From contig CANOFW010000003.1 of NCBI GenBank assembly GCA_947565425.1, forward strand, positions 1 to 64,000: a DNA stretch of 64,000 bases, read 5' to 3'. Below the pieces are notes generated by a model that saw nothing but the letters and a program-made list of their open reading frames with translations, did no database searches and was not told the origin of the DNA. Shown piece by piece: positions 1 through 64,000 of the stretch (positions are counted from its first letter, which is position 1; each line of letters begins with the position of its first letter). The DNA is from an uncultured Lachnospiraceae bacterium. GTDB lineage: Bacteria; Bacillota; Clostridia; Lachnospirales; Lachnospiraceae. The translations under genes and the position numbers were made by a program.

Positions 1-294
1 CTTGTAACTTGCTGATAAGGGCAAAAACAAGGGAAAAGGATACATATTTTGAGGCTGGGCATACCGCAAAGCCTTGAAAATAAAGGAAAGTTAAGGCAGT
101 TAGTAGATAAATTAGAATTTTATCTGGAAAGCAGCTGCTTACCCAAAAGGGCGGGCGGCTGTTTTAAAATGGAGAACAGGAGCTAACGAAAATGAGAAAG
201 CTGGTATTTGTGCGACAGTCCTTTGATTTCAGCACTGTTAAATCAGTCTAAATGAAATAAGAGCTAAAAAAGCTGTCACAGATTTTGTCACAGA
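1..294. other. Left-edge region without a convincing gene
   Basis: No complete gene is visible. One forward frame stays open from about 19 to 186 and ends at a TAA. Its middle (KLRQLVDKLEFYLESS) looks protein-like and could be a degraded C-terminus, but it has no start or recognisable family. A strong hairpin terminator lies at 132-165 inside that frame, which argues against translation of its last part. The stretch TGCGACAGTCC at 211-221 matches, in inverted orientation, the ends of the small repeat at 753-827. Confidence 0.4.
132..165 (+). terminator. Rho-independent terminator
   Basis: A 13-position stem (cagctgcttaccc against gggcgggcggctg) with one mismatch and three G-T wobbles closes on an AAAA loop and is followed by TTTT. 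It probably ends a transcript that enters from the left of the window. Confidence 0.6.
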
Positions 295-324
295 TTGATA
301 TTGAAGTTGTAGAGAGAATATAAT
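295..324 (+). promoter_or_regulatory. Sigma-A-type promoter for the DUF4234 gene
   Basis: TTGATA at 295-300 and TATAAT at 319-324 are separated by 18 bp. They sit about 45 bp upstream of the ATG at 368. Confidence 0.55.
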
Positions 325-367
325 CTTAAAGGATAAAGCAACAATTCGACATGAAAGGAGAAAATTT

Positions 368-712
368 ATGATTCAAAACAGAAACATTGCCGTATGCATT
401 ATCTTATCTCTTGTTACATGTGGTATTTATGGTCTCTATTGGTTTATTTGTCTTACAAATGAAACAAATGTGGCTTGCGGAGACACAGATGGAACTTCCG
501 GTGGCGTAGCATTTTTACTCACACTTGTAACATGCGGTATATATGGTTTGTACTGGGCATATAAACAAGGCGAAAAACTTGACCAAGCAAAAATTAACCG
601 TGGCATGACAGCAAGTAATGGTGGCATTTTATACCTTATATTGTTTATATTCGGTGGAATCATCGCATACGCTATTATGCAAAATGAACTGAACCAAATG
701 GCTGAAGCATAA
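368..712 (+). CDS. DUF4234-type small membrane protein
   Basis: A 114-residue integral membrane protein. It carries two copies of a CGIYGLYW hairpin signature, near residues 18-25 and 57-64, and a third hydrophobic segment around residues 87-104. The duplicated TCGIYGLYW pattern is typical of the DUF4234 family, whose function is unknown. The start ATG follows the ribosome binding site GAAAGGAG and a good promoter. The gene appears monocistronic. It is flanked by short GGGGCTGTCGC-like repeats (211-221 and 753-763), so it may have been shuffled by a small mobile element. Confidence 0.75.
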   Translation: MIQNRNIAVCIILSLVTCGIYGLYWFICLTNETNVACGDTDGTSGGVAFLLTLVTCGIYGLYWAYKQGEKLDQAKINRGMTASNGGILYLILFIFGGIIAYAIMQNELNQMAEA

Positions 713-752
713 AAATTATTATTACATATATATTTTCTTTCTTTGTCATAGT

Positions 753-827
753 GGGGCTGTCGCACTATTATATTTACTTGTTCAAAAGATTTGCATTGCT
801 TGTAATTTATGTTAGCGCGACGGCCCC
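753..827. repeat. Short element with 11-bp inverted ends (MITE-like)
   Basis: GGGGCTGTCGC at 753-763 and GCGACGGCCCC at 817-827 are inverted copies with one mismatch. They enclose about 53 bp of AT-rich DNA. A related end (TGCGACAGTCC) lies at 211-221. The layout resembles a miniature inverted-repeat element. No target duplication was identified, and it could simply be a long hairpin. Confidence 0.35.
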
Positions 828-873
828 CAAAATATGTCTGGAGAGCGTTAGAACAGGAAAAGAAGAGATACTT

Positions 874-1560
874 ATGGAAAAGAAGAGTTTTAAAATAAGC
901 AGGATATGTCTGTTGCTTATAATGTTCATGGGCTTATGTCTGTTTGCGCCCATGGCTGCAAAAGCTGCAAATCCAACGGAAGCAGTATTAGAGCCGAATA
1001 AATTATATAAGAATTATGATCTTACAGGGAATGGAAAGAAGGACAAAATTAAAATTAAGACGTCGAAGGATAATTATTATAAAACAGTGTCCATCATTAT
1101 CAATGGGAAAAGGCGTGCAGTCTATAAAGACGTTAATGATATTACGGTGAAGCTTTATACATTGAAAAATAGTAAACCTTTTCTGTATCTTTGGTTGGTA
1201 GAGGAGGACTGGGAAGGACCGGTTTGTGGAATCTTCCAGTATAAATCAGGAAAGTTAAAACAAGTCGTTAATTGTCGAAATTTTTTCGTCCCGAAAAATG
1301 GTTATGAATATGGTTATTCCGTCCATGGTTCTGACATAAAGGCAAAAGGAAATACTATGACGGTTGACTTTTGGCTAATGAGTAAAACTGTTGGGGGAAT
1401 GTCCTGCCGTTACCGTTTTGCATACAAAAACGGGACCTTGAAGAGAACAAGCAGCCAGACTTCGTCGGTAAAGGTAAATGCGGCAGAATCTACAGGCATC
1501 TTGACGGCGGCAAAGAACATCAAAGTCTATACAACGCCAATCGGAAAGAAGGTTCGTTAA
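874..1560 (+). CDS. Secreted protein with prematurely truncated SH3-like C-terminus
   Basis: The start at 874 is chosen because an AAAAGAAGAG-type ribosome binding site precedes it and a signal peptide follows: MEKKSFKISR, a hydrophobic core, then FAPMAAKAANP with cleavage expected after AKA. The mature part (about 200 residues) is Lys- and Tyr-rich, with a beta-rich repeat-like pattern and no recognised enzyme motif. The C-terminus enters an SH3-like segment (NIKVYTTPIGKKVR) and stops at TAA 1558-1560. The same frame continues without a gap as TLKVGKRIKVIGAYVKSG and then KFSLKVKNLSTGK, up to about 1656, which looks like the rest of that domain. The stop therefore looks like a nonsense mutation, and the product is probably truncated. 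Family and function are unknown. Confidence 0.6.
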   Translation: MEKKSFKISRICLLLIMFMGLCLFAPMAAKAANPTEAVLEPNKLYKNYDLTGNGKKDKIKIKTSKDNYYKTVSIIINGKRRAVYKDVNDITVKLYTLKNSKPFLYLWLVEEDWEGPVCGIFQYKSGKLKQVVNCRNFFVPKNGYEYGYSVHGSDIKAKGNTMTVDFWLMSKTVGGMSCRYRFAYKNGTLKRTSSQTSSVKVNAAESTGILTAAKNIKVYTTPIGKKVR

Positions 1561-1656
1561 ACCTTGAAAGTGGGAAAGAGGATAAAAGTAATCGGCGCTT
1601 ATGTAAAGTCAGGGAAATTCTCCCTGAAAGTCAAGAATCTATCTACCGGGAAGATT

Positions 1657-1770
1657 ATATGTGTCCATATCATTATTTTCTTTTGCTGATATCATCCAGT
1701 CTTGTAATCTAGAAAATTCCATAACTGAATCTCTGATAATATCCACTTGATTTCTTGAACGCAGGCTAAT
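1657..1770 (-). pseudogene. Reverse-strand gene remnant
   Basis: On the minus strand one frame reads RNQVDIIRDSVMEFSRLQ followed by DWMISAKENNDMDTY, a helical, protein-like composition. It then runs directly into the C-terminal codons of the truncated secreted gene on the other strand. No start, ribosome binding site or full domain remains. It looks like the 5' or middle fragment of a small gene broken by the same rearrangement that ended its neighbour. The rest of 1561-1893 holds only AT-rich DNA and a GC-rich patch at 1805-1855 that I cannot assign. Confidence 0.35.
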
Positions 1771-1893
1771 TATTCTGTATAATAAAAATAAATATTTATT
1801 TTCATCCCGTGAGGGTAAGTACCTTGTGGGTGCAAATACCCCGTCCCTTGGTCTGGAAAACAGAATTTGAAAATATGGAGCAGGAGGGGAAGC

Positions 1894-2328
1894 ATGGCAG
1901 AATATCGGTTAAAAAGGTTCCTGGATGCCCAGGATGCTGATTACGCGGCAGCATTACAGGAAATCAAAACGGGCAGAAAGCGCAGTCATTGGATGTGGTA
2001 CATTTTTCCACAGATAGCAGGGCTTGGAATGAGCGGCATATCCCGGCATTACGCTATTATAGACTTGCAGGAAGCAAAAGAATATATGCAAAATCCGCTG
2101 TTGAAAGCACATATGCTGGAAATCTGCAAAGCTCTGTTGCAGCTTGAAGAAAAAAATGCGGATATAATTTTTGGATTTCCGGACAATCTTAAATTGAAAT
2201 CTTCTATGACGCTGTTTGAGGCGGCTGCGCCGGAATATACAGTGTTTGCTGATGTGCTGGAACAATATTTTGCAGGAGAACGCGATGAAAAAACATTGGG
2301 CATTCTCAGGAATTTTGAAAAGAAATAA
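1894..2328 (+). CDS. DUF1810 family protein
   Basis: A 144-residue soluble protein starting MAEYRLKRFLDAQ after the ribosome binding site GGAGGGG. The signature SHWMWYIFPQIAGLG (residues about 32-46) and the downstream GFPDNLKLKSSMTLF are diagnostic of DUF1810 (YfiP-like), a compact helical family of unknown function. Length is normal for the family. A longer upstream in-frame start (1867) exists but lacks a Shine-Dalgarno sequence. The gene stands alone, just before an eroded AAA-ATPase pseudogene. Confidence 0.85.
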   Translation: MAEYRLKRFLDAQDADYAAALQEIKTGRKRSHWMWYIFPQIAGLGMSGISRHYAIIDLQEAKEYMQNPLLKAHMLEICKALLQLEEKNADIIFGFPDNLKLKSSMTLFEAAAPEYTVFADVLEQYFAGERDEKTLGILRNFEKK

Positions 2329-2346
2329 CAAAAGGAGTGTGATCAC

Positions 2347-2876
2347 ATGGGAGTTTATCTGAATCCAGGGACGGAAATGTTTTCCGAGTCTTTGCGCTCC
2401 GAGATTTATATAGATAAGACGGGGTTGATTGCCTGTAGCAATAAAGTGCTGGGCACCAGGAAGAAATATGTCTGCGTGTGCCGTCCAAGGCGGTTTGATA
2501 AGTCTGTGGCGGCGGAAATGAAGGCGGCTTATTATGTTGGCTCAGTATGTAGGTTTTACAGAGGAGGAAGTAAAGCAGTTATGCCAAAAATATGATATGA
2601 ATTTTGCTGGGTTGAAAGATGCAATTATCAGTATGTTAGGAGGAATGCGCTGCAAAAATAATTTTCGGACGTTCCAGAATAACATGACATCATTTCAGGG
2701 AAAAGATGATGTGTTGACATTACTGGTGCATTTTGGTTATCTTGCCTATGATATTGAGCGCAGGGAAGTATTTATCTCGAATCAGGAGTTCATTGAGCAG
2801 TGCGACTCTGGTAGGAATCAATTATAATAAGCAAAGTAAGGAACATCAATGCCTGATTGAAGAGGAATATATGTAA
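2347..2876 (+). pseudogene. AAA-ATPase-like (DUF1703-type) pseudogene with internal deletions
   Basis: The intact family is about 500-550 residues: an N-terminal P-loop domain and a C-terminal PD-(D/E)XK-like domain. Three pieces remain in different frames. Residues YLNPG through RPRRFDKS are the start and Walker A region, but the expected RPRRFGKS has lost its Gly. At about 2533 the frame shifts into VGFTEEEVKQLCQKYDMNF, then GLKDAIISMLGG and FQNNMTSFQGKDDVLTLLVHFGYL. Finally, from 2811 another frame reads VGINYNKQSKEHQCLIEEE to the stop at 2874. Most of both domains is missing. The ribosome binding site AAAAGGAG before 2347 is intact. The family is abundant and fast-turning-over in gut Clostridia and Bacteroidetes. 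Confidence 0.8.
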
Positions 2877-2895
2877 GAAGCAGGAGGTTATCCGC

Positions 2896-3372
2896 ATGGA
2901 ACGAGAAACAAAAAAAATAGCTGATTCAATGATAGAACATATTTACCAGGTGCGCCCAGAGCACTTAAATGCAGCGGGTCGATTGTTTGGCGGTAAGCTG
3001 ATGGAGTGGATTGACGAGATTGCCGGACTGGTGGGGATGCGTCATTCCGGTGGGAATATTACCACAGCGTCTGTTGATAACCTGCGGTTTATCCGAGGAG
3101 CGTTCCAACACGATTTGGTGGTGCTGATTGCTAAGGTAACCTATGTGGGCAACACTTCCATGGAGGTGCGTGTCGATACTTATGTGGAAGATTTTAGTGG
3201 GACGCGCAAACCGATTAACCGCGCGTATTTGACGCTGGTTGCCGTGGATGACAAAGGCGTTCCCAGGCAGGTACCTTCTATATTGTTGGAGACGGAAAGT
3301 GAGAGGGCTGAATGGAAGGCGGCGGAGAAACGTAAAGAATTACGGATTCAGCGCAAGAAGGAAGGGTTTTAA
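2896..3372 (+). CDS. Acyl-CoA thioesterase (hotdog fold, YciA/YkhA type)
   Basis: A 158-residue soluble enzyme predicted to hydrolyse acyl-CoA thioesters to free acid and CoA. The start at 2896 follows GCAGGAGG; an earlier in-frame ATG at 2857 lacks a site and lies in the pseudogene. The hotdog signature is clear: HLNAAGRLFGGKLMEWIDE, with the catalytic Asp region in GGKLMEWIDEIA (residues about 33-44), then the hotdog helix and TSMEVRVDTYVED (about 93-105). The C-terminus is a Lys/Arg-rich helix. The sortase gene follows after 12 bp, so the two may be co-transcribed. Confidence 0.85.
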   Translation: MERETKKIADSMIEHIYQVRPEHLNAAGRLFGGKLMEWIDEIAGLVGMRHSGGNITTASVDNLRFIRGAFQHDLVVLIAKVTYVGNTSMEVRVDTYVEDFSGTRKPINRAYLTLVAVDDKGVPRQVPSILLETESERAEWKAAEKRKELRIQRKKEGF

Positions 3373-3384
3373 GAGGGCAATTAG

Positions 3385-4131
3385 GTGAAAAAACAAATAG
3401 ACTGGAAATTTCTTATCCCATTCCTATTGACGTTTGCTGTATTTCTATTTGCCGCCGTGAAGCTGAGCCTGCTGATGTGGGAATATTTCAAGGGCAATCA
3501 GGAATACAGGCAAATAGAAGAGTCTGTTGTGTCTATCGAAGAGCAAGCGGATATTGAGACAGATTTTCAAAAGGGATTTTCGGTGGATTTTGACAAGCTT
3601 GGGAAGATAAACCCAGATGTAGTTGGCTGGATTCGTATAGAGAAGCTTGGGATTAGTTATCCGATTGTGCAGGGGGAGGACAATGATTATTATTTGTCGC
3701 ATACTTTTTATAAGGAAGAAAATAAGTGCGGCAGTATTTTCGTAGAGACAGAAAATAGCGATAATTTCAGCGATTGGAATACCTTTGTTTATGGGCACAA
3801 CATGAAGGACAAATCTATGTTTGCAAAGCTAAATCAGTTTCAGGAGGAAGAGACATTTTGGGAGAATGGCGAATTTTACATTTATACTCCGCAAGATGTG
3901 CGGTGTTATGAGATTTATTCTTGTTATGTGGCGACGCTGGGTACAGAATCGTTCCGTTATCAGTTTAGCAATGAAAAGGATTATGCGAAATGGCAGGATT
4001 ATGTGAAGGGGCAGAGCCTTTACGACACTGGTGTGGAGCCAGAGCCTAAACAGCATACGGTGACTTTGATGACCTGTACGCCTGCGGGCAGTCAATACCG
4101 CTTTCTGGTGCACGGGGTATTGGTAGAATAA
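3385..4131 (+). CDS. srtB: Class B sortase
   Basis: A 248-residue membrane-anchored transpeptidase that cleaves a sorting motif and attaches the substrate to peptidoglycan. A GTG start is used, followed by an N-terminal transmembrane anchor (residues about 10-31). Catalytic residues are visible: His138 in YGHNM, Cys231 in TLMTCTP and Arg239 in YRFLVHG. The long helix between strands (residues about 150-205) is typical of class B. No protein with a clear LPXTG or NPQTN-type signal was found elsewhere in the window, so the substrate must lie outside it. Upstream is the thioesterase; downstream, 34 bp away, is a Sir2 gene with its own ribosome binding site. Confidence 0.88.
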   Translation: MKKQIDWKFLIPFLLTFAVFLFAAVKLSLLMWEYFKGNQEYRQIEESVVSIEEQADIETDFQKGFSVDFDKLGKINPDVVGWIRIEKLGISYPIVQGEDNDYYLSHTFYKEENKCGSIFVETENSDNFSDWNTFVYGHNMKDKSMFAKLNQFQEEETFWENGEFYIYTPQDVRCYEIYSCYVATLGTESFRYQFSNEKDYAKWQDYVKGQSLYDTGVEPEPKQHTVTLMTCTPAGSQYRFLVHGVLVE

Positions 4132-4164
4132 AGGAAGATATGGATTACCAAAGGAGGCATACTT

Positions 4165-4908
4165 ATGGCAGAATTAAGCAGAGAAGAAAAAGAGGAGAAG
4201 TTTCTGGAAATGGTCGAGAAATCAGATAATATTGTTTTTTTTGGCGGGGCAGGCGTATCTACGGAGAGTGGAATTCCAGATTTCCGCAGCGTAGATGGTT
4301 TGTATAATCAGGAGTATGATTATCCGCCGGAGACCATTCTAAGCCATACATTTTACCGGAGAAATACCGAAGAGTTTTATCGCTTTTATCGTAACAAAAT
4401 GCTGTGCCTTGAGGCACAGCCCAACATGGCACATAAAAAGCTTGCTGAGTTGGAAGCAGCAGGAAAAGTTAAGGCGGTTGTGACACAAAATATTGATGGG
4501 CTGCATCAACTAGCCGGCAGCAAAAAGGTATTAGAGCTTCACGGCAGTGTTCATCGCAACTACTGTGAATCCTGTCATCAACTTCATGACGCAGAATATA
4601 TGTTACATAGTACAGGAGTCCCTCGTTGTGAAAAATGCGGTGGAAAAATTAAGCCGGATGTAGTGCTCTATGAGGAAGGTCTTGATGACCGTACGATTCA
4701 GGAGGCGGTTTATTATATAGCCAATGCCGACGTGCTGATTATCGGGGGGACCTCGCTTGCTGTTTACCCGGCGGCAAGTTTGATTGACTATTATCATGGC
4801 AATAAACTGGTACTTGTGAATAAGTCGGCAACACCAAGGGATGCGATTGCCAATCTTGTGTTGCAGGAAAGCATTGGGGAGTTGTTTGGGAAAATTCACG
4901 TTTCTTGA
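4165..4908 (+). CDS. NAD-dependent protein deacylase, Sir2 family
   Basis: A 247-residue cytosolic sirtuin that removes acyl groups from lysines, consuming NAD+ and giving nicotinamide and O-acyl-ADP-ribose. The NAD site GAGVSTESGIPDFRS (residues about 29-43), TQNIDGLHQLAG (about 109-120), catalytic His126 in LHGSV, two zinc CxxC pairs (YCESC and RCEKC) and GTSLAVYPA near residue 197 are all present. The start follows AAAGGAGG. Length and motif order are complete, so it should be active. It is similar to CobB/SrtN-type enzymes. Confidence 0.93.
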   Translation: MAELSREEKEEKFLEMVEKSDNIVFFGGAGVSTESGIPDFRSVDGLYNQEYDYPPETILSHTFYRRNTEEFYRFYRNKMLCLEAQPNMAHKKLAELEAAGKVKAVVTQNIDGLHQLAGSKKVLELHGSVHRNYCESCHQLHDAEYMLHSTGVPRCEKCGGKIKPDVVLYEEGLDDRTIQEAVYYIANADVLIIGGTSLAVYPAASLIDYYHGNKLVLVNKSATPRDAIANLVLQESIGELFGKIHVS

Positions 4909-4944
4909 GAGATTTTGCAGATGTAAAATGAAGGAGGAATGGCA

Positions 4945-5139
4945 ATGCCCAAATCATATGAAATAGGAGACATTGTTCGTCTCAAAAAGCAGCACCCATG
5001 TGGCAGCAGTGAATGGGAAGTATTGCGTGTGGGTGCAGATTTTCGTTTGAAATGTTTAGGCTGCGGCCATCAGATTATGATTGCGCGCAAATTAGTGGAG
5101 AAGAATACCAAAGAAATACGTAAAAAAGAGGATATTTGA
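4945..5139 (+). CDS. DUF951 family protein
   Basis: A 64-residue basic protein with YEIGDIVRLKKQHPCG at the N-terminus and a LKCLGCGHQI segment, both characteristic of DUF951. The three conserved Cys (HPCG, CLGC) suggest metal or nucleic acid binding, but no function is established. Two ATGs lie 6 bp apart. The second (4945) is preferred because GAAGGAGGA would be too close to 4939. The C-terminus is a Lys-rich helix. Confidence 0.85.
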   Translation: MPKSYEIGDIVRLKKQHPCGSSEWEVLRVGADFRLKCLGCGHQIMIARKLVEKNTKEIRKKEDI

Positions 5140-5262
5140 GATATTGCGGAATGTCTGTAGAATATATGATCAAGTGCCGACGAGAAATCTGGAAATTTTT
5201 TCTTGGTGAATTTCTCATAAAAGGATGCTAAAATAGAATCATCAATTTATGGGATGATAACA

Positions 5263-6270
5263 ATGGGCAAACGAAAGAGAAAAGTCAGAAAAATCGGATT
5301 TGTGATAATCGGTACAACCGGGGTTCTCCTGGTATTTTATTTCATATTAGTTAATTTTCTTGTCAGCGCGGCGCTGGTTCCTTCCTTTATGAAACGTCTT
5401 GACGCATTTGCGCGGATTACGGAGGAGAGTTATGCGGCGCAGGTGCAGTCGTCAGAGATCAGAGAAAATGGACGAGCGGCGCTGGCTGGGACACAAGAGT
5501 GGTTAAAAACGGCTTGCAGGCAAAAGTTATCTATCCAGAGTGAAGATGGTTTTATGTTAGTTGGCGAGCTGTTTCCGTTGGAGGCGAAAGACAACCACAA
5601 ATGGGTAATTCTGCTCCATGGTTATACCGGCTGGAAAGAAGAGCTGTACCCTCTTGCATACTGGTATCAGAAAGAAGGTTACCAGGTACTTGCGCCTGAT
5701 CTCAGATGTCAGGGTGAGAGCGAAGGGGATTTTATTGGTATGGGGTGGACAGATCATTTTGACTGTATGCTTTGGATTCAATATATTCTCTCATTAGATG
5801 AATTTGCGCAGATTGTCCTTCATGGACAGTCTATGGGTGCGGCGACGGCGTTAATGGTGACAGGGGAAGATACGTTGCCGGATAACGTCAAGGCGGTGAT
5901 TTCTGACTGTGCCTACACGGATGCTTATGCAATGTTTGGTGAGAAAATAGGTGAATGGTTCGGATTGCCATCTTTTCCGTTTGTGGATTCTGCATGTCTG
6001 GTACTTAGACTGCGCGGCGGATATAATCTCAAAGATGCGTCAGCGCTTAATGCTGTGGCAAAGAGCAACACGCCGACGCTGTTTATTCACGGGGAAGAGG
6101 ACGCCATGATTTCCGTGGACATGAGCAGGCAGTTGTATGAAGCTGAGGCGGGGCAGAAAGAATTGCTGATTGTAGAGAACGCCGGCCATGCGCAGTCGCA
6201 GGACAAAGATCCCGATACATATTATGGTACAATTCGTCTATTCTTAGATAAAATACTTACACTACAATAG
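5263..6270 (+). CDS. Membrane-anchored alpha/beta hydrolase
   Basis: A 335-residue serine hydrolase with a basic N-terminus and one transmembrane helix (residues about 10-33), so the catalytic domain is probably outside the membrane. Fold markers are the oxyanion HGYTGWKEE, the nucleophile elbow GQSMG (Ser near residue 190), the Asp loop FIHGEEDAMI and the catalytic His in NAGHAQSQ. This is the extended family including YfhR/Bem46-like hydrolases; the substrate cannot be told. The start at 5263 (MGKRKRK) is chosen over 5254 because GGGATGA sits at a better distance. A terminator follows at 6286. Confidence 0.82.
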   Translation: MGKRKRKVRKIGFVIIGTTGVLLVFYFILVNFLVSAALVPSFMKRLDAFARITEESYAAQVQSSEIRENGRAALAGTQEWLKTACRQKLSIQSEDGFMLVGELFPLEAKDNHKWVILLHGYTGWKEELYPLAYWYQKEGYQVLAPDLRCQGESEGDFIGMGWTDHFDCMLWIQYILSLDEFAQIVLHGQSMGAATALMVTGEDTLPDNVKAVISDCAYTDAYAMFGEKIGEWFGLPSFPFVDSACLVLRLRGGYNLKDASALNAVAKSNTPTLFIHGEEDAMISVDMSRQLYEAEAGQKELLIVENAGHAQSQDKDPDTYYGTIRLFLDKILTLQ

Positions 6271-6285
6271 AAGGACAACATTTTC

Positions 6286-6327
6286 AAATCCAGTCTGTTT
6301 CCAGCTTACTTTGGGCAGTCTGGATTT
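6286..6327 (+). terminator. Probable Rho-independent terminator
   Basis: AAATCCAG-T-CTG at 6286 pairs with CAG-T-CTGGATTT ending at 6327, with one internal T-T mismatch and a T-rich tail (CTTATTT). It separates the hydrolase from the GH127 gene. Confidence 0.5.
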
Positions 6328-6460
6328 CTTATTTGATAAATAATAAGATTAATAAGTTACCATAAAATAGTATATGAAACATAAATATTTGCTATTTCTA
6401 GTTCTTTTTTTAAATTATATAATTAATAGACTATATAGTTTAAGTAAAGGAGGATGCAAC

Positions 6461-9400
6461 ATGAGAACTGAAAAGAAACTTTTCAACAGGCTGTTAGCGT
6501 CTGTTTTGTCTTTCTCTCTTGTACTGAGCGGAATATCATTTCAGGGTATGACGGCCCAGGCGCAAGAGCAGGAACCAGCAGTACAGGCAGCAACCGATGA
6601 AGGATTAATTCTGTATTATGACTTTGATCCGGGCGATAACAGCAAGGCTACCGTGGTAAGTAACAAGGCGGGCAATGCTGCTTTCAGCGCGACGTTAAAG
6701 AGAGATGACGGAGCGGTGGAAGGCGCATTTGCTTACCAGGACGAGGACATTTATGGAACGAAGGTGAAGGCATTAGCCCTTAATACAGAGAATGAAGAAG
6801 TGGGTCCTTATCTTCAGCTTCCAAATGGGATTTTTGACGATTGTGAATCGACAACCATCAGTTTGTGGGTAAAGCTGGCAACAGATGATAATGCGTTCCG
6901 TTGTCCTTGGAGCTTCCAGAGATATGAAGAAGGCGACGTTGACCTGTATGCCGATACGGAAGCCTTTTTTATCTGGGCGGCAAGCTGGGAAAACTTTGGC
7001 ACGCGGATTTCTATCGGTAAAAACTATGAATCTCTGAAAACTATTGATAAAAGTACAGTGATGGATACGAAACGTTGGGTATTAACCACTGTTGTTATGG
7101 ACGGCACAAAGATGTCCTATTATGAGAATGGGAAGTTGATTGGCCAGGTAGACACCGGCATGACGGTAAAGGAGCTTGGCAGTACCAACCGTAATTTTAT
7201 TGGCAACAGCCCGTATGAAGACGGAACAACAACAGGCTCATTTGCGGAGTTTAAGATTTACAACCGGGCGCTGAGTGCAGATGAAGTCGCAGCCATGTAT
7301 AATCCGTCAGACGATGCGGTGATTGCGGCTGATAAAGAGGCGTTGAATTTGGGTGATACTTCAACAGTGACAGAGAACATGAAGTTACCGTCAAAGGGTA
7401 TCAACGGCTCAAATATTACCTGGAGCAGCAATCATAAAGCGGTTGAGGTTGGAGCAGTTGGCGCGGACGGCTACTATACGGCAACGGTTACAAGACCAGA
7501 AAGCGGAGCCGGAGACGCCAATGTTACACTTACAGCAAACATTGCTTTTGGCAATGCAACGCCTGCTACAAAAACGTTTACGGTAACTGTTCCTGAGCGA
7601 TATTCAAACGAGGTAATGGTGAACCATGATAAGGAAGCGTTAGAAAAGACAATGGGTTCTTTAGATAGAATTTTTACAAAGACACTTGCGCTTCCAGCAG
7701 TCGGTGAATGGGGTTCTTCTATTACATGGGAATGGGAAGGTCCACAGGGTGTTATTACGGTGCCGGCGCAGGCAGATGAGAATGGATATTACATTGCAGA
7801 GGTAAAACGGCCAGCGATGGGCGCGGCTGATGCAAAAGGCAAACTCAAAGCAACCATTTCTATGGGAGATAAAAGCCAGGTTGTATCCATTGACGCCAGT
7901 GTATGGGCATATCAGGGAGGATTGCAGATCGTAAATAAGATTGATACAGTCAATGTGACGACTCTGGTAGGACATAGTCCTTCGCTTCCCAATTATCTGA
8001 GCGTAACATATTCGGATAATAGTACAGGCAAGCGCAAAGTAACCTGGCCAGCAGATATTGATCCCAGTTTATATGCAACAGCAGGGAATTTTACGGTAGA
8101 AGGACAGGTAGAAGGCAGAACAGAAAAGGTTACGGCAAATGTTACTGTGGTAGCCGGGGATGAAACGGCACAGAAGATTGTCGCTGGTAATTTTGAGTTA
8201 AGCGATATTTCTCTCGATAAGATTGGAGAGAATGGTTCTATTTTGACTCAGAATCGTGACAGAGATCTCGTATATTTGAAGCTTCTGGACAATAAGCGTA
8301 TGCTTTATGATTTTTATATGACGTTCGGAGAGAATGATAAGATTGCAAATGTATCGCCGCTAGGCGGCTGGGATTCTCCGACAGGACTGCTCCGCGGTCA
8401 TTCTACCGGTCATTATATGTCGGCGCTTGCACTCGCATATGCATCGACAGGCGATAGTGAGATTAAGACAAAACTGGACGAAATGGTGAGCGAGCTGCGC
8501 AGATTGCAGAAGAAATCCAAAGGAGACGCAGCGGCATTTAAGACCAAAGGTGTGCTCACATCTACCTGGAGCACAAATCCCAATGAGTGGGGCGAAGGAT
8601 TTATCAGTGCATATTCTCCAGATCAATTTGCATTGCTGGAACAGTATACACCGTATGGAAGTCCTGATTCGGGAATCTGGGCACCGTACTATACACTGCA
8701 TAAACTATTGGCAGGATTTTTAGATGCTTATGAATATACAGGAAATCAGGAGGCATTAGAGGCAGCCAAAGCTCTTGGCAAATGGGCTTATAACCGTTTA
8801 AGTGCATGCAGTCAGGAACAGCTTACCAAAATGTGGGATATGTATATCGCGGGTGAGTTTGGCGGATTTAATGAGTCTATGGCAGAACTTTATATTTATG
8901 CCAAGGCGGACAACGATGCAGATGCAGAAGTTTATTTGAATGGTGCAAAATTATTTGACAATACAAGATTTTTCAATAATCTGGCAAACAATGTGGATGA
9001 TATCAGAAAACGTCATGCAAACCAGCATATTCCGCAGATTATTGGAGCAATGGAAATGTATGAGGCGACAGTGGCAAAAGGCAGTCCAGAGATGTATTAC
9101 TATAACGTTGCAGAGAATTTCTGGAAGATGACTGTTTCTCGTTATGCATATTCCATCGGTGGCGTGGGCACTGGAGAGAAGTTCACCGATCCATATGCAC
9201 AGGCGGCTAATATAAGAGGCACTGAGAACTGCGAGACCTGTGCGGCATATAATATGTTGAAGCTGACGAAGATGCTCAATAACTATCATCCAGACGATGC
9301 AGAGTATATGGATTACTATGAGCGTACGCTCTATAATCAGATTCTTGCATCCCAGACGCCGAACGTTACAGATAATATGCACAATGGCACAACATATATG

Positions 9401-10732
9401 CTGCCAATTGGCCCGGGTTCCACAAGAGGCTATGGAGATGATTATCAGTCATTTTCTTGTTGTCATGGTACTGGAATGGAGAACCATGTGAAATATCAGG
9501 AAGCTGCTTATGTAAAGACGGCAAGTGACTTGTATGTAGGACTCTATCTGCCATCTACCGTTACATGGCAGGAAAAGGGTGTGAAAGTGAGTCAGGAAAC
9601 AGCTTTTCCATCTGAGACTACCAAATTAACGGTAAGCGCGCTGAGTGGTAAGAGCCCAAGTGCGTTTAATCTGAAATTGCGTGTTCCGTACTGGGTAACA
9701 AAAGGATTTGCGGTAAAGGTAAATGGAAAAGTTCAAAAGCTGAATGCAAAAGCAAGTTCTTATGTAACACTCAGCAATATTAAAGTTGGCGATGTGATCG
9801 ATATTACCATGCCGTGGACGGCTCATCTGGATAAAACACCGGATATACTTGACGGGATGGAAGTGGCGAGCGTTATGTATGGTCCGTTTGTTATGCCGGA
9901 AAGGAACAATAGCACAAGCTGGCAGACATTGGAGTTACCGGAGAATTTGAGTAATTATTTTGCAGTTTCTTCTAATGAAGATGGTTATCCAATGCTCACG
10001 GCAGACGGCAACACCTTTATGCCGATGTTTGCAAAAGAGTATGCTAGCGAACGTTATCATGCTTATGTAAAAGTTGCCATCACACCGGAAGAAGGAATCA
10101 TAAAAGCTCCGCCAGAGACAACTGATCCAACAACTCCCACCAAGCCTACCGTAGTAAAAGCTGGCAAACCAGGTTCCGTGAAGGCAGCCTGGGCAGGCAA
10201 TTCTAGCAAAAATGTCAAGGTAACCTGGAAAAAGGCTGCCAATGCCACCAAATATCTTGTATATCGCTCCTACAAATCCAAGAGCGGATTTAAGAAAATT
10301 GGCGAAGTGAAAGCCACTAGTAAAACAAGTTATGCCTTTACAGATAAAAAGGCAACGGCTGGTAAGAAAGTATATTACAAAGTAGTTTCCTACAATGGAA
10401 CGACCAAAGGCACAGAGAGCAGCACGGTATATACCTGTATTCTCAAGAAACCTGCTAAAGTGAAAGCAACGGTTAAAAAGTCTGGAAAGAAGAACAATGT
10501 GACGATTTCATTTGGCAAGGTTGCCAATGCCAATGGATATGTGATTTATCGTTCTACAAAGAAATCAGGAAAATATAAAAAGGTTGCCACGTTGAAGGCT
10601 AAGACGACAAAGAAAGTATTCAAAGGCGTGAAGAAGGGTACGTACTACTACAAAGTAAAGGCTTTCCGCACAGTTAGCGGCAAGAAAACGTATACTTCCT
10701 ATTCAGCAATCAAGAAGGTAAAAGTAAAATAA
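6461..10732 (+). CDS. Secreted multi-domain GH127 beta-L-arabinofuranosidase
   Basis: A 1423-residue exported enzyme expected to release beta-L-arabinofuranose from plant glycans such as extensin or arabinan side chains. Order: signal peptide (1 to about 36, ending TAQAQ), LamG-like lectin domain (about 46-284), two bacterial Ig-like modules (about 286-377 and 386-481), a third Ig-like module (about 489-564), the GH127/DUF1680 catalytic domain (about 577-1214) and two FN3-like Lys-rich modules (about 1237-1423). Zinc/nucleophile residues of the HypBA1 type are present: Glu925 and Cys927 in NCETCAAYN, and Cys1000-Cys1001 in SCCHGTG. The start at 6461 follows AAAGGAGG; an earlier ATG at 6374 has none. 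There is no sortase motif, so wall retention probably relies on the basic C-terminal modules. Confidence 0.9.
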   Translation: MRTEKKLFNRLLASVLSFSLVLSGISFQGMTAQAQEQEPAVQAATDEGLILYYDFDPGDNSKATVVSNKAGNAAFSATLKRDDGAVEGAFAYQDEDIYGTKVKALALNTENEEVGPYLQLPNGIFDDCESTTISLWVKLATDDNAFRCPWSFQRYEEGDVDLYADTEAFFIWAASWENFGTRISIGKNYESLKTIDKSTVMDTKRWVLTTVVMDGTKMSYYENGKLIGQVDTGMTVKELGSTNRNFIGNSPYEDGTTTGSFAEFKIYNRALSADEVAAMYNPSDDAVIAADKEALNLGDTSTVTENMKLPSKGINGSNITWSSNHKAVEVGAVGADGYYTATVTRPESGAGDANVTLTANIAFGNATPATKTFTVTVPERYSNEVMVNHDKEALEKTMGSLDRIFTKTLALPAVGEWGSSITWEWEGPQGVITVPAQADENGYYIAEVKRPAMGAADAKGKLKATISMGDKSQVVSIDASVWAYQGGLQIVNKIDTVNVTTLVGHSPSLPNYLSVTYSDNSTGKRKVTWPADIDPSLYATAGNFTVEGQVEGRTEKVTANVTVVAGDETAQKIVAGNFELSDISLDKIGENGSILTQNRDRDLVYLKLLDNKRMLYDFYMTFGENDKIANVSPLGGWDSPTGLLRGHSTGHYMSALALAYASTGDSEIKTKLDEMVSELRRLQKKSKGDAAAFKTKGVLTSTWSTNPNEWGEGFISAYSPDQFALLEQYTPYGSPDSGIWAPYYTLHKLLAGFLDAYEYTGNQEALEAAKALGKWAYNRLSACSQEQLTKMWDMYIAGEFGGFNESMAELYIYAKADNDADAEVYLNGAKLFDNTRFFNNLANNVDDIRKRHANQHIPQIIGAMEMYEATVAKGSPEMYYYNVAENFWKMTVSRYAYSIGGVGTGEKFTDPYAQAANIRGTENCETCAAYNMLKLTKMLNNYHPDDAEYMDYYERTLYNQILASQTPNVTDNMHNGTTYMLPIGPGSTRGYGDDYQSFSCCHGTGMENHVKYQEAAYVKTASDLYVGLYLPSTVTWQEKGVKVSQETAFPSETTKLTVSALSGKSPSAFNLKLRVPYWVTKGFAVKVNGKVQKLNAKASSYVTLSNIKVGDVIDITMPWTAHLDKTPDILDGMEVASVMYGPFVMPERNNSTSWQTLELPENLSNYFAVSSNEDGYPMLTADGNTFMPMFAKEYASERYHAYVKVAITPEEGIIKAPPETTDPTTPTKPTVVKAGKPGSVKAAWAGNSSKNVKVTWKKAANATKYLVYRSYKSKSGFKKIGEVKATSKTSYAFTDKKATAGKKVYYKVVSYNGTTKGTESSTVYTCILKKPAKVKATVKKSGKKNNVTISFGKVANANGYVIYRSTKKSGKYKKVATLKAKTTKKVFKGVKKGTYYYKVKAFRTVSGKKTYTSYSAIKKVKVK

Positions 10733-10743
10733 ACGTAAAGTGA

Positions 10744-10784
10744 TGTTGAGCCATGGGTGAAAACCTGTGGCTTAACATTTTTTG
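10744..10784 (+). terminator. Rho-independent terminator of the GH127 gene
   Basis: TGTTGAGCCA at 10744 pairs with TGGCTTAACA, with one G-T wobble and a loop of about 15 nt, followed by TTTTTTG. Confidence 0.75.
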
Positions 10785-10794
10785 TACAAACCCC

Positions 10795-10823
10795 TTGAAA
10801 TATAAAGCCGATTATGGTAGTAT
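10795..10823 (+). promoter_or_regulatory. Promoter of the rpsF operon
   Basis: TTGAAA (10795-10800), a 17-bp spacer and an extended -10 TGGTAGTAT (TAGTAT at 10818-10823). Confidence 0.65.
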
Positions 10824-10852
10824 ATTAACTCGTGATATATTAATTTATCCTT

Positions 10853-10883
10853 GCTCCCGGCAAGAACCGGGGGCCCGAAGGCC
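10853..10883 (+). promoter_or_regulatory. rpsF leader hairpin, candidate S6:S18 binding site
   Basis: GCTCCCGG pairs with CCGGGGGC across a 6-nt loop and is followed at once by CCGAAGGCC and the rpsF ribosome binding site AAAGGAGGT. Leaders of rpsF in many bacteria carry a structured, CCG-containing binding site for the S6:S18 pair that represses the operon. Position and CCG content fit, but I cannot confirm the consensus. Confidence 0.4.
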
Positions 10884-10900
10884 AAAAGGAGGTACAAGGC

Positions 10901-11191
10901 ATGAACAAATATGAATTGGCGCTCATCGTTAATGCGAAGCTTGAGGATGAAGCGAGAGCCGAAGTTGTAGAGAAGACCAAAGGGTATATTGCACGTTTCG
11001 GCGGAACTGTTACAGAAGTGGACGAGTGGGGCAAGAAAAGATTGGCTTACGAGATTCAGAAAATGAGAGAAGGATTCTACTATTTCATTAAGTTTGATGC
11101 AGAGCCAGATTGCCCGGCAGAGCTTGAAAAACGTGTGCGTATTCAGGACAACGTGCTCCGTTTCTTATGCGTTAGACAGGATGAGGCATAA
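10901..11191 (+). CDS. rpsF: 30S ribosomal protein S6
   Basis: A 96-residue protein of the central domain of the small subunit, where it pairs with S18 on 16S rRNA. The N-terminus MNKYELALIVNAKLEDE and the EWGKKRLAYEIQKMREGFY segment (about residues 47-65) are typical of S6. The start follows AAAAGGAGG. It is the first gene of rpsF-ssb-rpsR, the standard bacterial order, with its own promoter and a structured leader. Confidence 0.97.
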   Translation: MNKYELALIVNAKLEDEARAEVVEKTKGYIARFGGTVTEVDEWGKKRLAYEIQKMREGFYYFIKFDAEPDCPAELEKRVRIQDNVLRFLCVRQDEA

Positions 11192-11208
11192 TAGAAAGAG
11201 GAGATTAG

Positions 11209-11652
11209 ATGAACAAAGTCATACTTATGGGCAGATTGACCAGAGACCCGGAAGTCCGTTATTCCCAGGGAGAACAGGCTACGGCAGTTGCAAGATATAC
11301 GCTTGCTGTAGATAGAAGATTCAGAAGAGATAATGATCAGCAGTCAGCAGATTTCATCAATTGTGTTGCATTTGGAAGAAGTGGTGAGTTTGCGGAGAAA
11401 TATTTCCATAAGGGAATTAAAATTGTTGTGACTGGAAGAATTCAGACAGGCAGCTATACCAACCAGGAGGGGCAGAAAGTCTATACGACAGATGTTGTAG
11501 TGGAAGATCAGGAATTTGCGGAGAGCAAAGCTGCGAGCGAGCAGTCAGCAGGCGGTTTTCAGCCGGCAGCAAGACCTGAGCCAAGTGCAGCAGTGGGAGA
11601 TGGCTTTATGAATATCCCGGATGGTATTGACGAGGAATTACCGTTTAATTAG
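11209..11652 (+). CDS. ssb: Single-stranded DNA-binding protein
   Basis: A 147-residue protein that binds ssDNA in replication, recombination and repair. An OB-fold covers residues 1 to about 105, with MNKVILMGRLTRDPEVRYS, then DFINCVAFGRSGEFAEKYF and VVTGRIQTGSYTNQEGQKVY. A Pro/Gly-rich linker ends in the acidic partner-binding tip (DGIDEELPFN). The -PFN ending is slightly different from the canonical -PF but should still bind SSB partners. It lies 17 bp after rpsF. Confidence 0.97.
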   Translation: MNKVILMGRLTRDPEVRYSQGEQATAVARYTLAVDRRFRRDNDQQSADFINCVAFGRSGEFAEKYFHKGIKIVVTGRIQTGSYTNQEGQKVYTTDVVVEDQEFAESKAASEQSAGGFQPAARPEPSAAVGDGFMNIPDGIDEELPFN

Positions 11653-11669
11653 ATTAGGAGGCAGTAAAA

Positions 11670-11930
11670 ATGGCTTATAATAAGACAGAAAAGAGCGATG
11701 CTCCCAAGAGAAGAGGCGGCGTTCGCAGAAGGAAGAAAGTTTGCGTTTTTTGTGGCAAAGACAATGTGATTGATTATAAAGATACCAACAAGCTTAAGAG
11801 ATACGTTTCTGAGAGAGGAAAAATCCTTCCCAGAAGAATCACAGGCAACTGTGCAAAGCATCAGAGAGCGTTGACCGTTGCTATCAAGAGAGCAAGGCAT
11901 ATTGCATTAATGCCGTACGTTACAGATTAA
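11670..11930 (+). CDS. rpsR: 30S ribosomal protein S18
   Basis: An 86-residue basic protein. The N-terminus is extended and Arg/Lys-rich and contains VCVFCGKDN, a CxxC remnant. The conserved core is [19 protein letters not shown] and [19 protein letters not shown]. It binds 16S rRNA together with S6. It ends the operon, with a terminator 6 bp downstream. Confidence 0.97.
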
Positions 11931-11935
11931 TCGGG

Positions 11936-11984
11936 AGAGCCGTTGTAAAAGCAGACACATTGCCTGCCGTAACAATGGCTCTTT
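11936..11984 (+). terminator. Terminator of the rpsF-ssb-rpsR operon
   Basis: AGAGCCGTTGT at 11936 pairs with ACAATGGCTCT (one G-T wobble) and is followed by TTTTG. An inner GCAG/CTGC helix may form within the loop. Confidence 0.7.
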
Positions 11985-11990
11985 TGTTCT

Positions 11991-12058
11991 CTTATAGGAA
12001 AGACCTTGTCACACTAACCTGTGAAAGTGCCTTTCCTATAAGAGAAAAACAATTATGC
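11991..12058. repeat. Dispersed palindromic repeat, copy A
   Basis: A 68-bp element starting CTTATAGGAAAGACC and ending AACAATTATGC. Its outer arms, together with the three bases upstream, form a perfect 15-bp inverted repeat (11988-12002 with 12031-12045). The centre reads TTGTCACACTAAC then CTGTGAAAGTGCC. A second copy of about 90 percent identity lies at 57233-57300. Both copies sit directly 3' of a terminator T-run. Confidence 0.6.
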
Positions 12059-12240
12059 GCACTCGTGCAAGAGGTATTAGTCGCTAACGCGACTGCACTC
12101 GGCGCGTCAAAGTGTGCAAGCCAGTCTCCGTTTCACTGCGGTCCGCGCTAAACGGACATCCGCAGGATGTCCAGCGCCCCCCATGAATGGGGGTTGGGGG
12201 TTGAAGTGGGCTTGCCCACTTTGTTCTTGCGAGCAATGAG
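12059..12240. other. GC-rich cluster of perfect short hairpins
   Basis: The region has no coding signal but contains a run of perfect hairpins. They are AGTCGC-TAAC-GCGACT (12079-12094), GTCCG...CGGAC (12141-12157) overlapping GGACATCC-GCA-GGATGTCC (12154-12172), CCCCCA-TGAA-TGGGGG (12178-12193) and AAGTGGGC-TT-GCCCACTT (12204-12221). It may be a structured RNA, a composite repeat or an mRNA leader of the next gene. Confidence 0.5.
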
Positions 12241-12256
12241 GAAAGGGAGATAAAGT

Positions 12257-12862
12257 ATGCAAAATACAAATGAAAAGGGCACGATTCATCAAACGCCCCA
12301 GAATGAGCCGGCGGAAAATAAGATTTTTACGATACCTAATCTGTTGTCATTTTTTCGCCTTTGCCTGATTCCGTTATTTGTGTGGTTGTATTGTGTGAAA
12401 AAAGATTATTTGTGGACAGCAATCATATTACTATTGTCCGGCCTGACAGATATGGCGGATGGATTTATCGCGCGAAAGTTTCATATGGTGAGCGCGCTGG
12501 GGAAAGTTCTTGACCCGATTGCGGACAAACTGACACAGGGCGCAATGCTCCTTTGCCTTTTTACGCGTTTTCCATTTATGCTGGTTCCGGCGGTCTTTTT
12601 GATTGTCAAGGAATTGTTTGATGGTATCATGGGTTTACTGGTAATACGAAAGACAAAAGAGGTATTTGGAGCGGATTGGCATGGAAAAGCGGCAACCTCG
12701 CTGTTGTATGTTATGATGCTCATTCATTTAATCTGGTACGACATACCAGCAGGATTGTCAAATGTGCTGATCTGTCTTTGTCTTGCGGTGATGATGCTTT
12801 CGATGGTCTTATATGGAATACAAGACATAAAGATTTTGCGGGAACATAATCAGCAACATTAA
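12257..12862 (+). CDS. CDP-alcohol phosphatidyltransferase (PgsA-like)
   Basis: A 201-residue polytopic membrane enzyme. The family signature is complete, D-x2-D-G-x2-A-R-x8-G-x3-D-x3-D, in DMADGFIARKF and then GKVLDPIADK (residues about 60-90). It transfers a phosphatidyl group from CDP-diacylglycerol to an alcohol, most likely glycerol-3-phosphate or cardiolipin-type substrates. Five or six hydrophobic segments follow. The ribosome binding site GGAAAGGGAG precedes the ATG. Its stop abuts the stop of the convergent kinase-like gene with no gap, and no terminator is visible between them. The alcohol substrate is not certain. Confidence 0.85.
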   Translation: MQNTNEKGTIHQTPQNEPAENKIFTIPNLLSFFRLCLIPLFVWLYCVKKDYLWTAIILLLSGLTDMADGFIARKFHMVSALGKVLDPIADKLTQGAMLLCLFTRFPFMLVPAVFLIVKELFDGIMGLLVIRKTKEVFGADWHGKAATSLLYVMMLIHLIWYDIPAGLSNVLICLCLAVMMLSMVLYGIQDIKILREHNQQH

Positions 12863-14023
12863 TTATCCTGTATAAACCGTCCCTTGTGTGTGGTCGATCG
12901 CCTGTTTTAAGACGGCGGCTGCGGAACTTTCTTTTGTGCATAGCAGATGGAAAAAAGGAACGGTGAAGCGTAGTCTTTCTGCAAAAGAAAGATTCGTGAG
13001 TAGCATATCTTTGGTCCAGGATGGAGAAATAAGCCGCTGCATGGTGCGCAGAGCAATTTCTTCATCTGTCATTGGTACAAGGGCGTCTGTGGGCGCCTGT
13101 TTTAAAAAGGTGACACCGCCAAGCGGTACGGTTGAGGTCGTATAAAGCCCGGAGGTGCCGCACCATGGCAAGCCATATACCACGGGTTTGTCATTGATAA
13201 AGCCCAGCAGGTTTAAATCGCCGTTTACATACGGCGTCTGATATTGTTGCTTCCAGAGAGCGGCGTGGGTGGATTTGCCGCAACCGGAAGCGCCGGAAAA
13301 CAGCCATGCTTTTCCCTCATATAAAATGGAAGCGGAGTGGAGCGCGAATGCGCCCAATTGCTGTGCACAGATTAAATATGCAAAGCGAATGGCATGAAAT
13401 ATCTTTTCTGATAAATCACATACATACGGCTTAGAGCAGAATAGGGCGGCATATCTGCCGTTGAGGGAGACATGCATTTCTGTAATTCCATATCCGGCGG
13501 GATATAGGAACAAGTAACAACTGTCTGTTTTACAAATACTGAGTTCGTCTGTGCGAAGCAACAACTCGCCATTGTCCTGTCTTTCTGCGGCGTAAGGGAT
13601 GATGCTGACAGTCAAATCTGCACAAGTGTTTTCGCAGGAAAAGTCAAAGAAAGACGACATGAGCAGATCTCTGGGACCGCAATAGGCGACGGTGACAGGG
13701 CCAATTTGAAAGAAGAAATCCGCATCGTCTGCTGGAAGGTTGCCGGGGCGGGAGAGAATACCTGCGCTTTCTAATTGAAGAAGGAAATGATGGATGTCTT
13801 CTTTGAGCGTGGGTACGTCCGATGCATTTGCGTGATAGTGCGAAATTAATGCTTGTAAGAGCATTTCTTCATCGGCGCCCTGTGTCAGCGTGCGATATAA
13901 CAGCAAGCCGGAATCATTAAGCCGGACGCTGTGTTTAAAATCAACAACATTTTGCCCATAGGGGAGAATATAGGGGATACCTGCGATTTCATGGAGCAGA
14001 TATCCTTTGTTTATTTTCAACAT
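12863..14023 (-). CDS. PqqD-HPr kinase-like fusion protein
   Basis: A 386-residue cytosolic protein. Residues 1 to about 91 look like a PqqD/RiPP recognition element (NDSGLLLYRTL then QLESAGIL). Residues about 215-340 resemble the HPr-kinase-like ATPases found in RiPP gene clusters: LHSASILYEGKAWLFSG, Walker A GASGCGKST (about 244-252), YVNGDLNLL and VYGLPWCGTSG. In Firmicutes lasso-peptide clusters such kinases phosphorylate the precursor; here the substrate is unknown. The start at 14023 follows AAGGAAAGG on the minus strand. It is transcribed divergently from the S26 peptidase and shares a palindromic promoter with it. A general HprK (carbon regulation) role is unlikely given the missing HPrK N-domain. 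Confidence 0.75.
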   Translation of the reverse strand: MLKINKGYLLHEIAGIPYILPYGQNVVDFKHSVRLNDSGLLLYRTLTQGADEEMLLQALISHYHANASDVPTLKEDIHHFLLQLESAGILSRPGNLPADDADFFFQIGPVTVAYCGPRDLLMSSFFDFSCENTCADLTVSIIPYAAERQDNGELLLRTDELSICKTDSCYLFLYPAGYGITEMHVSLNGRYAALFCSKPYVCDLSEKIFHAIRFAYLICAQQLGAFALHSASILYEGKAWLFSGASGCGKSTHAALWKQQYQTPYVNGDLNLLGFINDKPVVYGLPWCGTSGLYTTSTVPLGGVTFLKQAPTDALVPMTDEEIALRTMQRLISPSWTKDMLLTNLSFAERLRFTVPFFHLLCTKESSAAAVLKQAIDHTQGTVYTG

Positions 14024-14055
14024 AAGAATTCCTTTCCTTGCCTGTAAATGTAATG

Positions 14056-14092
14056 TCATTATAGCATTTCCCTCAAAAAAGTGCTATAATGA
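14056..14092. promoter_or_regulatory. Palindromic divergent promoter/operator
   Basis: TCATTATAGCA (14056-14066) and TGCTATAATGA (14082-14092) are perfect 11-bp inverted arms around a 15-bp centre. Each arm contains a -10 box: TATAAT at 14085-14090 on the plus strand and at 14063-14058 on the minus strand. The two promoters are mirror images and overlap each other's -35 region, so the kinase-like gene and the peptidase-pel operon should be jointly controlled. Confidence 0.6.
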
Positions 14093-14131
14093 TACTATAT
14101 AAGAGTAAAATTATTATCATAGGATAAAAAG

Positions 14132-14581
14132 ATGGATTCGAGAGCAGATATAGAGCAGTTGCTAAGAGATGGGAACATGGTTCAGACGGTCATTCACGGC
14201 TACAGTATGTACCCAATGCTCGTGCCGGATAGGGATAGCGCGATTGTTGCACCGTTTGGGGACAGGCAGCCCAAACGCGGGGATGTCGTTCTTTACCGCA
14301 GGGATGGCAGCATTTTGGTGCTTCACCGAATTTGGCGCGTGCGCCAGGAAGGGATTTACCTGGTGGGTGATAATCAGACGCAAATTGAAGGGCCTTTGCG
14401 ACCAGATCAGATGCGCGGCGTACTGATAAGTTTTATCCGTAAAGGGAAGCATATTTCTGTCGGTAATATACCTTATCGGTTATATGCAGTGGTCTGGCTG
14501 TGGATGCGTCCCATTCGCCATATTATGGCGGTGATGGTTCATTTTATAAAGGTCTGCGTCAAGCGGATGTTAGGCAGATAA
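14132..14581 (+). CDS. S26-type signal peptidase-like protease (SipW class)
   Basis: A 149-residue serine protease-like protein. GYSMYPML contains the nucleophile Ser25. GDVVLYRRDG and VLHRIWRV give His65 in place of the bacterial Lys, as in SipW/eukaryotic-type signal peptidases. GDNQTQIEGP supplies the Asp. The hydrophobic segment is at the C-terminus (about residues 115-140), not the N-terminus. It is the first gene after the palindromic promoter and reads into PqqD and the pel genes. A role in trimming an exported precursor is an inference from the neighbours. It lacks a strong Shine-Dalgarno sequence (AGGATAAAAAG). Confidence 0.75.
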   Translation: MDSRADIEQLLRDGNMVQTVIHGYSMYPMLVPDRDSAIVAPFGDRQPKRGDVVLYRRDGSILVLHRIWRVRQEGIYLVGDNQTQIEGPLRPDQMRGVLISFIRKGKHISVGNIPYRLYAVVWLWMRPIRHIMAVMVHFIKVCVKRMLGR

Positions 14582-14602
14582 ATAGTTTGCGAGGTCGGGT
14601 TT

Positions 14603-14869
14603 GTGGATGGCAGGTACAGAATCAGGAAAGCGGCAGGAAGTTACTGGCTGTTGGATATGGAGCAGACAGGCAGGCATTATATAGAGCCAATAGAACTTAA
14701 CGAGAGCGGAGCAAGAATATGGGAGCTTTTTTGCCGGGGACTTGATGTGGCGGCGATTGCCAAAGATTTGGCGGAGCAGTACGGAATAGACAGGGAAGCA
14801 GTGAAAGAGGATGTATTGCAGTTTCTTGCGCGGCTTGAAGCTGCGGGAGTATCAATAGGAGTTAAGTGA
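14603..14869 (+). CDS. PqqD family protein (RiPP recognition element-like)
   Basis: An 88-residue stand-alone PqqD-like protein with a GTG start. It has the three-strand winged-helix pattern: YWLLDMEQTGRHYIEPIELN, then ESGARIWELFCRG, then VKEDVLQFLARLEAAG. PqqD domains bind leader peptides and present them to modifying enzymes. It lies between the S26 peptidase (21 bp) and the pel genes (7 bp), so it is translated in the same mRNA as pelD. No radical SAM or cyclase gene is nearby; the partner may be the kinase-like protein or the short exported protein at 37054-37509. Confidence 0.75.
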   Translation: MDGRYRIRKAAGSYWLLDMEQTGRHYIEPIELNESGARIWELFCRGLDVAAIAKDLAEQYGIDREAVKEDVLQFLARLEAAGVSIGVK

Positions 14870-14876
14870 GGCAGAC

Positions 14877-17075
14877 ATGGAAGTATTATTGGTCGGCAGT
14901 GACAATGAATTGATGCGAACGATGATTAATAAGTTGAATAAGGAAGGGCACCGTTGCTATGTGCTGACTGGAAATAAGAATCAGGTCGGCAGTTATAAGA
15001 ATGCCTACGAAAAATACCGCTTTCCTTATGACAGTGATTGTCTAAAGGAAATCTTTGACAGCGTGCGCCCGGATGTCACGATTTTTCTGGGAATCTACGA
15101 CTATAATTTTGACTGGAGCGATCCCCGAAAGGAGGCCGTACGCTATCAGACGGCATTGCAGAATGTCCTGACTTCCTTTTCTATGCTCAAGAGCGGGCGT
15201 TTTATCTATCTCTCTTCACAGGAGGTTTACTCGCAGTCTTATGCGAATGATATTGATGAGAGGGAAGAGACGTCTGCGTATAGTTTTCGCAGCGTTGCCA
15301 TTGTACAGGGAGAGGATGTCTGCCGTAATTATAAACAGATGATAGGCACAGATACGGTTATCTTGCGTCTGGACCATCTTTATTTGATGCCGGAAAAAGA
15401 GATGGGCGGCAATCGTCTGGTGATAGAGACTAATCCATGTGCCAAGATGTGCGTGGAGGCGCTTCAGACGGGCTATATCCAGGCAAACGCCAATAAAGTG
15501 TTTTCGTTATTATATGTAAATGATGCCGTGGAAGCCATTTATAAGGCGGCGGTAGCGCCAAGCCCCAAGCGAGGGCTATACCATGTCTCTTCCGGCGAAG
15601 TAATTAACGAGATGGAACTGGCGCAGAAGATTCAAACAGAGCTGGGGCAGGAAGTCTCCATCATAGATAATACTGTCGGAAGCATGGTGCGCGTGGTTTT
15701 GGATTGCGGCGCGTTTGCTGATGAGTTTGGAATGAGCATTTTCCACCATGTGGATGATGTTGTTGTCAAGATGACGAAATATATTAAGAAATACAGCGCC
15801 AGCTTTATCAATCTGGAAGATGTCAGGGGGCATAGAAAGCGGGACTGGCGGCAGACATTGCGCGTAATCTTTTATGCTTTGATTCCCTTCATTGAAAATC
15901 TCATTTGTTTTATTCCATTTTTTATGTTAAATAACAGAGCGGTCGGAAGCCGCTATTTTGCAAATCTGGATTTTTATTTGTTGTATGTACTGCTATTTGC
16001 GATTGTGTATGGGCAGCAGCAGGCAACCTTCTCTGCGGTACTTGCAGTTGGGGGATATTGTTTCCGTCAGATGTACAACCGCTCTGGGTTGGAAGTGCTG
16101 CTGGATTATAATACATATGTCTGGATCGCACAGCTTTTCATTCTCGGTCTTGCGGTCGGCTATATGAAGGATCGCTTACGCACAATCCGCAATGAAAATA
16201 AACACGAAGTACAGTATATGGTAAATCAGTTGGATGACATTCAGGATATCAATACCAGTAATGTGCGCATAAAGAATATGTTGGAAGTACAGCTTGTCAA
16301 TCAGAATGACAGTTTTGGCAAGATTTATGAGATTACTTCCAGTCTGGATCAGTATGAACCGTCGGAAGTACTATTTTATGCGGCGGAAATCCTTGCCAAG
16401 CTGGTGGACAGTAAGGATGTGGCAATCTATACAATTGCCAACCGTTCTTACGCGCGTCTCTTTTCAGCAACATCCCCGAAAGCGAGGGAGTTGGGGAACT
16501 CCATTGAGTATACGAAGATGGAGGATATGTATCGTTTGATTAAGGAGAAGCGGGTCTATATTAACCGCAGCATGGATCCCAATTATCCTTTGATGGCAGA
16601 CGCCATTTTTGCAGAGGATGAGATGCAGTTGATTCTGATGGTTTGGGGAATCCCCTGGGAACGTATGACGCTCAGTCAGGCAAACATGCTGGTAATTATC
16701 GGTTACCTTATTCAAAATGCCGTATTGCGTGCGAACCGCTATCTGGATGCCTTGGAGCAGCAGCGTTATCTGCAAGGGACCAAGGTGCTTGATGCGGATG
16801 CATTTGAATCTCTGGTAAAAGCGTATTTAACTGCAAGGAACAAGGGTCTCACGGAGTGTACGATTTTGGAGATTGATATAGAAGGGAAGAATTTGGAAGA
16901 ATACGGAAATGAGCTTGCGGGCCTTATGCGTCAAAGCGATTATATTGGCAAAATGTCGGATGGACGATTATGCGCGTTGTTGTCGAATACGGACAGTAAA
17001 GATGCAGAGTTCGTTATCAGGCGTTTCGAGAAAACTGGTTATAGAAGCGAGATTCGGGAGGATGTGGGGATATGA
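14877..17075 (+). CDS. pelD: SDR-PelD fusion, predicted c-di-GMP receptor of the Pel system
   Basis: A 732-residue protein. Residues 1 to about 295 form an extended-SDR epimerase-like domain, but the Rossmann glycine motif is weak (VLLVGSDNEL) and the usual YxxxK pair is not evident, so it may be inactive. About 329-435 is a block of four transmembrane segments, and about 445-475 a coiled coil. About 480-640 is a GAF-like domain and 650-732 a degenerate GGDEF domain. RQSD at 685-688 lies exactly five residues before SDGRL, which replaces GGDEF. That is the position of the RxxD inhibitory site that binds c-di-GMP in PelD. It is therefore probably a c-di-GMP-responsive switch, not a cyclase. 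SDR-fused PelD proteins are known from Gram-positive pel clusters. It overlaps pelE by 4 bp. Confidence 0.85.
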   Translation: MEVLLVGSDNELMRTMINKLNKEGHRCYVLTGNKNQVGSYKNAYEKYRFPYDSDCLKEIFDSVRPDVTIFLGIYDYNFDWSDPRKEAVRYQTALQNVLTSFSMLKSGRFIYLSSQEVYSQSYANDIDEREETSAYSFRSVAIVQGEDVCRNYKQMIGTDTVILRLDHLYLMPEKEMGGNRLVIETNPCAKMCVEALQTGYIQANANKVFSLLYVNDAVEAIYKAAVAPSPKRGLYHVSSGEVINEMELAQKIQTELGQEVSIIDNTVGSMVRVVLDCGAFADEFGMSIFHHVDDVVVKMTKYIKKYSASFINLEDVRGHRKRDWRQTLRVIFYALIPFIENLICFIPFFMLNNRAVGSRYFANLDFYLLYVLLFAIVYGQQQATFSAVLAVGGYCFRQMYNRSGLEVLLDYNTYVWIAQLFILGLAVGYMKDRLRTIRNENKHEVQYMVNQLDDIQDINTSNVRIKNMLEVQLVNQNDSFGKIYEITSSLDQYEPSEVLFYAAEILAKLVDSKDVAIYTIANRSYARLFSATSPKARELGNSIEYTKMEDMYRLIKEKRVYINRSMDPNYPLMADAIFAEDEMQLILMVWGIPWERMTLSQANMLVIIGYLIQNAVLRANRYLDALEQQRYLQGTKVLDADAFESLVKAYLTARNKGLTECTILEIDIEGKNLEEYGNELAGLMRQSDYIGKMSDGRLCALLSNTDSKDAEFVIRRFEKTGYRSEIREDVGI

Positions 17076-18130
17076 CAGTGAAGGAAATTTTCTTCTGCTG
17101 CATCCTTTTAGGCAATGCGCTTGTGTCCGTGTTGTATTTGGTGTTCGGGCTGATGCATGTCAAGCGGTGTGAAATCAAAGAGGCGGCAGAGCGCAAACAG
17201 ACAGAAGCCGGGCAGGAAGAAACAGAGGGCAAAAAAGAGGGAGAAGACCTACAGGAAGAAATAGTAGAAAAAGAAAACGAAGAAAATGTAGAAGAAAACG
17301 AGCTTCCGATGAGAGATGGCAAGCTGGTGTATGTTATGAAGTTTGTCATTATGCTTCTTTGTCCGGTAGCAGGTCTGATTTTCTTTGGTGTAGGACATTT
17401 TCTGTTTCGTTTTATCTTTCGCCAGGATGTTCACCTGGAAGACGTTGTTTTTAGCAAAGAGCGTGTACGCACCAATGAGCGTGCGGACGAAGAGCGCGAG
17501 AGAAATATCGCTCCTTTGGAGGAGGCGATTGCTGTCAGCGACAAAGAAAGCCTGCGTGGATTAATGTTAAATGTTATCCGCGGCGATGTCCATAATTCAC
17601 TGGCGGCGATTTCACTCGCATTGAACAGTCCGGATTCAGAGACTGCGCATTATGCGGCGTCGGTTTTACAGGACGAGTTAAATAATTACCGCGGCAATGT
17701 ACAGAAAATTTGGCGTGAGATCGAGAAAGAAGAGGAAGATCAGACGGATTGTGAGTATTACTTGATTCCTTATATGAATAATATGCTGGAGCAGAAGGTA
17801 TTTACCGAGATGGAGCAGCGGAATATGGTACAGAAGTTTGCCGAAGTGGGTGAAGTGCTGTATCGTAAAGCGCCTCACAGATTCACCAGTCAGTATTACG
17901 AATGGCTTTGCCTGCGTCTGCTGGATATCAAAGATTTTGAAGCCATGGAAAAGTGGTGCAGCCGTGCATCGCAGCAATATCCAGAGGAACTTTCCAGTTA
18001 TACATGTAAGTTGAAATTGTATTTTACCGCGCAGGAGAAAGAGAAATTTTTTGAGACGCTGGATGCCCTCAAACAGTCCAGCATCGTGATTGATAAGGAG
18101 ACTTTAGCGTTAATTCGTACGTTTGGGTAG
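17072..18130 (+). CDS. pelE: PelE-like membrane TPR protein
   Basis: A 352-residue protein starting at the ATGA overlap with pelD. It has an N-terminal transmembrane helix (about 5-26), a charged Glu/Lys stretch (about 32-75), a second helix (about 87-110) and then a helical, TPR-like cytosolic part (about 140-352). PelE in Pseudomonas combines two membrane helices with TPRs and works with PelD and PelG in the inner-membrane complex that exports Pel. Size, topology and gene position all match, although sequence conservation in PelE is generally low. Confidence 0.7.
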   Translation: MTVKEIFFCCILLGNALVSVLYLVFGLMHVKRCEIKEAAERKQTEAGQEETEGKKEGEDLQEEIVEKENEENVEENELPMRDGKLVYVMKFVIMLLCPVAGLIFFGVGHFLFRFIFRQDVHLEDVVFSKERVRTNERADEERERNIAPLEEAIAVSDKESLRGLMLNVIRGDVHNSLAAISLALNSPDSETAHYAASVLQDELNNYRGNVQKIWREIEKEEEDQTDCEYYLIPYMNNMLEQKVFTEMEQRNMVQKFAEVGEVLYRKAPHRFTSQYYEWLCLRLLDIKDFEAMEKWCSRASQQYPEELSSYTCKLKLYFTAQEKEKFFETLDALKQSSIVIDKETLALIRTFG

Positions 18131-18142
18131 GAGGTGATAGCA

Positions 18143-20713
18143 GTGTCGATGGAGGTTTTAACAATCTTACAGACAGTGGGCATTCTTGCGGCATACCTTG
18201 TGATGACGTTTTTCCTCCCGGGGATACTGCTGTATCGCAAAATACAAAAGCTGCGGTTCTGTGAGCGATTCATCACTTATCAGATGGTCGGAAATTTCTA
18301 TATGATGAATCTGGTCTCTGTCCTGGAGCTGCTTCATATCTCGAATCGTGTGACCTTGATTCTTTTTACGATTCTTCCCTGTGCGGCAATTTATGTAGTC
18401 CTTTACCGCAAAGCGCCCTTAGAGGCAATGCATGAGGGACTTGATTATTTGGAACGTCTCGCCGGTGGGCAGTTTGGTGTACGTCTGTTTTTGCGGCGTG
18501 TTCGTGTGGCAATTTGGCAGCTTTTAAAGAAGGCATTGTGCAAATTGTTCCATCTAATCCGTGAGAATATCGTTGACATTCTGCTGGTTGCGGCGTTGAC
18601 AGCAGGGTTGTGTTATGTATATGGCACAAATCTTTTAGCGTATTTTGGCTATTGTGAGTCGGATTTGCCGGTGCATAATTATTGGATCAATTATCTTGGC
18701 AAGAATGATATGTTTGTCGCAGGTATTTATCCTTTCGGCTTCCATTGTGTTGTCTATTACTTGCATGAGGTATTTGCAATACCGACCTATGTTTTACTGA
18801 GGGTGTTCTGTTTTACGCAAAACCTAATGATTCATTATGTCTTGCTTGCGTTTATCAAATACTGTTGTAAATCTAAATATGCTCCCTATGTGGGTGTGTT
18901 CCTGTATGTGTTTCTCAAGGTCCTTGGGGAAAATACCTATATCCGGTATTTCAGTACGCTGCCGCAGGAGTTTGGCATGATTTTTATTCTGCCTTCTATC
19001 TATTATCTGTTTGCCTTTTTTGTGAGGAAGGAAAAAAAGGTAAAGGAGAACGCGCAGGGCGAGGTGGAAACGGTTGAGGGTGTACCAGTGGCGGTCGTTC
19101 ATGTGAATGATGAGGAGTTGCCGCCTTTAAATGAAGAAAGTATCATAAGAATTGAAGAACATGGAATTGTTAGAACAGAGTTAAACCGGGAGGAAGAAAC
19201 GGACAGCCAGGAAGAGGCGGAAGAAAAGCAGGAAAAGAAACGTTTTGGAACTCTTCGCTTTGCTAAAGCGGGCAGCGGGAAGAAAGAAAAGGGGACGCAG
19301 CGAGAGAAAAAAGCAAGGAAGCCATTAACTGTCGATTTTTGGTATCTTGCTGGTTTTGCCATCAGTTTTGGCATGACGCTCTCCGCTCATTTTTACGATA
19401 CGATGATTGCCGGGCTTTTGTGTATCGGCGTAGCCTGTGGGTATTTTTTCCGTCTGTTCCGTCCACGATATTTGTGGAGGGTTATGCTGACAGGCATTTT
19501 ATCAATATTGATTGCGATATTGCCCATGTTGATTGCCTTTGCGATGGGGACGCCGCTGCAAGGTTCTCTTGGTTGGGGCATGAAGGTTATTTCGGGAGAA
19601 AATAATAAAGAAGTAATACAGAGCACACCCGCGCAAGATGCGGATAGTAATGTTGGGGAAGATACTGGCGCTGTGCAGAATGGAGAGCAGACCGGTGCGA
19701 TATCGGATGAAGGCGATTTGGCACAAGGGCAGGGAACAGTGACGGTAGCAAGGAAATCTCTGCCGGAAAGAGTAGTATCTAAGCTTAAATCAGCGTTTGC
19801 TGCTTTCTGGGAGGCAATGAGGATCTATATTATTTTGGATAGTTATCCGTATTTCCAGATGATGCTAGTAGGGGCAATTGCTCTGCTGGCGGTGTTATCT
19901 CTGGTATTTTTCCTTGTACGGCAGACAGATTACGCAGCGAGATGTCTCTCGTTGTCTGCGGGGATGGTTATGCTGTCCATATTGCAGGCGTCTTCTCGTC
20001 TGGGTTTGCCGACGCTTATGGATGCGATCAGGACTTGTATCTTTTATGCCTATGTCTTGGCGGCGGCATGGAGTTTGTGTGTAGACAGTGTGTTACAATT
20101 ATTGTTTGGTTGGTTTAAGAAGAAATGGATGTTGCATTTAGCTTCTCTGGCGGCTTTGGCGGCTGTGGTGGTATGCAGCAGCCAGGCGGGGTTGTTACGT
20201 GAGCCTCCGGTGCGACAGTCATTGCAGACGAATGACGCGATTCTTTGTCTGACCAATATTTTACATGATAATAAAGACTTTACCTGGACAATCTGTTCTG
20301 CTAACGATGAACTTCGTATGGGGGAGGATTATGGGTATCACCATGAGGTGCACACGTTTTTGAAAGACGTGGAGCGGAAAGGACGGACGCATTCTGTGAC
20401 AATTCCTACCTCAAAGGTTTATTTTTTCATAGAAAAGATACCGATTATGTATGGAAGGGCTTATCGTGGCGATGAACCGAAGATTGCGTCCATCTATGCA
20501 GAGGAGCCGTTACCACGAGGCGCGGGGATTTCCATGTACCAGGGAGTGAATCGTTTGATTGAGATGTCAAAGCTGTATGAGTGGGCGCAGGAGTTTGCAA
20601 AGTATTATCCCAATGATGTGAAAATTTACTATGAGTCAGACAATTTTGTTTGTTATTGTGTAGAGCAGGATTTATACCGTCCATTTAATTTTGCCATTGA
20701 CGTAAATAAATAA
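18143..20713 (+). CDS. Large polytopic membrane protein of the pel operon
   Basis: About 856 residues. GTG at 18143 is chosen because AGGAGGTGATA sits just upstream; ATG 18149 is an alternative. The N-terminal half has about ten membrane segments. It is followed by a very charged cytosolic insert (about residues 295-395, rich in Glu, Lys and Arg), more membrane segments, and a soluble C-terminal domain of about 170 residues. The overall shape recalls DUF6541/YfhO-like glycan polymerases or lipid-linked sugar transferases, but I recognise no catalytic motif. It is absent from the minimal Bacillus pel set and is translationally close to pelE (12 bp) and the next gene (24 bp), so it should act in the same pathway. 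Confidence 0.65.
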   Translation: MSMEVLTILQTVGILAAYLVMTFFLPGILLYRKIQKLRFCERFITYQMVGNFYMMNLVSVLELLHISNRVTLILFTILPCAAIYVVLYRKAPLEAMHEGLDYLERLAGGQFGVRLFLRRVRVAIWQLLKKALCKLFHLIRENIVDILLVAALTAGLCYVYGTNLLAYFGYCESDLPVHNYWINYLGKNDMFVAGIYPFGFHCVVYYLHEVFAIPTYVLLRVFCFTQNLMIHYVLLAFIKYCCKSKYAPYVGVFLYVFLKVLGENTYIRYFSTLPQEFGMIFILPSIYYLFAFFVRKEKKVKENAQGEVETVEGVPVAVVHVNDEELPPLNEESIIRIEEHGIVRTELNREEETDSQEEAEEKQEKKRFGTLRFAKAGSGKKEKGTQREKKARKPLTVDFWYLAGFAISFGMTLSAHFYDTMIAGLLCIGVACGYFFRLFRPRYLWRVMLTGILSILIAILPMLIAFAMGTPLQGSLGWGMKVISGENNKEVIQSTPAQDADSNVGEDTGAVQNGEQTGAISDEGDLAQGQGTVTVARKSLPERVVSKLKSAFAAFWEAMRIYIILDSYPYFQMMLVGAIALLAVLSLVFFLVRQTDYAARCLSLSAGMVMLSILQASSRLGLPTLMDAIRTCIFYAYVLAAAWSLCVDSVLQLLFGWFKKKWMLHLASLAALAAVVVCSSQAGLLREPPVRQSLQTNDAILCLTNILHDNKDFTWTICSANDELRMGEDYGYHHEVHTFLKDVERKGRTHSVTIPTSKVYFFIEKIPIMYGRAYRGDEPKIASIYAEEPLPRGAGISMYQGVNRLIEMSKLYEWAQEFAKYYPNDVKIYYESDNFVCYCVEQDLYRPFNFAIDVNK

Positions 20714-20737
20714 CCATCTAGTGTTGGAGGAGTTCAT

Positions 20738-22609
20738 ATGGTATCCCGCAGAAACTTTTTTGCCATCACGTTGATTATGCTGGTGGTAGTGTTTATGTTT
20801 CAGGTTCCCGAGATTATCAAGAATCAGGTGAACGATTATGGACAAAATGAATATGAGCAATCAGCAGACAGCGCATTTACAGCGAAGTCCGTTTGTGTAC
20901 CATCCGAAGAAGACGCCAGGAAATCGGCAAGGTATATTGTATTCATTGGTGATGATGAAGACGATTCGGTGGGCGGAATGGTCAAACAATGGTGCCTCTA
21001 TACGAAGCGTCATCTCAAAAGCTGTAAGTCTGTAAAGGAATATGAGCCGGACAAGACAAATTTGCCGGAAGCAGTGCTGGTGGATGCATCTTACCTCGAT
21101 TTGAATAAAGATATTTCAGTGCTGGCGGGATATACGGAATTAGGCATTAACTTAGTTTTCTGTAATTTGCCGGATGTAACGGAGGTTTCCAAAAATCCCA
21201 AGCTTAGAAAACTTGTGGGTATCAATGCGATCATCCGTGACCGGATTACGGTTGAGGGTATCCGTCTTATGGATGGTTTTTTGCTGGGAGGGATTCGGGA
21301 ATTTATTCTTGATGAGACACTGGAGAAGACGCAGCAAGACCTTGATTTGGTGATGCCTTGGTATCGTATTTCCGGTGGCGCTAAGATGTTCATGCATGGG
21401 ATGATGGAAGACGAGGAAATGGAAAAGTATTACATGATGCCCAAGGGAGATGTAATTACCAAGAATCAGAATCTTCCTGCCATCATCTGGCGCAACAAAT
21501 ATCAGGATGCCATGGTGTTTGCAGTAAACGGTGACTATCTTTCCAGCAACGCGGGAATCGGCATTTTAAGCTCTATGATGCTGGAGATGAAAGATTATGA
21601 TATTTATCCGGTTGTCAATGCTCAGAATTTGACGGTACTGAATTTTCCGAATTTCACAAATGAAAATGAAGCGGAGTTGATGGAACGTTACAGTCAGCCT
21701 TTAAAAGCAATTTACCGTGATATTGTGTGGCCGGGGCTGGTATCTGTGGCGCAGCAGAATTCCAATAAAATGACTTGTATGGTTTCGCCCCAGACGAATT
21801 ATGTGGATGATTTGCAACCGGAGGGGGAGACATTTGTATATTTTATGAAGCTTTTCCGGGAGCAGAATGTGGAAGCGGGGCTGTCCGGCAGTTATGGCAG
21901 GCAAACAAATCTTTCTCAGAAATTGGATGAAGATATTAAGTTTATTGATAAATACGTGCCAGATTATACGGTTCTCTCCCTCTATCAGGGAAATATGACG
22001 GATGAAGAGATGGAAGAAGCATTAAAACGTGAGAAATTTGACAATGTGCGAACGATTTTGAAAGATTATGATGAATCTGCCCAGCTTGTTTCCTTGGATG
22101 AGGATGGAATTGTCCGGCAGAGTGGCATTTGTGACGGCTACAGTCATACGTTTCGTGAGGATTTGCGTATGATGAGTATCCAGACGGCGTTAGGGTATTC
22201 TAATATACAGGTTGATATTAGCCCTGTAGCACATCCCTCCAGCGACAAAGATACCTGGGAAAAGTTGTCGCGAAAGTTTGCGGGCAATACCAGTACATTT
22301 TGGAAGCCATTTCGGTCATTCCAAAAGACGACGCTTGCAGAGAGCGACATGCGTATTCGCAGATTTCTTGCTTTGGACTATCAGCAGGAGCGAAAAGGCG
22401 ATGTAATCTCTCTGCATATTTCCAATTTTGAGAAAGAGGCAAGCTTTATTCTGCGTACACATGGAGAAAAGATAGAACAGGCAGCAGGCGCGGAATTTGA
22501 GAAGATAGAGGATGGCGCATATCTGGTTACCGCGACTGAGCGTGAGGTGCGTTTGGATTTAGAGGAAGCTCATGACAGGTATTATTATTTTGAAGACGAT
22601 GACAGGTAG
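20738..22609 (+). CDS. DUF2194 / PelA-like exported protein
   Basis: A 623-residue protein with a single N-terminal membrane anchor (residues about 5-24) and a long extracytoplasmic part. Its composition and position between PelE and PelF match the DUF2194 proteins that stand in for the PelA deacetylase domain in Gram-positive pel clusters. Weak carbohydrate-esterase-like features are the segments SYGRQTNL and GICDGYSHTFREDLRM. I do not see a clean CE4 metal triad, so deacetylase activity is inferred from context only. The start follows GGAGGAG. Confidence 0.65.
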   Translation: MVSRRNFFAITLIMLVVVFMFQVPEIIKNQVNDYGQNEYEQSADSAFTAKSVCVPSEEDARKSARYIVFIGDDEDDSVGGMVKQWCLYTKRHLKSCKSVKEYEPDKTNLPEAVLVDASYLDLNKDISVLAGYTELGINLVFCNLPDVTEVSKNPKLRKLVGINAIIRDRITVEGIRLMDGFLLGGIREFILDETLEKTQQDLDLVMPWYRISGGAKMFMHGMMEDEEMEKYYMMPKGDVITKNQNLPAIIWRNKYQDAMVFAVNGDYLSSNAGIGILSSMMLEMKDYDIYPVVNAQNLTVLNFPNFTNENEAELMERYSQPLKAIYRDIVWPGLVSVAQQNSNKMTCMVSPQTNYVDDLQPEGETFVYFMKLFREQNVEAGLSGSYGRQTNLSQKLDEDIKFIDKYVPDYTVLSLYQGNMTDEEMEEALKREKFDNVRTILKDYDESAQLVSLDEDGIVRQSGICDGYSHTFREDLRMMSIQTALGYSNIQVDISPVAHPSSDKDTWEKLSRKFAGNTSTFWKPFRSFQKTTLAESDMRIRRFLALDYQQERKGDVISLHISNFEKEASFILRTHGEKIEQAAGAEFEKIEDGAYLVTATEREVRLDLEEAHDRYYYFEDDDR

Positions 22610-22671
22610 GGCTCTTGGAATAAGTGTATATCCCTTGGAGCAAGCGGTTTGTAGTTAGGAGTATGGTGTAA

Positions 22672-24405
22672 ATGGCAGGTTATTTGAAAGTATGCATTGT
22701 TGCAGAAGGATGTTATCCATATGTGGTGGGCGGTGTGTCGAGTTGGATTCACAGCTTAATCAATTCATTTCCTGAGACAGAATTCATATTGCTGACGATT
22801 GTGGCGAACCGCTCTTTTCGGGGGAAATTTGTGTATGATTTGCCGGAGAACTTATCGGAGGTGCACGAACTGTACCTGGAAGATGAGGATTGGTGCGATA
22901 ATAGGAAGAAGAAATCCTTAAAACTCAGGAAGGATGAATATCTGGCGCTGCGAAGCCTGGTACTGAATCAGGAGATTGACTGGCCGACGTTGTTTGAATT
23001 TTTTCGCACGCCGGATTTGTCGCTCAATGAACTTTTGATGGGTCCTGACTTTTTCCATATTGTTATGGATTGTTACAACTTAAAATATAGTCAGGTTGTG
23101 TTTTCTGATTTTTTATGGACAATGCGCTCGATCTATCTGCCATTGTTTCATACGCTGATGATGGAGGTGCCGAAAGCGGATTTATACCATTGTGTGGCGA
23201 CCGGATATGCAGGCGTGCTCGGCAGTATGGCAAGTTATTTTCATGGAAGCCGATTGTTGATATCGGAACATGGGATTTATACCAGGGAGCGGGAAGAGGA
23301 ATTGATTAAGGCAACCTGGGTAAAGGGTATTTATAAGAATATCTGGATTGAACAGTTCCGCAAAATGTCTAAGTTGGCGTATGACAAGGCGAATTTAGTT
23401 ACCAGCCTCTATGAACATGCCAGGGAGCTGCAAATTGAACTGGGCTGCCCGGAGGGTAAGACGGTAGTAACGCCGAATGGTATTAATCTGGTAGGGTTTG
23501 ACCGTCTTACGCCAAAGACGGAGGAGGATGAAAATTATATCAATGTCGGCGCGGTTTTGAGAGTTACGCCGATTAAGGATGTTAAGACGATGATTCAGGC
23601 ATTCGGCTATGCCAAGGCGAGGCAGCCGAAACTGAAACTGTGGATCATGGGACCTTATGATGAGGATAAGGAATATGCCGAGGAATGTTTTGAGTTGGTG
23701 GAAGCAATGCAGATTAAAGATGTTGTTTTTACCGGGAGAATCAATGTAAAGGAATATCTGGGGCGTATGGATATGACAATCCTCACTAGCATTAGCGAGG
23801 GACAGCCTTTGACGATTTTGGAGAGCTATGCGGCGCACAAGCCGGTGATTGCTACAGATGTGGGCAATTGTTTTGGGCTGATTTACGGTGAAGGGGATGA
23901 TTTTGGCGAAGCCGGCATTCTTACCCATATCATGAACATAGAAGAGATTTCTCAAGCCATCTTAGAGCTTGCTAATAATTCTGAACGGCGTGCGCGGATG
24001 GGGGAGAACGGTTACAAACGTTTGATGTCAAAATATAAGATTTCAGACATGAAGAAAACATATGATGAAATATATACGCATTTCGAGGATGGGCTGTATG
24101 TAGACGCAGTGGAGGAATTACCAGTAGAGGCGAATGATGTAATGGAAGTTTCGCAGGAGGAACATACGAAAAGCGTAGAAGCAGCGATGGAAGCCGGGGC
24201 AGATATTGAAGAAGAGCCGTTAGAAGATTGGGCGGATATCGGGAAAGAGTCGTTAGAGGATTGGGCAAATATCGAAGAAGAGTCGTTAGAAGGCTGGGCA
24301 GATATCGAAGAAGAGTCGTTAGAAGGCTGGGCAGACATCGAAGAAGAGTCGTTAGAAGGTTGGGCGGACGAGGAGGATGCTTCTGAGGAGCAGTCCTCAA
24401 AATAA
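22672..24405 (+). CDS. pelF: PelF-type GT4 glycosyltransferase with acidic repeat tail
   Basis: A 577-residue cytosolic retaining glycosyltransferase, the predicted Pel polymerase, which uses a UDP-sugar. The N-terminus VCIVAEGCYPYVVGGVSSW is diagnostic of the PelF DUF3492 domain. The GT4 part carries VTPNGIN, VLRVTPIKDVKTMI and an E-x7-E donor site at Glu376 and Glu384 (EGQPLTILE). After about residue 480 comes an unusual acidic tail with five 11-residue repeats (511-565; for example EESLEGWADIE), not found in typical PelF. It is followed by pelG. The ribosome binding site is weak (TTAGGAG). Confidence 0.88.
   Translation: MAGYLKVCIVAEGCYPYVVGGVSSWIHSLINSFPETEFILLTIVANRSFRGKFVYDLPENLSEVHELYLEDEDWCDNRKKKSLKLRKDEYLALRSLVLNQEIDWPTLFEFFRTPDLSLNELLMGPDFFHIVMDCYNLKYSQVVFSDFLWTMRSIYLPLFHTLMMEVPKADLYHCVATGYAGVLGSMASYFHGSRLLISEHGIYTREREEELIKATWVKGIYKNIWIEQFRKMSKLAYDKANLVTSLYEHARELQIELGCPEGKTVVTPNGINLVGFDRLTPKTEEDENYINVGAVLRVTPIKDVKTMIQAFGYAKARQPKLKLWIMGPYDEDKEYAEECFELVEAMQIKDVVFTGRINVKEYLGRMDMTILTSISEGQPLTILESYAAHKPVIATDVGNCFGLIYGEGDDFGEAGILTHIMNIEEISQAILELANNSERRARMGENGYKRLMSKYKISDMKKTYDEIYTHFEDGLYVDAVEELPVEANDVMEVSQEEHTKSVEAAMEAGADIEEEPLEDWADIGKESLEDWANIEEESLEGWADIEEESLEGWADIEEESLEGWADEEDASEEQSSK
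24202..24366 (+). repeat. Five tandem 33-bp repeats in pelF
   Basis: Five consecutive 33-bp units, nearly identical in the last three, encode the motif (D/N)IEEESLEGWA. The length is a multiple of three, so copy-number change keeps the reading frame. Confidence 0.85.
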
Positions 24406-24447
24406 CCGAAAATATAATTTTAAGTCAGGAAAGGCATGGTTGTTGCT

Positions 24448-25923
24448 ATGGCAGGAATTGGAGTAAGGCTGAATCAGATATTTGAAAAAAATACGTTAGT
24501 TTCAGATTTGATTGGATTTGGGTATAGCGCGGTTGTTACAGTAGCGCCAATGTTTCTGGTTATTGGCAATATTGGGCTGATGGGGCAGGCATTGGAGCTT
24601 TCGCGCGTATCTTATGCGCCGCGTGAGCTGATGTCGTGTACGATTCTCTATATGTTTATCTTTTCGCTGCTCACGACAGCGCCATTTAACTCCGTACTGT
24701 CGAAATATATGTCGGATGTAATTTTTGAGGAGCGCTATGAAGATATCATGCCTTGCTTTTATATTGGATTATTTTTTAATGTGCTTCTCAGCAGTCTCAT
24801 AGGAATTCCTTTTTGTATCTATGAGGTTCTTGTGGGAAAGGTTGGCGTATTATATGTTTTTACCGGGTTTTGTGGGTATGTTTCTTGTGTGTTGGTATTT
24901 TATGTAATCAAATATCTGCAAATCTGCAAAGATTATAAGAAAATTACGATTTTCTTTTTTGTAGGTATGGCGTCTTCCTTTGTAATGTCGCTGATATTGG
25001 TACATGTTTTTTCCGTTCCCGTGACGGATTCAATGCTGGTATCGTTGACAGCAGGATTTCTTCTGATTGCCTGTGAAGAGATTGCGATGGTGAAGCGTTA
25101 TTTCAAAAAGAATAGTGGAAGATATCGTCCGGTGCTTGCCTATTTCAAAAAGTTTTGGCAGTTGGTAATGACAGATATTTTCTATACGGTTGGTTTGTTT
25201 ATCCATAACTTTGTGTTCTGGACAACGAGCATTAAAATGGTAGTGGTCAATAGCTTTGTCTGCGCGCCGGCTTATGATATGGCAACCTGTCTGGCGATGT
25301 TTACCAATATTTCTTCTACAGTAATCTTGATTTCCAGGCTGGAAATGCATTTTCGTGAGAAATATAAGGGCTACTCTGAGGCAGTAATCGGGGGGCGTGC
25401 CGTGGATATCCGCAACGCGCAAAAGAGGATGTTTCGACAGTTAGCGGCTGAGCTGATGAATCTGGTACGCATCCAGTTTATTATATCTATCTGTATTTTC
25501 CTGGTTTGTGTGGTTATGTTGCCTCAGTATGGTTTTTCGGGACTGGTGATGCAGATTTACCCCTGTCTTGCCGCCGGGTATTTTATCTTGTTTTTGATGT
25601 ATTCATCTATTATATTTCTGTACTATTATAATGATTGGTGGGGCGCCATGTGTACAGCAATTATTTTCGTGGCGGTAACGCTAGGCGTTAGTATTTATGC
25701 CTCGCAGCTTTCGGAAACATGGTACGGCGTCGGTGTTGTCGCTGGTTCGCTTATCGGCTGGTGCGTAGCTTATCTGCGTTTGCGCTGGGTAGAAAAACAT
25801 TTAGATGAGCATATTTTCTGTACGGGAAGCCTGATTGATTATGGGAAGGGGCAAAAGCTTCCTTCTAAAGTGTATGATGTGCGTGAAATGGAAAGAGAGG
25901 AAAGGATGGTGAAGGAGGAGTGA
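24448..25923 (+). CDS. pelG: PelG-type Wzx-like transporter
   Basis: About 491 residues with roughly 12 transmembrane helices. PelG is a MOP-superfamily transporter that moves the Pel polymer across the membrane with PelD and PelE. The start MAGIGVRLNQIF matches the usual PelG N-terminus (MAGIGF-L), so 24448 is preferred over the ATG at 24436. AGGAAAGG lies before both. A charged C-terminal tail ends in MEREERMVKEE. It overlaps the stop/start of the next small gene. Confidence 0.85.
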   Translation: MAGIGVRLNQIFEKNTLVSDLIGFGYSAVVTVAPMFLVIGNIGLMGQALELSRVSYAPRELMSCTILYMFIFSLLTTAPFNSVLSKYMSDVIFEERYEDIMPCFYIGLFFNVLLSSLIGIPFCIYEVLVGKVGVLYVFTGFCGYVSCVLVFYVIKYLQICKDYKKITIFFFVGMASSFVMSLILVHVFSVPVTDSMLVSLTAGFLLIACEEIAMVKRYFKKNSGRYRPVLAYFKKFWQLVMTDIFYTVGLFIHNFVFWTTSIKMVVVNSFVCAPAYDMATCLAMFTNISSTVILISRLEMHFREKYKGYSEAVIGGRAVDIRNAQKRMFRQLAAELMNLVRIQFIISICIFLVCVVMLPQYGFSGLVMQIYPCLAAGYFILFLMYSSIIFLYYYNDWWGAMCTAIIFVAVTLGVSIYASQLSETWYGVGVVAGSLIGWCVAYLRLRWVEKHLDEHIFCTGSLIDYGKGQKLPSKVYDVREMEREERMVKEE

Positions 25924-26297
25924 TGGCGGAAATCTTATGTATTATAACTGTGGTAGAGGGGATTGCGCTTTTGGTGGTGGACTTTATTTCTTTTGTTTAT
26001 CAGAAGATTACCATCGGGATAGAATTATGTTGGAGCGCATTTGCCGTTGTGCTGATCTTGCTTGGTGTTGTGCCGGGCTTGTCAAACTGGAGCAGAATCA
26101 TTCCTATCGAGGCAGTGCCGGCATTCCTCCTTATCAGTCTTGCCATTATTTTCAGCTTTTTTTATCTGAGCTGCGCAATTTCGCAGCTTTTGCGTAAAAA
26201 TCAGGAGCTGGCAATGCATGTGTCGCTGCTGAATCAGGAAAATGAAATTATCCTGCAAAAACTAAAGGAGAATTTGGCAAAAGAGGAAAAAGAGTAA
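25923..26297 (+). CDS. Small membrane protein with C-terminal coiled coil
   Basis: About 124 residues: three hydrophobic segments (about 3-22, 29-48, 60-85) and a coiled-coil-like end (LLRKNQELAMHVSLLNQENE). The ATG overlaps the pelG stop, and GAAGGAGG lies inside pelG, so it is translationally coupled. The fold resembles DUF2304-type proteins that often sit beside glycosyltransferases, but the match is weak. It probably serves the glycan pathway. Confidence 0.6.
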   Translation: MAEILCIITVVEGIALLVVDFISFVYQKITIGIELCWSAFAVVLILLGVVPGLSNWSRIIPIEAVPAFLLISLAIIFSFFYLSCAISQLLRKNQELAMHVSLLNQENEIILQKLKENLAKEEKE

Positions 26298-26298
26298 G

Positions 26299-27501
26299 AT
26301 GAAAAAGATTTTGTTTGTCATCAATACCCTGGGGCGTGCAGGGGCGGAAATGGCGATGCTGGAATTGATGCGTCAGCTGCCCAAAGAAGAATATGAAGTT
26401 TCCCTCTATGTAGTTCTGGGACAGGGCGAGTTGGTACGTGAATTGCCAGAACATGTGAAAGTCTTAAACCGTACATACCGTGATACGTCTGTGCTCTCGC
26501 AGCATGGGCGACGACACATACAAAAAACGGTTATCCGCAGTTTTTTTCGCCACGGCAAATGGTTGCGAAAATTATACTATTTGGCGACAGTAGCATTTGA
26601 GATGAAAAAGCGGCAAAAGTTCCAGCTTGATAAATTGTGCTGGCGTATGATTTCCGATGGCGGCGAGTATCCGAAAGAGGAATATGACCTTGCTATCGCC
26701 TATCTGGAAGGCGGTGCCACATACTTTACAGCAGACCATGTGAAAGCGAAGAAAAAGGCGGCGTTTGTCCATATTGATTACGGCAATGCTGGTTATTCTA
26801 GGAAGATGGACCGGGATTGTTATGCCGGTTTTGACAGAATTTTTGCCGTTTCCGAGGAAGTTCGCACCAATTTTTTACGTGTCTATCCGGAGTGGGCGGA
26901 AAAAACAAGTATTTTTCATAATATCGTCAACCGGGAGCGGATTTTGGGGCTTGCAGATTTGCCGGGCGGTTTTGAAGATTCCTTTGACGGTATTCGTCTG
27001 CTGACCGTAGGACGGCTGACGTATCAGAAGGCATACGATATAGCGGCGTCCGCTATGAAGAAAATAAAAGATGCAGGATATCGCGCGCGCTGGTATGTGC
27101 TAGGGGAGGGCGACCAGCGTGAGGCGTTAGAGAAACAGATTAAAACGCTGGGGCTGGATAGGGATTTTAAACTGTTAGGGGCAGTGGATAATCCATATCC
27201 GTATTATAAGGGGTGCGACATTTATGTCCATGCGACACGCTTTGAGGGAAAAAGCATTGCAGTTCAAGAGGCACAGATCTTGGGATGTGCGATTGTCGCT
27301 TCCGATTGTAATGGCAACCGGGAGCAGATTGAAAATGGCGTAGACGGTGTGCTCTGTGGGTTTTCCACGGCAGGGATTTCTGAAAGTATCATATCTCTGA
27401 TCGAGGATCGTCAGAAACGAGAACGATTGGGGAAGGCGGCTGCCGGCAAACAACTTGAAAATGAGCAGGAAATGCAGATGCTATTGGAGTTGCTGGGATA
27501 A
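26299..27501 (+). CDS. GT4 family glycosyltransferase
   Basis: A 400-residue cytosolic retaining glycosyltransferase. The N-terminal domain begins KKILFVINTLGRAGAEMAML, a common GT4 acceptor-site start. The C-terminal domain has LLTVGRLTYQKAYDIA, GAVDNPYPYYKGCDIYVHATRFEGKS and E-x7-E in EGKSIAVQE. Donor and acceptor are unknown; polysaccharide side-chain or polar-head addition is likely from context. It follows the small membrane gene by 1 bp. Confidence 0.88.
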   Translation: MKKILFVINTLGRAGAEMAMLELMRQLPKEEYEVSLYVVLGQGELVRELPEHVKVLNRTYRDTSVLSQHGRRHIQKTVIRSFFRHGKWLRKLYYLATVAFEMKKRQKFQLDKLCWRMISDGGEYPKEEYDLAIAYLEGGATYFTADHVKAKKKAAFVHIDYGNAGYSRKMDRDCYAGFDRIFAVSEEVRTNFLRVYPEWAEKTSIFHNIVNRERILGLADLPGGFEDSFDGIRLLTVGRLTYQKAYDIAASAMKKIKDAGYRARWYVLGEGDQREALEKQIKTLGLDRDFKLLGAVDNPYPYYKGCDIYVHATRFEGKSIAVQEAQILGCAIVASDCNGNREQIENGVDGVLCGFSTAGISESIISLIEDRQKRERLGKAAAGKQLENEQEMQMLLELLG

Positions 27502-27530
27502 AGGCGGCAAAGGAAAAGTAGCGGCGTTTC

Positions 27531-28394
27531 ATGTTGGAAGGTGCAAGGAACCGTCTTGAGTTATGGAGGAGGATGTTTAGCGCAATGTATGGGAGAGGGC
27601 AAAAGGAAGTATTGATTATTATTCCGGCATATAATGAGGAGAAAAATATTACAAAGGTACTTGATAAGCTAGAGCAGCCGGAAATTCAGAAGTTTGCGGA
27701 TGTGCTTGTCATGAATGACGCCTCGAAGGACGCTACAAATTGGGTCGTCAAAGACAGGAATCATACGCTGGTAACGCATGTGTTTAATCTGGGATATGGG
27801 AGCGCGTTGCAGCTTGGATACAAATATGCGATTCGCCGGGGTTATCAGTATGTGATCCAAATGGATGCGGATGGGCAGCATGACGTTTGCAATGTTGCAG
27901 AAATTTATGGGGAATTGAGAAAAAAAGATGAAAACAATCGCACGCCAGATATTGTGCTGGCATCCAGGTTTATGCCGGGAAGTTTCGACTTTGAGACGAC
28001 GGCAGTTAAGAAGTTCGCGTATCGGTTGTTTCGCTCAATGATAAAGATGGTGACCGGGCGCAAGATTGCAGATCCCACAACTGGATTGCAGGGCTTAAAT
28101 CGGCGTACGGTGTTGTACTATTCCCAATATGGGCATTTTGATGATAAATACCCGGACGCCAATATGATTATGCAGATGCTCCTTTTGGGGTTTCAGATAC
28201 GGGAGATCCCGGCAGTGATGCATCCGCGCACCAGAGGATTCAGTATGCATTCTGGAATAAAACCGGTCATTTATATGTTTCGTATGTTCCTCTCCATTTT
28301 GTCGGTAGTATTTCGTATAAAAGTATTCAAATTAGAAACAGAGGAAAAACTGTCCAATGAGCTTTATGAAAAAGAAGAGGCAAATCCGATTTGA
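27531..28394 (+). CDS. GT2 family glycosyltransferase (DPM1-like)
   Basis: A 287-residue inverting glycosyltransferase: VLIIIPAYNEEKNI, NDASKDAT and the metal-binding DXD in QMDADGQHD near residue 112. It resembles dolichyl/undecaprenyl-phosphate sugar transferases, but there is no C-terminal membrane domain, only one hydrophobic stretch near residues 245-265. The start is uncertain: 27531 has a weak site, and in-frame ATGs at 27573 and 27585 follow GGAGGAGG. Its 3' end overlaps the DUF4832 gene by 38 bp, indicating coupled translation. Confidence 0.82.
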   Translation: MLEGARNRLELWRRMFSAMYGRGQKEVLIIIPAYNEEKNITKVLDKLEQPEIQKFADVLVMNDASKDATNWVVKDRNHTLVTHVFNLGYGSALQLGYKYAIRRGYQYVIQMDADGQHDVCNVAEIYGELRKKDENNRTPDIVLASRFMPGSFDFETTAVKKFAYRLFRSMIKMVTGRKIADPTTGLQGLNRRTVLYYSQYGHFDDKYPDANMIMQMLLLGFQIREIPAVMHPRTRGFSMHSGIKPVIYMFRMFLSILSVVFRIKVFKLETEEKLSNELYEKEEANPI

Positions 28395-29664
28395 GGCGGC
28401 AAAGCTTACGGAGAGCACAACCTATCTGCACAATCCGTCCTGTGGCTGGTATCGCATCTATCCGTTTGCATTAGAAGAAAAGCAGGATTTTGAAGAATTG
28501 TATTGGTGCCTGTGCGCCGAGGAGCGCATTGCGCTTGCCTTGGTGGACATTGGTGCGTTTCGTGATGATGTGCTGCCAGAGAACGCGCTTGATAATTTAA
28601 GACAAATATTGGAATTTTTTCATAAGCATGGCAAAGAGATAATTCTGCGCATTACCTATGACAGAGAAGGGCGCGGCATGGAACGTGAGCCGGACTTTCT
28701 AAAAACGGTCCTTGGGCATATGCAGCAGTTAGGCGCCGTGATTAGCGAGTATCAGGATTCTGTTTTGGTCGTACAGGGCATTCTTGTCGGGAGCTGGGGA
28801 GAAATGCACGACTCCAAGTTTCTCTCAGTGGATCGATTGCGCAAATTAGCGCAGACATGGCAGGAATGTTTGGGAGATATTCCTATGGCAGTGCGCACGC
28901 CGCAGCAGTGGCGGATGCTGCATGACGACGGCGTTATGCCGGGGAAGGATAAAATAGGTCTGTTTAATGATGGGATGTTTGGTTCTGCGGATGATCTCGG
29001 CACTTATGGCTGGCAGCCAAGAGAGGAAGCGGGGTGGCATGGACAGTGGTGCAGAGAGGAAGAACTTGCATTCACAGGCAGGGCAGGAAAAATGGTCCCT
29101 TACGGCGGTGAGGCAGTGGGACAAGACCTGGAATTGTCACCCGCAAAGCTCGTGGAAGAAATGCGCCGCACCGGGGTTTGCTACTTAAACAGTACGCACG
29201 ATGCACGTTGTTTGCAGCGGTGGAAAGAGACTCTGTGGGAGGAGACGGGCGTCTGGGATCAGAAAAGTATATTTGATTATATTGGATGTCATATCGGGAG
29301 CCGTTTTGTTGTGAGAAAGGCGGAGTTCACAGGGAAAAAGGAATTGTCGCTGAGAATATATATAGAAAATACAGGCTTTTCTACGTTGAAAGAGCCAGCG
29401 GAGCTTGTGCTTGATATGGGGGAAGATCATATCCTGGCGGACGACCTCTGCGGCTTGTTGCCGCAGGAAATCAGGGAAATCACGGTGAAATTGCCGCAGA
29501 AAGTCAGGGAGAACACGGTAGAACCGCCGCAGGAGATAAAAGGTGAAGAATATGCGGTGTGGCTGTCCATGCGCAGAAAAAGAGATAAATGCCCGATTAT
29601 TTTTGCGAATGCGCATCTACGAGACGGTCGTGTCAAGCTGGGAGTGTTGAGCCTGCAAAATTGA
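28357..29664 (+). CDS. DUF4832/DUF4874 family protein, cytosolic paralog
   Basis: A 435-residue protein without a signal peptide. The opening HNPSCGWYRIYPFAL, then IILRITYDREGRG, VVQGILVGSWGEMHDS and GLFNDGMFGSADDLGTYG show the TIM-barrel-like DUF4874 domain and the C-terminal beta-sandwich DUF4832. The family resembles glycoside hydrolases (conserved acidic residues at the strand ends), but no activity is established. A paralog with a membrane anchor is encoded convergently 15 bp away. A Pro-rich repeated segment (PQEIREITVKLPQKVRENTV) sits near the end. Confidence 0.75.
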   Translation: MSFMKKKRQIRFEAAKLTESTTYLHNPSCGWYRIYPFALEEKQDFEELYWCLCAEERIALALVDIGAFRDDVLPENALDNLRQILEFFHKHGKEIILRITYDREGRGMEREPDFLKTVLGHMQQLGAVISEYQDSVLVVQGILVGSWGEMHDSKFLSVDRLRKLAQTWQECLGDIPMAVRTPQQWRMLHDDGVMPGKDKIGLFNDGMFGSADDLGTYGWQPREEAGWHGQWCREEELAFTGRAGKMVPYGGEAVGQDLELSPAKLVEEMRRTGVCYLNSTHDARCLQRWKETLWEETGVWDQKSIFDYIGCHIGSRFVVRKAEFTGKKELSLRIYIENTGFSTLKEPAELVLDMGEDHILADDLCGLLPQEIREITVKLPQKVRENTVEPPQEIKGEEYAVWLSMRRKRDKCPIIFANAHLRDGRVKLGVLSLQN

Positions 29665-29679
29665 TGTAGCACTGCAATA

Positions 29680-31167
29680 CTAAGGCGTGAGCTCTTTTGC
29701 CGTTATCTTCGCCTTGCGCGCAATGGTAAAGCGGCCCAGCAGATACCCGTAATTTGTATGTTCCATGTCGTTGGCAAGTCGGATTTCCTGATTCGTGGCA
29801 GGGTCCAACAGGCGGTAGAAAAGCTGATAATTTCCCTCCTGGTAGGTACGAATGTCGAGAGGGACATCCCAGGATGTTGTTGTGCCGCTTTTCCAGAAAC
29901 GATTGTCGGTATTTGCTCTGATTGTGTCACATAGTGTTCCGTCTGCGCGGAGTACTGTGATGGAGGAGAGAAAGGGGCGATAGCAGGCAGAAAAGCCATT
30001 GTTTGCAATCTCAACCGTCAGACGGGCTTTGTCGTCGTGGAAGGTATCAAACGTGCAGCTGGAAGCGTTGAGCGCGTAGCGGTAGCCAAGATGCGCCCCG
30101 ATATAAGAATAACCGTCTGCGCCGTCAAAGCAGCTATCATCGAGACTATTATCGGTATTGCCAGTTGCAGAATAGACCGCGCCGCGCCATTTATCCAGAA
30201 CGGCGAGATCGTACCTACTGTCGAGATAAGAGACGTGCATCGCGCGCAAATCTGTTACGGCTCGTGGAAACTCATTGTATTCGTTGTCCAGGACGACTTC
30301 TCCACCGTTTGGCACATAATGGCAGAGTTCGTTTTGGAAAGCAATTTCTTCGCTGCGCGTGCCTTTCCCGGTAAAATCTTTGGAAGGCGTAAAGGCGTTT
30401 TCTCCGTAGGTGCCAAGGTCGCTCTTGGAGCCTAACATGCCGTCGTTAAAAAGCCCGGTTCTGGCAGCAAGATTTCCGGAAAATGCACTCTCACGCGTGA
30501 GAGGCTCGCTAGTCCTATTTATAATGCGGTAATGTTCCGGGGTTCTCACGGACAGAAAAATAGCAGGGTCAATGACGGAATCAAGGTATGTGGCGAGTTC
30601 ATACATATGTTCCAGCGACATGTAATCAGAATTATTCATCTCACCGCAATTACCTACATAAATGCCCTGCATCAAAAATACGCAATTCGCGTATTTGTTG
30701 ACAATTTCTCCGGTTTGTGCCATATGGCGTTTGATAAGGGAAATGTCTCGGGGTTCCGTTTCCCTTGCTTTGCCGTTCCAGTCGTAGAGAAAGCGCAGTA
30801 TGAGCTGCTTACCTGCGTCCTGCCAGGCAAGAAGCGTGGATTCTAGCTGAGATAACCCGATGGGGCTAATTTCGCAATCGGTATAATTGCGCAGGTTAAT
30901 TTCCAAGAGCACAAGTTGATTGTCGTCTTTGGCGATTGTTTCTGCCATAGCTTCCATATCAATCGGTGCAGAATCGGATAGCGCATAGCCGTAAATATGA
31001 TACCATCCACGGTAGGGATTGTGTAACTGTTTGCTTGATGGGGGGCAGTCCATGGGTTGATAGGAAAGGGTCAGATATTCATAATGTTGAAAATGGTAAA
31101 TTCCTAAGCCGACCGTGGACAGCGCAGTAAATAGGACACAAAAAGCAGTAAGTAAGATGTTTTTCAT
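29680..31167 (-). CDS. DUF4832/DUF4874 family protein, membrane-anchored paralog
   Basis: A 495-residue protein with an N-terminal signal-anchor (residues about 5-25). It shares HNPYRGWYHIYGYAL, LRFLYDWNGKARETEPRD, FLMQGIYVGNCGEMNNS and GLFNDGMLGSKSDLGTYG with the adjacent cytosolic protein, so the two are paralogs. The exported location fits processing or binding of a surface polysaccharide. The start ATG (31165-31167 on the plus strand) follows GAGGT. It is divergent from the Stealth gene. Confidence 0.78.
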   Translation of the reverse strand: MKNILLTAFCVLFTALSTVGLGIYHFQHYEYLTLSYQPMDCPPSSKQLHNPYRGWYHIYGYALSDSAPIDMEAMAETIAKDDNQLVLLEINLRNYTDCEISPIGLSQLESTLLAWQDAGKQLILRFLYDWNGKARETEPRDISLIKRHMAQTGEIVNKYANCVFLMQGIYVGNCGEMNNSDYMSLEHMYELATYLDSVIDPAIFLSVRTPEHYRIINRTSEPLTRESAFSGNLAARTGLFNDGMLGSKSDLGTYGENAFTPSKDFTGKGTRSEEIAFQNELCHYVPNGGEVVLDNEYNEFPRAVTDLRAMHVSYLDSRYDLAVLDKWRGAVYSATGNTDNSLDDSCFDGADGYSYIGAHLGYRYALNASSCTFDTFHDDKARLTVEIANNGFSACYRPFLSSITVLRADGTLCDTIRANTDNRFWKSGTTTSWDVPLDIRTYQEGNYQLFYRLLDPATNQEIRLANDMEHTNYGYLLGRFTIARKAKITAKELTP

Positions 31168-31254
31168 ATAGAAACCTCGATAATTGTTGTAGCGTTCATT
31201 TAAAACGTATGATAGATGTCAACATTATATCATAATGAAGGAGGAGTTGAGAAT

Positions 31255-32262
31255 ATGCAGGATCATAAAATTGATTTTGTTATCTCGTGGGTTGATGGCG
31301 GCGATCCGGCATGGTTGCAGGAAAAAAGCAAATACCATGCTGTCGGCAGCAGCGATGACGCCAAGGAACGTTATCACGACTGGGACAATTTGAGATATTG
31401 GTTCCGGGGTGTGGAAAAGTTTGCCCCCTGGGTTGACAAAATCCATTTTATCACCTGGGGGCATTTGCCGGCATGGTTGAATGTTAATCATCCCAGGCTG
31501 CATATCGTGCGTCATGAAGATTATATTCCGCGGGAATATCTACCGACGTTCAATTCACATACGATAGAATGGAATATGCACAGGATTGAGGGACTTGCGG
31601 AGCAGTTTGTCTATTTCAATGATGACTTTTTCCTGATAAATACCGTGAAGCCGCAGGATTTCTTTTTACAAGGGAAGCCCTGCGATATGCTGGCGTTCCA
31701 GCCGGTAGTGGCAAATCCGGCAAATCCGGTAATGTCCCATATCTATTTGAATAATTCGCTGGTGATATCCAAATATTTTCATAAACGGGAAAATGTTAAG
31801 ATGCAGCCTGGCAATTATTTTAAATTTGGCTATCCCTGCCTTTATTTTGTTTATAATATATTGGAAATGATGTTCCCACTGTACACGGGTTTTTATACGG
31901 TGCATGGACCGTCTCCGTTTCTCAAAGAAACTTATCGCACGCTCTGGGCGAAGGAAGAGGAGCTTTTGGATGAGACGTGTCGTCATCGGTTCCGCAATGA
32001 AGCGGACGTTAGCCAGTACCTTGCCAGGGAGTGGCAGAAGCTTTCTGGTGAATTTCATGCACAAAATATTACCCGCCATTTTCGTTATTTTGATGTACAG
32101 AGTGATAATCCTGCGCTGATAAAAGCGATTGTCAAGCAGAAAGCGAAGATGATCTGCATCAACGACGCCAATGCGCCGATTGACTTTATGCAGGCGAAAA
32201 AACAGGTGGCAGAAGCTTTTGCATGTATTCTGCCAGAGACGTCAAGTTTTGAGAAAAGATAG
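31255..32262 (+). CDS. Stealth family sugar-phosphate transferase
   Basis: A 335-residue cytosolic enzyme. CR1 is IDFVISWVDGGDPAW at the N-terminus. CR2 includes RYHDWDNLRYWFRGVEKFAP, WVDKIHFITWG and EQFVYFNDDFFL. Later conserved regions contain HGPSPF. Stealth proteins transfer hexose-1-phosphate to sugars, building phosphodiester-linked capsules or modifying glycans; the GlcNAc-1-phosphotransferase of animals belongs here. The start at 31255 follows GAAGGAGGAG. It is the first gene of a Stealth-flippase-nucleotidyltransferase run. Confidence 0.9.
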   Translation: MQDHKIDFVISWVDGGDPAWLQEKSKYHAVGSSDDAKERYHDWDNLRYWFRGVEKFAPWVDKIHFITWGHLPAWLNVNHPRLHIVRHEDYIPREYLPTFNSHTIEWNMHRIEGLAEQFVYFNDDFFLINTVKPQDFFLQGKPCDMLAFQPVVANPANPVMSHIYLNNSLVISKYFHKRENVKMQPGNYFKFGYPCLYFVYNILEMMFPLYTGFYTVHGPSPFLKETYRTLWAKEEELLDETCRHRFRNEADVSQYLAREWQKLSGEFHAQNITRHFRYFDVQSDNPALIKAIVKQKAKMICINDANAPIDFMQAKKQVAEAFACILPETSSFEKR

Positions 32263-32272
32263 GTGCCTTTTT

Positions 32273-33814
32273 ATGGAAACAAAGACCAGAACGGAATATT
32301 CCGCACGCAATACAACGGTGGCGCTTCTGTCACGTCTGACGGCAATTATTATGGGTTATCTGCTGAGAGTTGTGTTTACCCATACGCTCAGTGAGAGTTA
32401 TGTGGGAGTGAACGGGCTCTTTGTCGATATTATTCAGGTGCTTTCGCTGTCTGAAATGGGCGTGGGAACAGCGATTACGTTTGCGCTTTACCGTCCGATT
32501 GCCGAGGGTGATACGGAAAAACAGAAATCATTGATGAAGCTTTTTCGGCAGTTTTACCGGGTGGTAGCAGTCATAGTGGCGGTGGGAGGCGCGCTTTTGA
32601 TTCCTTTTATGGATGTATTTATCAAGGATTATGAGAATGTGGAACATTTGACCTTGATTTATATTCTTTATCTTATAAATACAATCTGTTCTTATCTGTT
32701 GATTTACAAGAAGACGCTGATGGATGCGCATCAGCTTCTCTATATTGGCACATTCTATCAGACGATGTCGTGGGTATTGCAGGATGTGTTGCAAATTTTT
32801 GTACTTATTGTCTATCATGATTTTATACTGTTTTTGCTTATCAATATAGGCACCACGATATTGTGCAATGTATGTATCTCTGTGCGTGCAGATAAACGTT
32901 ATCCATATTTGAGAGATAAAGATGTGGCTCCGCTTTCTGAGCAGGAGAAGAAAGGCATTTTTTCAAATATCCGGGCGATGCTCATGCACAAAGTTGGCGC
33001 CGTCATTGTCAATAACACCGATAATCTGCTGCTGTCCGCATTCGTAGGGCTTGCCAGCGTGGGCGGGTACTCTAACTATTATCTTTTGATTGGTTCTGTG
33101 CGCCAGATGTTGAATCAGGTATACCAGGGCATTACGGCGAGCGTCGGCAATCTGGGCGTGACCGAGGATGAAGGGCATGTACAGCAAGTGTTTGAGGTGG
33201 TATTCTTTATCGGGCAATGGATGTATGGATTTGCTTTTATCTGTCTGTTTGAGCTCTTGAATCCATTTATTGTACTCAGTTTTGGAAAACAATATGTGTT
33301 CCCGGAGGCGACGGTATTCGTGCTTTGCGTGAATTTCTTCCTCAACGGGATGCGCAATGCGACGTTGACGTTTCGTGACTCAATGGGCCTGTTCTGGTAT
33401 GATAGGCATAAAGCGATTGTCGAGGCCGTGTTGAATCTGGGACTGTCTTTGTTGCTGGTAAACTGGCTGGGTATGATGGGCGTGTTTCTGGGAACATTGT
33501 TCAGTATGGCGTTGACTTCGCTGTGGGTCGAACCGTATGTGCTTTACAAACATGGTTTTCACAAATCCTGTGCAGGCTATTTTGTGCGTTATATTTTGTA
33601 TGTAATTGTAATAATGGTTGGCTGGTTTGTCACAGATTGGCTGTGTCGGGAATGGACAGTCATTGGCGTACAGGGGTTGTGGCAAATTTTGCTCGTACGG
33701 CTCGCCTTGTCTACGATAGTGCCCAACATCTTGTTTTTGATTGTATATGGCAGGAGTAGGGAATTTCGTTTCCTGTTGGGCAAGGCGAAAACACTGACAA
33801 AGAGACGTCGTTAG
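32273..33814 (+). CDS. Oligosaccharide flippase, MOP superfamily (Wzx-like)
   Basis: A 513-residue membrane protein with about 12-14 helices, beginning METKTRTEYSARNTTVALLSR. This N-terminus is typical of Firmicutes capsule flippases. It probably moves a lipid-linked glycan, perhaps the one built by the Stealth and glycosyltransferase proteins, and is distinct from PelG. The start at 32273 lies 10 bp after the Stealth stop. The longer in-frame ATG at 32171 lies inside that gene and is unlikely. Confidence 0.88.
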   Translation: METKTRTEYSARNTTVALLSRLTAIIMGYLLRVVFTHTLSESYVGVNGLFVDIIQVLSLSEMGVGTAITFALYRPIAEGDTEKQKSLMKLFRQFYRVVAVIVAVGGALLIPFMDVFIKDYENVEHLTLIYILYLINTICSYLLIYKKTLMDAHQLLYIGTFYQTMSWVLQDVLQIFVLIVYHDFILFLLINIGTTILCNVCISVRADKRYPYLRDKDVAPLSEQEKKGIFSNIRAMLMHKVGAVIVNNTDNLLLSAFVGLASVGGYSNYYLLIGSVRQMLNQVYQGITASVGNLGVTEDEGHVQQVFEVVFFIGQWMYGFAFICLFELLNPFIVLSFGKQYVFPEATVFVLCVNFFLNGMRNATLTFRDSMGLFWYDRHKAIVEAVLNLGLSLLLVNWLGMMGVFLGTLFSMALTSLWVEPYVLYKHGFHKSCAGYFVRYILYVIVIMVGWFVTDWLCREWTVIGVQGLWQILLVRLALSTIVPNILFLIVYGRSREFRFLLGKAKTLTKRRR

Positions 33815-33844
33815 AGCGTTCGTCGAAAGGGAGGGAGATCGGCG

Positions 33845-35083
33845 TTGAAAGAAACGGAGAAATTGCTGCTTGACGCGTTAAGGCAGTCCTTACATCCGCA
33901 GGAAAATCAAGGGTGTCTCTTGCTGCCTGAAAATGAATACACAGAACGCGAATTTCTGAAAATGGCGCGAAATCATGCGGTTTTGCCGCTTTTGTATGAT
34001 GCATATGAGAAGCAGGGACTCGCCAAAGATACGTGTTATGCGAATTTCTGGCAGCAGATACGGCAGGTTGCAGCCACGACTGCGCGTGCCAATTATCGGC
34101 TGTTGTTTGTGGTAAAATATATTACCGAGCTTTTGGAAAAGGAGAGCATCCTTATTATTCTCCTCAAGGGAGCGTCAACAGCCTCCTATTATCCGACGCC
34201 AGAGCTGCGTAAATCCGGGGACGTTGATATTTTGATTCCGCAGGAGCGGGATTTTCAGCGTGCAGTGGAATTGTTAGAAAAAGAAGGGTTCGCAAAATGT
34301 GAATCGCAATCGGCGCTGCATCATATTGAGCTGAAAAACGAAGAGGGTATCAGCGTAGAGCTGCATTGTATGCTGGCGGAGCCGTTTGAGAGTGGGAAGA
34401 TGAACCATTATCTAGAGACATTGCTTGCAGAGTATCGCAAACATGTAGAAAAAAATGATTCCTGGGGCGTCGCATTTAATCAGCCTACAGACGCGTACCA
34501 TGCATTTTATCTGGTTGTCCATATGTTGCAGCACTTTCTGCGGGCAGGCTTTGGACTAAAATTTCTTTGTGATTGGACGGTGTTTTGGAACCGTGAGATA
34601 GCTGCGGAGGAGAAAGAGACTTTTTTGCGTCTGCTTCAAGAGAGTGGGACACAGGGGTTTGTCGCGGCATTGACGGAAGCGTGTGTGAAATATCTTGGGT
34701 TGCGGGAGGAAAACGTATTGTTTTTGTTGGGAGATTCTCATGGAGTTGTAGAGAACTGTCCGGCAGAAGAAGATTGGCAACAGCTTGCGGAAGAGTTCAT
34801 GGAGGAAGTGTTTATCTCCGGTGAATTTGGGCGCGGCGACAAACAGCGCATGGTTGCCATGCGCGGGACAGGGTTTGCCGCCTATGCGCGTGAATTTCAT
34901 CATCAGATGCATCTAAATTATCCAGGCGTTGGCAAGGTGTTTTTCTTGTGGCCCTTTTTGTGGGCTCTGACGCTGGCGCGTTTTATGCAAAATAACCGTT
35001 CTATCAGAAAAGTGAAGAGCATGGATATTTTAAAAGAGGCGCGCCGGCGGAGCAAGCTAATTGACCGGATGAAATTATTTTAG
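33845..35083 (+). CDS. Nucleotidyltransferase family protein (NTP_transf_5)
   Basis: A 412-residue soluble protein with a TTG start after GGGAGGGAG. The signature LILLKGASTASYY-like region is followed by LRKSGDVDILIP, with Asp126 and Asp128 as the predicted metal pair, and a distal VELHCML acidic strand. These match the NTP_transf_5 (PF14907) family, which is commonly found in lasso-peptide and other RiPP clusters next to PqqD and HprK-like genes, as well as in capsule clusters. Its substrate is unknown. It converges on the ABC transporter with a 9-bp gap. Confidence 0.82.
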   Translation: MKETEKLLLDALRQSLHPQENQGCLLLPENEYTEREFLKMARNHAVLPLLYDAYEKQGLAKDTCYANFWQQIRQVAATTARANYRLLFVVKYITELLEKESILIILLKGASTASYYPTPELRKSGDVDILIPQERDFQRAVELLEKEGFAKCESQSALHHIELKNEEGISVELHCMLAEPFESGKMNHYLETLLAEYRKHVEKNDSWGVAFNQPTDAYHAFYLVVHMLQHFLRAGFGLKFLCDWTVFWNREIAAEEKETFLRLLQESGTQGFVAALTEACVKYLGLREENVLFLLGDSHGVVENCPAEEDWQQLAEEFMEEVFISGEFGRGDKQRMVAMRGTGFAAYAREFHHQMHLNYPGVGKVFFLWPFLWALTLARFMQNNRSIRKVKSMDILKEARRRSKLIDRMKLF

Positions 35084-35092
35084 CATTTTTAA

Positions 35093-36922
35093 TCAAAATC
35101 CCTTTACCATCTCTTCAATTTCTTCCTCATTTAAAATCACGCATTTCTTATCGCGGATGGCATAGACGCGCTCGCAGATATTCAGTACGGAAGGGCGATG
35201 CGTTGTCACGATGCAAGTGCGCGGGTAGTCGTCAGCCATAATGTTGCGAAGGACTTTGCGCTCAGTAGCCACGTCCAGGGCGGAAGTCGCTTCGTCCAGC
35301 AGCAGAATCGGGGAATGGCGCAGTAACGCCCGGGCAATGGAAAGCCTCTGTGCCTGTCCCTCAGAAAAGCCGCCGCCGCGTTCTTTAATTTTGCTGTCAA
35401 TACCGTCCGGAAGTTTCCTCACAAAATCCCAGGCACAGGATAATTTTAGGACGTCAATGATTTCTTCTTCTGTGGCGTTTGGCTTGACATTGCGCATATT
35501 TTCGGCAATGGTGCCGGAAAACATGGTATTGCCTTGCGGCACATAGGAGAAGAGCTTTCTGGTGGAGGGCGTCAGAGGAATGGCGTCTGTGCTTTTGCTG
35601 TCTGAGTCTGTGTCATCTGCGCTCTTGCAGTCAGAAAAGGTGAGCGAGTGATGCCCCCGGTTCCCGCCGAGTGTGGCAGCGCCGTTCTGAGAACGCATTA
35701 GCGAGAGAATCAGGCGTATCATCGTTGTCTTACCCTCACCGGAAGGACCAACCAGTGCAACCACTTCGTGCGGATGCGCTTCTAAGGATGCTCCGGCAAA
35801 GACCTGGGTGCCATTGTTGTAAGCGTACTCCAGGTTATCGACATAAAGGCTGATGCCATGTTCCTTATGCGCCTCGAAAAACGCGTCGACTTCTTCGTTC
35901 TGGCTGTAGTCTTCTCTTGGCATCTCAATAATGTCCATCAGGCGTCCGGCGGATGTTGTGAGCCCGATGATGGTCGGCACTAACGACGTCAAATTGTGCA
36001 GCGTGCCAGTCAGCGTGCCAGAGAGGCTTAAAAACATGGTCATGGTGCCGTAGCTGATGGCGTTGGTAAATACACGGTAAATTCCCCAGCCGTAGGAGGC
36101 GTAGGAAACGAGAAGCGCAACGGTAGACAACAGCAGGGACGTGCCCATAGACATTTTCTGAAAATCAAGCTTCATGGCGATGTACTCTTTCTGAAGCTGT
36201 TTTAAGCGCGCCACATACAGATGAATCAAATCAAATGCCTTGATGGTTTGTATGTTAGAGAATGCCTCCTGGTTAAAACCGGACATTTTAGCCCCCATAG
36301 CTGCGCTGCGTTTGTTGTTGTTCACCATGCGGTTTAAAAGCGTCTTGGACAGCAGCAGGCTGACGGGCATTCCCAAGAATGCAAAGATGGCAAACGAGGG
36401 ATCGTAATAAATCACCATCGCAAACGCACTGATAAAGCGAAAAAGATAGATGATGGCATTGGGCAAAAAGTTGAGGACGCCATTGGAAATGGCGGAGGCG
36501 TCCGAGCCCCAGCGCGTCAGCAAATCGCCGGTATGGTAAGTCGTCAGAGATTCCCAGTCTGTTACCAGAATCTTGGAGAAAATATCCGCCTTAATCTCGG
36601 AATCCACTTTCATGCTCAGGTAAGCGGAGGCATAATCGGAAAGCTGGTTTAAGAATGTCGTTCCTACGTTCAGCCCAATCATCAGCGAGAATGTCTTGAC
36701 AATTTCTCCGGTCTGGCGTCCGGTGATGATATCGACCAGGTCTCTGGAAATTAGGCTGGTAAGCAAGGCGACGACAGTTCCCACCATGCCGAGCAGCGTA
36801 TAGAAGATCATTGTCAGCCAGTAATGTTTGGCATACTGATAAATCCAGATCGTTTGGCGGCGCATTTCTCCAAGGCGTCCCGCCTTGACGCGTCCAATGA
36901 GAAAGCGGAGTTTCTGTTTCAT
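35093..36922 (-). CDS. ABC exporter, fused membrane and ATPase domains
   Basis: A 609-residue half-transporter: six-helix membrane domain (about 35-330) and ATPase (about 358-609). Walker A is GPSGEGKTT (392-400), the signature is FSEGQ (519-523, SEGQ in place of SGGQ) and Walker B ILLLDEATSALD (539-550). A 30-residue Ser/Asp/Lys-rich insert (about 424-453) sits between Walker A and the Q-loop. There is no N-terminal C39 peptidase, so any leader must be cut by another protease. The start at 36922 follows AAAGGA. It lies downstream of the short exported protein and is separated from it by a perfect terminator hairpin. Peptide/glycolipid export is likely. Confidence 0.85.
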   Translation of the reverse strand: MKQKLRFLIGRVKAGRLGEMRRQTIWIYQYAKHYWLTMIFYTLLGMVGTVVALLTSLISRDLVDIITGRQTGEIVKTFSLMIGLNVGTTFLNQLSDYASAYLSMKVDSEIKADIFSKILVTDWESLTTYHTGDLLTRWGSDASAISNGVLNFLPNAIIYLFRFISAFAMVIYYDPSFAIFAFLGMPVSLLLSKTLLNRMVNNNKRSAAMGAKMSGFNQEAFSNIQTIKAFDLIHLYVARLKQLQKEYIAMKLDFQKMSMGTSLLLSTVALLVSYASYGWGIYRVFTNAISYGTMTMFLSLSGTLTGTLHNLTSLVPTIIGLTTSAGRLMDIIEMPREDYSQNEEVDAFFEAHKEHGISLYVDNLEYAYNNGTQVFAGASLEAHPHEVVALVGPSGEGKTTMIRLILSLMRSQNGAATLGGNRGHHSLTFSDCKSADDTDSDSKSTDAIPLTPSTRKLFSYVPQGNTMFSGTIAENMRNVKPNATEEEIIDVLKLSCAWDFVRKLPDGIDSKIKERGGGFSEGQAQRLSIARALLRHSPILLLDEATSALDVATERKVLRNIMADDYPRTCIVTTHRPSVLNICERVYAIRDKKCVILNEEEIEEMVKGF

Positions 36923-36950
36923 GAGAAAGTATCCTTTCAAAATTTATCTT

Positions 36951-36983
36951 ATAAAAACAGCACCGCTCGTCAAAGCGGTGCTG
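36951..36983 (-). terminator. Terminator/attenuator between short-protein gene and ABC exporter
   Basis: A perfect 10-bp stem (CAGCACCGCT with AGCGGTGCTG) on a 6-nt loop is followed on the minus strand by TTTTTAT. It lies between the stop at 37054 and the exporter start at 36922, so partial read-through would give much more short-protein mRNA than exporter mRNA. Confidence 0.8.
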
Positions 36984-37053
36984 CCCCACAATACATAACT
37001 AGCAATATAAATATTCCACATGCGGTTCGTGGAACTTATGATGTCAAATTGGT

Positions 37054-37509
37054 TTAATTACCGTCGCCGCCGTTGCCCTGTACATTGACTGTCTTCGTAC
37101 AAGAGATCGTAGCGCCAATGCATGCCAAACCTTTCGTAGTAGCCTCGTCGGCAGCTTTTACCCATACCTTGTATGTTACGTTGTCTCCGGACTGGTAAGC
37201 GTTCGCGTGTGATTCGCGTACAATGGTAACAGTGTTGCCGCTGAAAGTACAAGCGAAATTGGACTCGGCATAAGCGTCTGCCACAGTATTGTTGAACGTA
37301 AGATCGACTGTAGATGCGGTTGAAATATGCTGTACGGTATTGGAATGTACGCAGCTAACTTCAAATACATTGTGTGAACCATTCCAGTCATGTACGGACT
37401 TAGCGCTTACAGTCCAGCAGTTGGCAGCTTCTGCTGCGCCGCTTGCGGCATAAACGCCCTCGCTCAAACCATCGTTCACGATTACCATCGGTTTTTCATA
37501 ACCTCTCAT
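37054..37509 (-). CDS. Short leader-bearing protein, candidate exported precursor
   Basis: A 151-residue protein without a hydrophobic signal peptide. The N-terminus MRGYEKPMVIVNDGLSE then GVYAASGAAEAANC looks like a RiPP/bacteriocin-type leader ending in a small-residue cleavage region. The rest is beta-rich, with Asn, Thr, Ser and four Cys (positions about 31, 53, 86 and 129-136). It ends Gly/Asn-rich. The ribosome binding site GGGAGG is strong. YEKP...EGVYAASG N-termini recur in Lachnospiraceae hypothetical proteins, but no function is known to me. It is probably exported by the ABC protein. Modification by the PqqD/kinase proteins is a hypothesis. Confidence 0.65.
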   Translation of the reverse strand: MRGYEKPMVIVNDGLSEGVYAASGAAEAANCWTVSAKSVHDWNGSHNVFEVSCVHSNTVQHISTASTVDLTFNNTVADAYAESNFACTFSGNTVTIVRESHANAYQSGDNVTYKVWVKAADEATTKGLACIGATISCTKTVNVQGNGGDGN

Positions 37510-37691
37510 GATAGGCCTCCCTTCAGGAAATTCAATAAAACAATAAAAATTTGTTCTATTACCACCATATCACAGTATGTAGAATTAGTAAAGAAAATCT
37601 AAATAAATTTCAAAAATTTGTTAATTTTGTACAAAAACATCAAAGAATTATTTGTGAAATGCCAAAAGTGAAATTAATGGAAGCGTATTCC

Positions 37692-37720
37692 TTGACAATA
37701 AAATAGAAAAGTTTTACAAT
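37692..37720 (+). promoter_or_regulatory. Consensus promoter of the structured RNA
   Basis: TTGACA at 37692-37697, a spacer of 17 bp and TACAAT at 37715-37720. Transcription should start near 37727. This is one of the best promoters in the window, yet no convincing gene follows it before the terminator at 37988-38027. Confidence 0.75.
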
Positions 37721-37726
37721 TATAAC

Positions 37727-38027
37727 ATGGTATCAGCAAGAGTAGCAAACATAATTTGTTAAAAGGATTTTTTGTTTGTTAAACTGGAGAAATAGTGGCT
37801 CAGGAGGAAGGGATCGTGAGGACAACGCTGAATGGTACATTTAGCGTTGTTTCCTTCCTCGGCAATAATGCCAGTCATATGGCTGACAAAGTTGAAGAAC
37901 AGGGGAGTTCCTGCACACGGTAATGCGCCCCTGTTCTGGTTACCATTTCTGAGTGGGAAGAAGATGTGTTGTATTATGGATATTTGTAACCGGTTTGAAC
38001 GGCTTAGGCAGTTTGAACCGGTTTTTT
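37727..38027 (+). ncRNA. Predicted structured noncoding RNA of about 300 nt
   Basis: The unit is bounded by a consensus promoter and a strong terminator. Helices visible: GAGGAAGG (37804-37811) with CCTTCCTC (37853-37860) enclosing a 12-bp hairpin CAACGCTGAATG/CATTTAGCGTTG (37823-37849); GGCA-ATAA-TGCC (37861-37872); and AACAGGGG (37898-37905) with CCCCTGTT (37928-37935). CTCAG and CTGAG flanks could close the whole. The only overlapping ORF (37832-38116) lacks a ribosome binding site and runs through the terminator. Size and complexity suggest a large structured RNA (the Rfam raiA family is one candidate to test) but I cannot name it. It lacks RNase P, tmRNA or SRP signatures. Confidence 0.65.
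37988..38027 (+). terminator. Terminator of the structured RNA
   Basis: A 13-bp stem AACCGGTTTGAAC / GTTTGAACCGGTT (two G-T wobbles) with a 10-nt loop, followed by TTTTTT. Confidence 0.85.
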
Positions 38028-38110
38028 ATCCGCAAAAACACTCTGCCACGCTAATGCAGAAAAGTGATTTTTCTAATTATTATACGCTCTCGTGCAAAAG
38101 GAAGCGAAAC

Positions 38111-38139
38111 TTGTAAATTATAACGAGATATGTTAGTAT
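38111..38139 (+). promoter_or_regulatory. Promoter of the rhomboid-yceG-telA unit
   Basis: TTGTAA at 38111-38116, 17 bp, then TAGTAT at 38134-38139, 34 bp upstream of the rhomboid ATG. Confidence 0.55.
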
Positions 38140-38173
38140 AAAAGGCAAAGTCATATTAAGGGAGACAAAGAAA

Positions 38174-38764
38174 ATGGACAGTAACAAAAGAAGGTTTCAG
38201 GTGACGTTTAACGCGCCGGTCATTTTAGGATTTACGATCATATGCTTTATTGTCCTGATTCTGGATCAGGTGACAGTGAAAGCATCCACCAATCTGCTAT
38301 TCAGCGTGTATCGCTCTTCGCTGTTAAGCCCCTTTACGTACATTCGCTTTTTTGGGCATGTGTTAGGCCATGCCGGATGGGAGCATTTTATTGGTAATAT
38401 CATGCTGATACTCGTTGTCGGGCCATTGTTGGAAGAGAAATATGGTTCCTCCAATCTATTGTTTGTGATATTGACGACAGCGCTTGTGACTGGCGTGATT
38501 CATTTCATACTATTTCCGGGTGTACGGCTGTTGGGGGCAAGCGGCGTTGTGTTTGCCCTGATTTTGTTGTCTTCCCTTACCTCTATAAAAGAGGGCGAGA
38601 TTCCGCTTACCTTTATTTTGGTGGCGGTTATTTATATTGGGCAACAGATTTTCCAGGGAGTATTTGTGAAAGACAATGTCTCTAATCTGACCCACATTGT
38701 GGGTGGGGTTGTGGGTTCATGCCTGGGATTTGTCATGTATAAACATAAAATGAACAGATATTGA
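38174..38764 (+). CDS. Rhomboid family intramembrane serine protease
   Basis: A 196-residue, six-helix membrane protease of the short rhomboid type. It has a HAGWEHFIGNIM helix (the N in helix 2), catalytic Ser123 in GASG and His174 in LTHIVGG. It cleaves helices of other membrane proteins; the substrate is unknown. It lies 15 bp before the YceG-like gene and shares its promoter, so it may belong to the Ter stress unit. It follows the structured RNA terminator. Confidence 0.88.
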   Translation: MDSNKRRFQVTFNAPVILGFTIICFIVLILDQVTVKASTNLLFSVYRSSLLSPFTYIRFFGHVLGHAGWEHFIGNIMLILVVGPLLEEKYGSSNLLFVILTTALVTGVIHFILFPGVRLLGASGVVFALILLSSLTSIKEGEIPLTFILVAVIYIGQQIFQGVFVKDNVSNLTHIVGGVVGSCLGFVMYKHKMNRY

Positions 38765-38779
38765 AGGTGAGAACACTCC

Positions 38780-41056
38780 ATGCTGAAACGTACTAAGATT
38801 CGTAAGCTCAGCGATTATTTTGTCGAGCTGAATGGCAGGCAGGATAAAGGAATTTACTTTTACCGGGTGAATGGATATTCACAGGAAATAGAAGAATTCA
38901 TCCGCAAATATTATGACTTGGCACGCAAATCAGGCGTGATTATTGAAGGGAAAATCCCCAATCCCGATGAAAAGAATTTGTCGTATTACGGCGAGATTAT
39001 GGGAATGGATTTTCAAATGAGCCTTGGATTCATAGAGGCAAGCCTGCGAAAATGGCTGCCGCGAATGAACGAATATCAGAGGAAAAATGTAGCGACAGCC
39101 ATCTATGATTGTCTGGATTCCTTGCGCAAGGCGGGGAAGACAGAAAATATGCTCAAAAATGCATATATTAAGTTTATGTGTTGGTTGTACTACAAGTTTG
39201 AAAGAATTGTAAATCAGTTAGGGGCTAATAATATCCCGAAGATTTTGTATGAAGGCGATATCAGCAATTATGAACTGATGCTAATTTCCATTCTGTCAAA
39301 CGCAGGATGCGATGTAATATTGCTTCAATATCATGGAGATGATGGTTATTTAAAGGTGGACCCGTCCTCTGCACTGTCGGATAATCTTCAGATGGTTGGT
39401 ATGAGAGCATTTCCACCGGGATTTTGTCTGAAAAAAGTCCGTGAGGATTTGCAGAATGAATTAAATAATCAGAGATTATATGGGACGAAGCCGGAGCTTT
39501 TGAACTGTACCAACGCCTGGATCCGAGGCGAGGGACTTGACGATGTGCGGGAAAGTATATTGGCGCGGGGCAGCGATCCCAAACTGTTCTATAATTGTTT
39601 TATCCGCATTAATGGTGTTGAAGACAGACTTACTTATACCAATGAATTGTATCAACTTCAGTTGGCGTTAAAAAATGCCAAGCGTAAAGTTGTAATTGTC
39701 AATCAGGAGATTGGCAGGCCCACGCCGGAGGAGATTGCCGGTATTCGCAGGAACCAATATAGCAGGCAGGACCAGATGATACTGGATCTTTCTGCAAACA
39801 TCCAATATGCGCCCAACCTTGAACTGCAAAGGATTATGGTGAAGTCATTTGTCGATGTGATTTTGCTGGAGGCGAAAGCTGGGGACAGCAACCTTAATAA
39901 GCTTACCAATAAAGCGGTGTATCTTCTTTGTTGGCTCAAGCGGTATATGCCGCTGTTGTTTTCTAACTGGGCGCCTCCAGAAATAGCATGCTTCATTTAT
40001 CTTGGCGGCTGCAAGAATGAAAATGAGAATATGTTTCTGCGGTTTTTGGCGCGGCTGCCGGTGGATGTGTTGATTTTGTGCCCGAATTTGAATCAAAAGT
40101 GTATGCTTACAGACAATCTTCTATACGATGTAAATTACACAGAATCGCTGGTGCTTGATAAATTTCCTGGGGAATCTTCCCAGGTGACGCTGGCAACCGC
40201 AGCTTACCATGCAGAGCGGGAATTAGATACGCTTATGTACGAGGATTCCGGTTTATACCGGGATCAGCAGTATGGCAAGGCAAATATTATCAGTTTGCAG
40301 ACCATGTATGAAGAGATAAAGATTTTATGGGACCAGGAGCTAAAATATCGCCCCGGGTTCAGCACAGTGGATGGGGTGGTCAATGTGCCGGTGATCTTTT
40401 CTAAGGTGTCCGGCGTGAAACATGGGCAATTGTCGCAATATTGGACGTCCATTCGAGAACTGCTGGTAGAAGATACGATTCTTATACAGAAAGCGCCTTA
40501 TATCGAGCCGACGGCGGCAAATCCGGTTAAGTCGTGCGCTACAGAATTTTATAAGAATGGGCGCCTGTTGAGAGCAAAAATAAAAGAGCATCCCTGTTAT
40601 AAATATGGAATCCTGCGGGAAGACATGCAGGAATTCATGTTAGATAAATTGCAGGCGATCATTGAGCAGAGGTTAATCAAAGGAATCGGGCAGAATGGCA
40701 CGGAATATACCGTGATAGCCACGGCGCTCAACCTTCCCAAAGATATTGTGAGAATGATTCAGAAATTTGATTTTACAAAGAAGAATCCCAAGCTCATCTA
40801 TATTAACACTACGGAGACAGTGATTTCGCTTGAGGACAGCATCTTAGTTGCATTTTTAAACCAGATAGGCTTTGATATTGTATTTTTTGTACCGACAGGC
40901 TATCAGAGTATTGAGAAGTATTTTAACAAGAAAATAATGGAGGAGCATCAGATTGGGGAATATATCTATGATTTACAGGTGCCTGATTTGCATAGCCTTC
41001 CGTTACGCAGCACGCGCCAAAGCTGGCGTGACATTATATTCAAGAGAGGTAATTGA
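38780..41056 (+). CDS. YceG-like protein of the Ter biosynthetic module
   Basis: A 758-residue soluble protein matching the YceG_bac family (PF14266), a putative component of the Ter-linked biosynthetic module, known from Bacillus yceCDEFGHI. No catalytic motif is obvious. Its C-terminal part reads YGILREDMQEFMLDK and YINTTETVISLEDSILV, then FDIVFFVPTGYQ, suggesting repeated alpha/beta structure. Two internally similar halves are possible. Length agrees with the family. The stop overlaps the start region of telA. The N-terminus MLKRTKIRKLSDYF is normal for the family. Role in envelope stress is inferred from genomic linkage. Confidence 0.8.
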   Translation: MLKRTKIRKLSDYFVELNGRQDKGIYFYRVNGYSQEIEEFIRKYYDLARKSGVIIEGKIPNPDEKNLSYYGEIMGMDFQMSLGFIEASLRKWLPRMNEYQRKNVATAIYDCLDSLRKAGKTENMLKNAYIKFMCWLYYKFERIVNQLGANNIPKILYEGDISNYELMLISILSNAGCDVILLQYHGDDGYLKVDPSSALSDNLQMVGMRAFPPGFCLKKVREDLQNELNNQRLYGTKPELLNCTNAWIRGEGLDDVRESILARGSDPKLFYNCFIRINGVEDRLTYTNELYQLQLALKNAKRKVVIVNQEIGRPTPEEIAGIRRNQYSRQDQMILDLSANIQYAPNLELQRIMVKSFVDVILLEAKAGDSNLNKLTNKAVYLLCWLKRYMPLLFSNWAPPEIACFIYLGGCKNENENMFLRFLARLPVDVLILCPNLNQKCMLTDNLLYDVNYTESLVLDKFPGESSQVTLATAAYHAERELDTLMYEDSGLYRDQQYGKANIISLQTMYEEIKILWDQELKYRPGFSTVDGVVNVPVIFSKVSGVKHGQLSQYWTSIRELLVEDTILIQKAPYIEPTAANPVKSCATEFYKNGRLLRAKIKEHPCYKYGILREDMQEFMLDKLQAIIEQRLIKGIGQNGTEYTVIATALNLPKDIVRMIQKFDFTKKNPKLIYINTTETVISLEDSILVAFLNQIGFDIVFFVPTGYQSIEKYFNKKIMEEHQIGEYIYDLQVPDLHSLPLRSTRQSWRDIIFKRGN

Positions 41057-41058
41057 TT

Positions 41059-42213
41059 ATGGGACTTGATTTTAGCAAAACAGCAACTACAGCAGCGCCT
41101 GTGGCAGCGCAGACACCGGAGGCAAAGAATGAAATCGAAGTGGTTCAGGAGTATAATATTGTCGCTGACAGGGAGCAGATGAATGCCGAACTCGTCAATT
41201 CGGAGGAGGTTGACCGTATCGTGAGTACGATAGAGGTGAACAATCTGGAGACGATTGTCACATTCGGCGCGGATGCCGCAGAGGAGATTTCCAAGGCGTC
41301 CGACGTGGTCTTAAACGGTATGGATATGTCACAGCTTAATGACACGAGCGAGATGTTGACGATCCTGGCGAAGATTATGGATAAGTTTGACATTGATGAG
41401 ATTCGGGATAATCCGGGTTTCTTAGACAAATTATTCGGCAATCTCAAGAAGCAGTTAGAAAAGATTCTTTCCAAATATCATACGATGGGTGAAGAGATAG
41501 ACAAAATTTATGTTCAGCTCAAAGGTTATGAATCTGAGATTAAGCAGTCGAACCGCAAGCTCAACCAGATGTTCGAGGCAAATGTCAACTACTATCATGA
41601 GCTTGTGAAATATATCCTGGCAGGAGAGCAGGCATGCCGCGAAATTGAGGCTTACATTGCACAGAGGCAGCAGGATTTAGAGCAGAGCGGCGACCAGTCG
41701 ATTCAGTTTGAACTTACAAGTCTCAACCAGGCGTTAATGATGATGGAGCAGCGTACGCAGGATTTGCGCATTGCAGAAAATGTTGCCATGCAGTCGATTC
41801 CAATGATTAAAACGATGGAATTTAGCAATTATAATCTGGTAAGGAAGATTAATTCAGCATTTATTGTAACGCTTCCAATATTTAAGCAGGCGCTTGCACA
41901 GGCGATCTTGTTGAAACGGCAGAAGATTCAGGCAGAGTCTATGGCTGCGCTCGACAAGAAGACGAATGAAATGTTGATCAAGAACGCTCAGAATTCGGTA
42001 GAGACTTCAAAGATGACGGCAAGGCTGGCGTCTGGAAGTTCGATTCAGATTGAGACATTAGAGAATACCTGGCGAACAATCACCAGCGGCATCGAGGAGA
42101 CAAAGAGAATCCAAGAGGATGCGAAGAAGAAGCGAGAAGAAGATAAGGTAAGGCTTGAAGCGATAAAAGAAGACTTCCGGCGGGAGTACCATATGCCTTC
42201 TGCAAGAAGATAG
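41059..42213 (+). CDS. telA: TelA-type toxic anion resistance protein
   Basis: A 384-residue, mainly helical, soluble protein of the TelA/YceH family. MGLDFSKTATTAAP starts it at 41059 after AGAGAGG; the in-frame TTG at 41053 is less likely. The central and C-terminal helices (IDKIYVQLKGYESEIKQSNR; LRIAENVAMQSIPMIKTMEF) match the family. TelA proteins accompany TerD genes in tellurite, phage and cell-envelope stress islands; the mechanism is not established. A short gap separates it from YceG and 162 bp separate it from terD-1. Confidence 0.9.
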   Translation: MGLDFSKTATTAAPVAAQTPEAKNEIEVVQEYNIVADREQMNAELVNSEEVDRIVSTIEVNNLETIVTFGADAAEEISKASDVVLNGMDMSQLNDTSEMLTILAKIMDKFDIDEIRDNPGFLDKLFGNLKKQLEKILSKYHTMGEEIDKIYVQLKGYESEIKQSNRKLNQMFEANVNYYHELVKYILAGEQACREIEAYIAQRQQDLEQSGDQSIQFELTSLNQALMMMEQRTQDLRIAENVAMQSIPMIKTMEFSNYNLVRKINSAFIVTLPIFKQALAQAILLKRQKIQAESMAALDKKTNEMLIKNAQNSVETSKMTARLASGSSIQIETLENTWRTITSGIEETKRIQEDAKKKREEDKVRLEAIKEDFRREYHMPSARR

Positions 42214-42244
42214 CCTAAATCCCACAATGGTTTAAGGTATAAAT

Positions 42245-42345
42245 ATAAATTGTAAGAGTTACAATGATAGAGAGAAAAAGCATAAATTGCAAGAACCATA
42301 ATATAGTAAAAAAATTCATTAAACGCAAGGGTTACAATGGTAGTA
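42245..42345 (+). promoter_or_regulatory. Palindrome and degenerate direct repeats upstream of terD
   Basis: ATTGTAA-GAG-TTACAAT is a perfect 7-bp palindrome at 42249-42265. It is echoed by weaker copies starting near 42282 and 42318, giving a spacing of about 36-37 bp. All contain (A/C)GCAAG- or GTAAG-like and TACAAT-like segments. They may be operator sites or alternative -10 boxes for the terD operon. Confidence 0.4.
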
Positions 42346-42375
42346 AGGATCACATAAAATTTAGGAGGGTAATCT

Positions 42376-42957
42376 ATGCCAATTAATTTATCAAAAGGAC
42401 AGAAGGTAGACTTAACAAAAGGTAATCCCGGGCTCAAGAGCATTATGGTCGGGCTCGGCTGGGATGTCAATGCATTTGATTCAGGGGCAGATTTCGACCT
42501 TGACGCAGCGGCATTTATGCTGGGCGCTAACGGCAAGTGTCCCACAGAAAAGGAATTTATTTTCTATGGTAATCTCAACCATACAAGTGAGGCTGTGAAC
42601 CACCAGGGAGATAATCTTACGGGTGAGGGAGAGGGCGACGATGAGCAGATCCAGGTTGATTTGACAAAGGTGCCCGCCAATGTGGAGAAGATTGCTTTTA
42701 CGGTTACGATTTATGAAGCGGAGACGCGGCGGCAGAATTTTGGCCAGGTTTCCAATGCATTTATCCGGCTTGTGGATGAAACGACAAATACGGAGCTTAT
42801 TCGTTATGACCTTGGAGAAGACTTTTCGATTGAGACTGCTGTGGTGGTCGGCGAGCTCTACCGGCACAATGGTGAGTGGAAATTTAATGCAATTGGTAGT
42901 GGTTTCCAGGGTGGTCTGGCAGCTTTATGCGGACACTATGGAATAGAAGTAGCGTAG
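42376..42957 (+). CDS. TerD family protein, first paralog
   Basis: A 193-residue Ca2+-binding stress protein. [30 protein letters not shown] (residues about 38-48), [15 protein letters not shown] and SFEIGDLYRHNG-like ([14 protein letters not shown]) are the TerD/CABP signature segments. The acidic DFDLD and EGEGDDEQ sites bind Ca2+ in characterised TerD proteins. The ribosome binding site TTAGGAGGG is strong. It is the first of three tandem paralogs. Confidence 0.93.
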
Positions 42958-42970
42958 GAGGTGACGTCTG

Positions 42971-43552
42971 ATGCCAGTGAATTTACAGAAAGGCCAGAAA
43001 GTGAGTTTGACCAAGGGGAATCCAGGACTATCTAAGGTTGTAGTTGGATTAGGTTGGGACGTCAATGCGTTCGACACCGGTGGAGATTTTGACCTTGATG
43101 CGGCGGCGTTTATGCTTACGGACTCCGGCAGAGTATCGGATTCCAAAGATTTTGTGTTTTTTGGCAACTTGACACATCCGTCTGGCAGCGTGCAGCATCA
43201 GGGAGATAATCTCACAGGCGTCGGCGATGGAGACGATGAACAGATTAAAGTAGATCTGTCGGCTGTTCCGGCGAATATCACGAAGATAGCATTTACGGTG
43301 ACAATCTATGAGGCAGAGGCGAGAAGACAGAATTTTGGGCAGGTAAACAATGCGTTTGTGCGCATTTATAATGAAGCAAACGGCGAGGAGCTATTAAGGT
43401 ACGACCTGGGCGAAGATTTTTCCATAGAGACGGCGGCTGTGTTTGGCGAGCTCTACAAAAATGGCGGCGAATGGAAATTTAATGCCATCGGCAGCGGCTA
43501 CCAGGGAGGTCTTGCCGCGCTATGCGCAAATTACGGCGTTGAGGTAGAATAG
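42971..43552 (+). CDS. TerD family protein, second paralog
   Basis: A 193-residue protein closely similar to its upstream neighbour throughout, with [21 protein letters not shown] and [19 protein letters not shown]. It differs by conservative changes, so it is a recent tandem duplicate. Ca2+-binding residues are kept. It lies 13 bp downstream with its own AGGAGGTGA site. Confidence 0.93.
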
Positions 43553-43563
43553 GAGGATAAGAA

Positions 43564-44166
43564 ATGTCGATTAGTTTACAGAAAGGGCAGAAGGTTAGTC
43601 TGTCCAAAGATAATGCGGGGCTGGCACATGTGATTGTGGGTCTTGGATGGGATGAGGTTCAAAAGCCCTCTGGTGGTTTTTTGAAGTCGATGTTTACCTC
43701 AGAGCCGCAGGCGATTGACTGTGACGCTTCCGCCATACTGCTGAAAGGTGGGAAGCTGATACACAAAGATGATTTAGTGTATTTTGGTAATCTCAGGCAT
43801 CCTTCGGGAACGGTCATTCATCAAGGGGATAACCTAACGGGAGCCGGTGATGGAGATGATGAGCAGATTGTCATTGACTTATCAAAAGTGCCGCAGGATT
43901 ATGATAGGATTGTGATTGTAGTTACGATTTACCAGGCAGTAAAAAGGCGTCAGAATTTTGGCATGATTGAAAATGCATTTATCCGAATTGTGGACGCGAG
44001 GAATAACAATGAGATGTGTAAATATAACCTGACGGATAATTATTCTGGAATGACAGCTATGATATTTGGTGAGGTATACAGGCATAATGGGGAGTGGAAG
44101 TTCAACGCCATCGGCCAGGGTACGAATGATCCTGGGCTGAATGAGTTAATTAGACGGTATATTTAG
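43564..44166 (+). CDS. TerD family protein, divergent third paralog
   Basis: A 200-residue TerD-family protein. Its core ([44 protein letters not shown]) is conserved. The first calcium segment is altered to AIDCDASAILL, and about eight residues (PSGGFLKSMF) are inserted before it. The C-terminus is also different (GLNELIRRYI). These features suggest a specialised subunit, like the TerE/TerZ split in other Ter operons. It is 11 bp from the second paralog. Confidence 0.92.
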   Translation: MSISLQKGQKVSLSKDNAGLAHVIVGLGWDEVQKPSGGFLKSMFTSEPQAIDCDASAILLKGGKLIHKDDLVYFGNLRHPSGTVIHQGDNLTGAGDGDDEQIVIDLSKVPQDYDRIVIVVTIYQAVKRRQNFGMIENAFIRIVDARNNNEMCKYNLTDNYSGMTAMIFGEVYRHNGEWKFNAIGQGTNDPGLNELIRRYI

Positions 44167-44221
44167 GAAACGCAAAATTTGGGATTTTCTTATACAGATA
44201 CGAGGAGGTCATTTGTTTTAA

Positions 44222-46858
44222 ATGAATAATATAAACAAAGATGAATTGATGCGGGGACTTTCCGATTCCCAGGTCAATAAGAGTAAACAGGAATTCGGCA
44301 CGAATGAGCTGGCAAAGAGGGAGACAGAATCTCTCTGGTCGATGTTCATTGGCGCTTTTAACGATATTTGGATTAAGGTATTATGCGCGGCATTGGTGCT
44401 TAAAATTGCGCTTGCCGTATTGGGCATGTTTGTGCCGGCAATGGCAGGTGAAAATGATGTTGTGGAGATTATCAGCATTATTCTGGCAATCGGGCTTGCC
44501 ACTGGCTTCAGCACATTGTCTGAGTATAGGAACAGTTCACGAAGCGAAGCTTTGCAGGAGGAATACAGCAAAACCTTTGCCAAGGTTATGCGCAATGGGA
44601 AATTGATTAATATCCTTACGAGCGAGATCGTGAAAGGTGATACGATTCTTGTGCAGGCGGGAGACAAAGTTCCGGTTGACGGCCTGCTGTTTGATGGCAA
44701 GATTAAGGTGTCGCAGGCGGCGCTCAATGGGGAGTCGCGGGATGAGAATAAAACGGCTGCTGCTGATATGGCGGACGCGGAATCTACAGATTATGCATCT
44801 GCGAGCAAGGTTTTCATGGGTTCTGTTGTGACGTCTGGGGAAGGCTATATGGTAGCGACAGTTATCGGCGATGCGTCAGAGCTGGGGAAGATTAACAAAG
44901 CATTGACCGATGATAATGAGGAAGACGAACGAAAAGACACTTCCAGTTTGAAACTTGAAGTGGTGGCGGCAGGTATCGGCAAGCTCGGCGTATCGGCGGC
45001 GGCAATTGCCGGTGTGCTGCATGTGGCGCTTTCGATTGTTCGGGCCAACGAAGCAGTCAGCGTGGTGTCTGTGCTGCTGTTGGTTGCTGAGGCTGTGATG
45101 CTGATGGCTTCGATTGTAATTATGGCGGTGCCGGAAGGTTTGCCGATGATGAACAGCCTTGTGCAGTCTATGAATACGGAGTCCATGTACAAAAAGAATA
45201 TTCTGGTAAGCCATAAAGCAGCATTTTCAGATTCTGCGTATATGAATGTATTGTTCAGTGATAAAACTGGTACGATAACACAGGGAAATCTTTCGCTAGT
45301 GGAATTCATTACCGGTGCGGGCAATCTCACAGATTCCGTACAGAGCAGCGAATTTATGGAGGCAATAACGCTTAATAATCTTGCCAAGATTTCAGAAGGA
45401 AAAGCCATCGGCAGCAACAATATGGACCGCGCGCTGCTCACCTATGCACTTAACCACGGCTATGATGCTTCCAAAAGCGGCCAGGACAAGGTACAGGAAA
45501 TCAGTGGCTTTGATTCCGAGAAGAAATGTGCGACCGTAACCTTGAAAGACGGAGGCGTCTATTGGAAGGGCGCAACGGAGAATATATTAGATAAAGTAAC
45601 CCATTATATGACGCCAGATGGACAAGTTCAGGCGTTTTCCGCCGCGGATAAGAAGGCAGTGGAAGAACAAATGATAGCCCAGGCAAAGCGGACGATGAAA
45701 CTTTTGTCCGTGGCTAAGATTACAGATGGGAAAACGATATTGATGGCGGTGCTCTGCCTGCGTGATAATGTAAGGACAGACGCCGTGGAGACGGTAGACA
45801 TCTTGAACAGCGCAGGCATTCAAGTAGTGATGGTTACCGGCGATGCGGAGGAAACTGCCGTTGCTATTGCCAAGGAAGCAGGCATTTTAAAAGATGAAAA
45901 TACAGATGTTGTGCTGACGCATGAGGAACTTGAGGAGATGTCGGATGAGGAATTGAAGAAAAAGCTTCCACATCTGCGCGTTGTCAGCAGAGCAAAGCCT
46001 CTGGATAAGAAGCGTTTAGTGTCTATCTCGCAGCAACTTGAGAATGTATGCGGTATGACGGGGGACGGCGTCAATGATGCACCGGCGTTGAAACAGGCGG
46101 ATATCGGATTTGCAATGGGCGACGGTACAGCCGTTGCGCAGGAGGCGGGCGACGTTGTCATTTTAAATAACAGCTTGACGTCTATCAAGGATTGCGTGCT
46201 GAACAGCCGTACGATGGCGAAGTCCGTTGGCAAGTTCCTGATTTTTCAGCTTACCGTCAATATCAGCACCTTGTTGATGAATGTTATTGCCCCGGTGCTT
46301 GGCTGGACGGAGCCTTTCTCCATCGTGCAGATTTTGTGGATTAACTTGATAATGGACACTTTGGCAGCGATGGCGTTTGGCGGTGAGCCGATTCTTAACC
46401 GTTATATGAAGGATAAGCCGGCATTGCGGACAGACAATATCCTTACCGGGTACATTAAGTCTGCGATTGGGACAAGCTCGATTTTTATTACTTTAGGCTC
46501 GATTCTTATCTTAGAAAATATTGGCGGCATTACAGATTTTGTGACGCCTGTGGGCTGTGCGAACCCGGAATTGTATGAGAAGACATTTATGTTTGCCTTC
46601 TTCATCTATTCCATTATCTTCAACAGTTTAAATACCAGGTCAGAGCGATTCAATCTCTTTGAACATATCGGAGAGAATAAGAACTTCATACTGGTAATGG
46701 GCGCCATCTTTATTATGCAGACGGTGATTATCCAGATTGGCGGTGAGGTATTTGGCACAACTATATTAAGCGTGAAAGCGTTGCTTGTGTCTATGCTGTT
46801 GGCGTTAATGATTATTCCGGTTGACCTTATCCGCAAGGCAATTGTATCAAAAAAGTAA
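44222..46858 (+). CDS. P-type ATPase, probably Ca2+-transporting
   Basis: An 878-residue P2-type cation pump: N-terminal cation ATPase domain, two helices, actuator domain (around residues 130-200), helices with PEGLP (in MAVPEGLPMMNS, near residue 305), phosphorylated Asp347 in SDKTGT, nucleotide domain, hinge GDGVNDAPALK and a six-helix C-terminal bundle. PEGLP and the full M1-M10 layout are typical of Ca2+/SERCA-type pumps. It probably exports Ca2+, which fits Ca2+-binding TerD proteins upstream. The actuator loop has NGESRDENK in place of the usual TGES. The start ATG follows GAGGAGGTC. Confidence 0.92.
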   Translation: MNNINKDELMRGLSDSQVNKSKQEFGTNELAKRETESLWSMFIGAFNDIWIKVLCAALVLKIALAVLGMFVPAMAGENDVVEIISIILAIGLATGFSTLSEYRNSSRSEALQEEYSKTFAKVMRNGKLINILTSEIVKGDTILVQAGDKVPVDGLLFDGKIKVSQAALNGESRDENKTAAADMADAESTDYASASKVFMGSVVTSGEGYMVATVIGDASELGKINKALTDDNEEDERKDTSSLKLEVVAAGIGKLGVSAAAIAGVLHVALSIVRANEAVSVVSVLLLVAEAVMLMASIVIMAVPEGLPMMNSLVQSMNTESMYKKNILVSHKAAFSDSAYMNVLFSDKTGTITQGNLSLVEFITGAGNLTDSVQSSEFMEAITLNNLAKISEGKAIGSNNMDRALLTYALNHGYDASKSGQDKVQEISGFDSEKKCATVTLKDGGVYWKGATENILDKVTHYMTPDGQVQAFSAADKKAVEEQMIAQAKRTMKLLSVAKITDGKTILMAVLCLRDNVRTDAVETVDILNSAGIQVVMVTGDAEETAVAIAKEAGILKDENTDVVLTHEELEEMSDEELKKKLPHLRVVSRAKPLDKKRLVSISQQLENVCGMTGDGVNDAPALKQADIGFAMGDGTAVAQEAGDVVILNNSLTSIKDCVLNSRTMAKSVGKFLIFQLTVNISTLLMNVIAPVLGWTEPFSIVQILWINLIMDTLAAMAFGGEPILNRYMKDKPALRTDNILTGYIKSAIGTSSIFITLGSILILENIGGITDFVTPVGCANPELYEKTFMFAFFIYSIIFNSLNTRSERFNLFEHIGENKNFILVMGAIFIMQTVIIQIGGEVFGTTILSVKALLVSMLLALMIIPVDLIRKAIVSKK

Positions 46859-46992
46859 ACCATATAGTAGCAGAATGACAGAACAGGCTGTCGCAGTAAA
46901 CGGGAAATATACGATTGGGATTCATAATGGTGAAAGAGGATGAATGTCGTATGTTTCCTGTTTGTGCGGCGGCTTTTTTGGAGGAAACAAAG

Positions 46993-47748
46993 ATGGTGGT
47001 TTTTCATACAGATTTAGACAATACGCTCATATATTCCTATAAACATGAGATTGGCCCTGTCAAGAGAAGCGTAGAAATGTATCAGGGGCGGGAGATTTCA
47101 TTTATCACGGAAGCTACCTATCAGCTTTTGCAGCAAGTAAGAGAGAAAATGCTGGTTGTGCCAACGTCCACGAGAAGTATCGAGCAGTATCAACGCATTG
47201 ATTTGGGTGTGGGTGCATTTCCTTATGCATTGGTCTGTAATGGCGGCATTCTTTTGATTGATGGCAAAAGGGACGATTCCTGGTATCAGTCGTCGCTTGC
47301 ATTGATTGACAGGAGTGCGGGGGAGCTAGAAAGGGCAATACATATCTTGGGAAAAGACGCGCGCAGGAAGTTTGAATTGCGGTTTATCGAGCGGCTGTTT
47401 GTGTTCACAAAGTGCAATGAGCCCAAACAGACAGTCGATGATTTACACGAAGTTTTAGATACGAAATTAGTGGATGTATTTCACAACGGGGAGAAGGTGT
47501 ATGTAGTGCCCCGAGAATTAAATAAGGGAAAAGCAGTTCAGAGATTCCGGGAATACATGCATGCGGATTTTGTGATTGCAGCCGGGGATAGTGAATTTGA
47601 CATTCCCATGCTTAGGAATGCCGACGTGGGTCTTGCGCCGCATGGATTTGCGGAAGCGTATGGCGTTGATTTTACAGTGAGGCAGATGGACGGACGCAAA
47701 GTGTTTGCGGAGTCTCTTTTAGAACAGTGCCTACAAATACAGAGGTAA
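46993..47748 (+). CDS. HAD family phosphatase
   Basis: A 251-residue soluble HAD hydrolase. Motif I is FHTDLDNTL (Asp7, Asp9), motif II contains VPTSTRS, and motif IV is AAGDSEFDIPML. The cap domain is of the Cof/C2 type, as in sucrose-6-phosphate and mannosyl-3-phosphoglycerate phosphatases. HAD enzymes of this sort accompany the Ter biosynthetic module, so it may act on its product. The start at 46993 follows TTGGAGGA; the earlier 46915 TTG start has no such site. Confidence 0.8.
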   Translation: MVVFHTDLDNTLIYSYKHEIGPVKRSVEMYQGREISFITEATYQLLQQVREKMLVVPTSTRSIEQYQRIDLGVGAFPYALVCNGGILLIDGKRDDSWYQSSLALIDRSAGELERAIHILGKDARRKFELRFIERLFVFTKCNEPKQTVDDLHEVLDTKLVDVFHNGEKVYVVPRELNKGKAVQRFREYMHADFVIAAGDSEFDIPMLRNADVGLAPHGFAEAYGVDFTVRQMDGRKVFAESLLEQCLQIQR

Positions 47749-47761
47749 TTTTGATGTTAGT

Positions 47762-48169
47762 CTATAAATTTCCGTTGATCAAGTCTTCTAATGTGATGCC
47801 ATAGAAAAAGTCGTGGACGAGAGCGTCATATTTTTGCCATAGTGGAAGCGTGACACAATCGCTTTGGCGCGTGCAGGGTGTTGCATTGGGCATCAGACAG
47901 GCGACCGGGGCAAGTGGACCGTCAGTTAGTTCTATTATTTCTCCGATGATATAGTCTCGTGGTTGGCGGGTCAAACGATAGCCGCCGCCTTTGCCGCGCA
48001 AACCAGTCAGCATTTTACCGGATACAAGCATTTTTAAAATAGATTCTAAGTATTTCTCGGATATTTCCTGCCGTTGAGCAATTTCCTTTAAGGGAATGTA
48101 ATTGTCTTTTTGGTGTTTGCCAAGGTCAATCATTACCCTAAGGGCATATCGTGCTTTTGTCGAAATCAT
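47762..48169 (-). CDS. Rrf2 family transcriptional regulator
   Basis: A 135-residue winged-helix repressor. MISTKARYALRVMIDLG, then ISEKYLESILKMLV and LRGKGGGYRLTR are the family signature. Three Cys (91, 99, 105) in VACLMPNATPCTRQSDC can bind an Fe-S cluster as in IscR-type proteins, so it may sense iron-sulfur or redox status. It has its own promoter and GGAGG site and is divergent from padR. Its target may lie elsewhere, since no isc/suf genes are visible. Confidence 0.9.
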   Translation of the reverse strand: MISTKARYALRVMIDLGKHQKDNYIPLKEIAQRQEISEKYLESILKMLVSGKMLTGLRGKGGGYRLTRQPRDYIIGEIIELTDGPLAPVACLMPNATPCTRQSDCVTLPLWQKYDALVHDFFYGITLEDLINGNL

Positions 48170-48194
48170 AGAAAAACCTCCAAGTGTTTGTCCT

Positions 48195-48223
48195 ATTATA
48201 CTCCGAGATTAATAATTTTACAA
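48195..48223 (-). promoter_or_regulatory. Promoter of the Rrf2 gene
   Basis: On the minus strand TTGTAA (48223-48218), 17 bp, then TATAAT (48200-48195). Confidence 0.6.
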
Positions 48224-48235
48224 CGAAATTCTTTC

Positions 48236-48264
48236 TTGACTTCTCAGCACCTAACTATTATAAT
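48236..48264 (+). promoter_or_regulatory. Promoter of the padR operon
   Basis: TTGACT at 48236-48241, a 17-bp spacer and TATAAT at 48259-48264, about 33 bp upstream of the PadR start. Confidence 0.75.
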
Positions 48265-48267
48265 ATA

Positions 48268-48282
48268 CTTTGTAATACAAAG
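48268..48282 (+). promoter_or_regulatory. Candidate PadR operator
   Basis: CTTTGTA-A-TACAAAG is a perfect 15-bp palindrome just downstream of the -10 box, where a bound repressor would block initiation. Related TTTGTA/TACAAA-type sites are known for PadR autoregulation. Confidence 0.6.
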
Positions 48283-48296
48283 CATAGAGGTAAATT

Positions 48297-48632
48297 ATGA
48301 ATGATAAATATGAGAGGCAGATGAAAAAAGGTGTTTTGGACATGGTTGTCTTAAAATTATTGGCATCGGAAGCCAAATATGGATATCAGATTATCCAGGA
48401 AATGAAGGAAAAAAGCGGAGAAATTTTTGTGCTAAAGGATGGCACGCTCTATCCTATTTTGTATCGTTTGGAGGATGACGGATTGGTCGCGGCGAGATGG
48501 AGTGAGGCGGAGGGGAAACAGGTAGCTAGGAAATATTATGAGATTACGGATGCAGGACGTCAGACGTTACAGGAAATTGAGGAGGTCTGGGAGCGTATCT
48601 GTGCCGGAATATCAAGAATTATGGAGGGATGA
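48297..48632 (+). CDS. PadR family transcriptional regulator
   Basis: A 111-residue winged-helix protein: MKKGVLDMVVLKLLASEAKY, YGYQIIQEMKE, KDGTLYPILYRLEDDGL and KYYEITDAG are the PadR-1 signature. It probably represses its own operon through the palindrome at 48268-48282. The two downstream genes encode membrane proteins, the usual HAAS-domain partner of such regulators. It overlaps neither; the next start is 4 bp away. Confidence 0.92.
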   Translation: MNDKYERQMKKGVLDMVVLKLLASEAKYGYQIIQEMKEKSGEIFVLKDGTLYPILYRLEDDGLVAARWSEAEGKQVARKYYEITDAGRQTLQEIEEVWERICAGISRIMEG

Positions 48633-48635
48633 GAG

Positions 48636-49283
48636 ATGAACGCTAACCAATATGTGAATGCAGTAGTTAAGAAAATCAGATGCAGCGGTAAGAGGAAAGA
48701 TGAGATTAGAAAACAATTGCTGACAGATATTAATCTGCGGTTGGAACAGGGAGAGAAAATGGAGGAAGTTATTTCTCACATGGGTTCAGTGCAGGAAATT
48801 GCAGATGATTTTAATGATAATCTTTCGCAGCAAGAGCGAAAGACCTACCGTAGAAATAAGGTGTTAAAAATTCTGCTTCCTATCGCCGTGGTGTTCCTGT
48901 TGCTGGCGGCGGTTGTCTATTGGATGTTGCCTAAAGGCAGAGATATTGCGCAAAGTAAGTTTTTTGATGAAGCAACGGTAGAGGCGGCAATGAAAGAGAC
49001 GGTAGAGCTTTTAGACGCAGGGGACTATGATACTCTTTTGGCTAACGCAATTCCGCAGATGCAGCCATTTTTGAATGAAGAGGAGATGGATAAGATCAAA
49101 GGGGAGATGTCGGAAGATTGGGGGGAAAGGAAACAGTTTGGCGCGATCTATCTAGCGGAGTATGAGCAGGGAAATCAGCGCTTTGTTGTGGGGGAAATTA
49201 CGGTCACATATGAGAATATCAGTGTAACTTACCGCTTGAGTTATGATACGGACATGCGGTTGGCGGGTTTGTATGTGAGGTAA
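48636..49283 (+). CDS. HAAS-DUF3887 membrane protein
   Basis: A 215-residue protein. Residues 1-65 form a HAAS-like helical domain (YVNAVVKKIRCSGKRKDEIR). Residues about 78-96 are a transmembrane helix. The extracytoplasmic part (about 105-215) resembles DUF3887, which is related to the NTF2-like fold (VELLDAGDYDTLLANAIPQM; YEQGNQRFVVGEITVTYE). HAAS proteins pair with PadR regulators and may transmit a membrane signal. It is translationally adjacent to padR. Confidence 0.75.
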   Translation: MNANQYVNAVVKKIRCSGKRKDEIRKQLLTDINLRLEQGEKMEEVISHMGSVQEIADDFNDNLSQQERKTYRRNKVLKILLPIAVVFLLLAAVVYWMLPKGRDIAQSKFFDEATVEAAMKETVELLDAGDYDTLLANAIPQMQPFLNEEEMDKIKGEMSEDWGERKQFGAIYLAEYEQGNQRFVVGEITVTYENISVTYRLSYDTDMRLAGLYVR

Positions 49284-49301
49284 AGAAAAAGAGGTGGCAG
49301 C

Positions 49302-49655
49302 ATGAATGCGGAAAACGTTATTTTTCTGGTAATAGTGGGGATAGGCGCCTTGCCAGAGATTATCCTAGGGTTCGTTCAATACAGAAGCAAGGAACCGGTT
49401 GGCTTCTGGAGCGGCAAGGAGCCGCCCAGAAGAGAAGAAATTACAGACGTCAAAGCATACAATCGCAAACATGGAATCATGTGGATTGTGTATGGCGCCG
49501 GATTTTTTCCGTGCTTTGCGCCGGTGATTCTTTTCGGTGAGAAATTTGTCTGGATTGCGATTGTGCTATTTCTTCTCGAATGTCTTGGTGGTATTTTTGT
49601 GATGATTGCATACCATAACAAGCTCAATAAGAAGTATCACAGGAAATATTCATGA
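49302..49655 (+). CDS. Small three-helix membrane protein
   Basis: A 117-residue protein with hydrophobic segments at about 5-24, 63-80 and 85-105 and a short basic C-terminus. It resembles DUF3784-like proteins, but I cannot assign a family with confidence. It ends the padR operon. Its last 19 bp overlap the end of the convergent pdxT gene. The start follows AAAGAGGTGG. Confidence 0.65.
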   Translation: MNAENVIFLVIVGIGALPEIILGFVQYRSKEPVGFWSGKEPPRREEITDVKAYNRKHGIMWIVYGAGFFPCFAPVILFGEKFVWIAIVLFLLECLGGIFVMIAYHNKLNKKYHRKYS

Positions 49656-50191
49656 ATCCGGTAATCGCCGCTAAGTTCTGGGTGGAAGGCTACGGCAAGC
49701 TGGTTTTTATATTGCACGCCAACAATATGATCTTCTACCGTGGCAAGGATATTCACGTCGTCGGATACGCTTTCCACATAAGGCGCGCGAATAAATTCCA
49801 TGGGGAAGGAGCCAATGCCCTGAAAATAACCGTTGGCATAGTGGAAGCTGCCAAGTTGTCTGCCATATGCGTTGCGTCTTACTGTTACCGGCAGAGTGCC
49901 CAGGTGCACGGTATCATCACCGGCAATGTGTTCTGCCAGAAGAATTAGTCCTGCACAGGTGGCAAGCACAGGTATGCCGTCTTGGATTCTGCTGCGAATT
50001 GGCTGGAGCATGGAAAGTTCACGTAGAAGTTTTCCCTGCACAGTGCTTTCGCCACCTGGCAGGATAAGACCATCAAACTCTTTGTTTAAATCACTCGCTT
50101 TTCTGAGCTGGATGCTCTCAACACCCAGCTCCCATAATACTTTTTCGTGTTCTTCAAAGGCGCCTTGTACCGCCAGTACTGCAATTCTCAT
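49637..50191 (-). CDS. pdxT: Pyridoxal 5'-phosphate synthase glutaminase subunit
   Basis: A 184-residue class I glutamine amidotransferase-type subunit. It makes ammonia from glutamine and passes it to PdxS. The GGESTVQG site, catalytic Cys79 in ATCAGL and His170/Glu172 in FHPEL form the triad. The start codon overlaps the pdxS stop (ATGA), so the two are coupled. Confidence 0.96.
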
Positions 50192-51039
50192 ACGTTTGTT
50201 TCTCCTATATGAATGCCCACCATTGCCTCGCCCAGATCTTTCGATAATTCGGCAATCATGGAGGCGTCGGTATAGTTTGCGACTGCTTTGACGATAGCGT
50301 TGGCGCGTTTCTGTGGATTCCCAGATTTAAAGATGCCAGAACCAACAAATACACCCTCCGCGCCAAGCTGCATCATCAAAGCTGCATCTGCTGGAGTTGC
50401 CACACCGCCTGCCGCAAAATTTACGACGGGAAGTCTTTTGTTATCATGGACATATTGTACCAAATCATAAGGGACGCCCAGCCGCTTTGCCTCGTCAAAG
50501 AGTTCATCTTCGCGCATGGCAGAAATGGCGGCAATTGCACGGTTCATCATGCGCATATGGTGTACGGCGTGTACGATGTCACCGGTTCCTGCCTCCCCCT
50601 TGGTACGAATCATAGAGGCTCCTTCCTTAATTCGACGTAGCGCTTCGCCCAAATCTTTTGCACCGCATACAAAGGGAACACGGAATTTCGTCTTATCAAT
50701 GTGGTAGCTATCGTCTGCGGGAGTGAGAACCTCACTTTCATCGATATAATCAATATCAATGGCTTCTAATAATTGTGCTTCTACAAAATGTCCAATGCGG
50801 CATTTTGCCATTACCGGGATGGACACGGCTTTTTGGATGCCGCAAATCATTTTGGGATCGCTCATGCGGGATACGCCGCCGGCTGCGCGGATATCAGCGG
50901 GAATTCGTTCGAGCGCCATCACAGCGCATGCCCCCGCCGCTTCTGCAATTTTTGCCTGTTCAGGAGTGGTGACGTCCATAATGACGCCGCCCTTCAACAT
51001 CTGTGCCAATTCTTTGTTTAATTCGTATTGTCTGTTCAT
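50188..51039 (-). CDS. pdxS: Pyridoxal 5'-phosphate synthase synthase subunit
   Basis: A 283-residue TIM-barrel enzyme that makes PLP from ribose-5-phosphate, glyceraldehyde-3-phosphate and ammonia. [40 protein letters not shown] and [20 protein letters not shown] are highly conserved. The start at 51039 follows AGAGGATAAC; the upstream in-frame ATG at 51078 is not supported. The gene is transcribed divergently from the PdxR-like regulator, the usual autoregulated arrangement in Firmicutes. Confidence 0.97.
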
Positions 51040-51171
51040 GTTATCCTCTTTTCTTTGCCTCGTATTTATAATTTGCAAATGGGCTGTTACTACAGTATAA
51101 TAAAACTGGCTTTATTAAAATACCCAATTTACATATAATCAGTATGGTCAGAATGGGAGGATTTATGAAGT
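51040..51171. promoter_or_regulatory. pdxS-pdxR divergent regulatory region
   Basis: A 132-bp AT-rich stretch between divergent starts. It is expected to hold both promoters and the PdxR operator; direct repeats of the MocR type are not obvious by eye, so I give no exact site. Confidence 0.45.
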
Positions 51172-52581
51172 ATGCTGACATATTCATTTGCAGATATAGG
51201 GTCAGATGCTCTCTACCATCATCTTTACCAATGCATACGAGATGATATTTTATGCGGAAAACTCCCGGCGGAGTTCAAGCTGCCCTCGAAACGCAGCTTT
51301 GCAAAAAATCTCGGGGTCAGTAATATTACAGTAGAAAATGCTTATGCGCAGCTACAAGCGGAGGGTTATATATATTCGGTTGCCAAAAAAGGCTATTATG
51401 TCACAGAAATCTCTTGCTTTGCACAGCCTGCCGGTTCAAGAACTGAAAATTTGCCAGGACAGGAGATGGCATTAAAAAAATATATTGCAGATTTTGTGAG
51501 TAACCGCATCAGCCCGCAGCAGTTTCCATTTTCTGTTTGGTCGAAATTACTTCGGGAAACGCTTTTGAACCTTCACGAAGAGTTGTTAGAGACGCCGCCA
51601 TGGGGAGGGGTTTTACAGCTTCGCCGTGCCATAAGCCAACATTTAAAAGAATTTCGCAATATGGATGTCTCGGCGGAGCAGATTATCATTGGAGCGGGAA
51701 CAGAATATCTGTATGGTCTGCTCATTCAGCTCTTGGGGCGAGATAAAATATATGCAGTGGAAGATCCCGGTTATCATAAGATCTCAAGTATTTATGAAGC
51801 GAATGGCGTGCAATGTTGCTTTATTCCGGTGAATAAGAGGGGGATAGATTTAAAGCGCCTGCAAGCGTCGTCATGTCATGTGGTGCATATATCACCGTCA
51901 CACCATTTTCCAACCGGGATTGTTACCCCCATAAGTAAACGGTATGAGCTTCTCGGCTGGGCGGTTGGGCAAGAAGGACGTTATATTATTGAGGATGATT
52001 ACGATTCGGAGTTTCGTCTTGCAGGAAAACCGATTCCCACATTGCAAAGTATAGATCGGTCCGAGAGAGTGATCTATATGAATACGTTTACGAAAACCCT
52101 TGCCTCTACCATCCGCATCAGTTATATGGTATTGCCCCAACCTTTGTTGGAGGAATTTGAAAAAAGGCTTTCCTTTTACTCTTGTACCGTATCTAATTTT
52201 GAGCAATATGTATTGGCACAGTTTATAGAGGAGGGCTATTTTGAGAAGCATATCAACCGTATGCGTACGCATTATCGTCGTGTTCGGGATGAAGTGGTGC
52301 AGGCAGTGCGCAAGAGCGCGCTTGCGACATGTTGTGAAATTACTGAGGAGGACGCGGGGCTACACTTTTTGCTGCGCATAGATACGAAATTGCCAGACGA
52401 AGAGTTACTGCAAAGAGCAGACAAAGCAGGAATTCGTCTTTCTGCCCTGACGGAGTATTACGGCAACCCGACAAACGACGCGCCGGCACATACGTTTGTT
52501 GTTAATTATTCCGGCCTATCGGAGGCAGAAATTCCCAATGTGGTGAAATTGTTGACGGAGTGTATTTTGGGACAAGGATGA
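51172..52581 (+). CDS. MocR/PdxR-type regulator (GntR-aminotransferase fusion)
   Basis: A 469-residue protein. Residues 1-75 form a GntR winged helix (CIRDDILCGKLPAEFKLPSK; LGVSNITVENAYAQLQAEGY). Residues about 110-469 form a fold-type I aminotransferase domain with the PLP lysine near residue 308 (TFTKTLASTIR) and DDYDSEF for the cofactor. PdxR activates pdxST when PLP is low. Its position opposite pdxST supports that role. The ribosome binding site GGGAGGA is 8 bp upstream of the ATG. Confidence 0.93.
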   Translation: MLTYSFADIGSDALYHHLYQCIRDDILCGKLPAEFKLPSKRSFAKNLGVSNITVENAYAQLQAEGYIYSVAKKGYYVTEISCFAQPAGSRTENLPGQEMALKKYIADFVSNRISPQQFPFSVWSKLLRETLLNLHEELLETPPWGGVLQLRRAISQHLKEFRNMDVSAEQIIIGAGTEYLYGLLIQLLGRDKIYAVEDPGYHKISSIYEANGVQCCFIPVNKRGIDLKRLQASSCHVVHISPSHHFPTGIVTPISKRYELLGWAVGQEGRYIIEDDYDSEFRLAGKPIPTLQSIDRSERVIYMNTFTKTLASTIRISYMVLPQPLLEEFEKRLSFYSCTVSNFEQYVLAQFIEEGYFEKHINRMRTHYRRVRDEVVQAVRKSALATCCEITEEDAGLHFLLRIDTKLPDEELLQRADKAGIRLSALTEYYGNPTNDAPAHTFVVNYSGLSEAEIPNVVKLLTECILGQG

Positions 52582-52743
52582 TTGGAGATATTTTATAATG
52601 AATTATCTGGAAGTATGGTAAATATGTATATAATAAGCGTATTAAAATAATAACTATTGGCGGTATTTAACAATATCACATTTCTGATATATCTGATATA
52701 ATTCAAACTATAATAATATTACATATAAAGGAGGAGTTTTTTA

Positions 52744-54813
52744 ATGAGAAAAGACAAGATGTGGAAACAGGCCCTGGCCCTGGTTCTGTCTGCTACCTTG
52801 GTATTCGGAAACGGCACGTCAGTTTTTGCAGCCGCTGGGGATGCAGCGACAAATGATGGGACAGGCACGCAAGCAGAAGGTGATGAAGGCTCAGACTTTG
52901 ATGCTTATGGGAAACTGACATTTGATTTTGAAGATGGCCAGATGGCAGAAACGGAGGAGGGCACTACTTATACGGAGAATGAAATTGCATTTGATAATCA
53001 GTGCAGCCAGCCGTTGGTGGATGAAAATGACAACCCCAATACAGAAAATAATCCCAGTAACAGTAAGGGTATTGAGGTTGTGGACGCATCTACGATTCCC
53101 GAAGCGACAGATGCGGATAAGGCGCATGGCAAAGTTCTGAAATTTGACCAAGGAAAGACGAATGGCAACTCGAAAGATAGTGGTATTGACTACCTTACAA
53201 CGAAGGAAGGCGCTCTGTCTAAATACAATTATGCCAATGGAGTAACATTTTCTTTTGATATTTATCCGGAAGCACAGGGTGACTGGAACTATTTGTTTGC
53301 GTTTGGTAAGTTTATGGAACTGAATGTGACGGGGACAATTGGCTTTATTGCAGCATATGAGCAGCCATGGACAACTTTTTTCCCGGGAGACGGCTGGGTG
53401 GACGGCAACAATGTGAATTCAGACTTTAATTTCTTTGGTGTAGAAGAGAATGTCCACAAATGGTATACCATGGCGTATATTTATACCAAAGAGGGGCTGA
53501 CCATCACAGTAAATGGCGTACCGGCGGTAACATACATAGACAAAGACAATAATATGGAAGAGATCCTGGCAAATATGAATCAGGGACAGCTTCGTCTTGG
53601 CAAAGGCGTTGTGGAAGACTATGAAGGATTTGTCGGTTATATGGATAATATTACCATTCAGCCGGTTGCGCCGCACCAGCATGTTTATGCGGAAGGAGAA
53701 GAACCAGTTATAATTTCTGAGCCGGATTGTACAACCCCTGGTTCAAAGAGAATGCCGGCATGTACAGAGTGTAAAGTAATTGAGACGGTTGAAATTCCGG
53801 CATTAGGCCATGAATATGGCGATCTTGTTGCAGCAAAAGAAGCGACTTGTACCGAGCAGGGCAATATTGCTCATTATAGATGTACGAGATGTAAATCTTA
53901 TTTTGTGGATGGAGAAGATGGAAAAACACAGGTTGGTTCACGCGACGTCGCTGTACAGGCTAAGGGACATACCTATAAAGAAACAATCACAAAAGCAACG
54001 GCAGATAAAGATGGTATTATTTCCAAGGAATGTAGCGTATGTACGGCAGATACTACTGGCCATAAGGTTACAGAAGTAATTAATAAGGCAAGCAATATTA
54101 CATTGGAAAAGACCAGCTATCCTTACACAGGTAAGCCGGTGATGCCTGCGGTTACGGTAAAGGACAGCCAGGGTAACGTAATTGATTCCAGCAATTACAG
54201 TATAGTTTATGCAAATTACATTAAGGCGGGCACTGCAACTGCCAAGATTACGTTTAAAGGCGAGCGCTATGAAGGCACCGTGAACAAGACCTACAAGATT
54301 GTTGAGGCGGCAAGCTTAACATTGAATAAATCTAAAGTTACCTTGTATACAGGAAAAGCTTCTAAGACGGCAAAGGTTACAGCAACCGTCAAAGGCGCAT
54401 CAAATACTGTGACATGGAGCTCTGACAAGCCGAAGGTTGCCAAAGTAGACAGCAAGGGTAATATTACGGCTCTCAAAGCTGGCAGCGCAACGATCACAGC
54501 AAAGGCGAACGGTATCACCAAGAAGGTTACGGTTACTGTTAAGAATCCTACCATTACGTTTAAGAATGGTAAGAAGGCAGTGAAGAAGAATACGGTTACT
54601 GTGAACAAAAATAAGAGCCAGAAAATCACCGTAACGGTAAAACCGTCTAAGTCCGGTTATGCAATGAAGGCGCTTTCTAAGAAGGATAAAAAGATTGCCA
54701 GTGTAACATTTAAGAAAGGCAAGCTTACGATCAAAGGCAAAAAGAAAGGTACTGTTAAAGTAAAAATTACAAGTGGAAAGGCAACAAAGACACTTACCGT
54801 CAAAGTAAAATAA
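52744..54813 (+). CDS. Secreted LamG/Big2 surface protein
   Basis: A 689-residue protein with a signal peptide (residues 1-29, ending SVFAAAGD). A LamG-like sandwich covers about 58-305 (LTFDFEDGQMAETEEG). Two CxxC-containing repeats follow (about 310-440; CTTPGSKRMPACTEC, CTEQGNIAHYRCTRC), then an Ig-like module (440-525) and a Big2 module (526-600; VTWSSDKPKVAKVDSKGN). It ends with a Lys-rich module ending TLTVKVK. The design matches the GH127 protein but without an enzyme. Probable role is binding of plant or host glycan. The ribosome binding site AAAGGAGG precedes the ATG. A terminator follows. Confidence 0.8.
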   Translation: MRKDKMWKQALALVLSATLVFGNGTSVFAAAGDAATNDGTGTQAEGDEGSDFDAYGKLTFDFEDGQMAETEEGTTYTENEIAFDNQCSQPLVDENDNPNTENNPSNSKGIEVVDASTIPEATDADKAHGKVLKFDQGKTNGNSKDSGIDYLTTKEGALSKYNYANGVTFSFDIYPEAQGDWNYLFAFGKFMELNVTGTIGFIAAYEQPWTTFFPGDGWVDGNNVNSDFNFFGVEENVHKWYTMAYIYTKEGLTITVNGVPAVTYIDKDNNMEEILANMNQGQLRLGKGVVEDYEGFVGYMDNITIQPVAPHQHVYAEGEEPVIISEPDCTTPGSKRMPACTECKVIETVEIPALGHEYGDLVAAKEATCTEQGNIAHYRCTRCKSYFVDGEDGKTQVGSRDVAVQAKGHTYKETITKATADKDGIISKECSVCTADTTGHKVTEVINKASNITLEKTSYPYTGKPVMPAVTVKDSQGNVIDSSNYSIVYANYIKAGTATAKITFKGERYEGTVNKTYKIVEAASLTLNKSKVTLYTGKASKTAKVTATVKGASNTVTWSSDKPKVAKVDSKGNITALKAGSATITAKANGITKKVTVTVKNPTITFKNGKKAVKKNTVTVNKNKSQKITVTVKPSKSGYAMKALSKKDKKIASVTFKKGKLTIKGKKKGTVKVKITSGKATKTLTVKVK

Positions 54814-54827
54814 TCGAAATTGTAACA

Positions 54828-54870
54828 AGAACCTCCGGTTGTGCGATTGTACTTCCGGGGGTTCTTTTTT
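54828..54870 (+). terminator. Rho-independent terminator
   Basis: AGAACCTCCGG pairs with CCGGGGGTTCT (one wobble), followed by TTTTTT. Confidence 0.8.
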
Positions 54871-54924
54871 GGCGGAAGGATACGATGTATTGGTTATAAA
54901 TACGCGTTTCGTCCCAAGTTTTTG

Positions 54925-54953
54925 TTGACTTCATTTCTGGGCAGGCCTATAAT
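54925..54953 (+). promoter_or_regulatory. Promoter of the MATE gene
   Basis: TTGACT at 54925-54930, 17 bp, then TATAAT at 54948-54953, which lies inside the near-palindrome CCTATAATAGG and could be an operator. Confidence 0.7.
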
Positions 54954-54994
54954 AGGACTGTTGCTTTCAAGGATTTTTGCAAAGGAGGGATAAA

Positions 54995-56383
54995 ATGGAC
55001 GGTAAAAATACAGAAAAAATTGTGGAAAATAAGATGGGAGTTATGCCAATTAATAAGCTGGTATGGAACATGTCGTTTCCGATGATGGTTTCTATGCTTG
55101 TGCAGGCGCTTTATAATATTGTTGACAGTATTTTTGTGGCGAGAGTGTCGGAGGATGCTCTGACAGCGGTGTCGCTTGCGTTTCCCTTGCAAACGCTTGT
55201 AATTGCAGTTGGAGCTGGTACTGGCGTCGGTATTAATGCGATTCTTTCTAAGTCGCTGGGGGAAAAGAATTTTAAGAAGGCAAATGCGACGGCATTGAAT
55301 GGTGGATTTCTCTATATCATGAGCTACCTTCTGTTTCTGGTGTTGGGGTTTGTGTCTGTAAAGCCGTTTTATGTAAGTCAATTGAAAGGAAGCTCGCCGG
55401 CGATTTATGATATGGGCGTGCAGTATCTTAGTATTGTGATGATTTTCTCTTTAGGGATTTTTGGGCAATTCTTTTTTGAAAGGCTTTTAACTTCTACCGG
55501 AAAAACGGTTTTCAGCATGATTTCGCAGCTTGCAGGAGCTATTACGAATATTGTTTTAGACCCGATTCTTATTTTTGGCTGGCTTGGTTTGCCGAAAATG
55601 GGCGTTGCAGGCGCGGCGATAGCGACGGTCATCGGTCAGTGTGTGGCAGCAATTGTTGCCTGTGTCTGTAATATGAAATTTAATCATGAGGTGGATTTGT
55701 CTCTCAAAGGATTCCGTCTCAGTGCATCATTGATTGGCAGTATCTATATGGTGGGTATTCCTTCTATAATAATGCAGTCCATTGGTTCTGTAATGACCTA
55801 TTGTATGAATAAGATTTTGATTGATTTCTCCTCTACGGCGGCGGCTGTTTTCGGTGTATATTTCAAGCTTCAGAGCTTTTTCTTCATGCCGGTATTTGGA
55901 TTGAACAATGGCATTACGCCGATTATCGCTTACAGCTACGGCGCGCAACAGAGAAAGCGCATGGTCAAAACGATCAAGCTCAGTATGGGCATTGCTTTTG
56001 GGCTATTGTTGTTCGGCTTTGCGGGATTTGAGCTTGTTCCGCAGGTTCTGTTAAAGATGTTTGACGCATCGGAGGAAATGATGGAAATTGGTTGTCAAGC
56101 CTTGAGAATTATAGGTTTTCATTTCTTAATTGCGTGGTTTTGTATTATAGCAGGAACTGTTTTCCAGGCATTGGGAAAAGCAGTCTACAGCATGATTGTT
56201 TCTATTATGAGACAGTTGGTAGTACTTGTGCCGGCAGCATACATTCTTGCGAGGGTTGGAGGTTTGCAGGCAGTTTGGTGGGCATTCCCGATTGCAGAGA
56301 CAATGTCTCTTTTGGTATCTGTAATCTGTCTGTTAAGTATTTATAAGAAAATTATTAAACCTTTGCCAGAGGGAAGAGATTAG
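54995..56383 (+). CDS. MATE family efflux transporter
   Basis: A 462-residue, 12-helix antiporter of the NorM/DinF group, which exports drugs or metabolites in exchange for Na+ or H+. The opening NKLVWNMSFPMMVSMLVQAL, the VARVSEDALTAVSLAFPLQ segment, and PVFGLNNGITPIIAYSYGA in the second half are MATE hallmarks. The start at 54995 follows AAAGGAGGG; an upstream in-frame start at 54977 is not supported. Substrate unknown. Confidence 0.92.
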   Translation: MDGKNTEKIVENKMGVMPINKLVWNMSFPMMVSMLVQALYNIVDSIFVARVSEDALTAVSLAFPLQTLVIAVGAGTGVGINAILSKSLGEKNFKKANATALNGGFLYIMSYLLFLVLGFVSVKPFYVSQLKGSSPAIYDMGVQYLSIVMIFSLGIFGQFFFERLLTSTGKTVFSMISQLAGAITNIVLDPILIFGWLGLPKMGVAGAAIATVIGQCVAAIVACVCNMKFNHEVDLSLKGFRLSASLIGSIYMVGIPSIIMQSIGSVMTYCMNKILIDFSSTAAAVFGVYFKLQSFFFMPVFGLNNGITPIIAYSYGAQQRKRMVKTIKLSMGIAFGLLLFGFAGFELVPQVLLKMFDASEEMMEIGCQALRIIGFHFLIAWFCIIAGTVFQALGKAVYSMIVSIMRQLVVLVPAAYILARVGGLQAVWWAFPIAETMSLLVSVICLLSIYKKIIKPLPEGRD

Positions 56384-56393
56384 GAAAAATTAG

Positions 56394-56422
56394 TTGACAT
56401 CAAAGAAAAAATGTAGTATGGT
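56394..56422 (+). promoter_or_regulatory. Promoter of the lipoprotein gene
   Basis: TTGACA at 56394-56399, 17 bp, then TATGGT at 56417-56422. Confidence 0.65.
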
Positions 56423-56495
56423 GAGACTTGCAAATGTAATATTTTTTAAAAAGAATGAACAAAAAGTTTTAGAGCAACAAGGGAGGAAAAGTAAA

Positions 56496-57077
56496 ATGAA
56501 AAGAAAGACATTGAAATTTTTAGCATGTGCAGCTATTATGGCAATGACATTATCTGTTACGGCATGCGGTGGTTCCGACAAAGAAGATAAGACAGCAGGA
56601 ACAGAGACTACAGCAGGGGACGAGGCAGGCGCAGCGGATAACACAGAAACAGATGCGGCAGATGATACAGCAGACGCAGCAGATGATACAGCAGACGCAG
56701 CAGATGATACAGCAGACGCAGCAGATGATACAGCAGACGCTTCCGGCACGACGCTGGAGGAATTGGTTAATGATCCGACCGCAAAAGCTACTTTTGACAG
56801 CCTGGCTGAGTCTATGGCGTCAGAAGGTATGTCTGCTTCTATCAGCGCAGTTGGAAACGAGCTGACCATAGAGGTGAAGATTGAAGATAGTTCTATGGTT
56901 GTAGATGGCATGGGTGAAACATTAGAAGCTGCATTAGATACACAGGCAGAAGCGTTTAAGACACAGGCAAAGACGCTTGATACAGCAGTTGGCCAGGAAG
57001 GTGCATGTACCTTTACGGTACGTTATCTTGATCCAGACGGAAATGTACTGGCAGAGAAGTCTTTCAAGGCAGAGTAA
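56496..57077 (+). CDS. DUF4854-type lipoprotein with acidic repeats
   Basis: A 193-residue lipoprotein. The signal peptide ends in the lipobox LSVTACGG (Cys near residue 24). A low-complexity Ala/Asp linker with four ADDTADA units follows (about 55-82). The folded C-terminal part is about 85-193 (LEELVNDPTAKATFDSLAES; CTFTVRYLDPDGNVLAEKS). This C-domain resembles DUF4854, of unknown function. The start at 56496 follows AGGGAGGAAAAG. It has its own promoter. Confidence 0.8.
   Translation: MKRKTLKFLACAAIMAMTLSVTACGGSDKEDKTAGTETTAGDEAGAADNTETDAADDTADAADDTADAADDTADAADDTADASGTTLEELVNDPTAKATFDSLAESMASEGMSASISAVGNELTIEVKIEDSSMVVDGMGETLEAALDTQAEAFKTQAKTLDTAVGQEGACTFTVRYLDPDGNVLAEKSFKAE
56658..56741 (+). 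repeat. Four tandem 21-bp repeats in the lipoprotein gene
   Basis: Four units of GCAGATGATACAGCAGACGC(A/T), almost identical, encode ADDTADA. The unit is in frame, so slippage would only change linker length. Confidence 0.9.
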
Positions 57078-57193
57078 TGAAAAGCATAGATGGTCTTGAA
57101 ATTGCAAAATGAAAGGATGAATATCTTTCATTGAAGGCGATATTAAATGTGGCAGGTGTGAATCTTACAGATATTGATAAGATAAAAGAATAA
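57077..57193 (+). pseudogene. Small remnant ORF with internal TGA
   Basis: An ATG overlapping the lipoprotein stop (TAATG) opens MKSIDGLEIAK, hits TGA at 57110 and continues in the same frame as KDEYLSLKAILNVAGVNLTD to the TAA at 57191. The second part looks like a real protein C-terminus. No family is recognised. It is probably a decayed gene end. Confidence 0.35.
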
Positions 57194-57203
57194 ATAATAG
57201 CGG

Positions 57204-57232
57204 GCGTAAGTCGATGTGGCTTGCGCTCTTTT
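57204..57232 (+). terminator. Rho-independent terminator
   Basis: GCGTAAG (57204-57210) pairs with CTTGCGC (57220-57226), one wobble, followed by TCTTTT. Confidence 0.6.
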
Positions 57233-57300
57233 ATTTTAGGAAAGGCCTTGTCACACTAACGTGTGAAAGTGCCTCTCCTATAAGATAAAAACAATTATGC
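57233..57300. repeat. Dispersed palindromic repeat, copy B
   Basis: A 68-bp stretch about 90 percent identical to 11991-12058, with the same centre TTGTCACACTAACGTGTGAAAG and the same end ACAATTATGC. Here the inner CACAC-TAAC-GTGTG hairpin is perfect, while the outer arms carry mismatches. Confidence 0.6.
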
Positions 57301-57310
57301 TAAAAAGTAC

Positions 57311-57339
57311 TTGCATTTTTTTGAAAGATGCATTATACT
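57311..57339 (+). promoter_or_regulatory. Promoter of the S10-spc operon
   Basis: TTGCAT (57311-57316), 17 bp, TATACT (57334-57339). A structured leader of about 225 nt follows before rpsJ. Confidence 0.65.
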
Positions 57340-57345
57340 AATATC

Positions 57346-57572
57346 TGCTGTGGCATGATAGCGATGAAGCGAGAGGTTGCTGCTGAGAATATGGCAGGTT
57401 TTTCCGTGGAGCGAATGTCAAGTTAGGAAACTGGCGACAAGTCACTGTATCACAACGAACAGTCTGCAAGGAAGCAGAAACAACGTGTGTAGCACATATG
57501 ACACACACGGAGAAGTGTACAGTCACCGCTTGTCGTACTGAGAGAAAGTGCGAAAAGGAGGCGACTTTTTTT
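57346..57572 (+). promoter_or_regulatory. Structured leader of the S10 operon
   Basis: A long-range closing helix combines GACAAG (57436-57441) with CTTGTC (57529-57534) and ACTGT (57444-57448) with ACAGT (57519-57523). Inside lie TCTGC-AAGGAA-GCAGA (57462-57477) and CGTGTGT/ACACACG. It may bind a ribosomal protein for autoregulation, as r-protein leaders do. I do not recognise a known family. Confidence 0.45.
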
Positions 57573-57890
57573 ATGGCAAGTCAAGTAATGAGAATCACAC
57601 TGAAGGCATATGACCATCAGTTAGTGGATGCATCTGCGAAGAAGATTATCGAAACTGTAAAGAAAAATGGATCACAGGTGAGCGGACCAGTACCTCTTCC
57701 CACTAAGAAGGAAGTAATCACAATCTTGAGGGCTGTCCACAAGTACAAAGATTCCAGAGAACAGTTTGAGCAGAGAACTCATAAAAGGCTGATTGATATC
57801 ATCACACCGACCCAGAAGACGGTGGACGCATTGTCCAGACTGGAGATGCCCGCTGGTGTATACATTGATATCAAGATGAAGAACAAATAA
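57573..57890 (+). CDS. rpsJ: 30S ribosomal protein S10
   Basis: A 105-residue protein of the small-subunit head and a transcription antitermination factor (NusE). [35 protein letters not shown] and the [20 protein letters not shown] segments are typical. The start at 57573 follows AAAAGGAGG; ATG 57588 would give the shorter form used in many species. Confidence 0.96.
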
Positions 57891-58037
57891 TTTTTAAGGT
57901 AATAATCCTGACAGGTTTATGGTGCATACGACAATTTCGTTTGCGGATATATATACTCTGTTCTAGGATGAACGGTTCCGCTGCCCGCAAATTTGGGTAT
58001 GAAACGTTCCGCTGTAGAGAAAACAGGAGGTAAAGAA

Positions 58038-58721
58038 ATGAAGAAAGCAATATTAGCTACCAAAGTCGGAATGACTCAAATCTTCAACCCAGACGGCGTA
58101 TTAGTGCCGGTTACTGTATTGCAGGCTGGTCCCTGTTATGTAACTCAGATTAAGACTGAGGAAAATGACGGATACAGTGCAGTTCAGATTGGATTCGTTG
58201 ACAAGAAAGACAAGGTTGTCAATAAAGATGCCAATGGCAAGAAAGAAATTAGATACAGGCATGGCGCTAACAAGCCGGAGAAGGGGCATTTTGATAAAGC
58301 AGGCGTGTCCAGCAAGAGGTTTGTCAGAGAGTTTAAGTTTGAGAATGCTGCTGATTACAAATTGGCAGATGAGATAAAAGCTGATATTTTTGCAGAGGGC
58401 GACAAGATTGACGCAACTGCAATTTCCAAAGGTAAAGGATTCCAGGGCGCCATCAAGAGACATGGTCAGCACAGAGGACCGATGACGCACGGTTCTAAGT
58501 TCCATCGTCATCAGGGTTCCAACGGCGCATGTTCCAGCCCAAGTAGAGTATTCAAAGGTAAGGGAATGCCGGGACACATGGGATGTGAGAAAGTGACTGT
58601 CCAGAATCTGGAAGTTGTCAGGGTAGATGCTGAGAACAATCTGCTTTTGATAAAAGGCTCTGTACCGGGACCTAAGAAAAGTCTGGTAACCATCAAAGAG
58701 GCTGTGAAGAAAGTGAAATAG
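58038..58721 (+). CDS. rplC: 50S ribosomal protein L3
   Basis: A 227-residue protein near the peptidyl transferase centre that starts assembly of the 50S subunit. [17 protein letters not shown] opens it. [20 protein letters not shown], then [12 protein letters not shown] and GKGMPGHMG are the conserved extension and Gln-methylation region. The start at 58038 follows ACAGGAGG; an upstream in-frame ATG at 57993 has none. Confidence 0.97.
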
Positions 58722-58795
58722 CATTTGATAAACGCCCGATTGGGCATCCCTTTATGCCAAAGAGATGGCGGGAGAATTGAAAGGAGGACTTAGTA

Positions 58796-59416
58796 ATGGC
58801 TAATGTAGCTGTTTATAATATGAAAGGCGAAGAAGTTGGAAGCCTTGAACTGAACGATGCAGTGTTCGGTGCGAAAATTAACGAGCATCTGGTACACATG
58901 TCAGTCGTACAGCATCTTGCAAACAAACGCCAGGGTACACAGAAGGCAAAGACGCGTTCTGAAGTAAGCGGCGGTGGAAGAAAACCTTGGAGACAGAAAG
59001 GAACCGGCCATGCAAGGCAAGGATCCATCCGTGCTCCGCAGTGGAAGGGCGGCGGTGTTGTATTTGCCCCCACGCCGAGAGATTATTCTTTCAAATTGAA
59101 TAAGAAGGAAAAGAGGGCAGCGCTGAAATCCGTGCTGACTTCTAAAGTGAATGACAGCAAGTTTATCGTTCTGGATGAACTCAAGCTGGATGAAATTAAG
59201 ACGAAGAAGTTCCAAGAAGTAATGGAAAGCCTGAAAGTAAGCAAAGCGCTGGTGATCATCAATGAGAACGATAAGAATATCGTAATGTCTGCAAGGAACA
59301 TTCCTAAGATCAAGACGGCGCTGACAAATACGATCAATGTATACGACATTTTGAAATATGACACTGTTGTTGTAACTAAGGATGCCGTAGCCACAATCGA
59401 GGAGGTGTATGCATAA
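58796..59416 (+). CDS. rplD: 50S ribosomal protein L4
   Basis: A 206-residue protein lining the exit tunnel. The long loop RSEVSGGGRKPWRQKGTGHA then RQGSIRAPQWKGGGVVFAPT is diagnostic. In Enterobacteria L4 represses the S10 operon; in Firmicutes this is not established. It overlaps rplW by one base (TAATG). Confidence 0.97.
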   Translation: MANVAVYNMKGEEVGSLELNDAVFGAKINEHLVHMSVVQHLANKRQGTQKAKTRSEVSGGGRKPWRQKGTGHARQGSIRAPQWKGGGVVFAPTPRDYSFKLNKKEKRAALKSVLTSKVNDSKFIVLDELKLDEIKTKKFQEVMESLKVSKALVIINENDKNIVMSARNIPKIKTALTNTINVYDILKYDTVVVTKDAVATIEEVYA

Positions 59417-59715
59417 TGGCAAATATACAATATTATGACGTAATCCTCAAGCCGGTTGTTACAGAAAAGAGCATGAACCTGATGGGTAACAAGGAATACA
59501 CTTTTCTGGTACATCCTGAAGCTAACAAGACCATGATTAAGGAAGCTGTTGAAAAGATGTTCGAGGGAACCAAGGTACAACGGGTCAACACCATGAACAT
59601 CGGCGGCAAGAAGAAAAGAAGAGGCATGGTCGTGGGGAAGACTGCTAAGACCAAGAAAGCAATCGTTAAGCTGACGGAAGACAGTAAGGAAATTGAGATT
59701 TTTGCTGGATTATAA
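59416..59715 (+). CDS. rplW: 50S ribosomal protein L23
   Basis: A 99-residue protein at the tunnel exit, where SRP and trigger factor dock. YDVILKPVVTEKSMNLMG and the KKKRRGMVVGKTAKTKKAIV segments match L23. Confidence 0.96.
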   Translation: MANIQYYDVILKPVVTEKSMNLMGNKEYTFLVHPEANKTMIKEAVEKMFEGTKVQRVNTMNIGGKKKRRGMVVGKTAKTKKAIVKLTEDSKEIEIFAGL

Positions 59716-59767
59716 GCGCTTAATGGACAAATCATTGAACAATTGATGTGATGAAAGGAGAACCACA

Positions 59768-60613
59768 ATGGGAATTAAGACATATAACCCATATACACCT
59801 TCAAGAAGAAATATGACTGGTTCTGATTTTTCTGAGATTACCAAGAAAACTCCGGAGAAATCCCTGTTAATTTCTCTGCAAAAAAGGTCCGGTCGTAACA
59901 ATCAGGGTAAAATTACGGTAAGGCACCGCGGGGGCGGTTCCAGAAGGAAATACAGAGTTATTGATTTCAAGAGAAATAAAAAGGATGGTATTCCGGCTAC
60001 GGTAATCGGAATTGAATATGATCCGAACAGAACAGCAAACATCGCTCTTATCTGCTATGCAGACGGCGAGAAGAAATATATCATTGCTCCGCAGGGCTTG
60101 ACAGACGGTATGAAGATTATGGAAGGCCCCGAAGCTGAAATCAGAGTGGGCAATTGCCTGCCGCTTGAGAATATCCCGGTTGGTACACAGGTGCACAATG
60201 TTGAACTTCACCCGGGCAAAGGCGGACAGCTTGTACGCTCTGCTGGCAACAGCGCACAGTTGATGGCGAAGGAAGGAAAATATGCGACATTGAGACTTCC
60301 CTCCGGTGAAATGAGAATGGTGCCGATTATCTGTAGGGCAACTGTTGGTGTAGTAGGAAATGCAGACCATAACCTGATTAAGATTGGTAAGGCAGGACGT
60401 AAACGTAATATGGGCATCCGCCCGACAGTCCGTGGTTCCGTTATGAACCCGAACGACCATCCACATGGTGGTGGAGAGGGCAAGACCGGAATCGGCCGCC
60501 CAGGTCCATGTACGCCTTGGGGCAAACCTGCACTCGGCTTAAAGACCAGGAAGAAGAATAAAGCATCTAACAAGCTTATCGTAAGAAGAAGAGACGGTAA
60601 GGCATTGAAATAA
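59768..60613 (+). CDS. rplB: 50S ribosomal protein L2
   Basis: A 281-residue protein of the peptidyl transferase region. [40 protein letters not shown] and the C-terminal [17 protein letters not shown] (with the functionally important His) are intact. The start follows AAAGGAG. Confidence 0.98.
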
Positions 60614-60672
60614 CAGACAGACCCGCGGGCAAATCTTTGCCCGGCGAGCGGGGAAAATCAAGGAGGTTAATT

Positions 60673-60954
60673 ATGGCTCGTTCACTGAAAAAAGGACCAT
60701 TTGCTGATGAAAGCTTATTGAAAAAAGTAGATGCTATGAACGCAGCGGGCGAAAAGAGCGTGATCAAAACATGGTCCCGCCGTTCTACTATCTTCCCGCA
60801 GTTTGTAGGACATACTTTTGCAGTTCATGATGGAAGAAAGCATGTTCCGGTATATGTTACTGAGGATATGGTCGGACATAAACTCGGTGAGTTCGTTGCA
60901 ACAAGAACTTACCGCGGACATGGAAAAGACGAGAAGAAATCAAAGGTTCGTTAA
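60673..60954 (+). CDS. rpsS: 30S ribosomal protein S19
   Basis: A 93-residue protein of the small-subunit head. [19 protein letters not shown] and [20 protein letters not shown] are characteristic. The start at 60673 follows CAAGGAGG; an earlier ATG at 60637 lies in the intergenic region. Confidence 0.97.
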
Positions 60955-60979
60955 TTAATGAAAGGAGGTTCTATCATCC

Positions 60980-61366
60980 ATGGCTAAAGGACATAGAAGT
61001 CAGATTAAGAGAGAGAGAAATGCACAGAAAGATACCAGGCCATCGGCAAAATTATCTTATGCCAGAGTATCTGTTCAAAAAGCATGTTTCGTGCTGGATG
61101 CGATCCGTGGAAAAGATGTCAAGACTGCTTTGGCAATTTTGGCTTATAGCCCCAGATATGCGTCAAGCGTTATAGAAAAGCTGCTAAAATCTGCAATTGC
61201 GAATGCAGAAAACAATAATGGATTGGATGCAGATAATCTTTATATTGCAGAGTGTTACGCGAATAAAGGACCAACAATGAAGAGAGTTAGACCAAGGGCA
61301 CAGGGCAGGGCTTACAGAATCGAAAAGAGAATGAGCCATATTACAATCGTGCTTGATGAAAGATAG
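60980..61366 (+). CDS. rplV: 50S ribosomal protein L22
   Basis: A 128-residue tunnel protein. [20 protein letters not shown] and [20 protein letters not shown] match the L22 core and beta-hairpin. A 15-residue basic N-terminal extension ([15 protein letters not shown]) is found in many Clostridia. Confidence 0.97.
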
Positions 61367-61376
61367 GAGGGCAAAC

Positions 61377-62033
61377 ATGGGACAGAAAGTGAATCCTCAT
61401 GGCTTAAGAGTCGGCATTATCAAAGATTGGGACTCTAAATGGTACGCTGAATCAGATTTTGCAGACTTTTTGGTAGAAGATTACAACATCAGAACATTTT
61501 TGAAAAAGAAATTGTACGCATCAGGTGTTTCTAAGATAGAGATTGAGAGGGCTTCTGACCGCGTGAAGGTTATCCTCTATACAGCAAAGCCGGGTGTCGT
61601 AATCGGCAAGGGCGGAGCTGAGATTGAGAAAGTAAAAGCTGAGCTTCAGAAATATACCGATAAGAAACTGGTAGTAGATATCAAAGAAGTTAAGAGACCG
61701 GACAAAGATGCCCAGCTTGTAGCTGAGAATATTGCGTTGCAGTTGGAGAACCGTGTTTCTTTCCGTCGCGCAATGAAGTCTTGCATGGGCCGAAGCATGA
61801 AGGCAGGGGCATTGGGAATCAAGAGCTCCGTTTCTGGACGCTTGGGCGGCGCAGATATGGCACGTACAGAGTTCTACAGCGAGGGAACTATCCCGCTTCA
61901 GACATTAAGAGCAGATATCGATTATGGATTCGCTGAGGCAGATACCACATACGGCAAAGTTGGCGTAAAGGTGTGGATCTACAAAGGCGAAATCCTTCCA
62001 ACAAAGGAATCTAAGGAAGGGAGCGATAAATAA
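61377..62033 (+). CDS. rpsC: 30S ribosomal protein S3
   Basis: A 218-residue protein at the mRNA entry site. [20 protein letters not shown] opens it, and the KH-2 [15 protein letters not shown] and the C-terminal [19 protein letters not shown] are conserved. The start at 61377 follows AGGAGGGC. It overlaps rplP (TAATG). Confidence 0.97.
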
Positions 62034-62470
62034 TGTTAATGCCAAAAAGAGTAAAACGCCGTAAACAGTTCCGTGGCTCCATGTCAGGCAAGGCGTTAAG
62101 AGGTAATAAAATTTCAAATGGTGAATACGGAATCGTAGCTTTGGAGCCTTGCTGGATTAAATCAAACCAGATTGAGGCAGCCCGTATTGCAATGACACGT
62201 TATATCAAGCGTGGTGGTAAAGTTTGGATTAAGATTTTCCCGGATAAACCGGTTACTGCAAAGCCGGCAGAAACTCGTATGGGTTCTGGAAAGGGAACAC
62301 TGGAGTATTGGGTAGCCGTAGTGAAACCGGGACGCGTAATGTTCGAGATTTCCGGCGTACCTGAAGAAATAGCTCGTGAGGCATTACGTCTTGCTACACA
62401 CAAATTACCTTGTAAATGTAAAGTAGTTTCACGTGCAGACTTAGAAGGCGGTGAATCAAATGAAAACTAG
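62033..62470 (+). CDS. rplP: 50S ribosomal protein L16
   Basis: A 145-residue protein near the A-site t[23 protein letters not shown] and [20 protein letters not shown] are typical. The end overlaps rpmC by 11 bp. Confidence 0.97.
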
Positions 62471-62666
62471 TAATTATGTAAATGAGTTAAGAGAAGAGAA
62501 TGTAGCTTCATTACAGGAGCGGTTAGTGGCTGCGAAAAAGGAATTATTCAATTTGAGATTCCAGAATGCAACGAATCAGTTAGATAATACCGGAAGAATC
62601 AAAGAAGTTCGCAAGAACATCGCTAGAATTCAGACGATTATCACTGAGAAATCCAAACAGGCTTAG
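62460..62666 (+). CDS. rpmC: 50S ribosomal protein L29
   Basis: A 68-residue helical hairpin at the tunnel exit: [40 protein letters not shown]. The start ATG lies within rplP, so translation is probably coupled. An unusually long gap of 139 bp separates it from rpsQ. Confidence 0.94.
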
Positions 62667-62805
62667 AGCACACAGGGAAAATGAGCAAATGCGAATTTGA
62701 GTTTCTTGTGCAAGCCGTTCTTTGAGATTAGCAAAGCCGTCTGTTTGTGAGAAGGCTACGCTTAGCGAAAAGAACTTCCATATTGAAGAAAGGAGATTCT
62801 ATATC

Positions 62806-63063
62806 GTGGAAGAAAGAAATCTTAGAAAGACACGTACCGGTGTTGTTGTAAGCGATAAGATGGATAAGACCATTGTTGTTGCCGTAAGAGATAATGTAAG
62901 GCATCCACTTTACAACAAAATCGTTAAGAAAACTTATAAACTGAAAGCTCATGACGAGAACAATGACTGCAACATTGGCGATACTGTCAGAGTAATGGAG
63001 ACGAGACCTTTATCAAAAGATAAAAGATGGAGGCTTGTAGAAATCGTTGAGAGAGCGAAATAA
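62806..63063 (+). CDS. rpsQ: 30S ribosomal protein S17
   Basis: An 85-residue OB-fold protein. [20 protein letters not shown] and [20 protein letters not shown] are the S17 signature. A GTG start at 62806 is selected because AAGGAG lies 10 bp upstream and the homology begins there; an ATG further upstream at 62722 lacks support. Confidence 0.95.
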
Positions 63064-63077
63064 AGGAGGCTGCCAGC

Positions 63078-63446
63078 ATGATTCAACAGGAAAGTAGACT
63101 GAAAGTAGCCGATAATACAGGAGCAAAAGAATTGCTGTGTATCCGTGTTATGGGCGGTTCTACCAGGAGATATGCGAATATCGGAGATATCATTACTGCT
63201 ACGGTTAAAGATGCAACACCAGGCGGCGTTGTTAAAAAAGGCGATGTAGTAAAGGCTGTAGTAGTTCGTACCAAGAAGGGTGCTCGTCGTAAAGACGGTT
63301 CATATATTAAATTTGACGAAAATGCGGCTGTTATCATCAAAGATGACAAAACTCCCAGAGGAACCCGTATCTTTGGACCAGTTGCTAGAGAGCTTCGTGA
63401 AAAACAGTTTATGAAGATTGTTTCCTTAGCTCCGGAAGTATTATAG
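63078..63446 (+). CDS. rplN: 50S ribosomal protein L14
   Basis: A 122-residue interface protein. [20 protein letters not shown] and [20 protein letters not shown], then [20 protein letters not shown] are fully conserved. First gene of the spc part of the cluster. Confidence 0.98.
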
Positions 63447-63457
63447 GAGGTGGGAAT

Positions 63458-63769
63458 ATGGCAACAATGAAGATTAAAAAAGGCGATACCGTGAAAGTAA
63501 TTGCCGGAAAAGATAAAGAAAAAGAAGGCAAGGTAATTGCTATTAACAGGAAGAAAAATACCGTTTTGGTAGAGGGCGTCAACATGATTACCAAGCATAT
63601 GAAGCCCAGCATGGCAAACCAGCAGGGTGGAATTGTGCATCAGGAGGGCCCCATCCATATTTCTAACGTAATGTATGTCCACAAAGGAAAACCAACCCGG
63701 ATAGGCTTCAAGATGGACGGAGACAAGAAAGTACGTTTTGCCAAATCCACTGGCGATACTATTGATTAA
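63458..63769 (+). CDS. rplX: 50S ribosomal protein L24
   Basis: A 103-residue KOW-domain protein that starts 50S assembly: [20 protein letters not shown] and [20 protein letters not shown]. The ribosome binding site TAGGAGGTGG overlaps the rplN stop. Confidence 0.97.
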
Positions 63770-63792
63770 TTCAGGAGAGGAGGTCCATTCAG

Positions 63793-64000
63793 TTGAGTTG
63801 TAGATTAAAAGAAACTTATCGGAACGAAATCGTAGACGCTCTGATGAAAAAGTTCGGATATAAAAACGTTATGCAGGTACCCAAGCTTGAAAAAGTAGTT
63901 ATCAACATGGGTGTTGGTGAAGCGAAAGAAAATGCAAAGATTTTAGATGCTGCTGTCAGCGATATGGAGACCATCACAGGACAGAAAGCTGTCATCACGA
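63793..64000 (+). CDS. rplE: 50S ribosomal protein L5, 5' part
   Basis: Truncated by the right edge after about 69 residues. A TTG start at 63793 follows [27 protein letters not shown] and [20 protein letters not shown] are characteristic of L5, which binds 5S rRNA. Confidence 0.93.

What the first reader, a model, noticed from the sequence alone, without database searches (positions are those of the whole stretch)
12863..37509. RiPP-style maturation genes interleaved with a Pel/capsule island
Seen: a PqqD-HprK-like fusion, a SipW-type S26 peptidase, a free PqqD, an NTP_transf_5 protein, an ABC exporter and a short leader-bearing protein, all within 25 kb and partly in the same operon as pel. 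Known: HprK-like kinase, PqqD, NTP_transf_5 and ABC transporter co-occur as accessory genes of Firmicutes lasso-peptide clusters. Absent here: the asparagine synthetase-like cyclase and the transglutaminase-like leader protease. Inferred: a peptide or small-protein modification and export system tied to polysaccharide production, possibly a new class in which the S26 peptidase replaces the leader protease.
Basis: partly seen in the sequence, partly recalled or inferred. Interest (0 to 1): 0.8.

Follow-up and report, generated by a model that had tools for sequence, protein, structure and literature searches.

The report
Leader-guided protein export beside Pel genes
Gut Lachnospiraceae bacteria carry a set of genes that looks like a peptide-antibiotic maturation pathway but seems to process and export small, folded, sometimes carbohydrate-binding-like proteins next to the genes for a Pel-type slime polysaccharide.

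Summary
All six genes are at the stated coordinates. In 150 relatives, one per genus, the HPrK-PqqD fusion occurs in 12, PelG in 30 and the short protein's 24-residue leader in 12; 11 of 12 fusion genomes and 12 of 12 leader genomes have PelG. Around 51 fusions of a second, overlapping survey, a leader protein lies within 5 kb in 46, the ABC exporter in 46, S26 in 42, NTP_transf_5 in 24, free PqqD in 12. The leader (YxKP...EGVYAASG, fixed spacing, no hydrophobic stretch) precedes at least three core types with no detectable similarity; one passes Pfam's CBM_2 cut-off. Lasso cyclase, lasso leader protease and radical SAM are absent from these loci. Best reading: PqqD domains bind the leader, kinase and nucleotidyltransferase modify the precursor, S26 removes the leader, the ABC transporter exports a matrix protein for the polymer. 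Linkage and leader are shown; the chemistry is inferred. Searches listed no description.

The parts
12863..14059 (-). HPrK-like kinase fused to an N-terminal PqqD (RRE) domain
   Evidence: Pfam PqqD; alignment A1 of 11 fusions with invariant H241, GK262, N-G-D281, PWCG
14132..14581 (+). S24/S26 peptidase, Ser-His type, proposed leader peptidase
   Evidence: Pfam PF00717 and NCBIfam signal-peptidase hits; 60 of 60 homologues in the second survey keep GxSMxP, 57 of 60 keep LxxH[RK], 0 of 60 has a membrane-length hydrophobic stretch
14603..14869 (+). Free PqqD (RRE), first gene before pelD
   Evidence: Pfam E 6.8e-16; directly upstream of PelD in 7 of 9 testable loci of the second survey
14877..17075 (+). 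PelD-like: N-terminal SDR/epimerase domain and C-terminal regulatory part
   Evidence: Epimerase E 2.3e-11; clostridial PelD with N-terminal SDR described in PMC7112168 passage; synteny
17072..18130 (+). PelE-like, by position
   Evidence: no meaningful Pfam hit; conserved in 9 of the 82 stretches of the first survey, behind PelD in each
18134..20713 (+). 859-aa membrane protein of the Pel operon, family unknown
   Evidence: no Pfam/NCBIfam hit; family recurs behind PelE in 8 of the 82 stretches
20738..22609 (+). DUF2194 protein in the PelA-deacetylase slot
   Evidence: Pfam E 3e-28; role by position
22672..24405 (+). PelF glycosyltransferase
   Evidence: DUF3492 E 6.2e-76, Glycos_transf_1 E 9.7e-25
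24436..25923 (+). PelG exporter
   Evidence: Pfam E 1.9e-142
25920..33814 (.). DUF2304, two glycosyltransferases, two DUF4874/DUF4832 proteins, Stealth transferase, flippase-like protein: rest of the polysaccharide island
   Evidence: several recur in the same order elsewhere
33845..35083 (+). NTP_transf_5 nucleotidyltransferase
   Evidence: Pfam E 8.3e-41
35093..36940 (-). ABC exporter without C39 peptidase
   Evidence: ABC_membrane and ABC_tran, no C39 domain listed
37054..37509 (-). Precursor: 24-residue leader (37438-37509) plus core of 127 residues (family B)
   Evidence: leader profile E 4e-14, the only match in the genome at E 0.001; core family alignment A6

Best explanation
It is a leader-guided maturation and export system for small folded secreted proteins, coupled to a Pel-type exopolysaccharide island. 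The precursor begins with a fixed 24-residue leader, M-x-x-Y-x-K-P-(9)-E-G-V-Y-A-A-S-G, followed by a variable core (48 to 146 residues, median 112). The PqqD domains (one free, one fused to the kinase) act as recognition elements that hold the YxxP part of the leader. The HPr-kinase-like domain then phosphorylates the precursor and NTP_transf_5, where present, may add a sugar or nucleotide on that phosphate. The S26 peptidase removes the leader near the invariant ASG, and the ABC exporter, which has no C39 domain of its own, secretes the product. Outside the cell the core binds, caps or cross-links the Pel-type polymer. Shown here: leader conservation, gene linkage, co-occurrence with Pel, absence of lasso enzymes, and a CBM2-like core in some members. 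Inferred: leader binding by PqqD, phosphorylation, sugar addition, S26 cleavage and its site, export and polymer binding.
For: Co-occurrence: 11 of 12 fusion genomes have PelG against 30 of 150 overall (Fisher p 3.9e-8; not corrected for phylogeny, but one genome per genus); 12 of 12 leader genomes have PelG and 11 of 12 have the fusion. Linkage: the EGVY-type leader protein in 11 of 11 fusion loci and 0 of 65 other PqqD loci of the first survey (the profile was grown on this set); in the second survey leader 46, ABC 46, S26 42, NTP5 24 of 51. Leader and ABC gene under 500 bp apart in 51 of 58. Leader: in 73 distinct leaders picked by the EGVYxASG-type pattern alone, Y(-21) stands in 72 and P(-18) in 73, without a gap, though the pattern did not ask for them; 0 of 80 leader proteins have a membrane-length hydrophobic stretch. 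Different cores: families A and B are homologous (hhalign 96.7%, E 3.7e-10); C and D match neither these nor each other; D hits CBM_2 in 6 of 7 members, best 1.1e-6, member 1 at 26.0 bits against a 24-bit cut-off. Precedents read as passages: many RRE groups, PqqD among them, bind a W/Y/LxxP/L/I sequence (PMC12710340); an HPrK-like kinase phosphorylates a YxxPxL-leader precursor faster with its RRE (PMC10368454); PsmK/PsmN phosphorylate and glycosylate pseudomycoidin (PMC9266682). The same genome has a compact HPrK-PqqD-S26-ABC-NTP5 operon with a 34-aa YxxP...TSSG peptide.
Against: In 80 of 80 fusions the two-Asp motif of the kinase reads NGD, so by motif order the first Asp (D186 of BsfK) is Gly; alanine there cost BsfK solubility and the authors count it as important for catalysis, so kinase activity is not certain. 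No Ser/Thr is common to all core families; only the leader's own Ser is. NTP5 and free PqqD are missing near many fusions. Counted strictly, Pel genes lie within 5 kb of the fusion in 6 of 51 loci and in the fetched stretch in 10 of 49 loci of 18 kb or more; 36 of those 49 have a strict polysaccharide marker (the looser counts gave 8, 12 and 40). PelG occurs without fusion or leader in 18 of 30 genomes. The window's own core has no carbohydrate-binding annotation, and only 2 of 23 members of its family touch CBM_X2, best E 0.021. Relaxed YxxP leaders also occur in 9 of 65 other PqqD loci, so that motif is not special to the fusion system.
Confidence: 0.6

Rival explanations
1. Secreted bacteriocin-like or lectin-like effector proteins. 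The same leader, RRE, peptidase and exporter mature small antagonistic proteins; the polysaccharide island is merely a shared surface-variable locus.
For: Cores are diverse, and 21 of the 58 loci with leader-motif ORFs carry two or more of them. Family C has four invariant Cys. Thirteen of 49 large loci show no strict polysaccharide marker.
Against: In 11 of 12 fusion genomes PelG is present, on the same contig within about 20 kb in 10; one core family is CBM2-like. I did not look for immunity genes, so this stays open.
Confidence: 0.18
2. The kinase-PqqD fusion is a regulator of Pel or carbon use (HPr-kinase-like switch); the leader protein, exporter and S26 are a separate simple secretion module.
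For: The domain resembles HPr kinase (weak hits); the Pel operon contains a PelD-type protein.
Against: The fusion carries an RRE-type PqqD domain and tracks the leader protein (46 of 51 within 5 kb; 11 of 11) better than it tracks Pel genes within 5 kb (6 of 51); 18 of 30 PelG genomes have neither.
Confidence: 0.1
3. Chance or hitch-hiking: surface-polysaccharide islands collect unrelated exported-peptide genes, and the six families are not one pathway.
For: PqqD/HPrK modules of other kinds also sit in capsule loci of this family.
Against: Leader 11 of 11 against 0 of 65; S26 and fusion on opposite strands in 51 of 53 close pairs; leader, fusion and PelG match across one genome per genus.
Confidence: 0.04
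4. A lasso-peptide cluster with missing or distant cyclase.
For: Same accessory genes (HPrK-like kinase, PqqD, nucleotidyltransferase, ABC) and the same YxxP leader motif as the bsf cluster.
Against: No Asn_synthase or Transglut_core3 match over cut-off on the fusion's contig in 12 of 12 fusion genomes (one below-cut-off Transglut_core3 match, E 0.006, lies about 26 kb from the fusion in G022); cores have a median of 112 residues.
Confidence: 0.02

Closest known systems
Lasso-peptide clusters with kinase and nucleotidyltransferase (bsf; paeninodin; pseudomycoidin)
   Same: HPrK-like kinase, PqqD-type RRE, nucleotidyltransferase gene, ABC exporter, YxxP motif in the leader (PMC10368454 and PMC9266682, passages)
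   Different: no cyclase, no transglutaminase-like protease, an S26 peptidase instead; protein-sized cores; kinase fused to PqqD; NGD at the kinase site; sits in a Pel island
SipW-TasA of Bacillus subtilis (recalled)
   Same: S26 peptidase with a His in place of Lys working on small matrix proteins beside exopolysaccharide genes
   Different: substrates here have no hydrophobic signal peptide and the S26 no membrane-length stretch; an ABC transporter gene stands next to the substrate
Gram-positive pelDEADAFG clusters (PMC7112168)
   Same: SDR-bearing PelD, PelF, PelG, DUF4832 accessory genes; that paper notes Roseburia pel loci inside a larger capsule- or teichoic-acid-like cluster (passages)
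   Different: the passages I saw mention no PqqD, HPrK, S26 or leader proteins; a CotH-like kinase is the accessory kinase there
Double-glycine leader export by C39-ABC transporters (leader rules recalled)
   Same: short leader ending in small residues, acidic residue at -8, next to an ABC exporter gene
   Different: window exporter lacks C39, leader ends in SG and carries YxKP

Membership tests
Lasso peptide cluster | Asn-synthetase-like cyclase in the cluster | tested here: not met
   PF00733 in 13 genomes: no match on the fusion's contig in 12 of 12 fusion genomes
Lasso peptide cluster | transglutaminase-like leader protease (B2) | tested here: not met
   PF13471 in the same 13 genomes: one match over cut-off, in G096, in a separate lasso-like locus
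Lasso peptide cluster | PqqD-type RRE and YxxP leader | tested here: met
   motif as in PMC10368454
Lasso peptide cluster | short core closed to a macrolactam | tested here: not met
   cores 48-146 residues, median 112; ring closure itself not testable
RiPP (general) | conserved leader, variable core | tested here: met
   73 leaders of one design before at least three core types with no detectable similarity
RiPP (general) | leader-binding RRE | tested here: inconclusive
   PqqD domain is part of the fusion by definition; free PqqD in 12 of 51 within 5 kb; binding not tested
RiPP (general) | enzymatic modification of the core | not testable with these tools
   needs mass spectrometry
C39-ABC double-glycine export | C39 domain in the exporter and GG motif | tested here: not met
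   Pfam of the window exporter only; leader ends in SG
Sec/SipW secretion | hydrophobic signal peptide in the substrate | tested here: not met
   0 of 80 leader proteins reach a 19-residue hydropathy mean of 1.6
Gram-positive Pel cluster | PelF, PelG and SDR-type PelD in one operon | tested here: met
CBM2 (cellulose-binding domain) | match over Pfam cut-off | tested here: met
   core family D, member 1 over the cut-off, 6 of 7 members matched at E up to 1; NOT the window's own core (no hit)

The most novel reading that the evidence does not exclude
A bacterial proteoglycan-like pathway: the leader presents a small carbohydrate-binding protein to the HPrK-PqqD kinase, NTP_transf_5 builds a phospho-sugar on it, and the modified protein becomes an anchor, cap or primer covalently joined to the Pel-type polymer; S26 and the ABC exporter release it. 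RiPP chemistry would then serve matrix assembly, not antibiotics.
Probability: 0.13. Interest if true: 0.92.

Novelty: new variant of a known kind. Interest (0 to 1): 0.74.

Why it matters
RiPP tailoring modules are known for making small peptides. Here the same modules seem to serve folded, secreted proteins of about 110 residues next to a biofilm polysaccharide in common gut commensals (named isolates with the fusion and a leader protein include Roseburia porci, Fusicatenibacter saccharivorans, Coprococcus catus, Blautia luti and Eubacterium plexicaudatum). If true, it gives a reason why PqqD and HPrK-like genes sit in capsule islands, a leader motif that finds the substrates in any genome, and a testable route to matrix proteins of Gram-positive Pel.

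Tried and rejected
Lasso cluster: rejected. Radical-SAM RiPP: a radical-SAM profile hits 0 of 96 stretches of the fusion surveys (16 of the first, 80 of the second) against 25 of 65 other PqqD stretches, so this is a different branch. Double-glycine export: rejected for lack of C39 in the window's exporter. Sec signal peptide: rejected. Match of core family A to MS2 coat protein (one PDB chain at E 0.0007, the 13 other coat or capsid chains at 0.11-0.87): taken as chance, since only about 44 residues align. Core family B against PDB, Pfam and NCBIfam: scattered weak hits, none consistent. Core family A against Pfam and NCBIfam: scattered hits of one or two members, CBM_4_9 among them at 0.027. 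Core family C: nothing in PDB or Pfam, one weak NCBIfam hit. A common Ser/Thr in the cores as phospho-site: none found. Cleavage site: the recalled small-residue rule at -3/-1 fits ...A-S-G| best, but I could not decide between that and a cut one to three residues earlier. A first relaxed leader scan without a ribosome-site filter gave 6 hits against 3, 0 and 1 in shuffles, which is weak; the filtered scan is stronger, but its pattern was set after looking at hits in 13 chosen loci. Order-wide leader search (196 genomes) and phylum-wide fusion search (398 genomes) gave no case outside the family; among the 80 named loci, however, Thermoclostridium, 'Gastranaerophilales' and three 'Clostridiaceae' records appear, whose naming or binning I did not check.

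Rows dropped and biases: the 65 other loci are L007, L050 and L053-L116 without L090, and five Pel halves of fusion loci were left out; the 65 are L007 and L053-L116. In some searches and 98 loci with short flanks were left out (51 and 49 of 80 used). The 80 loci are the best of 209, chosen by similarity to the query; seven share contig lengths with genomes of the first survey, so the surveys overlap. Positions -8 to -1 of the 73 leaders were part of the pattern that picked them, so their constancy is partly by construction. Only 80 neighbourhoods of the PqqD matches listed were fetched.
Full report
OBSERVATION. Its family is very probably Lachnospiraceae: contigs of same-family genomes match in length records of Fusicatenibacter saccharivorans (130,274 bases) and Coprococcus catus (258,781 bases), and the former is Lachnospiraceae in the NCBI taxonomy. 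The fusion (12863-14059, minus) and the S26 gene (14132, plus) diverge across 72 bases; S26, PqqD and pelD follow each other with gaps of 21 and 7 bases; the short protein lies 113 bases upstream of the ABC exporter on the same strand; NTP_transf_5 follows the flippase-like gene by 30 bases. Rfam at its gathering cut-offs has one match in the window, outside the island.

A SECOND COPY OF THE MODULE IN THE SAME GENOME. PqqD occurs four times in this genome over the cut-off. One copy, on contig C53 (L007), lies in a tight operon HPrK (4011-4745), PqqD, S26, ABC exporter, NTP_transf_5 (298-1518), with no Pel genes found by my profiles on the 14-kb contig. Pfam confirms PqqD, ABC and NTP_transf_5 there; HPrK and S26 gave no Pfam family at E 0.01 and were assigned by my own profiles. 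So the five families do form one compact unit, independent of pel.

FIRST SURVEY. PqqD was searched in 150 genomes of the family, one per genus; 76 have it at E 1e-4. I fetched 80 neighbourhoods, not all of the matches listed, and annotated them with profiles grown from the window and L007 proteins on this same set. The fusion was found in 11 loci including the window; 11 of 11 have a leader-bearing short protein, 11 an ABC protein, 9 an S26 and 7 an NTP_transf_5 in the fetched stretch. Of 65 other PqqD loci, none has a protein matching that leader-protein profile. Among those 65, the 37 with an unfused HPrK have S26 in 17, ABC in 27 and NTP_transf_5 in 20; the 28 without HPrK have 3, 12 and 2.

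WHOLE-GENOME COINCIDENCE WITH PEL. In the same 150 genomes PelG is present in 30, the full-length fusion (over 370 bits) in 12 (the next scores are near 205), and the leader profile in 12. Eleven of the 12 fusion genomes have PelG (Fisher p 3.9e-8); the twelfth, G096, has a divergent leader protein (L051:8481-8969) that the leader profile did not list. All 12 leader genomes have PelG; the one without the fusion, G146, is 68% complete. PelG and fusion are on one contig within about 20 kb in 10 of the 11 genomes that have both; in the eleventh (G025) the fusion lies 1 kb from a contig end. The reverse does not hold: 18 of 30 PelG genomes have neither fusion nor leader. The small-protein system is therefore an accessory of some Pel loci, not a requirement for Pel.

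SECOND SURVEY. A scan of one genome per bacterial and archaeal species (GTDB 220) with the fusion alignment A1 gave 298 pattern stretches, 209 encoding relatives; the best 80 were kept with record titles. With at least 5 kb on both sides (51 loci), a leader protein lies within 5 kb in 46, an ABC protein over 500 aa in 46, S26 in 42, NTP_transf_5 in 24 and free PqqD in 12. Strictly counted, a Pel gene lies within 5 kb in 6 of 51 and in the fetched stretch in 10 of 49 loci of 18 kb or more; 36 of those 49 have a Pel, flippase-like, Stealth, DUF4832 or DUF2304 gene. Four of the 49 have no leader protein. The S26 gene is within 1 kb of the fusion in 53 of the 60 loci with an S26, on the opposite strand in 51; leader and exporter genes are within 500 bases in 51 of 58. 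PqqD lies directly upstream of PelD in 7 of 9 testable loci. In a phylum sample of 398 genomes the full-length fusion was found only in the window's own genome, and in an order sample of 196 the leader was found only in two members of the family; a few records bear other names (see Tried and rejected).

THE LEADER. Seventy-three distinct leaders were picked from the second survey by the pattern E[GSN][VILM][YF]x[AGS]SG. Counting back from the final Gly without gaps, Y stands at -21 in 72 and P at -18 in 73, which the pattern did not demand; within the pattern, E(-8), S(-2) and G(-1) are fixed by choice, while G(-7) is 69 of 73, V(-6) 68 and Y(-5) 72. The first survey found the same leader by profile, not by pattern. 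No leader protein of 80 has a hydrophobic stretch of membrane length, so it is not a Sec signal peptide. A W/Y/LxxP/L/I sequence is what many RRE groups, including PqqD and lasso RREs, bind (PMC12710340, passage), and YxxPxL stands in the leaders of the bsf-type lasso clusters (PMC10368454, passages). Some leader proteins lie on contigs without the kinase, for example G022:C55, G029:C51 and three contigs of G146, which suggests that the leader can work in trans.

THE CORES. Several core types follow the one leader; core lengths are 48 to 146 residues, median 112. Families A and B (alignments A7, A6; the window's protein is B) are homologous to each other (hhalign 96.7%, E 3.7e-10); C (A8, four invariant Cys) and D (A5) match neither A nor B nor each other. 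Family D matches Pfam CBM_2 in 6 of 7 members (best 1.1e-6; member 1 at 26.0 bits, cut-off 24) and CARDB in 5 of 7 (best 3.1e-4, below cut-off for member 1). Of 11 weak PDB matches three are glycanase cellulose-binding domains as I recall them (1exg E 0.012, 6qfs 0.022, 3ndy 0.66). A, B and C have no consistent hit in Pfam, NCBIfam or PDB. That a single leader precedes dissimilar cores is the strongest sign that the leader is read by common machinery. It is also why I call the substrates proteins, not peptides.

THE ENZYMES. In the 69 of 80 fusions with a strict P-loop the His 15 residues before it is kept in 69 of 69; the other 11 have variant P-loops such as ASSGTGKSTH or APSGTGKSTH, all with the Lys. 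The two-Asp motif of BsfK reads NGD in 80 of 80 (residue roles from PMC10368454). Ten of 19 unfused HPrK-profile proteins with a strict P-loop also read NGD, so this is not unique to the fusion, but activity should not be taken for granted. S26 proteins keep GxSMxP in 60 of 60 and the His motif in 57 of 60 and have no membrane-length stretch. Phosphorylation followed by hexose addition by a related gene pair (PsmK, PsmN) is reported for pseudomycoidin, with the caveat in that review that PsmN may not itself be the glycosyltransferase (PMC9266682, passage). That analogy is the basis for the proposed kinase and NTP_transf_5 steps; it is not evidence from these genes.

A WIDER FAMILY. A relaxed leader scan with a ribosome-site filter over 65 other PqqD stretches gave 10 hits among 495 candidate small ORFs, in 9 loci, against a mean of 0.4 and a maximum of 2 in 20 residue shuffles; the pattern was set after inspecting 13 of these loci, and an earlier unfiltered scan was much weaker (6 against 0-3). 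Eight of the ten are 34 to 56 residues long, including a 34-residue one directly upstream of the kinase in the window's own second operon (L007:4901-5005). In L072, a Pel locus with an unfused kinase and a radical SAM gene (17258-18328), two short proteins share the same WKKP...AASG leader from the Trp on. So the window's system looks like the protein-sized branch of a larger YxxP-leader family that Lachnospiraceae use, in part beside exopolysaccharide genes.

KNOWN OR NOT. No paper in the held library holds both PqqD and 'Pel polysaccharide', or PqqD with Lachnospiraceae and exopolysaccharide, or the string EGVYAASG; the listings (the rows shown, not every paper counted) show nothing that describes such a system by title or start of abstract. 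The Gram-positive Pel paper notes that Roseburia pel sits in a larger capsule- or teichoic-acid-like cluster of unclear function (PMC7112168, passage), which is probably this locus type. The words kinase and exopolysaccharide do not occur in the held text of PMC12710340, nor kinase and polysaccharide in that of PMC7470986. Preprints and most subscription journals are not in the library, so novelty is not proven.

VERDICT. The most likely mechanism is RRE-guided modification, S26 leader removal and ABC export of small matrix proteins. The chemistry remains to be shown.

Noticed in passing
L007 (contig C53 of the window's genome) 298-5005, minus: Compact HPrK-PqqD-S26-ABC-NTP_transf_5 operon without Pel, with a 34-residue YxxP...TSSG peptide upstream of the kinase. 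The genome's only Asn_synthase match is on another contig, so possibly a peptide product without a lasso ring.
   Followed up: partly
L072, 2-18685 (+): Pel locus (DUF2194-PelF-PelG) followed by PqqD, S26, unfused HPrK, ABC, a radical SAM gene (17258-18328) and two short proteins with the same WKKP...AASG leader: a variant of the same system.
   Followed up: partly
L054, L059, L063, L066, L074, L077, L087, L088, L092, L094, L101, L113: PqqD modules, several with a radical SAM protein and HPrK, sit in capsule-type loci with Wzz/ParA-like proteins, and some with CpsB/CapC, LytR-CpsA-Psr and an Ig-like-domain protein (one representative of each family checked by Pfam).
   Followed up: partly
L003 (contig C2 of the window's genome, near 30284) and L093, L098, L100, L103, L105, L110, L116: PqqD proteins of about 115-180 aa recur without the maturation genes I modelled (an ABC protein apart); in 8 loci of the first survey a conserved large transporter-like protein (median 643 aa) stands beside or near one.
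   Followed up: no
window 18134-20713 (+): 859-aa membrane protein conserved behind PelE in this Pel type, with no Pfam or NCBIfam hit.
   Followed up: no
window 28357-29664 (+) and 29680-31167 (-): Two convergent DUF4874/DUF4832 proteins; a pair recurs in several other loci.
   Followed up: no
L209 1189-1602 (-): Leader protein of G146, on a contig other than its PelG, whose core looks ubiquitin-like by eye; not tested.
   Followed up: no
G096 contig C2, 198013-206703: A lasso-type locus (Asn_synthase, Transglut_core3 over cut-off, PqqD) in a genome that also has the fusion on contig C13, so the two coexist.
   Followed up: partly
L166 (Eubacterium plexicaudatum ASF492), 0-6740 (-): PelF, DUF2194, the membrane protein and PelE each appear as two ORFs: frameshifts from sequencing or gene decay.
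   Followed up: no
window 14877-17075, C-terminal end: The PelD-like protein ends near RQSDYIGKMSDGRL, which reads like a c-di-GMP inhibitory-site RxxD before a degenerate GGDEF (sequence; motif recalled, not tested).
   Followed up: no
window 57356-57440 (+): S10-Clostridia ribosomal leader RNA, the only Rfam match in the window at gathering cut-offs.
   Followed up: no
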